From Cephalotus follicularis (lineage: Eukaryota; Streptophyta; Magnoliopsida; Oxalidales; Cephalotaceae), in NCBI GenBank assembly GCA_001972305.1, contig BDDD01001634.1:132457-196456 (forward strand): 64,000 bases of DNA. The letters run 5' to 3'. Position 1 is the first letter of the stretch. Every line of letters starts with the position of its first letter. A program made the translations under genes and the position numbers. Below are positions 1 through 64,000 of this stretch, piece after piece. The notes beneath the pieces are model-generated. The model ran no database searches. It was given only the letters and a program-made list of their open reading frames with translations, and had not been told where the DNA came from.

Positions 1-959
1 AACACTCAAAAACGCCATAACCGACCTTAAAATCCTTCAACCAGTCCATTGGTGGCCATAACTCGCCGTGACTCGCTGTGAAACGCGCTGTCACGGCCGG
101 CCAGTGAGTTCAACTCACTGAGTTGACTCGCCAGTCGTCCTCAGCTCCGGCCACCACCATAAAACGCATCACAACCACCAGACAAACACGTCTAAGCCCT
201 TAACTCACCGAGACTCGGCGCACATTGTGTGGTCATAGGCGGCAGCGAGTTGGCTCCACTGAGTCAACTCGCCAGTTCGAATCCGGCCGTTTCCATCCGA
301 ATGGCACCTCAACAGTGGTCAAAACGGGAAGAGCTAGCCTTCTAGATGAAGATCAACACCATCCGCGATGCTAACCAGCGGCGAAACGCACGGTAGAGGC
401 GAAAACGTCAGGGAAGGATAAGAGAAAAAGAAGGAAAAAAAGGAAGAGGAAGGAGGAGTTACCGTCCGGTGGAGGTCCTGGGCTGACCGCCGTGCTTTCC
501 CGGTCCGGTGGCTGGCTCCGGCGCTCTCTCCCGATATCTCTGTCGGTCTCTCTCCCAATCTCTCTCTCTCTCTCTCTCTCTGGCGCGCTCCCGAGTCCCC
601 TAGCGCGTCTGTCTCCTCTTTCACGCATGGGCGCCTTATGCGCTCGTGTGTTCTCCTTCTCCCTTATTCATTTGCTTCCTTCTCGGTATTTACCAGCCAA
701 AATACTAAGGCATGGGTCCCGTTTAATCCGCAAACGGAAATATTAATTATCCGAACGGGCACAAAAATAATCGCAATAAAAATGCGAACATAGGGACTTA
801 TTGTCGCGAATTAAAAATGGGCTTTATTAATCATTTTTGGCCTTATGATTTGCGGCTCCAATATGCGATGCCTTTTATTAATTCGGGATCCATCGGCTCA
901 ATACGGCCATACACTGTGCCAATATTAAAATAATTATTTATAAAATTCGGGGCCTTACA
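1..959 (-). repeat. 3' LTR (partial) of the minus-strand Tekay-like element
   Basis: This is the LTR part next to the polypurine tract; its right end TTACA abuts the tract at 960. It matches 7285-8179 of the paired LTR. It holds a (CT)n run at about 559-581 and TGACTCA-type palindromes near 105-130 and 260-275. The small reading frames here are low-complexity and not genes. Confidence 0.85.
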
Positions 960-960
960 T

Positions 961-973
961 CCTCCCCTCCTTA
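961..973 (-). other. Polypurine tract
   Basis: On the minus strand this reads TAAGGAGGGGAGG directly beside the LTR start, the usual plus-strand primer of this clade (AAGGAGGGGAGAA in the other copies here). Confidence 0.8.
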
Positions 974-3279
974 GAAAAATCTCATCCCGAGATTTCCTAG
1001 GTTATATCATGTGAGGGTAGAATGTCTTCGTTTCTTTCTCGCGTCTCATACAACTTTCTCAAGCTTATAGCATTATCATCCTTTAACCATGTGGTCCACG
1101 ACCGTATAACCCGTTTCATCATCCTTCGACGTCCATATCATTCCAAAACCATCTCTGAACATATATTTATGTACATATATATGAGTTCTCCTCAAACTCG
1201 TATCCGTCCTTAGCTCTAACGGCTCATATGGTAGCACGTGAGAAGGATCTGGATAATACATTCTGAGTATTGAGGTATGAACACCTTATGAAATACATGA
1301 TCTTCCCGTGTGAGTTCTGCTAATGACAGAAGTCCATTCCAACTGTTATCTCTATCCATCACGCTTATGTGATGCCACCCTGATCTAGGGCATATATACT
1401 ACCTTATATGGTAGGTTCCGATCTCGTAGGGTGAGTGGTGAGGCAAGCCTATAGGATACTGTGCCCACTCTCTCTTCATGTCATTCCACCAAATTGAATT
1501 ACAGATCTCGATACATCTTGCTAATCGCCGGATGTAGTGAGAAACTGGAGCGATAAGTTTGTAACTATAGCTCCTCCGTTGGCTTTTCGTTGTAAAGGGC
1601 ACAAACTCTGCCTTGGGATTTTATCAACTCATCACCACGAATTGAGAATTCTGGTATGAATCCGTCTTGATCGTGTAATGTAGCCTTAAGAAATTCACCA
1701 CCCATTCCTTGAGCTTCTCAATTCTATCCATCAACCATGGTCGTGCTTGAACTTAGGAGACCGTCAAGCAAGCTAATCGGCGACCTAAGGCGTCTGCAAG
1801 CATATTAGCATCGCATGGTTGACATTGGATCTCACAGATGTAACCATTGAGCAGCTCCATACACTTTCTTTGTTTCATATTTAAATCCTTCTAAGAGAAA
1901 GGATGTTCGGACCCTTGTGATTTGTGAAAACCGCTACTTTGTACCGCGTAGACAGGGTCTCCATTGGCGTAGCGCACGGCTAACGCTGCAAATTCTAGGT
2001 CGTGAGTGGAAAAACTCATTCCTGAGGCTCCAACTTTCCTTAAGACAAAGGGGCTCATTCCCCAAACAATCTCAAAACACAATTCGCACCATTCCCTAAG
2101 ACATCACTATATACCATGAAACCATCATTGCTCTTAGGTAAAACCATGATTGGTGCAGATCTTAGACGATGTTTTAACTCTTGGAAGCTCCCTTTACCAC
2201 TGTCATCTTTTACATCCCGTCTTTCTGCGTTAATCGAGTCAAAGGTGTGGTAATCCGTAAAAATTTCTTGACAAAGCGGCGATAGTAACCCGCTAAGCCT
2301 AAGAAACCACAAACTATTGTCACGTTCATCGGCCATTCCCAATCCTTCACTGCTTCTATACTTGTTAGGTTCACAGACAAACCGACACTGGTCAACGTGA
2401 ACAAGGAAACTACCTCCAATAACAAAACTCCATACTTGCTGAATTGGCATACCACTGGCAATCTCGCAAGACCTGCTGTGTTTAGTACAACCACTTCCCA
2501 TGGCATTCCACAAGCTTGGAATGCACCAACACATCATCGAAGGAGACTACGATGATATGGTCAAGATATGGATTACACACCCCTTCCATAGAGTTTGTGA
2601 ATGTAGTAAGGAATTGATCATCCCCTTTAACGACACTACGATCCACCCACAAGGTCCATATCGTGACTTGGAGATTGTCGATGATAACACATATCCAAAT
2701 GGATCCATCTCTGTAATCACTTTCTAATTCATCCATCGGCAATAGTAGGAGGTTTTCCGTCATATAGGGTCGGCTATCGTTATAGCGCACGACTCACACA
2801 CTCCTTCAGGATGAATAGATTCTCCCATTGGGGTGTTAACTTACATAACATTCCATAAGGGTTCTGGTTTCACATTAGCATGACATATGAGTCACAAGGA
2901 AATGCATGAACTGAGCGAATCCGGGTCTATAACCGTATCTTTGCCATGCCATAACCATATACCATAAATTGTACAATATACGTCCAGTAGTCAGGGCTTG
3001 TCGACCCTTCCTCTCGGTGCCACATAGATCTACCACAGTCATCTCAGTCGGTGACCTGTTTGCTTCACATGTCATGGCCCTCACTGTCACACCATTGGTA
3101 TATCTCATGGGGTTTCAGAGGGGTTGCCTTTTTGAAGTCGGCCTCCCTAGCAAGTCTAGACTACTTGGCAGCCTCAGAAATGGCCTACTCGGTAGCCTTA
3201 GGTGCTAGCCTAACTAGGGAATCCTTTAAGGATAGAACCCAAGCAAAACCAGAAACTTCATATAAAACAGGACATTTGG

Positions 3280-3465
3280 GCGTCAACACCATCCTCTAGG
3301 CATTGACGTCATCATTGTAGGTGTCAACGTGTAACACTAGTTAATGCACAAAAACGCGAAAGAATGGTCATCGTGTCAACTGCTCACCTCTAGGGTGTCA
3401 ACTCTTCACTCATAAGTGTCGACACTATGAACCAATACGTCGACGTGTTGATCGACAGAGGGGCT
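3280..3465. repeat. GTCGAC-type palindrome array outside an LTR
   Basis: About seven irregularly spaced units (GCGTCAAC, TTGACGTC, GTGTCAAC, GTGTCGACAC, ACGTCGACGTG) lie between RT and protease-linker remnants. The motif class is otherwise found in LTRs, so this may be a scrap of another LTR or a shared element. Confidence 0.55.
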
Positions 3466-4308
3466 GACAAACAAAGGAGAATTCCAGCCAAACTCCTAGA
3501 AACAATCAATCAGATACTATGAACCCTTCTTTAGAGGTAAGGATGTTAACTCACCCGGAACCACGTCCAGGTATTCACAAACAACCAGAACATCCTCAAA
3601 CCTCGGTACCAGTCTCCTGTTCACATAAGCCAGATATCCACTGTAACCTTGTCCCATAAGTCTATCAGCATGAACGGCTGATATCATCTGAACTGGCTGA
3701 TGATCCAAAGTCCCAATAAACTGAAATTGAGACTATCTTGATATATTGAAGGTTACGACCTCCCCGTAACCATTCACATGGGTACAATGTGCTGCTAACC
3801 AATCCATCTGATGTCCATAGGAGGGTTAACTAAACACACAGACTGTCTTCCAACTATACCATTACAATCCAGACCACTACAATCCGTAACGATAGGATCC
3901 GTAAACATATCGTATCCGTATCCATACCTTATCCCTTAGCCATAACCGCACGATCCCTAGCCATACGGTTCATGGTTGTGCGGTCCACAACCGTACGACC
4001 ATAACTGTATAACCAGCCCATACCATAAAACTGTGAGACTAGGTCAAATTGTATGTCCTCGGTAATTCCCGACCGTGGGACTAGTCTAAATGTGGTATGG
4101 TAGTTCCTTTCCTTTTCCATTCCATATCTACTTGTTTAAGAGACAAAGATTCAGCTATCGACTTCACATACCCATAATTCCAAGATACTCCATGTAACAC
4201 TTATCATTCCGCTATTCCAAGTAACTCCAACTATAGCACTTTAACTCAATTAATCAATCTCAATTCCACTAGCCGAGGACCCTATCCTGGCGTATCCAGC
4301 ATAGGACC

Positions 4309-4321
4309 GGCTCTGATACCA
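4309..4321 (-). other. Primer-binding site, initiator-Met tRNA type
   Basis: The minus strand reads TGGTATCAGAGCC a few bases inside the LTR end at 4325. This fixes the minus orientation and the 5' LTR boundary. Confidence 0.85.
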
Positions 4322-5540
4322 AGCTGTCACGCCCCGAACCGCGGGAGTAAACCCCCAAGATCCGGCGCGTGATATACATTCCCTTCAGTCCATTTAGTCA
4401 TATAATTCATACTCCAAAAAGTGCTATAAATTTAAAACTTTAAATCAAAGTCAAATAAGCGGAAGAACCATTGTATAACATCAGCGGAATAATCAAATCA
4501 AAATAAAAACTAACTCTTAAAATCTCCCGGAATTTTGGCATGAAGTATTCGTTTATAGAGCTAAACTCCCTGTAAAAAAAAACTCAATTTATATATCAAC
4601 ACTCCCGAAGGAGGAATCAGCAGTTTATATATATACACGGGCTCAACCCTCAACAATCACAACTAAACCAGTATCATATCATTCTAATGCCTCAAATGAT
4701 GGGCTTGTCCCTGTTTAATACATCAATACACATATCATAAGCACTGCCACATGTCGGCAGGTCGATAGCTGAAATAAAAATCTCTAATATATCCTTAGAT
4801 CTGTCTCTTACACATAACAAGTCTAACATATCAGTACAGTTCATTTATAACTCGAGGCCCTTTTTACAACTCATATAAACAAACTCATATCCTTTACCAT
4901 AAGTAAGACCGTGTACAATAGGGCAAATCAAAATATGCTATAAAGAATCCATCCGTCTCAGCTTGTCTCATTTAATACACTTCATATAAGGAAATCCATA
5001 TACAAGTAACTCCATATACAATTGGCTAACAAAATATGTTATAGAAAACTTGTCCTTCTCAGCTTACCTCGTTACAATCCATCATCTGTGCCTGAGCCTG
5101 ACCCATTCCGCACACAGGGGAAATGGGTCAGCGACAAAATGTCGTGTAGGTATACTATGCTATGCATGCAACAGTATAATGGTGTATGCGTGTAACAATA
5201 TATATCAATGTATGTCATGTAGTGCATCAGCATAATGGTGATATGCGTGCAACAGTATAATATATATATGTATGGTATGTCATGTGCACAAATGACAATT
5301 GCGGACGGCGTCAATATACCAACTGTCCCTAAGCAGTGGTATACTGGGCTGGTCCTAATCACATAAAAGGCCATAGGTCTGCAGACAATCCATATAACAA
5401 TCAATATCAATCATAGGGACAACCAGTCCATAGGTCTGAGTACTACTCTGCTCCTCCGGCCCGAGATAGCACTACCACCGACTACCTACCCTTTTGAGGT
5501 CGTAGCCGAGTGGGGAAGAGATAACGGTGATCACATCATG

Positions 5541-5719
5541 GCTAAGCCGTAAAAATGGTCAGAGCCCACAATGTAGTGGTAAACCCGTAAAAACGGTCAG
5601 AACCCATAGAGTGGTAAAGCCATAAAAACGGTCAGAACCCATAGAGTGGTAAAGCCGTAAAAACGGTCAGAACCCATAGTATAGTGGTAAAGCCGTAAAA
5701 ACGGTCAAAACCCATAGGC
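5541..5719. repeat. LTR minisatellite, about five units of 35-40 bp
   Basis: Units of the form GTGGTAAAGCCGTAAAAACG followed by GTCAGAACCCATAGA repeat about five times with small length changes. The solo LTR at 37127 has a related array at the equivalent place (39010-39148). Confidence 0.85.
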
Positions 5720-6407
5720 ACCGGTAACCTCCAATGATGATGTGATCGAACACCCATAATCCTCGCGATGAAAACGTAGGTTATGGATGGGTTATCTCAT
5801 AGGTCTCAAACAATAATATATATCATAGTTGTACCTTGTAATACTCGTAACCCATAACATATATTTGTTTAAAGGATAGGGACCATTTCATAAAGGATCT
5901 CATAGGATCCACATCCGTCAAATCATATAAAGATCATTTCGTAATCATAAGTCATTTTTCATATCCAATGGCCATTTCGTGTTCATAATCCATTTTGTAA
6001 TCAATTTTTCATATATCATTTGGTTGGTCCCTATTGAAGTTATAACGAATGGAAAGGGAGTCCGAATGGGAGTATCTGCGCCCAGATGTCCCAATGGAAG
6101 CACCTGACCATTCTAAAATCCATAAAACAATGGAGAGGAAGTCCAAATAAGATATCCGCGTCTCGATATCCCAATGGAACTACTTGACCATTTTGAAAAC
6201 CATTTAGAAACCATTTGCGTAAAACTATTTTATTGAGTACTTTCCTTAAAACTTCACTTGAACATCGATTTAGAAATCAAAAGTTATACATAAGGATTTC
6301 CATGGGTTACAATGCCTTAAGGAGGCTTTCTATGGAATCCTGTTGAAGATAAAACCATTTTGGATGGAAAACCATGTAAAACAGTGTGTTTGGGCTGAAT
6401 AGGGCAC

Positions 6408-6620
6408 TAAGCGTCGATGCTTAGCCCCAGGCGTCAACAGTTTTAAAAAGCACAAGTATAAAGCGTCAATGGTTTATTTTAAAGCATAAGGCATTGATTG
6501 TTTGGTTTAACTCATAAGAGCGTTGACTGTAAGTTTAACACATAAAAGCGTCGACTGTAAGTTCAACACATAAAAGCGTCGACAGGTTTAGTTTTGAAAG
6601 CATAAAGCGTCGACGGTTTT
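6408..6620. repeat. GTCGAC palindrome array in LTR
   Basis: About nine units such as AAGCGTCGATGCTT, GCGTCAAC, GCGTTGAC and AAAGCGTCGAC, spaced about 20-35 bp. Three keep the exact GTCGAC core; the others differ mostly by C-to-T or G-to-A at CpG. Confidence 0.75.
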
Positions 6621-6807
6621 GATAGAAAATGTAGTTTGTGAAAGAGTTCGTAAACCAACGGAACTATGTCCGAAACAGTTCAAAGCCTTTTAAAATTCAT
6701 CCCATAGCCCGTGAATTGAGAGAAGGCAAGAATTCATCTTCTCTTAATTCAACGTTGAACCCTTATATCATATGCCATATGCAGTATATATATCCATCTG
6801 TATGCTC

Positions 6808-6834
6808 GTATATATATATATATATATATATATA
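6808..6834. repeat. (TA)n microsatellite
   Basis: An uninterrupted run of about 13 TA dinucleotides inside the LTR. Confidence 0.9.
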
Positions 6835-7154
6835 CACAATCATGCATCCACACAAATACAATTCATACACGTCAATCCATATAATTATTTAGAATGCATG
6901 AATGTAATGCAAGCAATAGTATAACCTACCTCTTAGCAATTGAGCTCGTAAAGTTCGGAAATCCTCTATCCTTGATCGTTTTGCTTATCCTTGATCGTTT
7001 CCTTTATCCTGCATGTACAACACATTTCTGTTACACTCTACGCACGGAAACCAAGAACAGCCGTCATCGAAGCTTCGGCCAGTTTCTGGCCAACTCATTT
7101 AGCTCCGGCGAAACCCAAAAACAGGTTCCACATTGGACGATATGTTCAAAACCA

Positions 7155-7410
7155 TCGGAGGCTCACCGTGACTCATCGTGAAACGCGTTGTCACGGCCGG
7201 CAGTGAGTCAACTCGCCGGTCAACAACAGCTTCGGTCACCACCCAAAATCGCCTCACAATCATCAATTATACGCGTCACTGCCAGAGACTCGCCGTGACT
7301 CACCGTGAAATGCGCTGTCACGGCCGGCCAGTGAGTTCAACTCACTGAGTTGACTCGCCGGTCGTCCTCAGCTCCGGCCACCACCATAAAACGCATCACA
7401 ACCACAAGAC
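7155..7410. repeat. Tandem duplication of about 130 bp in LTR
   Basis: The segment with CTCACCGTGACTC, a GTCACGGCCGG block and GTTGACTCGCC occurs at about 7160-7280 and again at about 7285-7410. The partial LTR at 61-170 has the second unit but only weak similarity upstream. Confidence 0.7.
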
Positions 7411-8179
7411 AAACACGTCTAAGCCCTTAACTCGCCGAGACTCGGCACTAATTGCGTGGACATAGGCGGCAGCGAGTTGGCTCCACTGAGTCAACTCGCC
7501 AGTTCGAATCCGACCGTTTCCATCCGAATGGTGCCTCAACAGTGGTCAAAACGGGAAGAGCTAGCCTTCTAGATGAAGACCAACACCATCCGCGATGCTA
7601 ACCGGCGGTGAAACGCACGACAGAGGTGAAAACGTCGGGGAAGGAGAAGAGAAAAAGAAGGAAAAAGGGAAGAGGAAGGAGGAGTTACCGTCCGTTGGAG
7701 GTCCTGGGCTGACCGTCGTGCTCTCCCGGTCCGGTGGCTGGCTCCGGCGCTCTCTCCCAATCTCTCTGCCGGTCTCTCTCCCAATCTCTCTCTCTCTCTC
7801 TAGCGCGCTCCTGAGTCCCCTAGCGCGCCTGTCTCCTCTTTCACGCACGGGCGCCTTATGCGCCCGTGTGTTCTCCTTCTCCCTTATTCATTTGCTTCCT
7901 TCTCGGTATTTACCAGCAAAAATACTAAGGCATGGGTCCCGTTTAATCCGCAAACGAGAATATTAATTATCCGAACGGGCACCAAAATAATCGTAATAAA
8001 AATGCGAACATAGGGACTTATTGTCGCGAATTAAAAATGGGCTTTATTAATCATTTTGGGCCTTATGATTTACGGCTCCAATACGCGATGCCTTTTATTA
8101 ATTCGGGATCCATCGGCTCAATACGGCCATACACTGTGCCAATATTAAAATAATTATTTATAAAATTTGGGGCCTTACA

Positions 8180-11020
8180 CACTCGGTTGTAGCAAGGTCT
8201 TTTGTTCGGCATCTTAGTATGCCTTCGCAGTTGCTTGATCCGGCTTTGGTTCTTTCGACCCTTACAGGGACATCTGTTGTGATATATGAGTGTTTTTATG
8301 CTTGCCCTTTTGTTTTTGATGATCGGATTCGTGATTCGGATCTTCTTCCTATTGATATGTATGACTTCGATATGATTCTAGGTATGAATTGGTTGGATCG
8401 CCATCGAGCTACGATTGATTGCCACGCTCGGAGGATTTTGTTCGGGGATGTGGATAGACCTGATTTTATTTATCAGGGTTCACAGGCAAGAAAAGAAGTT
8501 AAAGTTATATCTGATTTGAAGGCTCGGAAGTTGGTAGCTAAGGGCGCTGAGGGTTTCTTAGCTGTTGTGAAAGATGTCTCTAAGGTTGAGCCTCACCTTG
8601 AAGACTATCTTGTGGTTCGAGAGTTTTCAGATGTGTTTCCGGAGAAGTTACCAGGTTTGCCACTGCAACGGGAAGTGGAGTTTACCATTGAGCTCATTCC
8701 TGGGGCGGCGCCTATATCTAAAGCACCTTATAGGATGGCACAACTTGAATTACAGGAGCTAAATGAGCAGTTCCAAGAGTTGTTGGATCGGGGTTTCATC
8801 CGGTTTAGTGTTTCGCCATGGGGTGCTTCGGTTCTGTTTGTGAAAAAGAATCACGGTTCTATGAGGCTATGTATAGACTATAGGGAGTTGAATCAGATTA
8901 CTGTTCAGAATAAATACCTTCTACCTCGGATCGATGACTTGTTTGATCAACTCCAAGGTGCTCGGTATTTTTCTAAGATCGATCTAAGATCTGGATATCA
9001 TCAACTTCGGATAAAGGATGAAGATTTGCCTAAAACTGCTTTCCATACTCGGTATGGGCATTATGAGTTTCTGGTGATGCCGTTCGGACTTACTTAAGCA
9101 CTGACAGTTTTCATGGATCTGATGAATCGGGTGTTTCATGAGTTTCTGAATCAGTTTGTGATTGTGTTCATAGATGATATCCTTGTGTATTCAAAGTCAA
9201 AGGAAGAACATGAAGAACAGCTTCGTATAGTGCTAAGTATTTTGAGGAAGAATCAACTTTACGCGAAGTTTTCAAAATGTGAGCTCTGGTTGGAACAGGT
9301 GGCATTTTTGGGTCATGTGGTTACAGCTGCAGGGATTAGTGTGGATCTTGCTAAAGTTGAGGCTATTACTAAATTGCCGAGACCTACCACAGTGACAGAA
9401 GTTAGGAGCTTTTTGCGTTTGGCTGGGTACTATAGACGGTTCGTGGAAGGCTTTTCCTCCGTAGCCTTACCACTAACTCAGATAATGAGAAAGGGAGCTA
9501 AGTTTTAGTGGAATGAAGAACGGGAAGAAGGCTTTGAGAAACTGAAGAATGGTCTTGTGTCGGCACCGATTCTTCGTTTACCGCCTGGATCGGGCGGATA
9601 CCAGATTTATAGCGATGCTTCTAAGTTGGGGTATGTCTTAATGCAGCACGGTCATGTGATAGCTTACGCTTTGAGACAGTTGAAGCCTTATGAAGTGAAC
9701 TATCCTACACATGATCTCGAGTTGGCAGCAGTAGTGTTTGCGTTAGAGATCTGGAGGCACTATCTTTACGGAGAAACTTGTGATGTCTTCACCGATCATA
9801 AGAGTCTCAAGTACATCTTTACACATAAAGAGTTGAATATGCGTCAAAGAAGGTGGTTGCAGCTTCTGAAGGACTATGATCTTAATATTCAATACCACCC
9901 TGGTAAAGCAAATGTGGTAGCTGATGCTCTTAGTCGGAAGAGTTCTGGGAGTGTAGCGGCTTTGCTTACTCAGCCGCAGTTCATAGTGGATATCGAGCGG
10001 CTGGATTTGAATCTGTATGTTCAGGGTTAGGGAGGTTATGCTGCTACGATGAATGTGGAGCCTACTCTTGTATCTCGGATTAAGACAGCTCAGAGTGATG
10101 ATGGTGAGCTTTAGGCCTTAGTCCAGAATGTTGAAGAGGGTAAACAATCAGAGTTTCGTGTGGACGAGCATGGTGTGATATGGTTGGGTACTCGGTTGTG
10201 TGTACTGGCCGATACTTCTATCAGAAATGCTGTTCTGTCAGAGGCACACAGTTTTCTATTTTCTATACATTCGGGTTCTATGAAAATGTATAGAGACTTG
10301 AAAAGCAATTTCTGGTGGAATGGAATGAAAAAGGATGTAGCGGAGTTCGTTGGGAGGTGTTTGGTCTGTCAGAAGGTAAAGATTGAACACCAGTGTGCTA
10401 GTGGTTTGTTACAACCCTTGGAGGTTCTAGTTTGGAAATGGGAGAGCATATCGATGGACTTTGTTACAGGTTTTCTAAGGACTTTCAGAAGGAACGATGC
10501 TATCTAGGTAGTGGTGGATCGATTAACTAAATCATCTCACTTCTTGGCTATCCGAGAGGACTTCTCTGTTGATCGTTTGGCTGAAGTGTTTCAGCAGGTG
10601 ATAGTGAGACTCCATGGGACTCCAGTATCCATTGTTTCGGATAGGGATCCTCGTTTTACTTCGCAGTTTCGGAAAGGTTTCCAGAAGGCTTGGGGTACTA
10701 GACTCAGTTATAGTATAGCTTTCCATCCACAGACAGATGGGCATACTGAGAGAACCATCCAGACTTTAGAGGATATGTTGAGGTCTTGTGCTGTGGAGTG
10801 GACTGGGAACTGGGATGAGTATTTGAGCTTGGTATAGTTTGCCTACAATAATAGTTGGCACGCTAGTAACCGTATGGCTCAGTTTGAAACTCTGTATGGG
10901 AGGAAGTGTCGAGCTTTGACATGTTGGGATGAGGATGGAGAGCGAGTTATCGAGGGACCTGAGCTACTGCAGATCACTACTGAAAAAGTGGCAATATCAA
11001 GGGAGAGATTGAAGGCAGCT
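8180..11020 (+). mobile_element. Ty3/gypsy pol fragment, plus strand
   Basis: The piece starts inside the protease ([17 protein letters not shown] at about 8367) and runs through RT, RNase H and integrase. RT motifs include [29 protein letters not shown] and [12 protein letters not shown] at about 8800-9200. RNase H shows [24 protein letters not shown] and [18 protein letters not shown] at about 9600-9950. The integrase zinc finger ends FVGRCLVCQKVKIEHQ near 10350 and the core shows FHPQTDGHTERTIQTLEDML near 10720. Gag and the protease start are absent because the neighbouring minus-strand LTR is inserted here; the right end is cut by the LTR at 11021. It is probably Tekay/Del-like, but the chromodomain end is missing. 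Broken at about six to eight places. Confidence 0.9.
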
Positions 11021-12192
11021 TGTCACGCCTCCGTTTTCCAAGTGGACAACATTAAAGTGGTAAGGCAATCAACACAACATAATTCAGCTTATGCAATATA
11101 ACGTAAAAACAAAAAAGTCTTCAGTAGTGGAAGCAATATCATGAAGCAAGCTGAAATAAAATATGTATCATGCATCCCATACTACGTGATACGCACAGAG
11201 TTTATATAAAACCCAACATCATTGTCGATCGCCCATAAACGGAGCGTGATGATACAGTACGAAATAAAATAAACCCAAGTTACAATAATCCAGTTTACAT
11301 AGTCCTTGTTTAGTAATCCAGTACATAAAATTAAGAGAAACAACTCAGTCTTCTCTTTAAGTCTCCTTGCGTGCTCCATGTAAAAAACCCATTTCATCAA
11401 TCTGTTACAGTAGGGGGTTAGCCTTTGTCCTCACTCGGGTAAGTAGAAAAGCTCATGTATACAGTTCAAGGTCAAAGGTAATGCGTATCATGAATGAATG
11501 CATAGTGATGCAGTATGACATGTAATTTTTCACAGTAATCATATCTCCGTATGTACATATAAAAATATAGACATGTTCACAGTACAAGTATAACCTTATA
11601 GGGTTATATCAAACACAGGTAGTAAGTGTGTCCCCAAAAGGAACCAGACAAGCAGGTCGTCATAACCGTCGCCACCTCCTGGCCCCAACGTCATGCATTC
11701 TTACCCCATCCCTGTTTGCGAACGGTTTGGAGCAAGTCCTCCGTATGTTGCTTAGCACGGCGGCTAAACCAACAGCAGGTTACTAGCACAGCGGATGAGT
11801 AATCAAGAGCTTACAATCACAGTTCAATACAAGTCAAGCAACAAAATATGATTACTTGATCAAAATATATTTATTTAAAATATATTACCAATTATCAGGT
11901 TGTTATAAGTTGTAATACTTAAAAAAGTACATTTCTCCGTCTTTGGGAATACTCCCCCAGTCATTTGAAAATATAAGTTTATATTTGTCAAATATACATT
12001 TTCTTACCAAAAATGATTATAATAATCATGCAAGTTTTCCAAGATGGTTAATACATTCAGTAATCAACCACAATCAATTTACAGTACAGTAGCAGTTCAA
12101 ATGCAGGGAAAACATATGCTCAGAATGCACCTAGGGTTGTTGGTAATTAACCTAGGCCTATCACCTTCTCTAAAGGTTCAATTTCTACTGTA

Positions 12193-12392
12193 ACAGTCGA
12201 CTGTTTTTCCATAACAGTCGGTTGGATCCTTGAGTCAGTCGACTGTTCTTCCCCAACAGTCGACTGTCTTCCTCCGACAGTCGACTGTTCTGGGCAAAAA
12301 CGCATGCACAGTCGACTGTTCTTACTTGACAGTCGGCTGGATGATTGAGTAGTCGACTGTTTTACTTAAACAGTCTGCTGTTCTGGGCTGGA
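12193..12392. repeat. AGTCGACTGT palindrome array in LTR
   Basis: About nine units of ACAGTCGACTGT and close variants (AGTCGGTTG, AGTCGGCTG, AGTCTGCTG), spaced 15-30 bp. At least six keep the exact GTCGAC core. The arms differ from the GCGTCGACGC form of other LTRs. Confidence 0.85.
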
Positions 12393-13208
12393 CAGTACCA
12401 GTAATTCACTTCTAAATCCATTCAACAAGCAATTGAAACCATTCCACACGTATTCATATCACAAAATATCATCAGTAGTCATATCCTGGTCTAAAACACA
12501 ACTCAATTCATGCATTATTCTCCGTTTTCATTGTACTTCAAATGAAATCCAAACATGGTATTGCATGAAAACCAATCCAAACTCCATCCAAAATTCAGTG
12601 TGCATGTTAGGTTATTCATCAACAGTAACCACAACATTAATACAGAAATCCACAACCAACAACTACACCATTCATTTATAACCTCATTATTCTTAAACTC
12701 AAAATTCATGCATAGAATTTCTACCATTTCCCCTACTTTTGATTTCAAGTTAGAAATCGGAAGTCCACCTCTTTGTGTCTCCTTTCCAGTATCTTTGAGC
12801 CTCCCAGTAGCTCCAAGAACCGTCCAATAGTTCCAATCTGAGCTCCAAGCTTGACAATGGAGAATCCTCTCAATTCTCACTATCTTCACTCTCAATTTCT
12901 CACTATATTCTCTCTCAATTCCTCTGGTTCATTCTTATCATATTGTAGGTGAGAGAGACGAAGGGAAGAGAGCATTTATGCAGACCTCTCTCCCTCAAAC
13001 CGTTTGCATGGCACTAAGGGCCCTTCTCCCCCATTATCACTTGCATGCACACACACTTGTCACTCTTTCTCTTCTCTTCTGTCTTTGCAAGTCCTGGAGT
13101 GATGGTGCATGCTCAACACGTCCTATTTCATGTGATGGCTTCTGAAGATGCTCTTCCCATGTCAGTTTGCATGTGATTTCACCATTTGTCACAAAAACAG
13201 AGCACGAA

Positions 13209-13355
13209 CCAGTCGGCTGCCCTCCTCTGGCAGTCGGCTATTCACCTGGAAGTCTGTTGCCAAGTGTCACGACAGTTGGCCAGTCGGCTGGTTCCTGACG
13301 CCAGTCGACTGCCCCATACTTCAGCCCAACAGTCGGCTGGTATATCGCACCAGTC
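13209..13355. repeat. Second AGTCGGCTG cluster in the same LTR
   Basis: About seven units (CAGTCGGCTG, CAGTCGGCTA, CAGTTGGC, CAGTCGACTG, CAGTCAGCTG) in 150 bp, about 0.8 kb from the first cluster. Confidence 0.8.
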
Positions 13356-13523
13356 AGCTGTCCAAGCCAAAATTCCCACAATTATACTTAGAATCACACT
13401 TCTAAATGCTCTAAGTTAATTTAAATCAAGATATGAACCAGGAAATTCACCTTTTATTAATTCAAGGTAAAAACTACATCGAGGATTACAATAATACATG
13501 AAATCGAATTTCCGGGCATTACA

Positions 13524-13540
13524 ATCCCCCCTCCCTCAAG
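13524..13540 (-). other. Polypurine tract
   Basis: The minus strand reads CTTGAGGGAGGGGGGAT directly before the LTR start. Confidence 0.8.
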
Positions 13541-13604
13541 AAATTCGTCCTCGAATTTACATATACTAAAACAACTAAGGATAACTCTCCTGAATATCCT
13601 CTTC

Positions 13605-16600
13605 TCATTCACAATTTGCCTCATCCAGACGATGAAACTGCCATTGAACCTTTACCATTGGAATGGTTCGGTTCCTCAATGCTTGTGTCTTTCGATCCAG
13701 GATTCTCACGGGTGACTCCTCGCAAGAAAAGTCATCCCTTACCGTAACCGAGTCACTATCCAAGACATGTGATGGGTCTCGGATATAACCTCGTAGCATT
13801 GATACGTGGAAGACATCATGTACACTTGACAATGTAGGAGGCAAGGCTAGCTGGTAAGCTACCTCCCCAACCCTCTCTAGAATCTCAAAAGGACAAATAT
13901 AGTGTGGCGCTAACTTGCCCTTCCTTCCGAATCTTTGTACCCCTTTCCACGGAGATACCTTCAAAAACACATGATCTCCAACACTGAAGGTCAAAGGCCT
14001 CCTCCTCACACTATCGACATAGCTCTTTTGCCGACTCTGTGCTGCTAGCAACTTCTCCTTGATGAACTTGACTTTCTCCGAAGTCTCCTCCACCAAATCC
14101 GACCCAAGCAATGGTCGTTCACCAACCACGTCCCAACATATGGGTGACCTACACCTCCTCCTATACAGTGTCTCGTATGGAGCCATACCAATACTCGCGT
14201 GATAGCTGTTATTGTACGAAAACTCTGTCAAAGGAATATGGTCTTCCCATGTCCCAGCGAAATCGATCACACAAGCCCGAAGCATATCCTCAAAGGTTTG
14301 GATGGTATGCTCTGACTGTCCATCTGTTTGAGGGTGAAAAGCGGTACTGAGATTCAATCTTGTTCCGAATGCTGTTTGAAATCTCTTCCAGAAGTTGGAA
14401 GTGAAGATTGAATCTCTATCATAAACGATGCTCACCGGAACACCGTGTAGTCTCACAATCTCCTTCACATATAATCGAGCCAACTTGCTCGCTGAATCAG
14501 TGACGTGTGTAGGCAAAAAGTGTGCTGATTTGGTGAGTCTATCAACAATAACCCATACGGCATTATGACGATGCCTAGTCAATGGAAATCCAGAAACAAA
14601 GCCCATCATGATGTGTTCCCATTTCCACTCTGCCACTGGTAATGACTGCAACATTCCTGCTGGTCTCTGGTGTTCAGCCTTGACCCTCTGGCAAGTCAAA
14701 TACTTCGCGATATATTCTGCAATTTCGCGCTTCATGCCAGGCCACCAGTAAGTCTTCTTCATATCTTGATATATTTTTGTGCTACCAGGATGAATACTGT
14801 ACAAAGATTTATGAGCCCCGCGAAGGAACTCATTCTTCAACCCTGGTTCATTTGGGAGACACACACGTCCCCAATATATCAGAAGACCATCAGCATGTAC
14901 TCAAAAATTGGATTCCGAGTCCAGGTTCTCCCGAATTCGTTGCAACTCCGTATCGTGTGGTTGTGCATCCCTGATGTGATCCAGTAACACTGGCTGGACC
15001 TGCATGTCGACCACAAAGATTCCCGGTGCCTGATTAAATGGAGACCACTCTTGGAAGTCTTCTAACATCTTCCATTGCGACACCATTGTACTGGAAACCA
15101 TAGCCTTGCGGCTCAAGGCATCGGCGACTACATTCACTTTCCCCGTGTGGTATTGGATACTGTAGTCATAATCATTAAAGAACTCCACCCACCTGCGCTG
15201 TCTCATGTTCAGTGTGTCCTGGCAAAACAGGTACCTCAAACTCTTATGATCGGTAAAGATCTCAAACTGAGCTCCATACAAGTAGTGTCTCCATTTCTGA
15301 AGAGCGAAGATAATAGCTGCAAGTTCAAGATCATGAGTCGGGTAGTTCTCCTCGTACGGCTTTAGCTTCCGCGAAGCGTAAGCAATCACTCTGCCTCGTT
15401 GCATCCACACGCAACCCAATCCCTTACTCGATGCATCACTGTAGACTGCAAAGCCCTCATTACCCTCAGGTAATGCCAAGATAGGAGCGAAAACCAACCG
15501 ATCCTTCAGTTCACGGAAACTAGCTTCAGAATCTTCACCCCAGACAAACAAGGTCTTCTTCTGGGTCAGTCTAGTCAAGGGCTCGTCTATCCTTGAAAAG
15601 TTCTGGATAAACCTTCGGTAATACCCCGCCAAGCCAAGAAAACTGCGTACTTCCGTTACATTCTTTGGCTGTGGCCAATCTCGTACCACCTCTATCTTTG
15701 ACGGATCCACCGCCAAACCCTATCCAGATACAATGTGACCAAGGAAGATCACACGGTCAAGCCAAAACTCACACTTACTGAATTTGGCATACAACTGCTG
15801 TTCTCAGAGAATCTGCAAGACCAACCTCATATGGCAAGCACGCTCCTCCTCACTCCTTGAGTATACTAGTACGTCGTCAATAAACACAACGACAAACTGA
15901 TCCAGGTACGGTCGAAACATATCGTTCATCAATGATATGAACGCAGCCGGTGCATTGGTAACACCAAAAGGCATCACGAGAAACTCGTAGTGACCATACC
16001 TTATCCGAAAAGCAGTCTTTTCAATATCTCCTTCCCTCACTCTCAACTGGTGATAGCCTAACCTCAAATCAAGTTTCGAGAATACTCTTGTTCCTTGCAA
16101 CTGGTCGAAAAAATCCTCGATGTGAGGTAAAGGATACTTGTTCTTGATAGTTGCCTTGTTTAACATTCTGTAGTCAATGCAGAGTCTCATCGACCCGTTC
16201 TTCTTCTTGACAAACAGTACAGGCTCAGCCCACGGAGAAACACTGGGTCGAATAAAACCCTTATCGATCAGATCTTGTAACTGCAATTTCAGTTCCTTTA
16301 GTTCTGTAGGAGCCATTCTATACGGTGCTTTAGAAATAGCAGCTGTACCTGGTATAAGATCGATAACAAACTGCATATTCTTTTTCGGTGGCAAAGATCC
16401 CAAGTCCTCAGGAAATACATCTGGAAATTCACACACCACTGGGATCTCCTCCAGGCTCAAACTCTTCTCTTTCCTCCGGTCAATTACATAAGCAAGATAT
16501 CCTTCGCATCCTTTCTCGAGATACTTCGACGCACGGATAAAGGATATAACTGGTATGGAAAACCCCTTATCTCCCTTAAACTGGAAAACGGTACCATCGG

Positions 16601-16751
16601 GCAGACGAAAATCAACCGTCTTGCTGTAGCAGTCCATGTAAGCATGATGTGCTGACAGCCAATCCATTCCCAAAATAACATCGAAGTCGCGGATGGGCAA
16701 TACTATCAAATCTACATACAAGGAAATGCCTGCCACAGACATCTCACAACT
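13605..16751 (-). pseudogene. pol (protease end, RT, RNase H, integrase, chromodomain-like tail) of the minus-strand element
   Basis: In minus-strand order: protease end with [17 protein letters not shown] (about 16620-16700); RT with [33 protein letters not shown] and [12 protein letters not shown] (about 15850-16260); RT thumb [16 protein letters not shown] and RNase [43 protein letters not shown] (about 15100-15700); integrase zinc finger WWPGMKREIAEYIAKYLTC and core TDGQSEHTIQTFEDMLRAC (about 14270-14800); GDHVFLKVSPWKGVQRFG and a tail with PVRILDRKTQALRNRTIPMV at about 13605-13760, the position and pattern of a Tekay-type chromodomain. Broken at a few places. Confidence 0.9.
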
Positions 16752-16756
16752 CCTAT

Positions 16757-19144
16757 TGTAACACCCCGCGCCCACAGGGCGGACACGTGGCGTTACTCTC
16801 GATCCAATATACAATACAATGGTCGGGACTAGCAATATAAATATGCGGAAAAACTTAAAACTTTGCAATATATATATCGGTTGCGGAAGAAACAATACAC
16901 TGATCCATACATATGATACAAATCCTTTACAATACAAGCCTTTTTAATACATTAACAATCTTTCAATACAAAACACTCCAATCTCTCACAACCAGCTCCT
17001 CGGTGTCCAAGCAGTCATGCGATCAACTGTCCTCAGTCCTTCTGTCCACTGTTACCTGCTGCCCTACCTATGCAGCACACAAAGTTACAACACAGCCCCG
17101 CCCTGAAGGATGGGGTTAGCCACACTGGCTAAGCAAAAACCCCATGCAGCATGTATGCATGTACAATGTGTAGTATCGGTGACAATTTATACAACAACAA
17201 TGTGCGGTGTACAATATCAATGCATGACATGGAAAATGTACATGTACAATTGGTGATCAGACTATCCGTATGACAGTGGCCCAACAGAGCATATGGATAG
17301 GATCTATAACAACCAATCAATGGCAGACACTCAGTGGTGGTGTATGAAACACCCAATCAATCAATCAATATCCTATAGAGCATGCGACCAGGTCAATACA
17401 ATGTCAATCGGTTAGCGGTGATCAATCCCACGGAAGGTAGTCCTTCAAAAAGGGTGGGAGATCTATCTACGGTTTCCAGATTGATCAGGTCTGGAACTCA
17501 TAGATCTTCCAGCCTATGGCTGGGTCAATACGGTCTCGATGAGCTACAACCGAGGGAGCTACTGATACCATTAGGGAGCTACGGCCTCAAGGGAGCATCA
17601 ATCGACAATCAATCGGTACCGCTCATCAGCGTGTCAATACAATACAATAAGTGAAATGATCGACGGAATAGGCGGACAGAGTCAACGCCCTAACATGCCG
17701 ACATGAATCATAAGGTCGCTCTATAGGATCCATACAATATAATCAATCAATTAATCAAGTCAATACAATATTGGGTAAAGTCAATAAGTGGTGGTGTCTA
17801 ATGGAGAAATGGGAACGTGCGTCCATCGTACCGACTTAGACTCGCAACAACACTCATGACTCAAGCAATCGATCGATGTATCAATACAACGTTGAAGGAA
17901 AGCAATAAGTGGTGGTGCCTAATGGAGGGATGGGAACGTGCATCCATTTTACCGACTTAGACTCGCAGCAACACTCATGACTCAAGCAATCAATCGGTTA
18001 GTGCAATCATTAAAACTGTTTTCAAACACTTGAACACCTCAAGTGAGGCTCCGGTCAAGTGGCGATGTGAAAAGAAGTAGAAAACTAGCTTTAAAACAGT
18101 TAAAACTCCTTTCAGTACATTAGGCGTCGATGTCTTTATTGAAAGACGTCGACTCCTCTTTAAAATGGAGGAAAGACGTCGATGTCTTTCCTTGTTCATG
18201 TAGAGAATTGGCCAAAGACGTCGACGTCCTTTGAGAAAGGCGTCGACGCTTTTCAATAAAAACAGCCTGAGAATGCGCATCGATGTTCGGCATCGACGCC
18301 TTTCCCGGGAAGAGACATCTCGAGGCAAAGACGTCGACGTCTTTAGAAAGACGTCGATGTCTTTGCTGCAGAATCAAGGATATTGCACTCGTATGAGAAA
18401 GACATCGACACCTTTGGGCTAAGGGTCGACGTCTTTCCGGGCATGGTAGATTTTTCTGGTAGAAAATGGGGTCAGTCTCAGCCAAAATCCAATTAAAAGA
18501 CATTCTTTGAAAACCAAAGTTTACAATCAATCATTTAAGGTTAGTAAGACTAGTTACAACCTCCCAAATTCGATTTCAATCATTCAATTTAGCAATTAGG
18601 TCAAGGGTTTGCTATAAACCCTAAAATCCTCAATTCAATCACTCAATCATTCAATTCAATCATGCAATTCAATCAATCAATCAATCAATAAAACAGTAGG
18701 CAATTTAGTAAAGAAGTCCTACCTATCACTGAAGCTTCAAAAGTTGAGCTGACGATCAATCAATCGGCTGAAAACGCCCAATAATCCGCTACTTTCTTGT
18801 TCAATCGGTAAGCCACGACTTGTAATCACTGTCCTTGTCGATGGGGATGCAATTCCGGCTGCAAGGGAGAAAGATAGAGGCTCCAGCTAGAGAGAGAGAG
18901 GGAGAAGGATAGAGAGAGAAGAGGAAATGTGAATAATGAGAGAAAGAGAAAGAATTGACTTAAATAGTCGATTCGATCAACTCTCCGAAACTCGGCCCAA
19001 AATCCTGACTATACATGCATATAACCAATACAATATCGATAGGTATAAGAATACCTCAATACAATACGGTTCAGTACGGTCCAATACGGTACAATACGGT
19101 ACGATGTATGCATGAACAGTACCAAAGGGAATTCGGTCGTCACA
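16757..19144 (-). mobile_element. Solo LTR (2.39 kb) nested in a gypsy protease
   Basis: Both ends are clear: TGTAACACCCC at 16757 and GTCGTCACA at 19144 on the plus strand. The flanking 5-bp duplication CCTAT is perfect (16752-16756 and 19145-19149). There is no internal region, so it is a solo LTR left by LTR-LTR recombination. It is the same family as the two LTRs of the element at 45602-61427, in opposite orientation: shared pyrimidine-rich block, GATT repeats, GACGTCGACGTC array and the GCGGGGTGTTACA end. Confidence 0.95.
18121..18440. repeat. GACGTCGACGTC palindrome array in solo LTR
   Basis: About a dozen units, mainly AAAGACGTCGACGTCTTT and GGCGTCGACGCTTTT types with CpG-decayed variants (GACGTCGATGTC, GACATCGACACC). 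Spacing is 20-45 bp and irregular. At least five exact GTCGAC cores. Confidence 0.85.
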
Positions 19145-19149
19145 CCTAT

Positions 19150-20519
19150 ATACGGTATCTGTATACATGGAAACTCCAGCAGGTGTGCTCACATCCAAGG
19201 TGTATGGCATACAGTCGGGTGTTACATCTAAGTATGATGCAAATTGTGAAGAAATAAAAGAATGTGATGCTCCAAGGTCCATCAACACTCTAGCAGAAAA
19301 ACCATAAATATACCGTGTACCTCTGATGACCGAGGTAGATTCCGGAACCTCTGTCTGTGAAAGGGTAAAAACTCTACCTTTTGCAATGCCCTTGCCGGTG
19401 TCCCTTCGCTGTGAAGGCCCTGCTGCGGCCCCGCTGCTACTAGCTGGTCCAGTAGGTGCTGTAGCCTGACTCTTCTGGCAATCCCTCACGGAATGGCCAG
19501 ATGCCCCTCACATTAAACACAATCCGTTCATCCTCCAGCAATCTTTCTGTAAGTGGCCTTTACGACCACAGTGATAACAAGCTCCAGTTCCGGCATTACT
19601 CCCTTGGCTAGGAGTACCTTGTGTGGCAGTCTGTCCAGATCTGTTCTTCGATGATTTCGTCGAAGAACCACTGCCTTGCCATTTTGAAGAAGCTGGTCTC
19701 ATCGGGCTCTGTTTATTTTGTTGTTCTCGAGCCCTCTCTGCTCGGTCTTCATTAGATATGCTCTCCAGCAATCTCGCCTTCTGAGAAACCTCCACAAAAG
19801 TTCCCAACTCCATAGCTCTGATTCTTGACCGAAGATCCGGTCGTAGACCCCTCAAAAACCTCCGTATCTTCTTCACTTCATCAGCTACCAGATAAGGTAA
19901 GTGTCTGGCTAACTCCATGAACCTTGCTTTATACTCGATCATCGTCATTTCCCCTTATCGCAGCTCCAAGAGCTCTGTCTCCTGGCGCTCTTGTTCCAAC
20001 CGAGGAACATATGTCTCCAAGAATTATGCCTGGAATCTCCCAAGTACTATCAAGCCTCTGAGATTCCCATTTCGCCTTGACCATCTCCCACCAATGAGTG
20101 GCCTTACCCCATAGGCGGTATACGGCAAATTTCAGTTTCTGAGTTTCAGTACAGTCCATTACTTCAAAGATTTTCTCCAAGTCCTACAGCCATCTCTCAG
20201 CCATAGTAGCATCAAGTTCTCCCCGGAAACTGGGTGGATTCTATCTCATAAACCTTTCAATGTCCCTCCCAAACTGGTTACTATCCTCTCCCGGGCAGTG
20301 ATCGAGAGCCCTATGTTGCGGCCGAGCTTGCGCGTAGTACTGGCGCATCTCCTCCGCGTTAGCCAAATTAAAGGCCATCTGTTGCTGGAAATAATCTGCA
20401 ATCCAGGTCATTGGATCCCAATCATCTTGGGGGACATTCACTCGGTGCGGCATATTCGCTTCCTCAGGGGCATTGGCTCCAACAGCTCTAGCCCTAGCAC
20501 GTGTTCTCCTTCGGTCCAT
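19150..20519 (-). pseudogene. gag and protease start of the minus-strand element
   Basis: The first part (about 20241-20519) is Arg/Ala-rich with an acidic DWDPMTW stretch. The gag core continues with EKIFEVMDCTETQKLKFAVY (about 20110-20180) and YKARFMELARHLPYLVADEV (about 19870-19940). A CCHC zinc knuckle CYHCGRKGHLQKDC (C-x2-C-x4-H-x4-C) lies near 19530-19570. After a Gly/Ser/Gln linker comes the protease start with ASHSFISSQFASYL near 19230-19280, cut by the solo LTR. Product if intact: the structural gag protein and the head of the aspartic protease. A few breaks. Confidence 0.85.
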
Positions 20520-20616
20520 TTGTTCCTATAAGAAGGATGACGGTTAGTCATGACTTTAGGAAAAACAATTTATTGGTTGCCAAGGAAAGTATCCTAGCTA
20601 AGCATATATGGAATAT

Positions 20617-20628
20617 GCTCTGATACCA
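20617..20628 (-). other. Primer-binding site, initiator-Met tRNA type
   Basis: The minus strand reads TGGTATCAGAGC four bases inside the LTR end at 20632. Confidence 0.85.
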
Positions 20629-20631
20629 TGT

Positions 20632-21229
20632 TGTCACGCCCCCGTTTTCCAAGTGGACTACATTAAAGCGGTAAGGCAATCAACACAACATAATTCAGCT
20701 TATGCACTATAACGTAAAAACAAAAAAATCTTCAGTAGCGGAAACAATATCATGAAGCAAGTTGAAATAAAATATGTATCACGCATCCCATACTACGTGA
20801 TACCCACAGAGTTTATATAAAACCCAACATCATTTTCGATCGCCCATAAACGGAGCGTGATGATACAGTACGAAATAAAATAAACCCAAGTTACAATAAT
20901 CCAGTTTACATAGTCATTGTTTAGTAATCCAGTACATAAAATTAAGAGAAACAACTCAGTCTTCTCTTTAAGTCTCTTTGAGTGCTCCATGTCAAAAACC
21001 CATTTCATCAATCTGTTACAGTAGGGTGTTAGCCTTTGTCCTCACTCGGCTAAGTAGAAAAGCTCATGTATACAGTTCAAGGTCAAAGGTAATGCGTATC
21101 ATGAATGAATGCATAGTGATGCAGTATGACATGTAATTTTTCACAGTAATCATATCTCCGTATGTACATATAAAAATATATACATGTTCACAGTACAAGT
21201 ATAACCTTATAGGGTTATATCAAACACAG
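20632..21229 (-). repeat. 5' LTR remnant of the minus-strand element
   Basis: Matches the first 600 bp of 11021-13523 at roughly 95-97% by eye, then stops at CAAACACAG, where copia integrase sequence begins without a target duplication. The remaining 1.9 kb of this LTR is missing. Confidence 0.85.
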
Positions 21230-23529
21230 AAGTGTGTTGGCCAATGCCTATTCGGGCAATAGTTGGTTATTCCTATTTCATAACCTTTACTGATGATCTT
21301 TCATGGTACGGGTAGTTGTACTTGATGAAGCACAAGTCTGAGGCCTTTGAAAGATTCAAAGAATTCAGAATCAAAGTAGAGAAACACACTTCAGATCGTG
21401 GAGGTGAATATCTTTTCAATGAATTTCTAGGTTATCTCAGAGAGAATGGGATTCTCTCTTAACGGACTCCTCCAGGAACACCATAGCATAATGGTGTATC
21501 CGGAAGGAAAAACCGTATTTACTGGATATGGTGCGAAGCATGATGAGCTATGTAGCTTTACCACTGTCTTTTTGGTGACATGCCCTAGAAACCACACTCC
21601 ATTTGTTGAACAGGATACCAACGAAATCTACACCCAGTACGCCATATGAGATATGGATTTGAAAGAAACCTCATCTTAATTACTTTAGGATCTGGGGTTG
21701 CTCAGCTTATGTCAAGTTAGCGGAAGTAAATAAGATGGAGGTTAGGTCAGTTAAATGCAAGTTTGTAGGTTATCCAAAGAACTCTATGGGATATTATTTC
21801 TACTACTCCGATAAAACAAAGTTTTTGTCTCAAAGCATGCCACTTTCCTAGAGAAAGAGTTTCTATTGGAAGAATCTAGTGGGGGTATTGTTTAGTTAGA
21901 TGATATTTCATATACTTAACAGATGAATGACCAACCAGTTGAGCCTACAACAATAATGGAACCTGTTGGCATACAACCTCCTCGAAGATCTAGTAGAATA
22001 CCTAGGGAACATGACAGGTACTATGGAAGTTTTCTCATAGAGGTAACCCAAGAGGTAAATCTTTTTGATGAGGATACAACTAGTTACCTAGGAGCTATAT
22101 CAGATATAGACTCGGAGAAATGGCAGGAATCCATGAAATCTGAAATGGACTCCATGTACTCCAACCATGTCTGGAACTTGGTAGATGCACCTGAGGGAAG
22201 TGTTTCCATAGTGTGCAAATGGCTCTTTAAGAGAGATTGGATAGGATGGGAATATTAATGTCACACCCCGCTTTCGGTAAACACACATAAAAGTGGTAAA
22301 GGCAGTTAACATTTAAGATTCAGCTTATGCAAATACTGTAAAATTTAAACTTTTCAAACATGATATCAATTGCGGAAGCATTAAAACTCATAAGCTGAAA
22401 AACACGTAACGTGCATCCCATACTACACGTTACCAAATACATATCTGTCATAGTTAAAAGCCCACAAAATAGAGTGTGATCAAAAATACATTATCCAGTA
22501 ACATGAAAAGTTAAGTAAACCAGAAAATACGGTACACAACACCGAAAGAGACATAACCCTGAGTAAAACATTATTAAAACTTGTACTTCATCCATGCTGA
22601 TCCCCAAGCCGGTCCACTGCATCAATCTGTAAAGTAGGGTGTTAACCTTTGTCCTCACTCGGCTAAGTCATAAGAGAAGTTGGGATCAACATTAAATGCA
22701 TGTCATGTAATGTATGCATAGATGATACAGTACAGTAAAAACACCAGTTTATATATATATATATAAATATATATGTTTGATGGTACAGTAAAATATCAGG
22801 AGGGACATATATATGAAAATATATGTATGGAATAACAGTACAGTAGTAACCCAGCCAAGGCTATATCAACAGGCACAGTAGTGTCCGAATCGGACCAGTA
22901 AACAGTACAGTAAGTCCACAAAGGGACCACAAACATGCAGTCAGTATGTACAACGCCACCAACTCGTGGCCCCACGTTGCACTCCCACTTCGGTCCCTTC
23001 TCCAGGCAACCAAGCAAGACAACAGTACAGTACAGTGAGTTAGCCAGCCCACTCCTGGCCCCTAGGTCAACCCTGCCACTAGCCAACGCTGGCAATCCCT
23101 ACCACGCAACTAGTGACTCAAGCACAAACACAATAAATTCACAGAGCATGAATAGTGAATAGTCACAGTAAACAGTGCAGTGAACAGTACATAAGCGATC
23201 TTTAGATCAATAACAGGCAGTTTATTTCAAAATGTTAAACATTTTAAATATGTATTTCCATTAGTTAGAAAATACTTTAAACAATTTCAGTAGTGGAAAT
23301 TGCTTTCCCAATATAACAATACTCATTTTATATTTTCGTATGCAAACATAGTAGTTTTCAAACTCATATGTGCATTTCTAATATAACAATTTAGAAATCA
23401 TAACAGTTCATAAACGGTTATTATACATGCAGTAAATAGTACATATGCAATGCATACAAATGCTCAAATGTATCCTAAGCAAAATCGGGGTCGTCAGGTG
23501 TCCAAATCGTAAAAACTGTCCAAACAGGA

Positions 23530-23735
23530 CTCTAAAGCGTCGATGTTTTTCCTTAGGCGTCGACGCTTGTGTCCTTTTAGCGTCAACGTTCAGTCCCACA
23601 ACGTCAGCACTTTCCAGTGCCTAGGCGTCGATGTCTCCTCCCATAGGCGTCGACGTTTAAAACGTATTCAGTAATTAAAACACAGTTCACAGTACAAAGC
23701 GTCGACGCTTACCAAAGGCGTCGACGTTTTCGAGC
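23530..23735. repeat. GCGTCGACG array, first cluster of solo LTR
   Basis: About seven units (AAAGCGTCGATG, AGGCGTCGACGCTTG, GCGTCAACG, AGGCGTCGACGTTT, AAGCGTCGACGCTTACC) with 20-50 bp spacing and at least four exact GTCGAC cores. Confidence 0.85.
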
Positions 23736-24514
23736 GTCAGTCATCTTCTTCCTCGCAACATGACGAACCAGTAACATTTCCAACACAAATACATGCGATC
23801 CAACATATATAAAGCCCAGAAAACCGACATGCAACATCATATTACACATCCAGTACAACATGGCATCCTTTCAGTGATCAAAAATAGTTCAACAGGCCAT
23901 GCAATCTATGCATAAACATCACTGAACAAACACCAAATATTGAACACAAAATACAATTATGGCTTCCCCTACCTCTGGCCTCAACTTAGAAGTCAAAAGT
24001 CCACCTCTTTTAGTATCCAATCAGTCACTTTGAGTCCCCTGGTTCAGCCTGAAAGCTCCCTGGTTCGCTCCACAGTCGTTGTCCAAGCTCCAAGTTCTCC
24101 CTTGCTCAACAATGGAGTTTGAGATTTTCTCTCTCTAATTTTTCTACTCTCTTTCACTCTCTGTCTCTCTCTCAACCTCTGGTTTCTTCTTCTATCAGTA
24201 ACAACCGAGAGGAAGGTGAGAGGGTCAACTTTTATGCAGATTTCTTTTTTGTTTCTTCTGCATATGCCCACCAGTTCAAGTCTCTCTCCTTCATGCAAGC
24301 CTGACGCAACAGGTGTTGCATTCTTCCTCCTCACAAGGCATGCACTCAGAGATTCTTCCTCTCTTCGGTGCCTTTCAAGTCCTAGTAACCCAGGGAATCT
24401 CAATGCATGATCAACACATCATAAAACGCATGTGAAGGTGTCTGAAGAGTGGCATGAACATGCCTCCATGCGCCACGTTTATCTGCTGTTTGTGCGCATT
24501 AGGGACACGACACA

Positions 24515-24672
24515 AAGCGTCAACGTTGACATTCAGGCGTTGACGCTTATAGTGTTTTGTCTAAAGGGCATCGACGTCATCAACAAGTGTCGACGTGCAT
24601 GTGCATGGTTCACGTGCGCATCTTTGCTGTGTAGGCGTCGACGCTTTACCAAAGGCGTCGACGCTTTTAACC
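24515..24672. repeat. GCGTCGACGC array, second cluster of solo LTR
   Basis: About six units (GCGTCAACG, GCGTTGACGC, GCATCGACGTC, TGTCGACGTGC, two AGGCGTCGACGCTTT) about 0.8 kb from the first cluster. The two-cluster layout matches the LTR at 11021-13523. Confidence 0.85.
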
Positions 24673-26267
24673 CAAAACTGCGTCGTTTGACTTAAAATGC
24701 ACTCTTTCAACATTTCATTAACATTTCTACTCCAAATCAACATCATTAGAGTTTGGAAAACATCATCAAGGTCAGGAATTTCATTATTCTCATTAATTCC
24801 ATGATAAGATTACATTGGAAATTAATTTATTATAATGCATGAAATTCCCGGGCGTTACAGTTAACACCTTCAAAGCAAGGCTAGTAGCCAAAGGCTATAA
24901 ATAGAGAGAAAGAATTGACTATGAAGAAACCTTCGCTCATGTTGCCATGCTTAAATCAATTCAGATTTTTCTTGCTATTGTTGCACACCATGACTATGAG
25001 ATATGGTAGATGGATGTGAAGATTGCCTTCCTTAATGGATACATTGAAGAAGACATCTATATGACCCAACCTGAGGGTTTCATATCCCTTAGTGAAGACC
25101 ACAAGGTGTCCAAACTCAATCGATCCATTTATGGATTGAAATAAGCCTCCAAGAGCTGGAACATTTGTTTTGACGAAAATGTCAAAGAGTTTGATTTTGT
25201 CAAAAATGAAGATGAAGCATATGTGTGCAAGAAATTGAGTGGGAGCTTAGTCGCATTCTTTATTTTTTATGTTGATGACATACTACTCATTGGGAATGAT
25301 GTAGGTATGTTAACTAAAATCAAGAAACGGTTGTCCACAGTTTTCTCCTTGAAGGGTTTGGGTGAAGCATTCTATATCTTACGAATTAAGGCCTATAGAG
25401 ATAGACCCAAGAGGATGCTTGGACTGTCCCAATCCTTATATATAGACAAAGTGCTAAAGAGGTTTAACATGGAAAATTCCAAGAGAGGTTACCTACCTCT
25501 CTGTTATGGGATTAAGCTTTCTAAATCACTGTCTCCTAAGACATTTCATGAAAGAGAGTGCATGATGCATATTCCTTATGCTTCTGCAATAGGGAGCATA
25601 ATGTATGCTATGTTGTGCACAAGGACGGATTTTGCTTTTACTATAAGCGTTACTAGCAGATATCAGTCAATCTAGGTGAGAGTCACAGGAAGGCAGTCAA
25701 GGACATTCTTAGGTACCTGAAAAGGACTAAAGTTATGTTTCTTGCCCATGGAGAAAATGGTTTGAAAGTAGAGGTTTTTACTGACTCTGACTTTTAAACA
25801 GATGTGGATGATTCTAGACCAACATCTGGTTGATTAAAAACCTTGAATGGTGGTGTAGTGAGCTGAAAGAGTTCAAAGCAGTCAACCACTACAGATTCAG
25901 TCACTAAGGCTGAATAAATTGTAGCATCAAAAGCTGCAAAGGAAGGTGTGTAGATGAAGAAGTTCATCACAGACCTTGGTGTGGTTCTCACCATTGATGA
26001 TCCAATATATTTGTATTGTGACAACAATGGGGCTATTGCACAGGTCAAGGAACCCCGGTCATACCAAAGGTCAAAACACATATTGCGGCGCTTCCATTTG
26101 ATTAGAGAGATCATTGAAAGGGGAGATAACAAAGTAGAGTGAGTACCGGTAGAAGACAACACATCAGACCCCTTTACAAAGGCCTTATCGGAGAGCGTCT
26201 TCGACAAACATCTTTCTGGGATGGGTGTGAGACACATGGGAAACTAGCTTTAGTACTAGTGGGGGAT

Positions 26268-27982
26268 TTTTAGGGATTAGTCCTACAAGCCAGATTACTT
26301 TGTAATAACAATAGTTTGTAATAAACATTATTGTTTAATGAAGGATGTTCTTTATTATAATCAATGAAAACTATTCATTTATATATGTTTATATATATAT
26401 GTAATCAATGAATGTCCATGGAATAAAGTTTGATGATGAAGACCATGATAAGATCATGCTATGAGACTCAGCAAATTGGTAAGTTTTATTCTAGAACCTT
26501 CCTAGTCGTAGATAACAAACTTGGACATATGTTATCCGGACAGACAAGCACGTTGTATGCCAGCTCGTTGAAGAGGTTGACTGTTCTCACAAGTTATCAT
26601 GTAGTGTCTATATGGCATAATTATTTTATGAGTTCACTAAAGTGGATCACTGTAAGAAGTCATGTATAGAGTTTTACTTGCATGATAGACAGACTTCTTG
26701 TATTGCAGTAGTGTAAGTGGTCTTTAGACCTGAGCCACCACTAGATGTCTTGTGTATAAGATATCATATTTTGATGATACTTAAGTACATATTGTAACCA
26801 CAAGGAGTATACAGTTATTAGTTGGATATGGTAGATTATGCATGGAGATATGTGAGTGAGTAATATGAAATCTACCGCTCCCAGTAAATGGAGTTTATGC
26901 TTAGGGTTATAAGCTGTAAGCTTTCCTTGCGATGATGAAAATGTATTGGAATGCTGATTCCAATATCAGAGATAAGTTAATTAGAAAGAGTTTCTAAATT
27001 TGATTGTGATGGCTAATTACTCGTGATATCATTTTAAAGAATAAACTAATAGGGCCTGACATGTTCCTTGCCCTAGGTTTAATTCAAGCATCGTCGGTAG
27101 AGGGATTATACGTACACGTAACTATAGTTCGAGGTTCAAGGTTATATTCATATTACCTGGGGGTCAATATGCATTGGTAGATATTGATGTTAATCATTAG
27201 GATAACTGAGATTAATTGATTATTAATTATGTATAACAAAGAATTAAAATCAGGGTTTAATTATTTTATTTCGATTAAAAGTTTCTAATATGATTAGGAA
27301 TGACTAATTGGACAATTATAAGTGTTATGATTAATCCTATGTCCAGCATAATTGTGAACCTATAGAGTCACACACAATACAAGTGAGAGAATGCAAGAGA
27401 TACGGAGAGAGATTTAATTACGCTAATGTGATTAGTATAATTAAATATGAAGTATATGAGATAGACTTTATATCATATTTGTAATTCGTTACATGTGACA
27501 TTACATGTCACTTATCTAGAATTGACTAAGTCTTGTCTAAGGTAGGATGCTTATGTAATGACTTGCTATATAAACCAAAATTAAGGTTTTAATTTCTTTA
27601 GAAGTTCATTTTCCTAAGGCTTTAAAAAGGTAAGATAGAGACTGGCATCTCCAAGTCTTGCTTTCCTCTTGCCTTGGCAAAATTTACTCTCTCTATACAC
27701 ACTCTCTTGCTTCTCTATTGGTGTGAATCATCTTGGAGGTAGTATATCCTTTACTAGTCAAAAGTGTCTTGAAGTAAGATAGTATTTTGAAAAGATTAAG
27801 AAGGAGTAAAGAACTCAAAGTAAGTGTTACATCTTCTTCCTTCTCTGTTCTTATTTTTGTTCATACATCAAATGATTGATCAAAGAGATCTTGGCATAGG
27901 TTTCATAACTTGTAGATCCATTTCGTTTTCTAGGGTTTACTTATTAATGGCTTAGTTTAACTGTTAATCTAGGTTCTTTATA
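26268..27982 (+). repeat. 3' LTR of the decayed copia element (approximate ends)
   Basis: Begins after the GTGGGGGAT tract with TTAGGGATTAGTCC and runs until gypsy RT sequence starts near 27983. A likely TATA box (GCTATATAAACC) lies at about 27567-27578, followed by a CT-rich stretch with ACACACTCTC (27690-27715). The right end is not sharply defined and no closing duplication was found. No coding capacity. Confidence 0.6.
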
Positions 27983-30347
27983 GTGAAACCAATACCTTCC
28001 GCCTTCATGGACTTTATGAACCAAGTGTTTAGCCCCTACTTGGACCAGTTCATAGTAGCTTTCATTGATGACATCCTAGTGTATTCCAAGATCGAGGAAG
28101 AACATGCCTAGCACCTTTATGCAGTATTACAGACTTTGAAAGATCGTTGTTTCTATGACAAGTTCAACAATTATGAATTTTTGCTCCCTCAGATTACTTT
28201 TCTTGGGCATGTTATCTCTCGCAATGGTTTATCGATGGATCCATCAAAAATAAAAGCAGTGAGAGATTGGAAACAACTAGAGAAAATTTCTTAAGTTCGC
28301 AGTTTCTTGGGACTAGCGGGTTACTACCGTCGATTTGTCGAGGGTTTTTTTACTGATTACCACACCGTTGACTTGACTTACTAAAAAGCATACAACTTTT
28401 GTATGGGATACGATCTATGAATTGAGTTTTCAGGAGCTGAATGAGCAATTAACTTTTGCACCTATCTTAGCTTTGCTTGATGGGAATGAAGACTTCGTGG
28501 TCTATACAGATGCTTCGGGGAAAGGAATTTGTTATGTCCTTATGCAGTATGAGAAAGTGATTGCTTATATATCCAGAAAGATCAAATCTCATGAAGAGAA
28601 CTACCCAGTGCATGATCTTGAGTTGGTGGCCATTATCTTTGCCCTCAGGAAATGATGTCACTACCTATATGGCACAAAGTTTGTAATTTTCATGGACCAT
28701 AAGAGCCTGAAACACCTATTCTCCCAGAAAGGTTTGAATACGAGTAAGAGGAGATGGTTCGAGCTACTCAACAACTACAACTATGACATTGAGTATCATC
28801 CAGGGAAGGCAAATGTAGTCGTGGATATATTGCGTCGTAGGATGGCTTGTATGACACTTTCTTTCATTCATGCACAACTGTTATTGCTTGACAGGATTAA
28901 ATAGGCTTAGTTTACTGATGCAAAGTTATTGATAGTAGCCATAACCATAGATGGTGGCTTGAAACCAGATTTTACCCAGACTACCGATGGTTTGTTGAGG
29001 TACCAAGGTGAAGTTTGAGTTCCAGCTGACAGTGAGTTAAAGGAAGTGCTTTTATCTCAATCCCATAGATCTCGTATCACCATTCACCCTGGAAGTATGA
29101 AAATGTATCAAGACCATAAGATCGGCTATTGGTGGAACGGTATGAACTGAGAGATTACCGAGTTCATAGCAAAATGCTTAACTTGTCAGCAAGTTAAGGT
29201 AGAACATAAGAGACTAGCATGTTTTCTTCAACCCTTGTTCATTCCTAAATGGAAGTGGGAACACGTAACCAGATTTTGTCTCCGGATTGCCTTTGACCCA
29301 TAGCAAGCATGATGTATTTGGGTTATGTTCAATCGACTTACGAAGTCAGCCCACTTCATACGTATATGGATGACCTCTATGGATAGATTGTCTCGGTTGT
29401 ATGTGAAAGAGATAATCAAGGTTCATGGAGCCCCTATCAATATTTTTTTGAACAGAGATAGTCGTTTCACTTTTGGTTTTTGGAAAAAACTTGCAAACAG
29501 CTATGGGTACGCAGTTGAGTTTTCACATTGCCTTCCATCCCCAGACAGATGGTTTGTCCGAAAGAACCATACAGACACTGGAAGACATGCTTAGAGCTTG
29601 TGCTATTGATTTTGGAGGCTGTTGGGATGACGACTTCCCTGATTGAATTATCTAATAGATATAGTTATCATGAGAGTATCCGGATGGCTCCGTATGAAGC
29701 TCTGTATGGTAGAAAATATTGATCACCAGTTTGTTAGGATCATCACCAGTTTGTTAGGATCAGGTTGGTGAGAGAAGCGTTTTGGGGCAAAAGATGGTTC
29801 AGATCACCTTAGAGAAGGTGAGGCTCATCCGAGACCGATTATTGATGGCACAAAATTAATAGAAAAGTTATGCTGATGTTCATTGAAGAGGCTTGGAGTT
29901 CAATGTTTGTGACCATCTTTTTCTCAAAGTATCGTCAACCAGAGGTGTCATGCTAGTTGGGAAGAAATGGAAGCTTTTGCCTAGTTTCATTGGACCCTTT
30001 GAGATCTTGGAGTGAATTGGAAATGTTTCTTACATACTTTCCTTACCTCTAGCATTGTCAAAATTCATGACATATTCCATGTTTCTCAGTTGAGGAGATA
30101 CTATCGGGATCCTTCACATGTAATTGAGCATAGACATATACAGCTTGAACCTGACTTGTCCTATGTTGAGACACGATACAGATTGTTAACAGAGAGGTTA
30201 GATAACTGAGGAAGAAGACCATTTCTTTGGTCAAGGTTCTATGACAGTACCATGGTGCAGAGGAGTGTACTTGGGATAGGGAAAATGACATGAGAGAGAT
30301 ACATCATTCTTTGTTCTAATTGTTGAATATGGGGACCACATTCTTAT

Positions 30348-30360
30348 AAGGAGGGGAGAA
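30348..30360 (+). other. Polypurine tract
   Basis: AAGGAGGGGAGAA directly before TGTAACTACC. Confidence 0.85.
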
Positions 30361-31125
30361 TGTAACTACCTGAACTTATCTATTGTATTTTATTACAATC
30401 ATCACCATGTTGTACTGTATTGTTATTGACTGGATTAGAGTATTTTATAATCATTCTTATATAATTGATTTATGAAGATACATTTCCATTACTGTTCGGG
30501 TACGCTAAAACTGAGTTTCGGAGTGTAGGGCCGCTATTATTGTGGACCACAGGAATTGCTTGAAAAGGGCAACCAACACTCTCACATTTCTTTCACTTCC
30601 TCACCTGTGTAATACCTCTATCCCTCTCTTCTTCACTCACAAACACACTACACATATCCTTCTCTTCCCCAGCTGCTACCTCCACAACCAGCACCCATTG
30701 AAGGAAGATTGAGCTACCTCCTTGCATCTACAACACTCCTTGAAGCTTGTAAAAGATATTGGAAGTTTTAGACTTTAGTCTAACCTCCAAATCCTGCAAA
30801 TATTCAACACCATAAGCTTCAAAGCATTTGGTAGATTTTCTTTACCTAAAATGCTTAATTTTTTGCACATATAATCTATTATTCATTGATTGTATTGACT
30901 GAAATTGATTGATATTGATTGAGATTGAGTTTTAGGGTTTTATTGGGAGTTTTGACCTAGAAATGATCTAGGGTTAAAATGGATAAATCAAATTGATAAG
31001 TACTGATTTACAAACCATAAATAATCTTTAAAAACCATTAGATTTTAAATAAAATCAATTTACCAAATGATTGGATTGGAAAATGGGACTTTGATAGGAA
31101 CAGACCATGCTTCTGTTCTATCTAA

Positions 31126-31315
31126 GCATCGACACCTTGCCCATAGGCGTCGTCGCTTAGACCAGCTATACACTGAATAAATCTGGAAGTGCTTACTACC
31201 TGGCTAAGCATTGACGCTTAAGGCCAGTGAGTCATCGCTTAGTATATGGTTTATAAAACTAAACTGAGGCACTAAGCGACGACGCCTAGACTGATAGTGT
31301 CATTACTTAAGGTCC
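31126..31315. repeat. GTCGAC-like array in LTR (CpG-decayed)
   Basis: Units AAGCATCGACACC, GGCGTCGTCGCTTAG, AAGCATTGACGCTTAAG, GTCATCGCTTAG, AAGCGACGACGCC, with few exact cores left. Fits an older LTR that has lost CpGs. Confidence 0.6.
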
Positions 31316-31869
31316 TTGTTTTATAATTTTAAACTATTTTCAATCCATTTTCAAAATGACTGCTTGACCATATCACATTCGAGATCGCTTAAGCCTTTTA
31401 AACCTATTTTCTACTTGGTTAGGCAAGTCTTGATCTTTTGGTAGATCAATTGATTGTATGGCACTATCAATTGACATAACTGACCGACTGATTTATTGAC
31501 CGATATAATGATTGACTAATTGATTGGACTTAGATCCACCCACCCATTGTATTGAACGACTGAGTAATTGCATTGATGACTGATTGACTGAATATGACCA
31601 TAGGTGCTTTAACGATATCTAGCAGGAAGGTAGGCGATGGCTACATACCTATCTATTCCCTCTGGTTAGACACTTGTTGGCTATTAGCTATGGACACTGA
31701 TTGATTGATTGATTGTACTGTACTATTCCTATCGAAGCGACCTCGTGACTTTAGTCAGGAAGCTAGGCGATGGTTACACATGTCCATCTGTTCCCTCTGA
31801 TTAGATCATCACCGCCTTCGGGCTAGCCGCCTACAGGCAGAGCTACTATGGTCTAGTGACTCTTACCGT

Positions 31870-32040
31870 CGAGCATGCGCTCTAGTGATTCTCACTCACT
31901 CTGGTGACCCCACCATCGAGTATGCACTTGGACTGGTACTTACCACTGAGTATGCGCACAAATGGCACTTACCACTGATGTATGCACTCGGACTGGCACC
32001 CACCACTGAGTATGCGCTTAAACTACCACCAACCACTAAG
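31870..32040. repeat. Degenerate tandem repeat, about 25-35 bp units
   Basis: GAGTATGCGC(T/A) with CTGGCAC(T/C)(T/C)ACCACT recurs about six times inside the LTR. Confidence 0.7.
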
Positions 32041-32531
32041 TAGGTTTAGTTGATCGGGTCTTGCCAACTTGAGACAATTAGATTCGTCTAGACACTCTTT
32101 TTGAAGGACCGCCTTCTGAGGTTAGGCTATCGATATTGGCATTGATATTGACACTGACACTGACATTGTGCTACTTGTGATCACATGCTCTATAGGAACT
32201 GATTGGGTGTATTTATACGCCACTGTTGATTATATGATAGATCATTGATAGGATTGATTGAGTAGATCCCATTCCTATACGCCGGTATGCGATGGTAGTA
32301 TATGAATTGCAGATCGCAACTGACATTCATGCATATACATGCCATATATTAATATTCTACACATTGACATTACACATATTGACACCATACACATTGACAT
32401 TGATACTGTATACCTGTTCATAGCACAATCCGAGCATGGGGATATGTTTGCCTGGCCTTATGGCATCCCATCCTTAGTGATGGGGCATCTATTTTGTTAT
32501 AGGTAACATAGTGGGGACCAGCGGTTGTAGA

Positions 32532-35446
32532 TGACACGCCCCATTCCCGAACACCCCCGCCCGAGGACGGCAATGCCAGGTAGAAGGATCCCCCACCTGG
32601 ATCCCAAACCAAACCCCATCAAACAAAGACTAACACTGAGGCCAAGGGCAGGCGTTAAAACACGCTGTCGAGGAGAGCCACGCTCCCCAGGCCAAATGCA
32701 CCTAAGGCATAGAAACAAGAAATGCCCGTGCACAAGCAAACGACAACGTTTAACATAAGCTAAGCCTAGGATCAACACAAGGGCCTGGGGACAAACGCCA
32801 AGCATGGGCAACTACCCGAGGTTCCTCCAACACTCAACTTACCCTAAGGAGATGGAATCTCACCCCGGCCAGGTACCCGAGGGATCCACCAGGGCTCACC
32901 TGACAAAACATCTTCAGGGACCGAGCTGGTCCGCGGTTGGGAGGACGAGCAAAACTAAGGAAAACTTCTTACTCTCCCTTAACGCCTGTGAGCATGCTCG
33001 GGGACAAACACCCGGGGACGCCACCAGAACTCAGCTTAGGGTCAACCAACCCGAGCTACGAGGTCAACCTAAGGTTTGACTAACCATGAACATTGCCACC
33101 CCTCCCCCGGCATCTCAGCAGAGGTGCCACACACAAAAGGCACCCGGGGAGAAACATTGAAGTTTCACCAAGGCCAAGGCTTGGGGGACCTGCTCCTCTG
33201 CCCAGGGTCAAACGACCCCCGAACTCATACGTCGTCCCCACACCCTAAACGCTTAACATAAACAACGACAAGGCCGGGTAAACAACTCATAACAACAAAA
33301 TATATAAAACAACAAGTGAATTATATACGGTCCCGGGCAAAATGTCAAGGGCCGACAACATTCAAGAAGTTATATTCATGTTTACAAAATAGGATTTACA
33401 AGACATAGACATCAACAAGTCTATATAAAAACCCTAAGAATGTCCCCAAATGCATGAAGGTGCCCGTGGCCGCGGAGCCATACTAAGGTGTTGCGTCAGG
33501 CGTCTACCTCTTTCAACACGCTATCCTTAGTGGATCTCAAGAACCCTGCTGCCCTGCTTCCTCTGCACACAAAACTGAGAGGGGATTAGTCCAACTGACT
33601 AGTGAGTAAGATCAAGGAATATCCTGGGAAAACCCACTTCCACCAGGGTGCCAAGAGCCAAGGTAAAACATGCCTTGCCCCAACTGGGGCGAAGGATAAC
33701 CCATATCCACTACTCAACAAAACAATGCAGAGGTGAAAATATACAAAGATATCGATAAAAAGGAAACCCGAGGAGATGTTAGAGCTACCAACTCAATGAC
33801 CGACCTCAAGGAAAGAAGATAAACAACAGGTTATATGTCAGAACATGCCAAGGATCCAAAAATCAACAAAAGATCATACTCTAAGGATCAACATTTATCA
33901 GGGGACTACTGGTACTGTAATAATCAAAAGCATATTCCACACACGCACATGCACACATCATACTCACACACTTCCATAGCCGGAATCACCTCGGCAAGCA
34001 TAAATAACAACTTTGTTGACGATCCATCAACGCGGTCATGGGCTACAGGACTGTACACATCCCTCATATACGCATATAGATACCCACTTCCAGAGCACCG
34101 CATGAACATTAGTAGAAGGGAGCACTCCTTCCCCGGTAATCACACGTTGGCGCACCTCACTACATGAACATCGATCAAGGGGCTACGCAAGCCCACCCCC
34201 ATCAGCAATCACGAGCTCAGCACTACACCATATGAACATCGATCGAGGAGCAACCTCATCGGTAATCACATAGCATTAGTATCGTCCAAGGGGCCCGTGA
34301 ATCACCGCTCAGCTCTACCCTTGACGAGATGACAGAGGAGAACATCGGCTCAGAGGTAAGTGTATCACCACTTAGACCATCTCGTGCCGGCAATCTCATG
34401 CCCGAGGACTCCATTATGGCCTGACCAGAGAAGATAGTGGATTCTCGGCTGCCCCCACACATCATTTCATCGTAGACCAATGAAATGAGAATATCTGGGT
34501 ACCCAGGCACAATCACACTCAATAGTTCATCATAGACATTGTCATTGCTGAATGGAATAGGGATCGAATGCCCACTCCTCCATCAACCACAATGAGTCTC
34601 ATACATAACCAAGTAACCAGTAACCAGTAACTAGTACCTGAGGACACCAACACATGATATCAAAATAAAGCATGAATACTTAAACAGAAAGGGGGAAACA
34701 ACAGGTTCAACCTAGGCATCGAGACAACAGTATTCACATGCAATATCAATAGATGACAGGAGAAGAAATCCTAGACAAGATAATATCATGGAAGGATATA
34801 TAAATAGTAAACTCTCAGTTACCAATTGATAGAAAGAAGAACATCCCACTCACTAGTATCAGTAGCTTCCTCAGCTGGCTTCCTTGTTGTGCATACTCCG
34901 TGCCTAAATCCTCCTCTGCAAGATCAACACACAACAACGCTTAGCCACCATGAACAAACATCTCTGAAGTTATGCATGAACCACATACATCCATGAAAAC
35001 CAAGGTGAAGCTCTTCCTCGGCCTCATAGATCGTCTCAACACCAACAAAGCAACGTACCACAACGTACCGAGGAGAACTCTTACCTGCTAGACGCGTAGA
35101 CGGGTAAGGAAAGTCCCAACCTCAAACAGTTATCGAAGCTTCAGAAGAAAGACGAAGAAGAAAGATGAAAGCTCACTCTCTCAAATTCTTCTTCAGGCAT
35201 GAGATAATGATGTGATGTCTGCCGAAAGCCAACTGCCAAGCTTCCAAAGTAAGCTTTGCACACTTCCCAACACCAAACAAATATCTCTTATTTCCTATCA
35301 CATTAGGCCTCAACCAAGCCCAAAGCCAAACTAACACTTCTCCAAGAAAAGAAGCCCAAGCCAACCACAACCAAGGAGAAAAAGAAAAAAAATTTCCCCC
35401 AAGCCCCAAACATTAATTTACCCAAAAATTAATGCGGGTCGTTATA
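32532..35446 (-). mobile_element. Solo LTR (2.9 kb) nested in another LTR
   Basis: The perfect 5-bp duplication GTAGA flanks it (32527-32531 and 35447-35451), and the host LTR reads on across it. It begins TGACACGCCCC on the plus strand and its other end reads TATAACGACC on the minus strand, so it lies on the minus strand. It is more GC-rich than its surroundings at 32530-33270, with repeated CTCGGGGACAA-type phrases. No gag, pol or GTCGAC array was found; several open frames are non-coding look-alikes. Family not matched to other LTRs here. Confidence 0.85.
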
Positions 35447-35735
35447 GTAGAGATTCCTAGTTGCAGCTGTCTTTGAAGATTGAAGCCTTGGGCTTTATTG
35501 CTTTTATCTAGGATGTATAAGTATTGTATTATATTGGACTAATGTTGTACTTCAATTTAGACCTATAATAACTAGTATGGATTGCTATTGTTACATTCAA
35601 GTTTGATGCATGCTTTGTATTAAAGTTTTAAATTATCCCGCTTTTTGATACTACCTAAGTCCAACTATGAATTATTGACTGTATTTTCATTTTATGTAAC
35701 ACCTCGGGTTTACGACCCATATGTGGGGTGTTACA

Positions 35736-36120
35736 AAACCAGATTTAACTCGCAATGCTGATGGTTTGTTGAGGTATCAAGGAAGAGTTTGGTTTTCAGC
35801 CAACAACGAGTTGAGGGAAGTGCTTTTATCTCAAGCTCATAAATCTCATTTCTCCATTCATCTTGGGAGTAAGAAGATGTATCAAAACCTCAAAGTCGGT
35901 TATCGGTGGAATGGTATGAAAAGATATATTGCAAAGTTTATAGCAAGATGCCTGACTTGTCAACTGGTTAAGGCAGAACATCGGAGACTAACGAGTTCAC
36001 TCCAATCCTTGTTCATCCCTGAGTGGAAGTGAGAGCATATGACTATGGATTTTGTCTCTGGATCACCGTTGAATTGTAACAAGATTAATGCTATTTGTGT
36101 TGTGGTAGATCGACTCACTA
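35736..36120 (+). pseudogene. Ty3/gypsy integrase fragment
   Basis: Reads [59 protein letters not shown] and ends near VVVDRLTK, covering the spacer and integrase zinc finger up to the start of the catalytic core. It is close to the equivalent parts at 28960-29330 and 57590-57970. Both ends are abrupt (LTR on the left, transposon-like DNA on the right). Confidence 0.85.
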
Positions 36121-36640
36121 AGAAAACTAGGCTTCGGCCATGGTCAAAATCCGTGGCTACTGACTATAATACATGGCTAAAAAGCTTTTGCCACTGATAT
36201 TCACCGTAGCCCAATCCATGACGTAAATGCTCATGGCTATCTTACTTAGGCACGAACAAAAAATTCTGTCCCAAACTTAGTCATGAACCAATCTGTGGCT
36301 AAAACAGATTTAGTTGTGGTGACAATCTTGGGTTTATGTACGAGGCTGAGAACATTTGCTACGGAGTAATTTATCGCTAAGGAGAGTTTATCACATATGA
36401 ATTCTGTCACTATTTTCATGGCTAAAACCTTTACCAATTTGACTAGTCGTAGATTCAAAATTTTGTCGCTAAGATAGCCACAGAAGAATCCATGGCAGAA
36501 AGCAACATATCCGTCGCAAGACCACATACTTGAGTTCATGGTTATACCATTTTGCTACGGAATTATATGTGGTAATGTATTAATAATATCGTGGCAATAT
36601 CTGAGGCTAATTTTTTTGTATCGAAATTTCTTATAATATA
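36121..36640. mobile_element. Probable non-autonomous CACTA (En/Spm-like) DNA transposon remnant
   Basis: The segment is packed with short GTGGCTA, CATGGCTAA, TCGCTAAG and TTGCTACGG motifs in both directions, the pattern of CACTA subterminal repeats. The right end GAAATTTCTTATAATA resembles the complement of the usual CACTATAAGAAATTTC terminus. The left boundary coincides with the gypsy sequence CTCACTAAG, so a true left CACTA terminus cannot be separated from its host. No transposase is present and no clear 3-bp duplication was found. It could instead be part of another DNA transposon with similar repeats. Confidence 0.45.
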
Positions 36641-37126
36641 GGCCAATCGTTACTAACCTCTTGAAGCTTAAGGGTAACAAATTTCAAGATTTCTCTTGAA
36701 GCTTAAGGGTAACGAATTCTAGGATTTCTCTTGAACCTTAAGGGTAATGAATTCCAGGATTTCTTTAGATTGTTTTATGTCCACCAAGAATCACGAACAC
36801 AACAAGCAACACCACAACACGATCAATGAACACCAATGGAATATACTTAGCGAGAGGCTGCATTACTAGAAGAAAACCTTGAGTTACACCACCCAAAAGC
36901 TCTATAGAGACACTGCATGAGAGAGAATGTATTTTTTATTTCTATTTTGTATATTGAACGTTCTATAGATCTTAAGCCTGTAGTCCTCTTTATAAGGTGA
37001 GAGTTTTCACTGAGAAAAACTATCTTAGGCTTATCTTAATATAAATACCATATTTAAATTATATTATCAAGATAAATTCTAACTTCAAATTTATACACTG
37101 AAACTAAAGTAACAAATTATCAGGTC
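36641..37126. other. Unassigned stretch with three 35-bp tandem repeats
   Basis: No coding potential was recognised. After the tandem repeats at 36661-36765 the sequence is AT-rich with no terminal structure I can name. On the minus strand a CACCTTATAAAGAGG sequence near 36987-37001 could be a TATA region, so this may be a piece of another LTR. The solo LTR at 37127 is inserted at its right end. Confidence 0.4.
36661..36765. repeat. Three tandem 35-bp repeats
   Basis: Units at 36661-36695, 36696-36730 and 36731-36765 share TTGAAGCTTAAGGGTAACGA and the ending GGATTTCTC, with a few differences each. Confidence 0.95.
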
Positions 37127-39009
37127 TGTAATACCCCGAATAATAATAATAAAATAAATAATAATTAAAAAAAAACATGCCTGGAAGTCGCTAGAAAGCA
37201 CCAGGCGTGTTTTTATCTCTCCAGGGGCATTCTTTGCACCCGGGAATGGCGAGAGCATGAGTCAGAGAGAGGGAGAGCGCTGAAGAAGACACCGGCGCCA
37301 GGCGCCTGACCAAGAGGAGATGGAGAATGGCCCAGGACCTCCCAGCGACGGTAACCCTCATCTCTCGTCTTCTCCTCTTTTCTTCTCTTTTCTTTTCCTT
37401 CTCCCTGATGCTTTGCGCCACTGTCGTTCGCTTTCTGCCACCGGTTATCATCGCAGGTGGGGCTGGTTTTCATCTTGAAGGCCAGCTACACCCATCGTGA
37501 TGACCGTCGAGGCATATTTCAGCTAGAATAAGTTAACGAGCCGACTCAGGGAGTTCGACTCGCTATCGCCTGTGACACGACATTTGGCACCAAGTTACGC
37601 TGAGTCTTGGGTGGAGATGTGTAGAACGGGTCTTGTGGAGGTTTGTTTGTGAGGTGGCCGTAGTTGTTGGTGACCGACGAGTTGACTCAGTGAGTCAGAC
37701 TCACTGCCGCCTATGACTGTGCGATTCACGACGAGTCACGGTGGTTCTTCAGCAGTATTGTATAGATCGGCCAATTTGGAGCCCGTTTATTGCATGGCCG
37801 AAGTTTCGATGTGTTGGCTGGAGCACCGGTGGTGACAGTGTGTTGCTACCTTTGTGTCGGTCGTAACGGAAGTATGATGGTTATTGCAGTGATGCTAAGA
37901 GAGACAGAGATCTCTGTTGGCACAAGGAGTTGTGCTCGTGACGAGTGAGTAACGCTTAGAGGAGGTGCAAGTTCGTTGATTCTGCTGCAAGTCCTCCCAA
38001 CTCGCAAGCTTAATTGTTAACAGGCAGGGTAATCATATGCTTTGATGGCACGTGCCTCATATGACTATTGACTTGATCCCATTCGTATAAGCCAGTATGG
38101 GACGGTTGTATACGAATGGTAGATCCCTAGAGTACGGTCATACTGTTTTACTTGCATTCTTCCATTCATGCATTTTGAACGGATTGCATGGTTTGATATA
38201 ATGTTTATTGATGATTGCATGCTAAATGGATTGTTACTGTTATGCATGATTAATGATTTTATGTTTATTGCACTGTGTACGGGTATAATGGATGGGATTG
38301 AGAATTGAGAGGAGTTGAATCTCTGCCTTCTCTCAATTCAAGGGTTTTATAAAATGGATTTAAATGGTTTTAAAGGTATTTTTAACTTACTATTGACCTT
38401 AGAAGCATATAGCTACCTTTGGAATGGACTTTCAACGGATTGGAACGGTTTTACCTTCAAATGGATTCCATAGGAAGCTTCCCTAAAGCCTTGTAGCCTA
38501 TGGAAATCCTCCTGTAACACTTTTATACTATGGATCAATTTTCAAATGAATCTTTAAAGAAAGTTTCATCAAAAAGATATTTTATACAAATGGTTTTCAA
38601 TGGATTTTGAAATAGTTTTCAATGGCTTTCAAAATGGTTTTCAACAGATGGTTAGGATAGTTTGATTGGGATGTCTGGACGCAGATATCCTAGTTGATCT
38701 AGCTTTTCCATAGGTTCAACTCCAATAGGGACCAATAAACGGTTTACGGTTACGGAAATATGGATACGGAAACGGATTTTATAAACGGTTTTGACGGATG
38801 TGCATCATATGTGATCCTTTCTATTAGGCCCCTATCATTTCTCCGGTTATACGGTTACGGGTTACGGCTATGATTGATTGTTGTTATTGTTTGAGACCTA
38901 TGAGATAACCCATTTATAATCTTCGTTTCCATCACGAGGATTATAAGTGTTAGACCACATCACTGGAGGGTATGGACATCTCTTTAGGGATGGACTAATG
39001 GGGAATACA

Positions 39010-39148
39010 GGTTATGACAGTTTTACGGCATAACATTATAGTACAGGTTATGACCATTTTTACGACATAACATTATACTACGGGTTATGACCATTTATAC
39101 GCCATAACATTTTATTACGGGCTATGTCCGTTTTTACGGCTTTGCAAA
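39010..39148. repeat. LTR minisatellite, four units of about 33 bp
   Basis: Units GGTTATGACCATTTTTACG plus ACATAACATTATACTAC repeat four times. They read as the opposite strand of the 5541-5719 minisatellite, in the homologous position of the related LTR. Confidence 0.85.
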
Positions 39149-39479
39149 GATGTGGTCAGCATTATCTCTTCCCTACTCGGCTACGACCCCGAAAGGGTAG
39201 GTAGTCGGTGGGAGTACTATCTTGGGCCAGAGAGGCAGATGAATACTTGACCTTACGGATTGTTTGTACGGAGTGTCTACAGGCCTATGGCCTTTGATGC
39301 GATACTAGGATTAGCTGAGTATACCACCGCTTAGGGACGATTGGTATACCAAAGCTGTCTGCAATTGTCATTTATACATATATATGATATGCCATGCATA
39401 CATACTGTTATATCTGTTGCATACACGGCATACAATTATATCTATTGCATACATGACATACGGTTATATCTATTGCATA

Positions 39480-39785
39480 CATGGCATATAGTATAGCCTT
39501 CTGCTTTACGGACGGTACTTCTACTGACGGTACGGTTATGGACGGTTTGGTCACGGAAGGTACGGTTACGGACGGTACGGTCACAGAAGGTACGGTTAAG
39601 GATGAGGTACGATCACGGATGGTACGGTAATGAATGGAAATGGCTGGTGAACCTACGGGTGAACTTCGCCATAGGAATGGTAATGGCTGGTGAACCTATG
39701 GGTGAACTTCGCCATAGGAATGGTAATGACTGGTGAACCTATGAGTGAACTTCCGCCATAAGTGTAGGTGAACCTATGGGTGAGT
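39480..39785. repeat. Two short tandem arrays in the solo LTR
   Basis: 39480-39640 repeats GGACGGTACGGTTAC-type units of about 15-22 bp; 39641-39785 repeats GGCTGGTGAACCTATGGG with GTGAACTTCGCCATAGG about four times. Degenerate GGTTATGGAT(C/T)G units follow to about 40065. Confidence 0.8.
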
Positions 39786-40779
39786 TCCGCCCAGGAACGG
39801 ATGGTACGGTTACAGATGGTACTGTTATAAATCAAAAGGTTATGTATCGTACGACTATGGACCAAATGGCTATGGAACGTACGACTATCGATCATACGGT
39901 TAGGGATTGAGCGGTGAAGGATCGAAGGGTTATGGATTGTACGGTAATGGAATGGATACGGTATGATTATGGAACGGATACGGAATGGTTATGGAATGGA
40001 TACAATATTGTTTTGGATCGTATCGTTATGGATCGTAATGGTTCGGATTGTGACGGTATAGTTATGGGATATTGGTTAAATGCTATTACATATATGTAGT
40101 TAACTTTCGAATGTTTTAATGGATAATAGTGATTGTTATGCATGCATCTCACATATTGTACACATATCTGCTGCACTTCTCTATGTTCCTTGCATATGTA
40201 TATCCTACACAACCCTCGGGTTGCTGATCCTTTTCATTGTAATGAAATGGATCAGGTTCAGGTCCAGGTCCAGGTGACGTGCAGCAGTTATCAGCCGTAC
40301 ATAAATCACAGAGTAAGGATCTACATCTCCTCCGATCTAACTTGTAAAAATGTAATTTTTGTAAATGTACAAATGTTATATGAGAGACATGTTTTATTTC
40401 AGCTATTGACCTGCTGACTTGTGGTAATGCTAGATATATATGTGTGTTGATGTAAAGGATATGGATGGGTCTTTCTATTGTGGAATGTTACTGATTTCCT
40501 CCTATGGGAGTGTGGATTGTTAAGGGCTGAGCCCATATATAAAATGTGTTTTCTTTACAGGGTCATAGTCTGATAAACGAATACATCATGCCAGATTTTC
40601 GGGTAATTCTAAGAGTTAGAATATTTATGAATGATTAATTTTGTTGTTATAATACGATTGATTTAAAGTTTTAAATTTATAGTACTTTTTGGAGATTGAT
40701 TATTATGATATGAATGGATTGAAGGGACGGTGTTCACGTGTCGAGTCGTGGGGGTTCCCCCACTGTTCGGGGCACGACA

Positions 40780-40899
40780 GGGTCAGACCCACTCAATGGG
40801 CGGATCCGTTTTGGGCCCAGCCCAAATGTCTAACATTTTTGATAGCTTATTTTCCTTTATTTAGTTACAATATATAATCAAAATTTCAATATTAATACT
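40780..40899. other. Short unassigned spacer between two LTRs
   Basis: 120 bp beginning with the GGGTC flank of the solo LTR and ending ATACT before the next LTR. Nothing recognisable in it. Confidence 0.5.
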
Positions 40900-43689
40900 T
40901 GTGAGCCCCCGAAAATTATTGTAGTTATTTATGATGAATAAAATTATGGAAATAATGCCTTGGAGGTTATATTAAATTACGGACTATGTTGTAATGCACA
41001 ATATAATTGTTTTATAATTTATGGTGGCAAAGCAGCATTAAATAATTGAGAGGAGCATATAAACATGTATATATAATGTAGCATGTGGGCCAATACTTGT
41101 CAATTATTTCAAGGCACCGAAAGCACCAGTCTTTTCTCCCTTTATAACACCATTACCCGTTACCTCACCAAAAACAAAGAGAAAGAAAAGACAAGAAAGG
41201 GAGCCATCGGGAGAAGAAGAAAGAAAAGGGAGAAAGAGGGCCAGCGGGAAAGAAGAAGAAAAGAAGAAGAAAAGAGGAGGAAAAAAAAAGGGAAGAGAAG
41301 GCAGTGAGCGGGAGAAGGAAGAAAGGAAGAGAGCGGCAACGCCATCTCACTACCGGCTGGCGCCATTAACGCCGTTCTTGCACCAGGTGAGTTCCTTAAC
41401 CATTTTTCTTCTCCTTCTCTGTCATTATTTCTCTCCTCCATTGATGCCAAGCATGGAGCTCCATTGTTCAGCGCCGCCTTCCTCCTTTGTTGCCGTCATT
41501 GGTGAAGGCTGGACCAAATCAGTGGGCTTGGCGCGACAGTGAGGTGGAAATAGGGATTTCGGCAGTGTGGAGAAGTAAAATGGCGCAAGGGGAAATTGTT
41601 GCTGAGCTTGGTGGAACCGGCAAAACGGGTTGACAGTGAAGAAGAGAAGGGAAATTGGCTGTTGGCAGCGGCATCTTCATTTTTGAGCTTGGCAATGCGA
41701 CTTGGACCGCTGGCAGCTCGGCAGTGGCGACAAATTCGCCAGTTTTTGCAAGCTTGAATTGTCAATTTTGGAGGTAGGTTATACCATTGCCACATTCTTG
41801 CATTTTGTATGCATATTTGCTGTTTTGATGATCAATGGGTGTTTATATGCTATGAATGTTGAATTTGGGGAATTGATTTTGGGTATAAATCGTTTTCCAT
41901 GAATGAGAACTGGTTTTTATGAATTTGGACATGGATTTAGGTGTTTTGCGAACTGTTTTGCTGTTACTGCCTTGTATAGCCAGAAAATGGCTATTTTTCA
42001 TACGGTTTTAATTTTAAATGATAATTACCCTAAGTGGGATCCCATAGGATCCATATTTAATCCCTGGGTTTCCAAAATGAAACTTTTAACAGAAAATTTG
42101 AAAAGGCCCAATTAAAAAGACTTTACGTAAATAGTTTTCAATACTGTTTCCAATGGCTGGATCGAATAACTTCATTTCGGGATATCCGGACGCGGAGAAT
42201 CCCCCTTTGACCTCTCTTCCAACCATTGCAATTTCGGTAGGGACCAAATAAACGATTACGGAAATTGATCACAAAAATGAAAATGGCCATTGAATACGAA
42301 AGTTGATTTATAACTATGAAATGATCTTACTTGATTTGACGGACGTGGATCCAAGAGATCCTTTACAAAATGGTCCCTATTATATTAAAGCATACTTGAT
42401 TTTGGGTCACAACTATGGGATGGATTATTGATTGTGTTGTATGAGACTATGGAGATAACCCATTCATGACTTCATTTCCGTCATGAACGTCATGAATGTT
42501 AGACCACAGTTACCCCCACATTGTGATTGCGGACCATACAAAAGAGCTTACCTCACATTGTGGTTAATCATTCTGTACTGTGCTTACCTCACATTGTGAT
42601 TGCGGACCATACAAAAGAGTTTACCTCACTTTGTGATTGCGGACCATTATGTACAGATCTTATCTCACATTGTGATGCGGACCATACAAAAGAGCTTACC
42701 CCACGTTGTGAAATGACCGATATGAATTATGATATTACCTAGTGGTCAGTGTTATCTCTTTCCTCACTCCTCCACGTCACCAAAAGTACGCCGAGGGTGG
42801 GATGGACCCTATGATTGATATCAATTGTTATACGGAATGTTTACAGGCCTATGGCCTTGACGTGCTTAGGACTAGCTAAATATATGAAGCTGTCCAAGAT
42901 TGCTATTTTTACACATGACATTACTTAGCATATTGATACATATATATACATTGTTCACACATGACTTGTGATTACACTGGATGCATGCATAGCACTTTAC
43001 TATATGTGGCATGCATAGCATATTATTATGATGTTGTATACATGGCATGTGGTATACCTACCGGCTTTATGTCGCTGACCCATTTCATTTCACTTTACTG
43101 CAATGGAATGGGTCAGGCCCAGGTGATGGATCACAGTGATACGATCGAAATGAAGAAATGCTTAAGTGGAATCTATAATAGTAATTCTGTTGGGATTATG
43201 TTATTGTCGTACATAACTGCGTGTAGTTACTTTATGTCTTTACTATATAAGACTTGTATTAAGGTAGCTTGTGAGACTTAATAATTATAAGAGACATGTT
43301 TGTTTTTAGCTATCGACCTGCCGGCATGTGGCAGTGCTTATTTATGTTATGTGATGTAAAAGATATGGACAAAACCCCCTACTGTGATGTATTGCTGATT
43401 CCTCCTGAGGGAGTGTGGTTGAAAAAGGGTTGAGCCCACAATATCTATATAAACTGTGTTTTCTTTACAGGGGGATATAGTCCGATAAACGAATACTTCA
43501 TGCCGAAATTTCGGTAGAATTGAAGAGTTAGTTTTTATTTGAATTGGTTATTCCGTAGACATATGATTGATTGAAATTTTAAATTTATAGCACTTTTGGG
43601 AGATCAATTATATATGTTATAATGGTTAAGGGAAATACATGTCACGCGTCGGGTTGTGGGGGTTTACCCTCACAGTTCGAGGCGTGACA
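40900..43689 (+). repeat. 5' LTR (2.79 kb) of the outer plus-strand element
   Basis: Starts TGTGAGCCCCCG and ends GGCGTGACA before the primer site. A TTTATAAC box lies at about 41141, followed by a purine-rich stretch (41170-41310) and a strong donor-like CCAG/GTGAGT at 41386/41387. A five-unit minisatellite lies at 42509-42712. CTATATAAACTGTG and TTTCTTTACAG/GG are at 43447-43470. The last 250 bp and the GGCCTATGGCCTT block are shared with the 37127 and 4325 LTRs, so the families are related. No GTCGAC array seen. Confidence 0.85.
42509..42712. repeat. LTR minisatellite, about five units of 35-45 bp
   Basis: CTTACCTCACATTGTGATTG followed by CGGACCATACAAAAGAG repeats about five times with length variation. 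Confidence 0.9.
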
Positions 43690-43693
43690 GACT

Positions 43694-43705
43694 TGGTATT
43701 AGAGC
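43694..43705 (+). other. Primer-binding site, initiator-Met tRNA type
   Basis: TGGTATTAGAGC four bases after the LTR end GTGACA, followed by CGGTCC as in the minus-strand element at 4303-4321. Confidence 0.8.
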
Positions 43706-43895
43706 CGGTCCTATGCTGGATACGCCAGGATAGGGTCCTTGGTTATGGAAATTGAGAATGATTGAGGTAATTGATTGATAAAGTGCTATATTTGGAGTTA
43801 CTTGGAGTAGCGGAATGATAAGTGTTATATTGAGTTTTCTTGAGTTATGATTTTTGAAACCGATAGCTGACTTTTGTCTCTTATACAAGGTAGGT

Positions 43896-45404
43896 ATGGA
43901 AGGTCAATGTAGTAGAGCCATAAGAAGATGAGTAACCGGGCTGACAACTAGACGGACCCGAGCTAGAGCTGCAGAAGAAGAAAGTGCAGCCCAGGAAGCA
44001 GAGAATGTTACTCCTGCCCGAGAAGAAACTAGAGGTGTTTTGAGAGAGGTGCGTTCTATGATGGCTCGACTGAATACATTTATGAGGCGTCATGGGACTA
44101 CAGTAGATGAACCTCCTGTTGAAAGACCAGTGAGGCGTGCAGCAGAAGCACTCGAACAGACTCCTGTAGTAAGACCGACCAGGCGTGCAGAGACGGCAAG
44201 GAGATCGGTTGATATGCCTAGTCGGAAGGAGAACCCCTTACTCTGGTTTTTGAAATTGAACCCTCCAGTCTTTACGGGAGAACCAGATGCCATATCTTCT
44301 GATCGGTTGATAATGCAGATTGAAAAGATCTTTGAGGTGTTGGAATGTTCGGATGCGGATAAAATCACCTTTGCCTCTTACATGTTACAAGGTGAGGCAG
44401 AACATTGGTAGAGAATGGTCAAAACTAGATGGGAGGAATCAAGGGCGCAGACATCCTGGTCCTTGTTTCTAAAGAATTTAATGAAAAATATTTTCCTGAG
44501 ATCGAGACAGAAAGAGAGGAGTCTGAGTTTCTTGGAATGTTGCAGGGTGATATGACAGTACTCCAGTATAAAGCCAAGTTCTTCGAACTGGCAAGAGTTG
44601 CCCCTCACATGGTTAGATCAGAGTCTAGGAGAGCTAAGAAGTTCCTAAATGGGTTGAGGCCAGACATCCTACTGAAACTGGTACCGCAACGGTTGAGATC
44701 CTTTCCGGAGATAGCTAGCAGAGCTAGAGAGATTGAGCTAGTGATTGATCAGATGTGTAACCTGAGGATTCAGAATGATAATAAGAGGCTCTCTTCCTCA
44801 GGTGGGCGATCAGGAAGGAGTTCAGGGAGTAGCAACAAGTCTCCCAGGTCAGGAAATAGTAGTCCTGGACAGGGTGGTTCGCCTCAGAGCGCTGGGAGTT
44901 CACCTGGGTTTTCTGGTCAAGGAAGGCAGTCCAGAGGATCACAGCAGAGGGGTAGCCGCGGTCAAAGACAGAGGGATCGAAGGAAGGCATCTTCTCACGG
45001 GAGTCGCTCTAGACTAGCCAGTGGTAGTAGTCAGGCTGCCATTGAGCCGTACGTACACTGTGGGCGCACTAACCACACCTCTGACGATTGCTGGTGGAGA
45101 GCTGGTAAATGTATGGTATGTGGGGCTTCCGATCATGGAACTAGGGAGTTCCCACATAGCAGATATGGTTCTGGGGATCAGCCTGGGCTAGGTTCTTGTG
45201 GATCATATGGAGGTACTCAACAGAACCAGGGTACGGGGTATCAACAAAGCAGTGGTTCCCGTCAAGAACAGGGTCGTCAGGGTACCAATACACCTTCAAC
45301 AACAGGAAGAGACCGAGGAAAACAACCGATGGGATCGACACCTACTATGCAGAGTAGAGTGTATGCGATGGACCAAAGGGCAGCAGGAGGATCTAACTCA
45401 GTGA
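43896..45404 (+). pseudogene. gag of the outer plus-strand element
   Basis: The start follows the leader after the primer site. The N-terminal part is Arg-rich with repeated PVRRAAEA/PTRRAETA phrases. The gag core includes NPPVFTGEPDAISSD and IEKIFEVLECSDADKITFAS (about 44260-44390) and YKAKFFELARVAPHMV (about 44560-44620). A long Ser/Gly/Gln/Arg-rich linker (about 44790-45040) precedes two zinc-knuckle-like segments (NHTSDDC and CMVCGASDH at about 45065-45140). Product if intact: capsid and nucleocapsid. A small number of breaks. Confidence 0.85.
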
Positions 45405-45601
45405 TTGGAGGTACGGTTTATATTTCTCGATGTATATATGGCACGAACTCTTATTGATCCGGGCTCATCTCATTCATACATCGCATCACATTTTATATGT
45501 CATGTTTCTGTGGAGCTCGAGTGTTTACCTTTTACAATTGAGATTAGTAATCCTGTGGGAGAATCTGTGATTCCAAAATGGATATGTAACTCTTGTGTTA
45601 T
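45405..45601 (+). pseudogene. Protease start of the outer element, up to the nested insertion
   Basis: Contains LIDPGSSHSYIASHF, the aspartic protease active-site region, and LECLPFTIEISNPVGES. It stops at 45601 where the nested LTR begins; the rest of the protease resumes at 61433. Confidence 0.85.
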
Positions 45602-47986
45602 TGTGACGACCGAATTCCCTTTTGCACTGTTCATGTATACATCATACCGTATTGGACCGTACTGAACTGTATTGATTGAGGTATTCTTATACCTATTGAT
45701 ATTGTATTGGTTATATGCATGTATAGTCTGGATTTTGGGCCGAGTTTCGGATAGTTGATCGAATCGACTATTTAAGTCAATTCTTTCTCTCTTTTCTCTC
45801 ATTATTCTCATTTCCTCTTCTCTCTCTATCCTTCTCCCTCTCTCTCTCTCTAGCTGGAGTCTCCATCTTCCTCCCTTGCAGTCGGAATTACATCTCCATC
45901 GACAAGGACAGTGATTACAAGTGGTGGCTTACCGATTGAACAAGAAAGTAGCGGATTATTGGGCGTTTTCAGCCGATTGATCGATCGTTAGCTCAACTTT
46001 TGAAGCTTCAGTGAAAGGTAGGACTTCTTTACTGAATTGCCTACTGTTTTATTGATTGATTGATTGAATTGCATGATTGAATTGAGTGATTGAATTGAGG
46101 TTTTTAGGGTTTATAGCAAACCCTCGACCTAATTGTTAAATTGAATGATTGAAATCGAATTTGGAAGGTTGTAACTAGTCTTACTAACCTCAAATGATTG
46201 ATTGTAAACTTTGGTTTTCAAATAATGACTTTAAATTGGATTTTGACCCGAGATTGGCCCCATTTTCTGCGCAAAATCGACTTTGCCCGGAAATGACATC
46301 GATCCTTAGCCCAAAGACGTCGATGTCTTTCTCATACGAGTGCTATATCCTTGATTTGGCAGCAAAGACATCGACGCCTTTCAAATACGTCGACGTTTTT
46401 GCCTCGAGATGTCTCTCCCCTGGAAAGACGTCCATGCCGAACATCGATGTGCATTCTCAGGCTATTTTTATTGAAACGCATTGAAGCCTTTCTTAAAGGA
46501 CGTCGACGTCTTCGGCCAGGTCTCCACACAAATAGGGAAAGACATCGATGTCTTTCCACCGTTTTAAAAAGGAGTTGATGTCTTTCACCAAAGACATCGA
46601 CGCCTAATGTACTAAAAGGAGTTTTTAACTGTTTTAAAGCTAGTTTTCAACTTCTTTTCACATTTCCACTTGACTAGAGCCTCACTTGAGGTGTTCAAGT
46701 GTTTGAAAACAGTTTTAACTGATTGGATTAATTGATTGATTGCTTGAGTCGTGAGTGTTGTTGTGAGTCTAAGTCGGTAAAATGGACGCACGTCTCCATC
46801 CCTCCATTAGGCACCACCATTTATCGGCCTTGCATCGACGTTGTATTGATACATCGATCGATTGCTTGAGTCGTAAGTGTTGTTGTGAGTCTAAGTCGAT
46901 AAGATGGATGCACGTTCCCATTTCTCCATTAGGCACCACCACTCATTGACTTTACTTAATGTTGTACTAACTCAATTGAATGATTGATTGTATTGTATGG
47001 ATCCTATAGAGCGACCTTGTGGTTTACGTCAGCATGTTAGGTTGACTATGTCCACCTATTCCGTCAACCGTTTCTTTTACTGTATTGTCATGCTGACGAG
47101 CACGATTGATTGACGATTGACGCTCGCTGAGGGCCGTAGCTCCCTAACGGCATCAGTAGCTCCCTCAGCTGTAGCTCATCGAGATTGTATTGGCCCAGCC
47201 ATAGGCTGGAAGATCTATGCGTTCCAGACCTGATCAGTCTGAGAACCGTAGATAGATCTCCCACCCTTTTCGAAGGACTACCTTCCGTGGGATTGATCAC
47301 TGCTAACTGATTAACACTGTGTTGAAACCGGTCGCATGCTCTATAGGATATTGATTGATTGATTGGGTGTTTCATACACCACCATTGAATGTCTGTTGTT
47401 GATTGATTGATTGTTATAGATCCTATCCGTATGCTCTGTTATGGGCCATTGTCATACGGGTAGTCTGACCGCCAATTGTACATGTACATTTGTCATTTCA
47501 TGCATTGATATTGTACACCGTACATTGATATTGTATAAATTGTCACCGATATTGCACATTGTACATGCATACATGCTGCATGGGGTTTCTGCTTAGCCAG
47601 TGTGGCTAACCCCATCCTTCGGGGTGGGGCTGTGTTGTACCTTTGTGTGCGGCATAGGCAGGGCAGCAGGTAGCAGTGGACAGAAGGACTGAAGACCGTT
47701 GATCGCATGACTGCTTGGGTACCGCGGAGCTTGTTGTGAGACATTGTAGTAGATTTTGGAATGTATTGCTTTGAGATCTTGTAATGAAAGATGGATATGT
47801 ACTGTATTGTAATGCTGTTTAAAGGATTGTTATGTATTGAAAAGGCTTGTAATGTTTTGTATCTTCCGCAACTGATACGTATTGTAAAGTTTTACACATT
47901 TTTTTATATTGCTAGTCCTGACCATTTTTTTTGTACTGGATTGAGAGTAACGCCACGTGTCCGTCCTGCGGGCGCGGGGTGTTACA
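45602..47986 (+). repeat. 5' LTR (2.39 kb) of the nested Tekay element
   Basis: TGTGACGACCG to GGGTGTTACA. Contents: TATTTAAG near 45769, CT-rich block (45780-45850), donor-like AAAG/GTAGGA near 46015, GATT repeats (46050-46095), GTCGAC array (46296-46612), ATTGATTG repeats, and a GC hairpin-like CCCCATCCTTCGGGGTGGGG at 47612-47631. Same family as the solo LTR at 16757-19144. Confidence 0.95.
46296..46612. repeat. GACGTCGACGTC array in 5' LTR
   Basis: About eleven units (AAAGACGTCGATGTC, AAAGACATCGACGCC, TACGTCGACG, GGACGTCGACGTC and others). Only two exact GTCGAC cores remain; most others differ at CpG positions. Confidence 0.85.
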
Positions 47987-47989
47987 GTA

Positions 47990-48000
47990 TGGTATCAGAG
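47990..48000 (+). other. Primer-binding site, initiator-Met tRNA type
   Basis: TGGTATCAGAG four bases after the LTR end TTACA at 47986. Confidence 0.85.
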
Positions 48001-48169
48001 ACATTGGACGGCCTGCTAGCTAAGTATATAAATGCGTTGATTGAGATTGACTGAATGGATTTGCATGATATGTGCTCTTGCTTATTCATGCTATTGTTAT
48101 TGAAAAAGAGATTGATATTGGAATTGAAAGTGATTTCATCTGATCATCCAATTGTTGTCGCTTATAGTA

Positions 48170-49404
48170 ATGGAAAACAGAGGAAGGCGTGGCTGACGGG
48201 GTGCAAGGAATGTTCCTGCCCTTGCTCCTGCCCCTGTTCCTGTTGATGATGAACCGGCTCCTGGTAATGCTTTTCCAGAGTATGATCCTAATGCTCCACC
48301 CGCGGGTGCTGACCCTGAGGTTTGGAGACAATTGTGTGCCACTATGGCATAGATGCATACTCTGATGGGACGCCAACAGGCTATAGTGGAACGTAGACCA
48401 AGGAGGGAAGACATGTTGAGCCGTTTCTTAAAGTTGCAGCCTCCAGCATTTGTAGGACTCCCTGATCATACCCTTGCTGAGTCTTGGCTAATCCATCTGG
48501 AAAAGGTCTTTGAGGTCATGGGATGTGATGATGAACAGAGATTGGTATTGGCAGTGTATATGCTCCAAGGAGAAACTGAGCACTGGTGGGCTATGGTTAA
48601 TACAAATTGGACAATAAATGGTACAGTCTGCTCTTGGGATGCCTTCAAAAGAGAATTCTATGCAAGGTACTACCCTCAGGTAGAGATAGACAGAAGAGAG
48701 ATTGAATTTGCTAACTTAGTACAAGGGAGCATGACAGTTGCTGAGTATGAGGCGGGGTTCACGCAACTAGCCCGATCCGCCCCGTACTTAGTGGAAAGCC
48801 AAGAGCGAAGAGCAAAGAAGTTCCTTTGGGGACTGATATTGGACTTGAGGAGGCAGCTGACCCCCTTCGGGTTGACCTCCATATCGGATATTTCTTCCTG
48901 AGCTATGCAGCTCGAGGATATTGCAGCTGAGGCTAGACAGATGAGAAATATAGCCCGTACTAGGCCTACTCCTTCTTCTTGACAGAGTGGTAGTGACAGT
49001 GGCACAGAAGACTGATAGTAGCCCCTCACCTGGTTCTCAGGGTAGCAATCAGGATAGCGGGAATCTGTCCCGTTTTTGGAGGAGAGGCAGATCGAGGAAC
49101 GCACGTTGAGGAGACCGATCTTCAGCACCTAGTCAGGGTACACCCTCTAGACTTTCTGGGAGTGGTAATCAGAGTGCTACGGTTCCTTGTGTGCATTGTC
49201 AGAAGACCAACCATACTTCTGAGAATTGTAGATGGTTCTTGGGCCATTGCTTGGTTTGTGGTGGTTTCGACCACATTGCTAGAGATTGTCCTCGGAGTTC
49301 TCGTCCTAGAGGATTTGATCAGACACAGCGGGCACCGCCTCCACCAGGACCGACAGCTAGTGTACCGTCTTCTTCCCGTGGGGCTTCGTAGTCCAGGGGG
49401 AAGT
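48170..49404 (+). pseudogene. gag of the nested Tekay element
   Basis: Begins ENRGRRG shortly after the primer site. The gag core shows FLKLQPPAFVGLPD, LEKVFEVMGCDDEQR, YMLQGETEHWWAMVN and YEAGFTQLARSAPYLV (about 48420-48810). Two CCHC zinc knuckles, CVHCQKTNHTSENC and CLVCGGFDHIARDC (both C-x2-C-x4-H-x4-C), lie at about 49188-49300. The C-terminal part is rich in Pro, Ser and Arg. A few breaks. Confidence 0.9.
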
Positions 49405-49409
49405 AGCCT

Positions 49410-50533
49410 ATGAGTTATGCTCCGATAGTTCAGGCTAGAGTGTTTGCTATGGAGCTGAGTGCTGCAGTGGGGTCCGATGTTGTGATTGGAGGTACCATTC
49501 GACTCTTTCAGCTTCCAGCACGGGTTCTTATTGATCTGGGTTTATCCCATTCATTCATTGCATTGTATTTTGTCTCCCATGTTGGTTTGAGTCCTGAGTA
49601 CCTTCCTTTCCTGATGGAGGTATCCACACCACTCGGTGAGTCAACGACCACCGATCGAGTGTGTAGAGATTGTATTGTTGAGATTGATGATCATTGCTTG
49701 TTAGCCGATCTTATTGTTTTACCGGTGGATTGCCTAGATGTGATTCTTGGCATGGATTGGTTGTCTGGTAGCTTTGCTCATGTGGATTGTCATCGGAAAG
49801 TAGTGGTTTTCAGTTCTCCGAAACGACCACCTTTTCGATTTCTTAGCACCTTAGAGCCTTTGTTTGTTCCAATGATTTCGGCTTTACATGCGGACAGATT
49901 GTTACGACAGGGATGCTAGGGGTTTCTGGCACATGTGCTCGATACAGACAGATGGCGGCCGGAACTGGAGGACATTCCAGTGGTTTGCGAGTTCGGAGAT
50001 GTTTTTCCTCGGGATTTGACGTCGTTACCGCCAGACAGAGAGATAGAGTTTGTGATTGATTTGATACCAGGAACTGCACCGATTTCTCGAGCACCGTACC
50101 AAATGGCACCGATAGAATTGAAAGAGTTAAAGATACAGTTATAGAATCTTCTGGACAAAGGTTTTATAAGACCTAGTGCTTCGCCCTAGGGAGCACCTAT
50201 CCTTTTTGTCAAGAAGAAAGTTGGATCGCTCCGTATGTGTATTGACTACCGACAACTCAATAAAGTTACAGTGAAGAATAAGTACTCTCTACCGCACATT
50301 GATGAGCTGTTTGATAAGCTTAGAGGAGCGACAGTGTTTTCCAAGCTCGACTTGAGATTGGGCTACCACCAGTTGAAAGTCAGACCGGAGGATATTCCGA
50401 AGACGGCTTTCAGATCGAGATATGGCAATTATGAGTTCTTAGTTATGCCTTTTGGTGTGTCTAATGCTCCTGCGGCTTTCATGGACCTGATGAACCGAGT
50501 GTTCATGCATTATTTGGATCAGTTCATTGTAGT
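49410..50533 (+). pseudogene. Protease and RT palm (first part) of the nested Tekay element
   Basis: Protease: [53 protein letters not shown] (about 49430-49780). Linker: [19 protein letters not shown] (about 49980-50040). [55 protein letters not shown] (about 50240-50500). It ends at LDQFIVV where the copia LTR begins. Broken at a few places. Confidence 0.9.
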
Positions 50534-50651
50534 TGTTGACATTTATGTCTCAATTCCTAATTTTGATGATAACACATTTGCAACTAATGACTTTGTTTTG
50601 TGCAAGATAAGCAAGAAGATAAACCAGATACAAATCAGTTCAACCAGACAA

Positions 50652-50955
50652 ACTGTCGACTGTCAAATTGAAAGCGTCAGCGCTTCTGGGATTGTGAGTT
50701 TGAAGGCGACGAGAGTTAATATGAAAGAGTCAACTTCTAAAATTGCACAAAGCGCCAGCTCTCAAATTGAAAGTGGCGACAGTCTAGCACAAAGTGTCAG
50801 CAGTTTAATGTATAGAGTATTCAAAGCGCCAGCAGTCAAAATTCAATTACGAATGACACAAGGCATCAGCGTTACTAAGAGGCGACAGTTAATATTAAAC
50901 AGGCAGCACATGAAGCGTCGACGCTTATATTAAAACCGGCGACGCTTTGATCGGG
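50652..50955. repeat. GTCGAC/GCGTCAGC array in copia U3
   Basis: About ten units: TGTCGACTG, AAAGCGTCAGCGCTT, AAGGCGACG, AAAGCGCCAGC, AAGTGGCGACAG, AAGTGTCAGC, AGGCATCAGCG, GAAGCGTCGACGCTTAT, CCGGCGACGCTTTG. The same class of motif as in the gypsy LTRs, but here clearly 5' of the TATA box. Confidence 0.75.
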
Positions 50956-51062
50956 AATTACAGTCAGATGATATCTTATCAACGCACAATTTAAGGCCAA
51001 AGTGTCCAAAATTATTCCAACGGCTACAAGACATTACACAACGGCTCTATCACCAAAAATAG

Positions 51063-51071
51063 TATAAATAG
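51063..51071 (+). promoter_or_regulatory. TATA box of the copia LTR
   Basis: TATAAATAG about 530 bp into the LTR, with about 480 bp of LTR downstream, which sets U3 and R-U5. Confidence 0.75.
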
Positions 51072-51543
51072 GGCTCAAGAAAAACCAAGAAACATCAATC
51101 AAGTCATACAGTAATTATAGCATTACTCTAAGTTGTTCTTGTCTTATTTCAAACCATTATTGTGAGCAAATTTAGTCTATATGAAGCCTTTGAGAGGTGA
51201 TACAAAAAGCTATTCATTCTTGTATTTGTTCAAGTATTTGAGGGAAGTGAACCCTTGTGTGTGTGATTGAGGTCAATCACAACTATTGTATTCGAGGTCG
51301 GATACTAGTGGAAACTCAAGGAGATCCTTGAGAAAAGTGGACGTAGGCAAGGGATTAAGCTGAACCACTATAAAACTGTGTTTGCATTCTTCTACTCTAT
51401 CTCTTTATTTTGTTAGTATAATTATTTGAATATAATTGTTGTTTTTGAATTGTTAGTTTAATTTTTATTTTGGCTAATTTTTTGAAAAAGTTCATAACTT
51501 ATTTAAAGTCTACAATTCACCCCCCCTCTTGTAGTCTTTCAAT

Positions 51544-51555
51544 TGGTATCAGAGC
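51544..51555 (+). other. Primer-binding site, initiator-Met tRNA type
   Basis: TGGTATCAGAGC two bases after the LTR end. Confidence 0.9.
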
Positions 51556-51600
51556 CAGTAATCTCGTTATTCTTAAGTGTTAGAGATTTAAAGATCAAAA

Positions 51601-53218
51601 TGGCTATGAACTTTAATTCTAGTGAAAGCCAAAATATTTCAAAACCACCATTTTTTGATGGAAATAATTATAGTCATTGGAAAGCCAAAATGACTATTTT
51701 TATTCAATCTCTAGATTATAATCTTTGGGACCTAATTGTAGATGGTTCAAATTTACCTACCATTACTAATGAAAATGGTGAAATTATTTCAAAACCTAGG
51801 AATAAATATAATGATGATGATAGGAAAATAGTACAGTTGAATGCTAAGGCAAAACATGTAATCATATGTGCTATAAATTCAAATGAATTTAATAGAGTAT
51901 CTTCTTGTGTTTCGGCCAAAGACATGTGGGATAGACTTGAAGTAACATACGAAGGTACTAATCAAGTAAAAGAGGCCAAAATAAATATGCTTGTTCATGA
52001 ATATGAAATGTTTACTATGCATGATAATGAGGATATTAAGACTATGTTTACTCGATTTACCAATATCACTAATGCTCTACAAGCTCTAGGTAAAGTTTAT
52101 ACTAACAGTGAAATGGTAAGAAAAATCCTCAGGTGTTTGCCAAGAATATGGATGCCAAAGGTGACAGCTATCGAGGAAGCAAAAGACCTTAAAACTTTGC
52201 CTTTGGAGGACCTCCTAGTTCGTTAATGACTCACGAGTTGCCAATCATAAAAAAAGATGATGAAGAAGAAATGGAAAGGAAAAAGAAAAAAATTGTAGCC
52301 TTAAAATCATCTGCAAATGAGGAAATTGAGGAGGATAGCGATCAAGAGATGGCTTTAATTACGGGAAGATTCAAGAAATTTCTAGCAAGTAAGAAGAAAT
52401 TCGGAGGAAAAGTTTTTGAGAAAAACAATACTCAAAAAGGTGAGCCAAGTAAAATTGAAGAAATTATTTGTTACGAGTGTAACAAACCGGGACATTACAA
52501 AAGTGACTGTTCGAGACTTAAAAAGAAGGAGCAAGTAAAGAAAAAGAAAGCGATGATTGCTACTTGGGAAGATAGTGACGATTCCAGTTCAGATGAAGAA
52601 GCAAATGAGGAAGTCGCACAATTTGCTTTAATGGCTATTGAAGACGAAGAAGACTGTGATGAGATAACTTACGATGAACTTGTTTTATTAGTAAAATAGT
52701 ATACTTGCATTATTTCTGAATTAAAGAAAAAAATAAAATGTTTAAATATTGAAAATAAAGAATTAAAATCAGCTAGTATATTTTTGTTAGATAAAGACGA
52801 TAAAAATAAAATTGAAATTTTAGAAGAAGAAAATAAAAATCTTAAAATTGAAATAGATGCCTTGAAGAAAACATTTTCAAAATTTTCAAATAGTAGTGAA
52901 AAATTAGAAAAATTGTTAGGTATACAAAAATGTCTGTTTGATAAAGCAGGACTAGGATATGATGAAATGAATAACGTAAAACATTACCAAAATTTCTTTG
53001 ATAGGAAAAATAAGATTGAAAAAGAAAAAATTGAAATAGATTTTATCAAAAAGAAAAATTCTGTTGTTTCATGTAATTATTGTGGTAAAAATGGTCATAT
53101 TTCATCATCATGTTTTTATAAAAGTCATTTTATATCTAGATCAAAATTAAAGGTTAAAAAGATTTGGGTTCCAAAAAGAACTATTATAACTAACCCTCCT
53201 GGACCCAAAGTGACTTAG
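51601..53218 (+). pseudogene. gag region of the Sirevirus-like copia
   Basis: The N-terminal gag has the copia opening PPFFDGNNYSHWKAKM (about 51645-51690) and continues with CVSAKDMWDRLEVTYEGTNQ and NMLVHEYEMFTMHDNEDI (about 51905-52040). A zinc knuckle CYECNKPGHYKSDC lies at about 52470-52512. A Lys/Glu-rich, acidic and probably coiled-coil tail follows (about 52540-53040), then a second knuckle CNYCGKNGHISSSC at about 53074-53115. The long tail with a second knuckle is a Sirevirus trait. Broken at a few places. Confidence 0.85.
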
Positions 53219-53262
53219 GAACCAAAGTCTTCAACTTAAAAGTATTTAATTTGTAGATATGC

Positions 53263-56030
53263 TTGAAGACATCATCCAAAAGGAATCGCTGGTATCTCGA
53301 TAGTGGATGCTCCAAACATATGACCGGTGACAAAAGCTTATTTGTTACTTGGGAATCAAAAGACAGAGGAGATGTAACTTTTGGAGATAACGCGAAGGGA
53401 AAAATCAGTGGAATCGGATCAATAGGTAATAAAGAAATTATTATTACTAATGTATTGTATGTTGAAGGACTTAAACACAATCTCTTGAGCATAAGTCAAT
53501 TATGTGACAAGAATTGTAGAGTCATTTTTGAAAATACATCATGTAGAGTTGTAGACAACAACAATAACGCTACTACGTTTATTGGACAAAGAGAAGGCAA
53601 TGTATATGTTATGAATTTAAATGATCTACAAAATCAAAATGTTAAATGCATTGTCTCTTTAAATGAAAATAGTTGGATGTGGCATAGAAGGCTTGGTCAT
53701 GTGAGTATGAGAACTATTGCTAAAATTTTGAAACATGACTTTGTTAAAGGTCTTCCAAAATTGAGCTTTCAAAAAGATAAAATATGTGATGCTTGTCAAC
53801 AAGGAAAACAAATTAGAGCAAGTTTTAAATCAACCAACTTTGTCTCAACTTCTAGGCCACTTGAACTACTTCATATGGATCTTTTCGGTCCAATAAACAT
53901 AAGAAGGTTAGGTGGTAAGTCATATGCCTATGTTATTGTTGATGACTACACTAGGTACACATGGGTTTATTTTTTAGCACATAAAAGTGAAACTTTTACA
54001 TTCTTTGAAAATTTTTGTAAACTTGTTCAAAAAGAAAAAGGACTTTCTATTTTCAAAATTAGAAGTGATCATGGTAAAGAATTTGAAAATAATATTTTTG
54101 ATAATTATTGCATTGAAAATGGTTTTAAACATTAATTTCTATTTTAAAAATTAGAAGTGATCATGGTAAAGAATTTGAAAATAATATTTTTGATAATTAT
54201 TGCATTGAAAATGGTTTTAAACATGAATTTTCAACCCCTAGGACTCCTCAACAAAATGGAGTTGTTGAAAGGAAAAATAAAACCTTAGAAGAAATGACTA
54301 GAACCATGCTTTGCGAAAATGATCTTCCAAAGTATTTTTGGGTCGAAGCCACAAACACTGCATGTTATGTTTTAAATCGAACATCAATAAGGCCTATTCT
54401 CAAAAAGACTCCATATGAATTATGGAGGGGGAGAAAGCCTAACATTGGTTACTTTCGTACTTTCGGATGCAAATGCTTCATCCACAACAACGGAAAAGAA
54501 CATCTCGGTAAATTCGACTCCAAAGTCAATGAAGGTATATTTCTTGGTTATTCTAATACTAGTAGAGCATATAGATGTTTTAATAAAACAACGTTGCTTG
54601 TAGAAGAATCTATGCATGTTGTTTCCGATGAATCGAATACTATATATCCAAAACAAAAAGTTGATAGTATAGAATTTATTGAAAATAAAATTAATGATTT
54701 AAGTCTAGAAAATAAAAATGAGGAACCAAAACAAGAAATAATAGATAACTACCAAGAAAATCTTTATGATAAAACTTTGAAGGTAGTTAAAGGACATCCT
54801 CATGAGGCTATAATAGGTGATCCTAGGCAAGGCATAGTTACTAGGTCTTCTGTTAATCATAATTATATAGCATTTCTTTCTCAGATAGAACCTAAAAATA
54901 TAAAAGAGGCTGAGAATGATGATAATTGGATAATAGCTATGCAAGAGGAGTTAAACCAGTTTGAACGAAATAAAGTTTGGAATCTTGTACCTAGACCTAG
55001 TAATCATAATATTATTGGAACTAAATGGGTTTTTAGGAATAAAATGGATGATCAAGGTATAATTGTTAGAAATAAAGCTAGGCTGGTAGCTAAAGGATAT
55101 TCTCAAGAGGAAGGAATTGATTTCGATGAGTCATATGCACCTGTAGCTCGTTTAGAGTCTATTAGAATTTTGCTTGCATATGCATCTTTTAAAGATTTTA
55201 TACTTTATCAAATGGATGTAAAAAGTGCTTTTTTAAATGGTTTGATAAAAGAGGAAGTATATGTTGAACAACCACCTGGTTTTGAAAATCCACATTTTCC
55301 AAACCATGTTTTTAAACTTTCAAAAGCTTTGTATGGATTAAAACAAGCTCCTCGAGCTTGGTATGAAAAATTGAGTGGTTATTTGCTTAAAAATAATTTT
55401 AAAAGAGGATCAGTAGATATAACATTATTTACAAAATCTTTAAATGAAGATATTTTAATTGTACAAATATATGTCGATGATATTATATTTGGTTCGACTA
55501 ATGAAAGTTTGTGCAAGGATTTTGCTAAGATTATGCAGGATGAGTTCGAAATGAGTATGATGGGAGAATTGAATTTCTTCCTTGGACTACAAGTAAAACA
55601 ACTCAAAGATGGCATATTCATTAATCAATCAAAATACGTTAAAGATTTACTCAAGCGCTTTGGGATGGATAATGCAAAGAAAAGCAAAACTCCAATGAGT
55701 ACAACAACAAGGTTAGATAAAGATGAGCAAGGTAAATCAGTTGATCAAAACTATATAGAAGTATGATTGGATCTTTGCTTTATTTAACTGCTAGTAGACC
55801 AGATATTTTATTTAGTGTATGTTTATGTGCTCGTTTTCAAGCATGTCCCAAAGAATCACATCTTCATGCTGTCAAACGTATTTTTAAATACTTAGCATAT
55901 ACACCATCTTTAGGTTTATGGTATCCTAAAAATTCTACTTTTGATTTGCATACATATTCGGATGCTGATTTTGGAGGATACAAAGTTGATAGAAAAAGTA
56001 CTAGTGGTACTTGTCAGTTTTTAGGAAAAC
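53263..56030 (+). pseudogene. pol (protease, integrase, RT, RNase H) of the Sirevirus-like copia
   Basis: Protease RWYLDSGCSKHMTGD (about 53287-53330). Integrase zinc finger HRRLGHVSM to CDACQQGKQ (about 53683-53815), core [44 protein letters not shown] (about 53870-54100) and C-terminus [20 protein letters not shown] (about 54460-54530). [90 protein letters not shown] (about 54960-55500). RNase H start YSDADFGGYKVDRKSTSGTC (about 55950-56020). The reading leaves the family after QFLG. A few breaks. Confidence 0.9.
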
Positions 56031-56810
56031 CCGCGAAAAGGATCGAGGAGCAAAGGAGGGACATCTTGACGGAAGAGGAACACATTTTGATCCCAAAAAT
56101 CAAGATCCGTACCAAAAACCATCTTCTTTCTCATCCTAAACATCTTCTCTAATCACCCAATATAAGCGAAGTGTCTCTGTTCCTTAGCTGTCAATCTACT
56201 TCTTTATCTTAAACGTTTTTAATCCCAATTGCCGCGAAATATTCTTTTTTATAGACGCTTTTTCCGACAGCTGAAAAATTCAGCTTTGTCGACGGCGGAT
56301 TTTTAATCCGCAGCCGCGGAATTATTTTTTTTTATATATAAAATCGTTGATCGTGCACGGTTCTTTTTTTTATTTTTTTTTTATATTTTTTTATATATAT
56401 ATATATATAGTTGTATTTAATGATAAGTTAGTTAAAGTGTATTGGGATTGAGGTAAGATTTAGAACTCTTTCTAACAAGTAGATTTCCAAAACATTTTTA
56501 TAGACGTTAAACTAGAAAACAACCATGTTTTTGTTCAAGTTGCAGTAAAGCAAGTTACACTAGGAATTATTTTACTATAGCTTATAGATATACAAACCAA
56601 GATCTTACTACCTGTCCTAAAAATGGATTTGTATATCGTGATCATAATAGTGTAAAATATCCTTGAAAAAGTTTTTATTATGGTATCAGATTTTCAACAA
56701 CAAAGTAGGTATAGTGAACACGTGTTGTTGAAGGTCGACGATATATGAGTCGAAGCCATCACCTGTCACGATGGCTTAAAACGAAAAATGATTTGGTACT
56801 TTATTCGTAT
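56031..56810 (+). other. AT-rich non-coding segment with paired hairpins, next to assembly gap
   Basis: No family coding motif was recognised. Two perfect 7-bp-stem, 3-nt-loop hairpins lie close together: AGCTGAA-AAA-TTCAGCT at 56269-56285 and GCGGATT-TTT-AATCCGC at 56295-56311. Poly-T/TA runs (56326-56410) and two GTCGAC sites (about 56289 and 56732) follow. A GGTATCAGATTTTCAACA phrase at about 56683 is primer-site-like. It may be the 3' non-coding part of the Sirevirus, a clade known for palindromic motifs in its non-coding regions, or unrelated sequence joined at the gap. Confidence 0.4.
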
Positions 56811-56835
56811 NNNNNNNNNNNNNNNNNNNNNNNNN
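56811..56835. other. Assembly gap (25 N)
   Basis: A run of 25 N separates the copia side from gypsy RT sequence. The gypsy RT lacks the stretch between LDQFIVV (50533) and IVSGNGLS (56839), and the copia lacks its 3' LTR, so the real gap is probably larger than 25 bases. Confidence 0.95.
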
Positions 56836-58935
56836 ATATTGTTTCTGGTAATGGTTTATCAGTGGATCCATCGAAAGTAGAGGGAGTGAAAGATTGGAAA
56901 CAACCGACGAATGCTTCCGAAGTTCGCAACTTCTTGGGTTAGCAGGGTATTATCGTCGGTTTGTTGAGGGATTTTCCCGTATTGCTACACCGTTGACCAG
57001 ATTGACACAGAAGAACGCTGCCTTTGTATGGGATAACGATTGTGAAAGAAGTTTTCAACAGTTGAAAGACAGATTGATTTTCGCTCCTGTCCTAGCGTTG
57101 CTAGACGGGAACAAAGACTTTGTTGTATACATCGATACTTCTGGAAAGGGGCTTGGTTGTGTTCTTATGCAATACGGCAAAGTGATCGCATATGCATCGA
57201 GAAGGATCAAACCACATGAAGAAAACTACCCAGTGCATGACTTGGAGTTGGCAGCCATTGTCTTTGCTCTTGGAAAATGGCGCCACTACCTTTATGGGAC
57301 CAAATTCACAGTTTTCACTGATCATAAGAGTCTGAGATATCTCTTTTCACAGAAGGAATTGAACATGAGACAGAGAAGGTGGTTTGAGCTTCTTAATGAT
57401 TATGATTGTGATATCGAATATCATCCTGGAAAAGCCAATGTCGTTGCAGATGCATTGAGTCGCAAGTTGTCTTGTATGACTCTTTCCCATATACAGGTGC
57501 AACCTGCATTGCTTGACCGAATTAGAGATGCACAGATAGTGGATATTGAATTACAGAAAGTGGCTACTGCTATTGATGAAGTATTGAAACCCGATTTCTC
57601 TCTATCTACAGATGGGTTATTGAGATACAGGAACAGAATTTGCATTCCAGCCGATAGCGAGTTGAAGGAAGAGCTTCTTTCTCAAGCTCATAAATCTTGT
57701 CTCTCTGTTCATCCAGGGAGTACGAAGATGTATCGTGACCTAAAACTTAGCTATTGGTGGACTGCCATGAAGAGAGAAATTGCAGAGTTTGTATCGAGAT
57801 GCCTTACTTGTCAGCAAGTTAAGGCAGAGCACCAGAGACCGGCGGGCTTGCTCAGCCTTTGCTCATTCTTGAGTGGAAATGGGAGCACATTACCATGGAT
57901 TTCGTGTCTAGGTTGCCTCTGACCCGTGATAGACATGATGGTATTTGGGTTGTGGTCGATCGACTCACGAAGTCAGCCCACTTCCTACCGATTCGAATGA
58001 CTTATTCTAGAGAAAAGTTATCCAGATTGTTCATGAAAGAGATTGTTAAAGCACATGGAGCTCCTGTCAGCATTGTTTCGGATCAAGACTCTTGCTTCAC
58101 TTCCAGGTTTTGGAGGAAGTTACAGGTAGCTATGGGTACAGAATTGAGTTTCAGCACTGCTTTTCATCCCCAAACAGATGGGTTGTCCGAATGGACCATT
58201 CAGACTTTGGAGGACATGCTTCGAGCATGCGTTCTCGACTTTGGAGGTAGTTGGGATGACTACGTGCATTTGATTGAGTTCTCATATGACAACAGTTATC
58301 ACGAGAGCATACAAATGGCTCCCTATGAAGCCCTGTATGGTAGGAAGTGCCGATCGCCAGTTTGTTGGGATCAGGTCGGTGAAAAGAGTATTTTGGGGCC
58401 AGAGATTGTACAGATTACCGTAGAGAAAGTGAAATTGATTAGAGACCGATTGATTGTTGCACAGAGCAGACAGAAAAGCTATGCTAATGTTCATTGCAAA
58501 GGCTTGGAGTTTAGTATTGGTGACCATGTTTTCCTCAAAGTGTCGCTCACTAAAGGAGTCATGAGATTCGGGAAGAAAGGAAAGCTTTCTCCTCGTTTTA
58601 TTGGACCTTTCGAGGTATTGGATCGGATTGGCCAACTTTCTTATAGGCTTGCCTTGCCTCCAGCATTGTCGGGAGTGCATGATGTGTTCCATGTTTCTCA
58701 GTTGAGGAGATATGTTCGAGATCCTTCGCACATCATTGAGTTTGATCAGATTCAGTTGGAACCTGACTTATCGTTTACTGAGACTCCTATACATATTGTA
58801 GACCGACAGATCAGAGTTTTGTGGAACAAGACCATTCCTTTGGTCAGTGTTCTATGGCAGTATCATGGTTCTATGGATCGCACCTGGGAGCGCGAGGACG
58901 ATATGAGAGAGACATATCCTTTTCTCTTTGACTAA
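56836..58935 (+). pseudogene. RT thumb, RNase H, integrase and chromodomain-like tail of the nested Tekay element
   Basis: RT end [19 protein letters not shown] and [20 protein letters not shown] (about 56850-56990). RNase [60 protein letters not shown] and [18 protein letters not shown] (about 57130-57470). Integrase zinc finger [20 protein letters not shown] to [16 protein letters not shown] (about 57690-57845). Core [51 protein letters not shown] (about 57890-58220). GDHVFLKVSLTKGVMRFG, FHVSQLRRYVRDPSH and a tail ending TWEREDDMRETYPFLF (58780-58935), the pattern of a Tekay chromodomain. Long open frames; few breaks in this part. Confidence 0.95.
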
Positions 58936-58975
58936 TTGTTTGTTTGACCGATGAATCTGGGGACCAGATTCTTTT

Positions 58976-58988
58976 AAGGAGGGGAGAA
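58976..58988 (+). other. Polypurine tract
   Basis: AAGGAGGGGAGAA immediately before the 3' LTR. Confidence 0.9.
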
Positions 58989-61427
58989 TGTCATGACCGA
59001 ATTCCCTTTTGTACTGTTCATGCATACATCGTACAGTGTTGTACCGTATTGGACTGTACTGAACTGTATTGATTGAGGTATTCTTAAGCCTATTGATATT
59101 GTATTGGTTATATGCATGTATAGTCGGGATTTTGGGCCGAGTTTCGGAGAGTTGATCGAATCGACTATTTAAGTCAATTCTTTCTCTCTTTTCTCTCATT
59201 ATTCTCATTTCCTCTTCTCTCTCTATCCTTCTCCTTCTCTCTCTATCCTTCTCCTTCTCTCTCTTTAGCTGGAGCCTCCATCTTCCTCCCTTGCAGCCGG
59301 AATTGCATCCCCATCGACAAGGACAGTGATTACAAGTGGTGGCTTACCGATTGAACAAGAAAGTAGCGGATTATTGGGCATTTTCAGCCGATTGATCGAT
59401 CGTTAGCTCAACTTTTGAAGCTTCAGTGAAAGGTAGGACTTCTTTACTGAATTGCCTACTGTTTTATTGATTGATTGATTGAATTGCATGATTGAATTGA
59501 GTGATTGAATTGAGGTTTTTAGGGTTTATAGCAAACCCTTGACCTAATTGTTAAATTGAATGATTGAAATCGAATTTGGAAGGTTGTAACTAGTCTTACT
59601 AACCTCAAATGATTGATTCTAAACTTTGGTTTTCAAATAATGACTCTAAATTGGATTTTGACCCGAGATTGGCCCTATTTTCTGCACAAAATCAACTTTG
59701 CCCGGAAAAGACATCGATCCTTAGCCCAAAGACGTCGATGTCTTTCTCATACGAGTGCTATATCCTTGATTCTACAGTAAAGACATCGACGCCTATCAAA
59801 GACGTCGACGTCTTTGCCTCGAGATGTCTCTCCCCTGGAAAGACGTCGATGCTGAACATCGATGTGCATTCTCAGGCTATTTTTATTGAAACGCGTCGAC
59901 GCCTTTCTTAAAGGACGTCGACTTCTTCGGCCAGGTCTCCACACAAATAGGGAAAGACATCAATGTCTTTTAAAGACATCGACGTCTTTCCACCGTTTTA
60001 AAAAGGAGTCGATGTCTTTCACCAAAAACATCGACGCCTAATGTACTGAAAGGAGTTTTTAACTATTTTAAAGCTAGTTTTCAACTTCTTTTCACATTGC
60101 CACTTGACTAGAGCCTCACTTGAGGTGTTCAAGTGTTTGAAAACAGTTTTAAATGATTAGATTAATTGATTGATTGCTTGAGTCGTGAGTGCTGTTGTGA
60201 GTCTAAGTCGATAAAATGGATGCACGTCTCCATCCCTCCATTAGGCACCACCATTTATCGGCCTTGCATCGACGTTGTATTCATACATCGATCGATTGCT
60301 TGAGTCGTAAGTGTTGTTGTGAGTCTAAGTCGGTAAGATGGACGCACGTTCCCATTTCTCCATTAGGCACCACCACTCATTGACTTTACTTAATGTTGTA
60401 CTGACTCGATTGAATGATTGATTGTATTGTATGGATCCTATAGAGCGACCTTGTGGTTTATGTCGGCATGTTAGGTTGACTACGTCCACCTATTCCGTCG
60501 ACCATTTCTTTTACTGTATTGTCATGCTGACGAGCACGATTGATTGACGATTGACGCTCGCTGAGGGCCATAGCTCCCTAACGGCATCAGTAGCTCCCTC
60601 AGCTGTAGCTCATCGAGATTGTATTGGCTCAGCCATAGGCTGGAAGATCTATGCGTTCCAAACCTGATCAGTCTGAGAACCGTAGATAGATCTCCCACCC
60701 TTTTCGAAGGACTACCTTCCGTGGAATTGATCACTGCTAACTAATTGACACTGTGTTGACACCGGTCGTATGCTCTATAGGATATTGATTGATTGATTGG
60801 GTGTTTTATACACCGCCATTGAATGTCTGCTATTGATTGATTGATTGTTATAGATCCTATCCGTATGCTCTGTTATGGGCCATTGTCATACGGGTAGTCT
60901 GATCGCCAATTGTACATGTACATTTGTCATGTCATGCATTATATTGTACACCGTACATTGATATTGTATAAATTTTCATCGATATTGCACATTGTACATG
61001 CATACATGCTGCATGAGGTTTCTGCTTAGCCAGTGTGGCTAACCCCATCCTTCGGGGTGGGGCTGTGTTGTACCTTTGTGTGCGACATAGGTAGGGCAGC
61101 AGGTAGCAGTGGACAGAAGGACTGAAGACCGTTGATCGCATGACTGCTTGGGTACCGCGGAGCTCGTTGTGAGACATTGTAGTAGATTTTGGAATGTATT
61201 GCTTTGAGATATTGTAATGAAAGATGTATATGTACTGTATTGTAATGTTGTTTAAAGGATTGTTATGTATTGAAAAGGCTTGTAATGTTTTGTATCTTCC
61301 GCAACTGATACGTATTGTAAAGTTTTAAAGTTTTCCGCATTTTTTTATATTGCTAGTCCCGACCATTGTTTTGTGTATTTGATTGAGAGTAATGCCACGT
61401 GTCCGCCCTGCGGGGCGGGGTGTTACA
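58989..61427 (+). repeat. 3' LTR (2.44 kb) of the nested Tekay element
   Basis: Collinear with 45602-47986, including the CT block, GATT repeats, palindrome array, ATTGATTG repeats and the GCGGGGTGTTACA end. Immediately followed by GTTAT and the resumed outer protease. Confidence 0.95.
59705..60042. repeat. GACGTCGACGTC array in 3' LTR
   Basis: About twelve units; it retains AAAGACGTCGACGTCTTTG and ACGCGTCGACGCC where the 5' LTR copy has decayed forms, so the two arrays have lost different CpGs since insertion. Confidence 0.85.
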
Positions 61428-61432
61428 GTTAT

Positions 61433-63549
61433 AGAGATTGCTGGCCAGAAGTTGCTAGCGGATCTGATTGTGCTGCCTATGGGTGAACTAGATGTAATTC
61501 TTGGCATGGATTGGTTATCAGCACATTATGCCTATGTGGATTGTAATGGAAAGATTGTAACCTTCAGTATACCGGGACAACCTCAGTTCCAGTTTATTGG
61601 GACCTTAGAACAACAGACAGTTCAGACGATTTTTGCTATACATGCTGACATACTTTTCAAACAAGGTTGTAGTGGATACTTGGCGTATGTGACTGATGAC
61701 AGGAAATGGGTTCCGAAACTAGAGGATGTTCCAGTTGTCTGTGAGTACCCGAACGTGTTTCCGGAGGAATTGACATCCTTACCTCCCGAGAGAAGTGTGG
61801 AGTTTGCTATAGATCTTCTGCCAGGAACGGCACCTATATCGAGAGCTCCGTATCGTATGGCCCCTCCTGAGTTGAAGGAATTGAAATTACAATTGCAGCA
61901 GTTGCTCGATAAGGGCTTCATCAGACCGAGCGTTTCCCCGTGGGGAGCGCCCGTCTTGTTTGTTAATAAGAAAGATGGATCTCTGAGAATGTGTGTAGAT
62001 TATCGGCAGCTTAATAAGGCTACTATCAAGAACAAATACCCGTTGCCGCATATTGATGAGTTGTTCGACCAATTGAAGGGGTCGTCGGTGTTCTCCAAGT
62101 TAGATTTGAGGACAGGGTATCATCAGCTCAGAGTTAGAGCATAAGACACTTCGAAGATGGATTTTAGGTCACGGTATAGACATTACGAATTTGTGGCGAT
62201 TCCTTTTGGAGTGACTAATGCACCTGCCGCATTTATGAGCCTAATGAACCAGGTGTTTAGCCCATATCTTGACCAGTTTACTGTGGTCTTTATTGATGAT
62301 ATCTTAGTGTACTCCAAGTCTATGGAGGATCATGGAGAACATTTGCATTTGACACTACGGACTTTGAGAGAACATTGGATGTATGCTAAGTTTGATAAAT
62401 GTGGGTTTTGGCTGTAATAGGTAGCATTTTTGGGTCATGTTATTTCTGGTACTAGTCTGTCTGTGGATCCAACAAAAATAGAAGCACTCAGGGATTGGAG
62501 ACGACCATCGAACGTGACTGAGGTCCGTAGTTTCTTAGGCTTAGTGGGCTATTATCGCCGCTTTGTCGAAGGATTCTCCCGGATTGCTACGCCATTGACC
62601 CGATTAACTCAGAAGAAGATAACATTTGATTGGGATGATAGCTGTGAGCAGAGTTTTCAATAATTGAAGCATCGCCTGATGTCGGCACCTATATTAGCCT
62701 TGCCAGAGGGTGATGAAGGTTTTGTGGTGTACAGTGATGCATTCGGAAGTGGTTTAGGGTGTGTGCTTATGCAGAACGGAAAAGTGATCGCTTATGCCTT
62801 AAGGAAATTAAAACCACCGGGAGAGAATTACCCCAGTCATGATCTTGAGTTGGCAGCGATAGTCTTCGCACTACGCAAATGGAGGCGTTATCTTTATGGC
62901 ACGAAGTTTGAAGTGTATAGTGATCACAAAAGCTTGAAACACTTGTTTTCTCAGAAGGACTTGAATATGAGGCAACGAAGGTGGATGGAGTTGCTCAACG
63001 ATCACAATTGTGAAATACAATAACATCCAGGTAAAGCTAATATGGTGGCAGACGCCTTGAGTCGCCGATTAGCTTGCTTGACGATTTCGCAGATTCAGGC
63101 ACACCACAGTTGATGGACAGGATTGGAGAGGCTCAAGGGAAGGATGGAGATTTACTTGGAGTCGCCTTGGATGGATGAGGTGGATTATGGCCCGAATTCT
63201 CAGTCCATAGTAATGGATTGATAAGATACCATGGTAGAATATGTGTTCCTGATGACAAAGAGTTGAAGGACGAGTTGCTATCGCAAGCCCATCGCTCCAG
63301 TTTCTCAGTGCATCCGGGGAGTACCAAGATGTACCGAGATCTGAAGCCTAGTTACTGGTGGAATAATATGAAGCGAGAGATAGCTGAATATGTTGCCTCT
63401 TGCCTGACCTGTCAACAGATCAAGGCAAAACACCAGAGACCAGCTGGATTATTACAGCCGTTACCGGTAGCACAATGGAAATGGGAGAATATCACTATGG
63501 ATTTTGTGACAGGATTACCCCGAACGAGGACTAACCATGATGCTATATG
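61433..63549 (+). pseudogene. Protease end, RT, RNase H and integrase start of the outer element
   Basis: Protease end [20 protein letters not shown] (about 61455-61515). Linker [20 protein letters not shown] (about 61730-61790). [57 protein letters not shown] and [20 protein letters not shown] (about 61930-62345). RT thumb [20 protein letters not shown] (about 62540-62600). RNase [61 protein letters not shown] (about 62720-62980). Integrase zinc finger [20 protein letters not shown] to CLTCQQIKAKHQRPAG (about 63285-63445) and core start WKWENITMDFVTGLPRTRTN. A later LTR enters at 63550. Several breaks. Confidence 0.9.
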
Positions 63550-64000
63550 TGTAATATCCCATTTCTATGCTTACATGTTTTATGTTGGGTTTATACGTTT
63601 TGATATATGCTATGGTTTGTGAACGCTTTGATTTTTAGCTTGAAGTTTCTTTTATTTTTGTTTTCTGGGCACAAAGCGTCGACGCTCTCATTAGAACCGT
63701 CGGCGCTTTGGCTGCTGTGTGACACGTTGACGCCTAAACGTGTGACTTCGACGCGTTTTGTATTTCAGTTCTTAACCGTCGAAGCTTTAAGTAAACAGTC
63801 GACGCTTTAGTCGGCTTTCCATACCAGATTGGACGGTGGGCTGTTTAGGGAAAGAGAGGTTTTTGCCATTTTTGTTGATCTGATTTTCCTTGTTTGTTGA
63901 AACCGAATCTGCATGAAAGGGAAAACTAATTAGATGCACGATTTTATCATTTATTTTACTCGTTTTTTTTTATTTTAAAAGACTAAGAATTATTTTGAAA
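63550..64000 (+). mobile_element. LTR of a further plus-strand element, cut by the window edge
   Basis: The outer integrase reading stops at DAIC and is replaced by TGTAATATCCCATTTC, a Tekay-style LTR start. Non-coding. It carries a GTCGAC array (63673-63812) and poly-T stretches near 63966. Whether it is a full element or a solo LTR cannot be told. The likely left target duplication is within 63545-63549 (TATAT). Confidence 0.8.
63673..63812. repeat. GCGTCGACGC array in the right-edge LTR
   Basis: Six units: AAAGCGTCGACGCTC, CCGTCGGCGCTTTG, CGTTGACGCC, TTCGACGCG, CGTCGAAGCTTT, CAGTCGACGCTTTAG, about 20-25 bp apart. Confidence 0.85.

Follow-up and report, generated by a model that had tools for sequence, protein, structure and literature searches.

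Two-turn-spaced arrays of GTCGAC-centred dyad sites in Ty3 and copia LTRs of Cephalotus follicularis as candidate binding sites for host proteins

Background

The stretch of Cephalotus follicularis DNA analysed here (64,000 nucleotides of contig BDDD01001634.1, positions 132,457 to 196,456, hereafter the window) contains retrotransposons whose LTRs carry groups of short CpG-rich palindromes centred on GTCGAC. An initial annotation listed eleven such arrays, ten in gypsy (Ty3) LTRs and one in a copia LTR. It described the spacing of the palindromes as irregular and offered three readings: a binding site for a host factor, a structured RNA module, or a heterochromatin or methylation signal. The question raised by this locus is what the arrays are, and why LTRs of different lineages should have them in common.

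Results and discussion

GTCGAC arrays in the window and in the genome

The arrays are genuine. The eleven listed intervals (2,533 bp together) hold 31 exact GTCGAC hexamers and the whole 64-kb window holds 38, whereas 50 shuffles of the window that preserve dinucleotides average 6.9 and never exceed 16. Together, the window and 250 kb of genome contain 164 GTCGAC sites and 25 clusters of at least three sites, against a mean of 32.3 sites and no cluster in 20 shuffles; the counts are far above those of the controls, though in these whole stretches were shuffled and not the LTRs separately. The genome sample consists of 20 random stretches of 10 kb and five more added later (250 kb). The 20 stretches are a scripted draw from the first 190 kb of contigs 1-1600, in which short contigs are not represented. 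Loci L001-L004 were fetched by motif, are thus biased, and are excluded from the sample statistics.

The feature is genome-wide, since the four most over-represented hexamers in 200 kb of random sequence (among hexamers seen at least 40 times) all belong to the motif: CGACGC, TCGACG, GCGTCG and GTCGAC. In this first 200 kb of the sample GTCGAC reaches 5.7 times its first-order expectation, and the over-represented hexamers together give GCGTCGACGC. Searches of the assembly (1.577 Gb, 9,746 contigs) for single palindromes returned 197,377 copies of CAGTCGACTG, 73,186 of GCGTCGACGC and 9,879 of GACGTCGACGTC, against 939, 121 and 204 for the respective reversed patterns.

Two pattern scans of viral contigs (10 and 11 loci) gave only three of 21 loci with at least five GTCGAC in some 250-bp stretch. 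These were put aside as unrelated: steps are 9, 18, 28 and 37 bp in L033 and 16-19 and 39 bp in L038, while the sites of L045, a contig of 71% GC, are scattered.

Site structure and arm dialects

Calling with a symmetric matrix trained on sites gives 256 sites in 39 regions of a 314-kb sample. The site is dyad-symmetric and about 16 bp long, with a consensus of approximately AARSMGTCGACKSYTT. The arms come in two dialects, one per array, CAGTCGACTG or GCGTCGACGC (AG and CG below). Among the 39 regions, with homologous copies counted separately, 18 are pure CG, 11 are pure AG, one is mixed and nine have too few sites. The AG dialect is found in the Ty3 elements Z (in the window) and L024 (one of the loci elsewhere in the genome, which have L numbers), in the L013 copia element and in the SIRE-like LTR of L022. 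The CG dialect is found in the Ty3 elements Y (in the window) and L014 and, in degenerate form, in the SIRE-like LTR of the window. Each dialect thus occurs in both Ty3 and copia LTRs, and this independence of lineage is expected if two host specificities are met. Arm symmetry or covariation of individual sites is not above that of within-array shuffles, so there is no per-site compensation; the excess of arm symmetry over a global shuffle is due to the two dialects.

Arrays and elements in the window

The LTRs and arrays of the window are as follows.

3276-3449, unstranded: array overlooked in the initial annotation, seven matrix-called sites with steps of 20, 21, 52, 22, 21 and 21 bp
6408-6620, unstranded: array with CG-like arms, part of it a 28-bp tandem repeat, holding 3 exact GTCGAC
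11021-13523, minus strand: 3' LTR of Z, with its 5' end at 13523 (boundaries by eye)
12193-12392, minus strand: second array of the Z LTR, AG dialect, about 1.13-1.33 kb into the LTR
13209-13355, minus strand: first array of the Z LTR, AG dialect, mostly CAGTCGGCTG, about 0.17-0.31 kb into the LTR
16757-19144, minus strand: solo LTR, Y family, nested in Z and flanked by the target-site duplication ATAGG
18121-18440, minus strand: array of this solo LTR, CG dialect, GACGTCGACGTC
23530-23735, unstranded: array, CG dialect, steps of 20, 23, 21, 24, 22, 52 and 19 bp
24515-24672, unstranded: array, CG dialect
31126-31315, unstranded: listed array, degenerate at best, with no exact GTCGAC; part of it matches L018
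45602-47986, plus strand: 5' LTR of Y, target-site duplication GTTAT, primer-binding site at 47990
46296-46612, plus strand: array in the 5' LTR of Y, CG dialect
50546-51541, plus strand: 5' LTR of a SIRE-like copia element (boundaries by eye), the 3' end of which is lost at a 25-N gap
50652-50955, plus strand: array in the SIRE-like LTR, degenerate, mostly CG-like
58989-61427, plus strand: 3' LTR of Y, sharing 94% identity with its 5' counterpart
59705-60042, plus strand: array in the 3' LTR of Y, twelve matrix-called sites
63673-63812, plus strand: array in an LTR beginning near 63550, of the family of L014, L015 and L025

On our reading, the eleven arrays of the initial annotation represent about seven LTR families. 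The entries at 18121, 46296 and 59705 are arrays of a single LTR family (85-92% identical over about 500 bp), and those at 12193 and 13209 both lie in one LTR, which runs from 13523 to 11021 on the minus strand. As noted above, 31126-31315 has no exact GTCGAC, and 13209-13355 has only one. The copia array is real and degenerate, with two exact GTCGAC in 304 bp.

Evidence for the Z LTR comes from a direct repeat (11020-11631 and 20631-21237, 96% identical) and from a primer-binding site at 20617 on the minus strand. The first array of Z is upstream of a TATA-like GCATAAATGC near 12979 (by eye). The second array, with nine sites at steps of 21, 21, 21, 21, 31, 21, 20 and 21 bp, seems to lie downstream of this putative TATA box. 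The L014 LTR has a similar layout, with arrays at about 0.14-0.26 and 1.03-1.15 kb. The Y array is preceded by a possible TATA box, CTATTTAAG, near 59163 and may therefore be inside the transcript.

The SIRE-like element has the C-rich CACCCCCCCTCTTG about 22 bp before its LTR end, a primer-binding site at 51544, and Retrotran_gag_2 and RVT_2 domains (Pfam). A C-rich integrase signal near the LTR end, combined with copia-type gag and RT, identifies it as SIRE-like; the signal is a described Sirevirus feature in the text cited from PMC2829016. Its array lies at 106-402 bp of the LTR, with TATAAAT at 518 bp (51063), and five of its ten steps are exactly 21 bp (9-of-14 match rule, 50541-51060).

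Exact GTCGAC near the overlooked array are at 3418 and 3439, with another at 3000, outside the array. The flank of the 6408-6620 array at 5750-6372 matches L015 2966-3475. The region 23604-24859 matches L012 2657-3846, downstream of a Ty3 integrase, and the 24515-24672 array is probably the second array of the LTR that holds 23530-23735, since both match L012 in order.

Two-turn spacing of the sites

The spacing is not irregular, as the initial annotation had it. Among 84 neighbour distances of up to 200 bp in the sample, 31 are at 19-22 bp and none at 23-27 or 32-40 bp. Genome-wide, 174,792 pairs of GTCGAC have centres 19-22 bp apart, with 1,396 pairs at 9-12 bp, 1,069 at 14-17 bp, 6,252 at 24-27 bp and 1,925 at 34-37 bp (spacings of 13, 18, 23 and 33 bp are omitted from these bins and 28 bp is tallied alone). 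Chance predicts about 1,600 pairs per four-bp bin from about 795,000 sites genome-wide, a number extrapolated from 126 in 250 kb. The 9-12, 14-17 and 34-37 bp bins are near this expectation, 24-27 bp is about four-fold and 19-22 bp about 100-fold above it. For the AG dialect with a variable centre (CAGYCGRCTG), there are 134,463 pairs at 19-22 bp versus 4,196 at 24-27 bp.

The reversed-pattern control, CAGCTG pairs, gives 450 (9-12 bp), 368 (14-17 bp), 1,783 (19-22 bp), 398 (24-27 bp), 65 (28 bp), 262 (29-32 bp) and 209 (34-37 bp). This control, too, has its highest count at 19-22 bp, perhaps since CAGCTG is found in site variants, and the off-phase bins and the random expectation are therefore relied on instead.

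A lesser peak of GTCGAC pairs is at 28-32 bp, with 12,877 pairs at 28 bp alone and 14,874 at 29-32 bp. A spacing of 28 bp is 2.7 turns, so whole turns are not the sole rule. The 28-bp class may come from few lineages, because many of its listed spacers look alike.

With one representative for each of the 19 groups described below, 73 of 122 steps are at 19-22 bp and the best period is 10.15 bp (R 0.68). Phase coherence by pairwise distance holds clearly up to about 110 bp, is marginal between 110 and 200 bp and lacks significance at 200-320 bp. Spacers are distinct in 116 of 121 cases.

Carrier lineages and independence

When array regions joined by a blastn match (120 bp or longer, E no higher than 1e-8) are put together, the 39 regions of the 314 kb fall into 19 groups with no detected nucleotide link between them. 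Independent families number at most 19, since old homology can escape blastn. The arrays are thus not confined to copies of one LTR family, and the claim of a common centre holds across Ty3 and copia.

The carriers are Ty3 elements that are chromovirus-like, SIRE-like copia and non-SIRE copia. Arrays occur in the Ty3 LTRs of Y, Z and L014 as well as in a copia element whose RT shares 28-45% identity with the SIRE-like RT. In pairwise comparison (matches of at least 60 aa), 16 of 20 Ty3 RT matches are 57-100% identical to the window Ty3 RT, with the query included and several partial, and the remaining four are 31-40% identical. The 16 appear from these identities to be one clade, labelled chromovirus-like. 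Window 57823-58932 has the Pfam domains SH3_Tf2-1 and rve, and no chromodomain was found there with Pfam at E up to 0.01. The C-terminus of the Ty3 integrase seems to resemble that of a chromovirus (Tekay-like), hence the label "chromovirus-like". The Ty3 families may have inherited their arrays from a single ancestor.

The copia RTs of the SIRE-like element in the window and of L022 are 56-71% alike. The L022 array at 6221-6284, which has no LTR assigned to it, is followed closely by a gag ORF; Retrotrans_gag, below the gathering score, is the best Pfam match of this ORF. The L028 arrays have no element assigned to them. L013, the element with the 28-45% identical RT, has gag_2, integrase and RVT_2 domains, and its AG array is upstream of TATAAATAGGG (TATA) and the primer-binding site. 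The SIRE-like group has proliferated exclusively in plants, according to the text cited from PMC3414828.

A proposed role for the arrays

It is somewhat probable that the arrays are LTR enhancers, made of dyad sites for adjacent host proteins and gained more than once. Each array would be a multimeric cis-regulatory element built of dyad-symmetric sites. With site centres two, less often about three, helical turns apart, bound proteins would lie on one face of the DNA and could touch. The binder would be a host DNA-binding protein, most likely a dimer, that assembles on the array, and there are probably two related binders, one for each arm preference. The two-turn step, varied spacers, dyad core and near-chance off-phase counts fit side-by-side dimers on one face. 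Several observations count against this explanation: the fitted period is closer to 10.2 than to 10.5 bp, phase coherence weakens past about 110 bp, the 28-bp spacing departs from whole turns, arm symmetry shows no compensation site by site, and the second Z array and the Y array seem to be downstream of the putative TATA box.

The sequence itself shows the arrays, their consensus and spacing, their presence in several lineages and the lower divergence of sites than of flanks; protein binding, a host origin of the protein and activation are what we infer. A DNA-bound protein is favoured among the three readings of the initial annotation because of the tight two-turn spacing; a window of 19-22 bp is not what RNA hairpins would lead one to expect, and a methylation signal by itself needs no two-turn spacing. 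The arrays of the copia LTRs and the first Z array sit at what would be an enhancer position, upstream of a TATA-like box. Activation is preferred over silencing because the array is upstream of TATA in some LTRs and because divergence is lower in the sites (below). The Ty3 chromovirus-like, SIRE-like and non-SIRE copia families would have gained arrays more than once, as we propose, because their LTRs depend on the same host factors to drive or license transcription. The more specific version, a pair of host factors with AG and CG preferences that bind dyads at a 21-bp step, with LTRs of at least three lineages having independently built arrays, is tentative, and we consider it possible.

GTCGAC resembles a CBF site of barley, which made CBF/DREB a candidate, and the outward half-sites GACGCTT resemble the nitrate-responsive element, which made RWP-RK/NLP another. 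These candidates were dropped along with WRKY, bZIP and VOZ, since none fits both dialects.

Site divergence and alternative explanations

In 22 alignments of homologous copies, which overlap in sequence and have their sites called on the same data, 172 of 1,499 aligned site positions differ (11.5%), compared with 1,375 of 7,968 in array flanks (17.3%) and 2,488 of 16,805 in the rest (14.8%). Divergence is lower in sites than in flanks in 18 of the 22. This appears supportive of constraint, not decisive. In phased units there are 10 indel events in 1,604 positions, or 6.2 per kb, compared with 15.8 per kb in sequence within 1 kb and 13.8 per kb elsewhere. Relative to substitutions the values are 0.055, 0.090 and 0.061, and the near equality of 0.055 and 0.061 makes the indel test weak.

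The arrays might instead recruit a host factor that acts in silencing or on chromatin, or position nucleosomes rotationally, and so mark the LTR and not activate it. The sites are CpG-rich, and the best period of 10.15 bp is close to the nucleosomal repeat and further from the repeat of free DNA. Elements should shed silencing sites, yet these sites differ less than their flanks, and phase coherence fades past about 110 bp, which is less than the length of a nucleosome. This alternative is unlikely but is the most serious one.

A structured RNA or small-RNA source, in which neighbouring palindromes form transcript hairpins for packaging or host targeting, is improbable. Of three arrays folded, two are far more stable than their shuffles (z -7.63 and -6.62), as would be any set of palindromes, and the SIRE array does not stand out in this way (z -0.99). 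Complementarity between neighbouring arms is not above that within sites, and hairpins would require neither a step of 19-22 bp nor near-chance counts at off-phase spacings.

Recombination of LTR pieces could have moved the motif between lineages, in place of repeated origin. Ty3 and copia elements are closely nested in the window and short matches of 40-60 bp link some arrays, but these short links are the palindromes themselves. No copia-Ty3 array link of at least 120 bp was found by blastn at E 1e-8, which leaves gene conversion with a gypsy LTR without a trace at this threshold as the source of the copia array. A transfer of this kind is about as improbable as the RNA source.

It is very improbable that the arrays are a functionless 21-bp tandem repeat spread by slippage, with spacers diverging later. 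Spacers of neighbours within one array are slightly more alike (0.461) than those between arrays (0.378), and a tandem repeat finder gives 21-, 28- and 42-bp units at 6505-6583 and 12191-12384. Against this, the palindrome is kept while the spacers differ, in 19 unlinked groups, and differences are fewer in sites than in flanks. A transposon-encoded factor comparable to the VANC proteins of VANDALs (in the text cited from PMC5735166, a 9-base motif dense in the non-coding parts of its own family is bound by VANC21) is the least credible binder, since the motif is common to Ty3 and copia elements with different proteins and a scan of 20 selected ORFs, not of whole elements, found only the usual gag-pol domains.

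Comparison with known systems

The Tnt1 boxes and the heat-shock elements of ONSEN are stress-response LTR enhancers that use host transcription factors via repeated sites, as is proposed here. Each belongs to one family and has few sites, and we know of no dialects shared across superfamilies for them. Palindromes of Sireviruses were reportedly also treated in a 2016 follow-up in maize.

Among the entries listed from the open-access literature, in the parts cited, the only directly comparable cases are the Sirevirus RM boxes (Bousios et al. 2010, PMC2829016), and arrays of this type in Ty3 LTRs, or two-turn spacing, were not found. As described in the RM-box section of that report, the boxes are palindromic, contain CpG, number at least eight per element and concentrate upstream of the TATA box, in the upper LTR half. 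The same text describes them as Sirevirus-specific with a CGG-CCG core (Tnd-1 is the exception), and a common binding factor had not been identified in it. The arrays described here are likewise palindromic and have many copies per LTR (256 called sites in 39 regions, with a dyad consensus). The placement relative to TATA is like that of RM boxes in the SIRE-like LTR of the window, the L013 copia LTR and the first Z array, whereas the Y array and the second Z array are downstream of putative TATA boxes (by eye). The core differs, being GTCGAC in place of CGG-CCG; CCGG is confined to the CAGCCGGCTG variant, which the SIRE-like LTR of L022 exemplifies. The Vitis RM box CGGTCGACCG contains GTCGAC (PMC2829016, same section). 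Unlike the Sirevirus-only boxes, the arrays are also in Ty3 and non-SIRE copia LTRs, and they have two-turn spacing, whereas the RM-box section gives no spacing rule.

The VANC target motifs of VANDAL elements (Hosaka et al. 2017, PMC5735166) are also short, dense protein-binding motifs of non-coding parts, and they differ between related families. According to the text cited, VANDALs are DNA transposons with a TE-encoded factor, and the motif is mostly of one family and in one orientation. Unlike in the arrays, neither palindrome nor spacing is mentioned there for VANC motifs.

Conclusions

The wider occurrence, the shared core and the two-turn spacing extend what is described for the Sirevirus boxes. 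If the proposed mechanism is true, the approximately 175,000 two-turn site pairs in 1.58 Gb would be among the largest sets of phased binding sites imaginable per genome. If Ty3 elements and copia elements outside the Sireviruses repeatedly have this core and this spacing, the boxes would be a general LTR device, and the spacing would be a direct biochemical handle for finding the factor, with two-site probes in and out of phase. It could then be asked whether a shared host factor explains the joint success of retrotransposons in this repeat-rich genome, and whether arrays near genes rewire those genes.

Nested insertions and other repeats

Two related Ty3 elements each carry an insertion of one LTR family at a near-identical place, immediately ahead of the protease region: Y, itself a Ty3 element (LTRs at 45602-47986 and 58989-61427), in one, and the solo LTR of the Y family (16757-19144, minus strand, inside the Ty3 element Z) in the other. 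The target-site duplications of the two insertions in the window differ:

45597-45601 / 61428-61432, target-site duplication flanking Y
16752-16756 / 19145-19149, target-site duplication flanking the solo LTR of the Y family

The GAG-AP interval is reported in a published account (PMC6911290) to be a preferred region for nesting.

The SIRE-like copia element of the window has lost its 3' end at an assembly feature:

56811-56835, run of 25 N

The sequence directly ahead of this run may not be LTR of the element. The copia pol region carries a 92-bp unit in two repeats with 97% identity (54044-54230). At 39006-40037 of the window lie several tandem repeats that overlap one another, their periods ranging from 10 to 43 bp.

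Palindrome arrays

Pairs of GTCGAC palindromes 28 bp apart may have a second conserved element between them. Among the matches listed in the genome-wide scan, such pairs often share spacer words, for example CAACACGCATCAGG or CTACTCAAAC.

L033, a contig from the viral collection, has 21 GTCGAC in 2,410 bp, with an array at L033:59-842 and frequent steps of 18-19, 28 and 36-37 bp. This is a separate palindrome array of shorter step, unrelated to those in the LTRs.

A SIRE-like LTR in L022, another stretch of the same genome, contains a variant array in the AG arm dialect that is centred on CCGG (CAGCCGGCTG, CAGCCGACTG; L022:6674-6828), with steps of 20, 19, 19, 46, 21 and 20 bp. This variant forms a bridge between the GTCGAC arrays and the palindromic Sirevirus boxes with their CGG-CCG core (Bousios 2010, PMC2829016).
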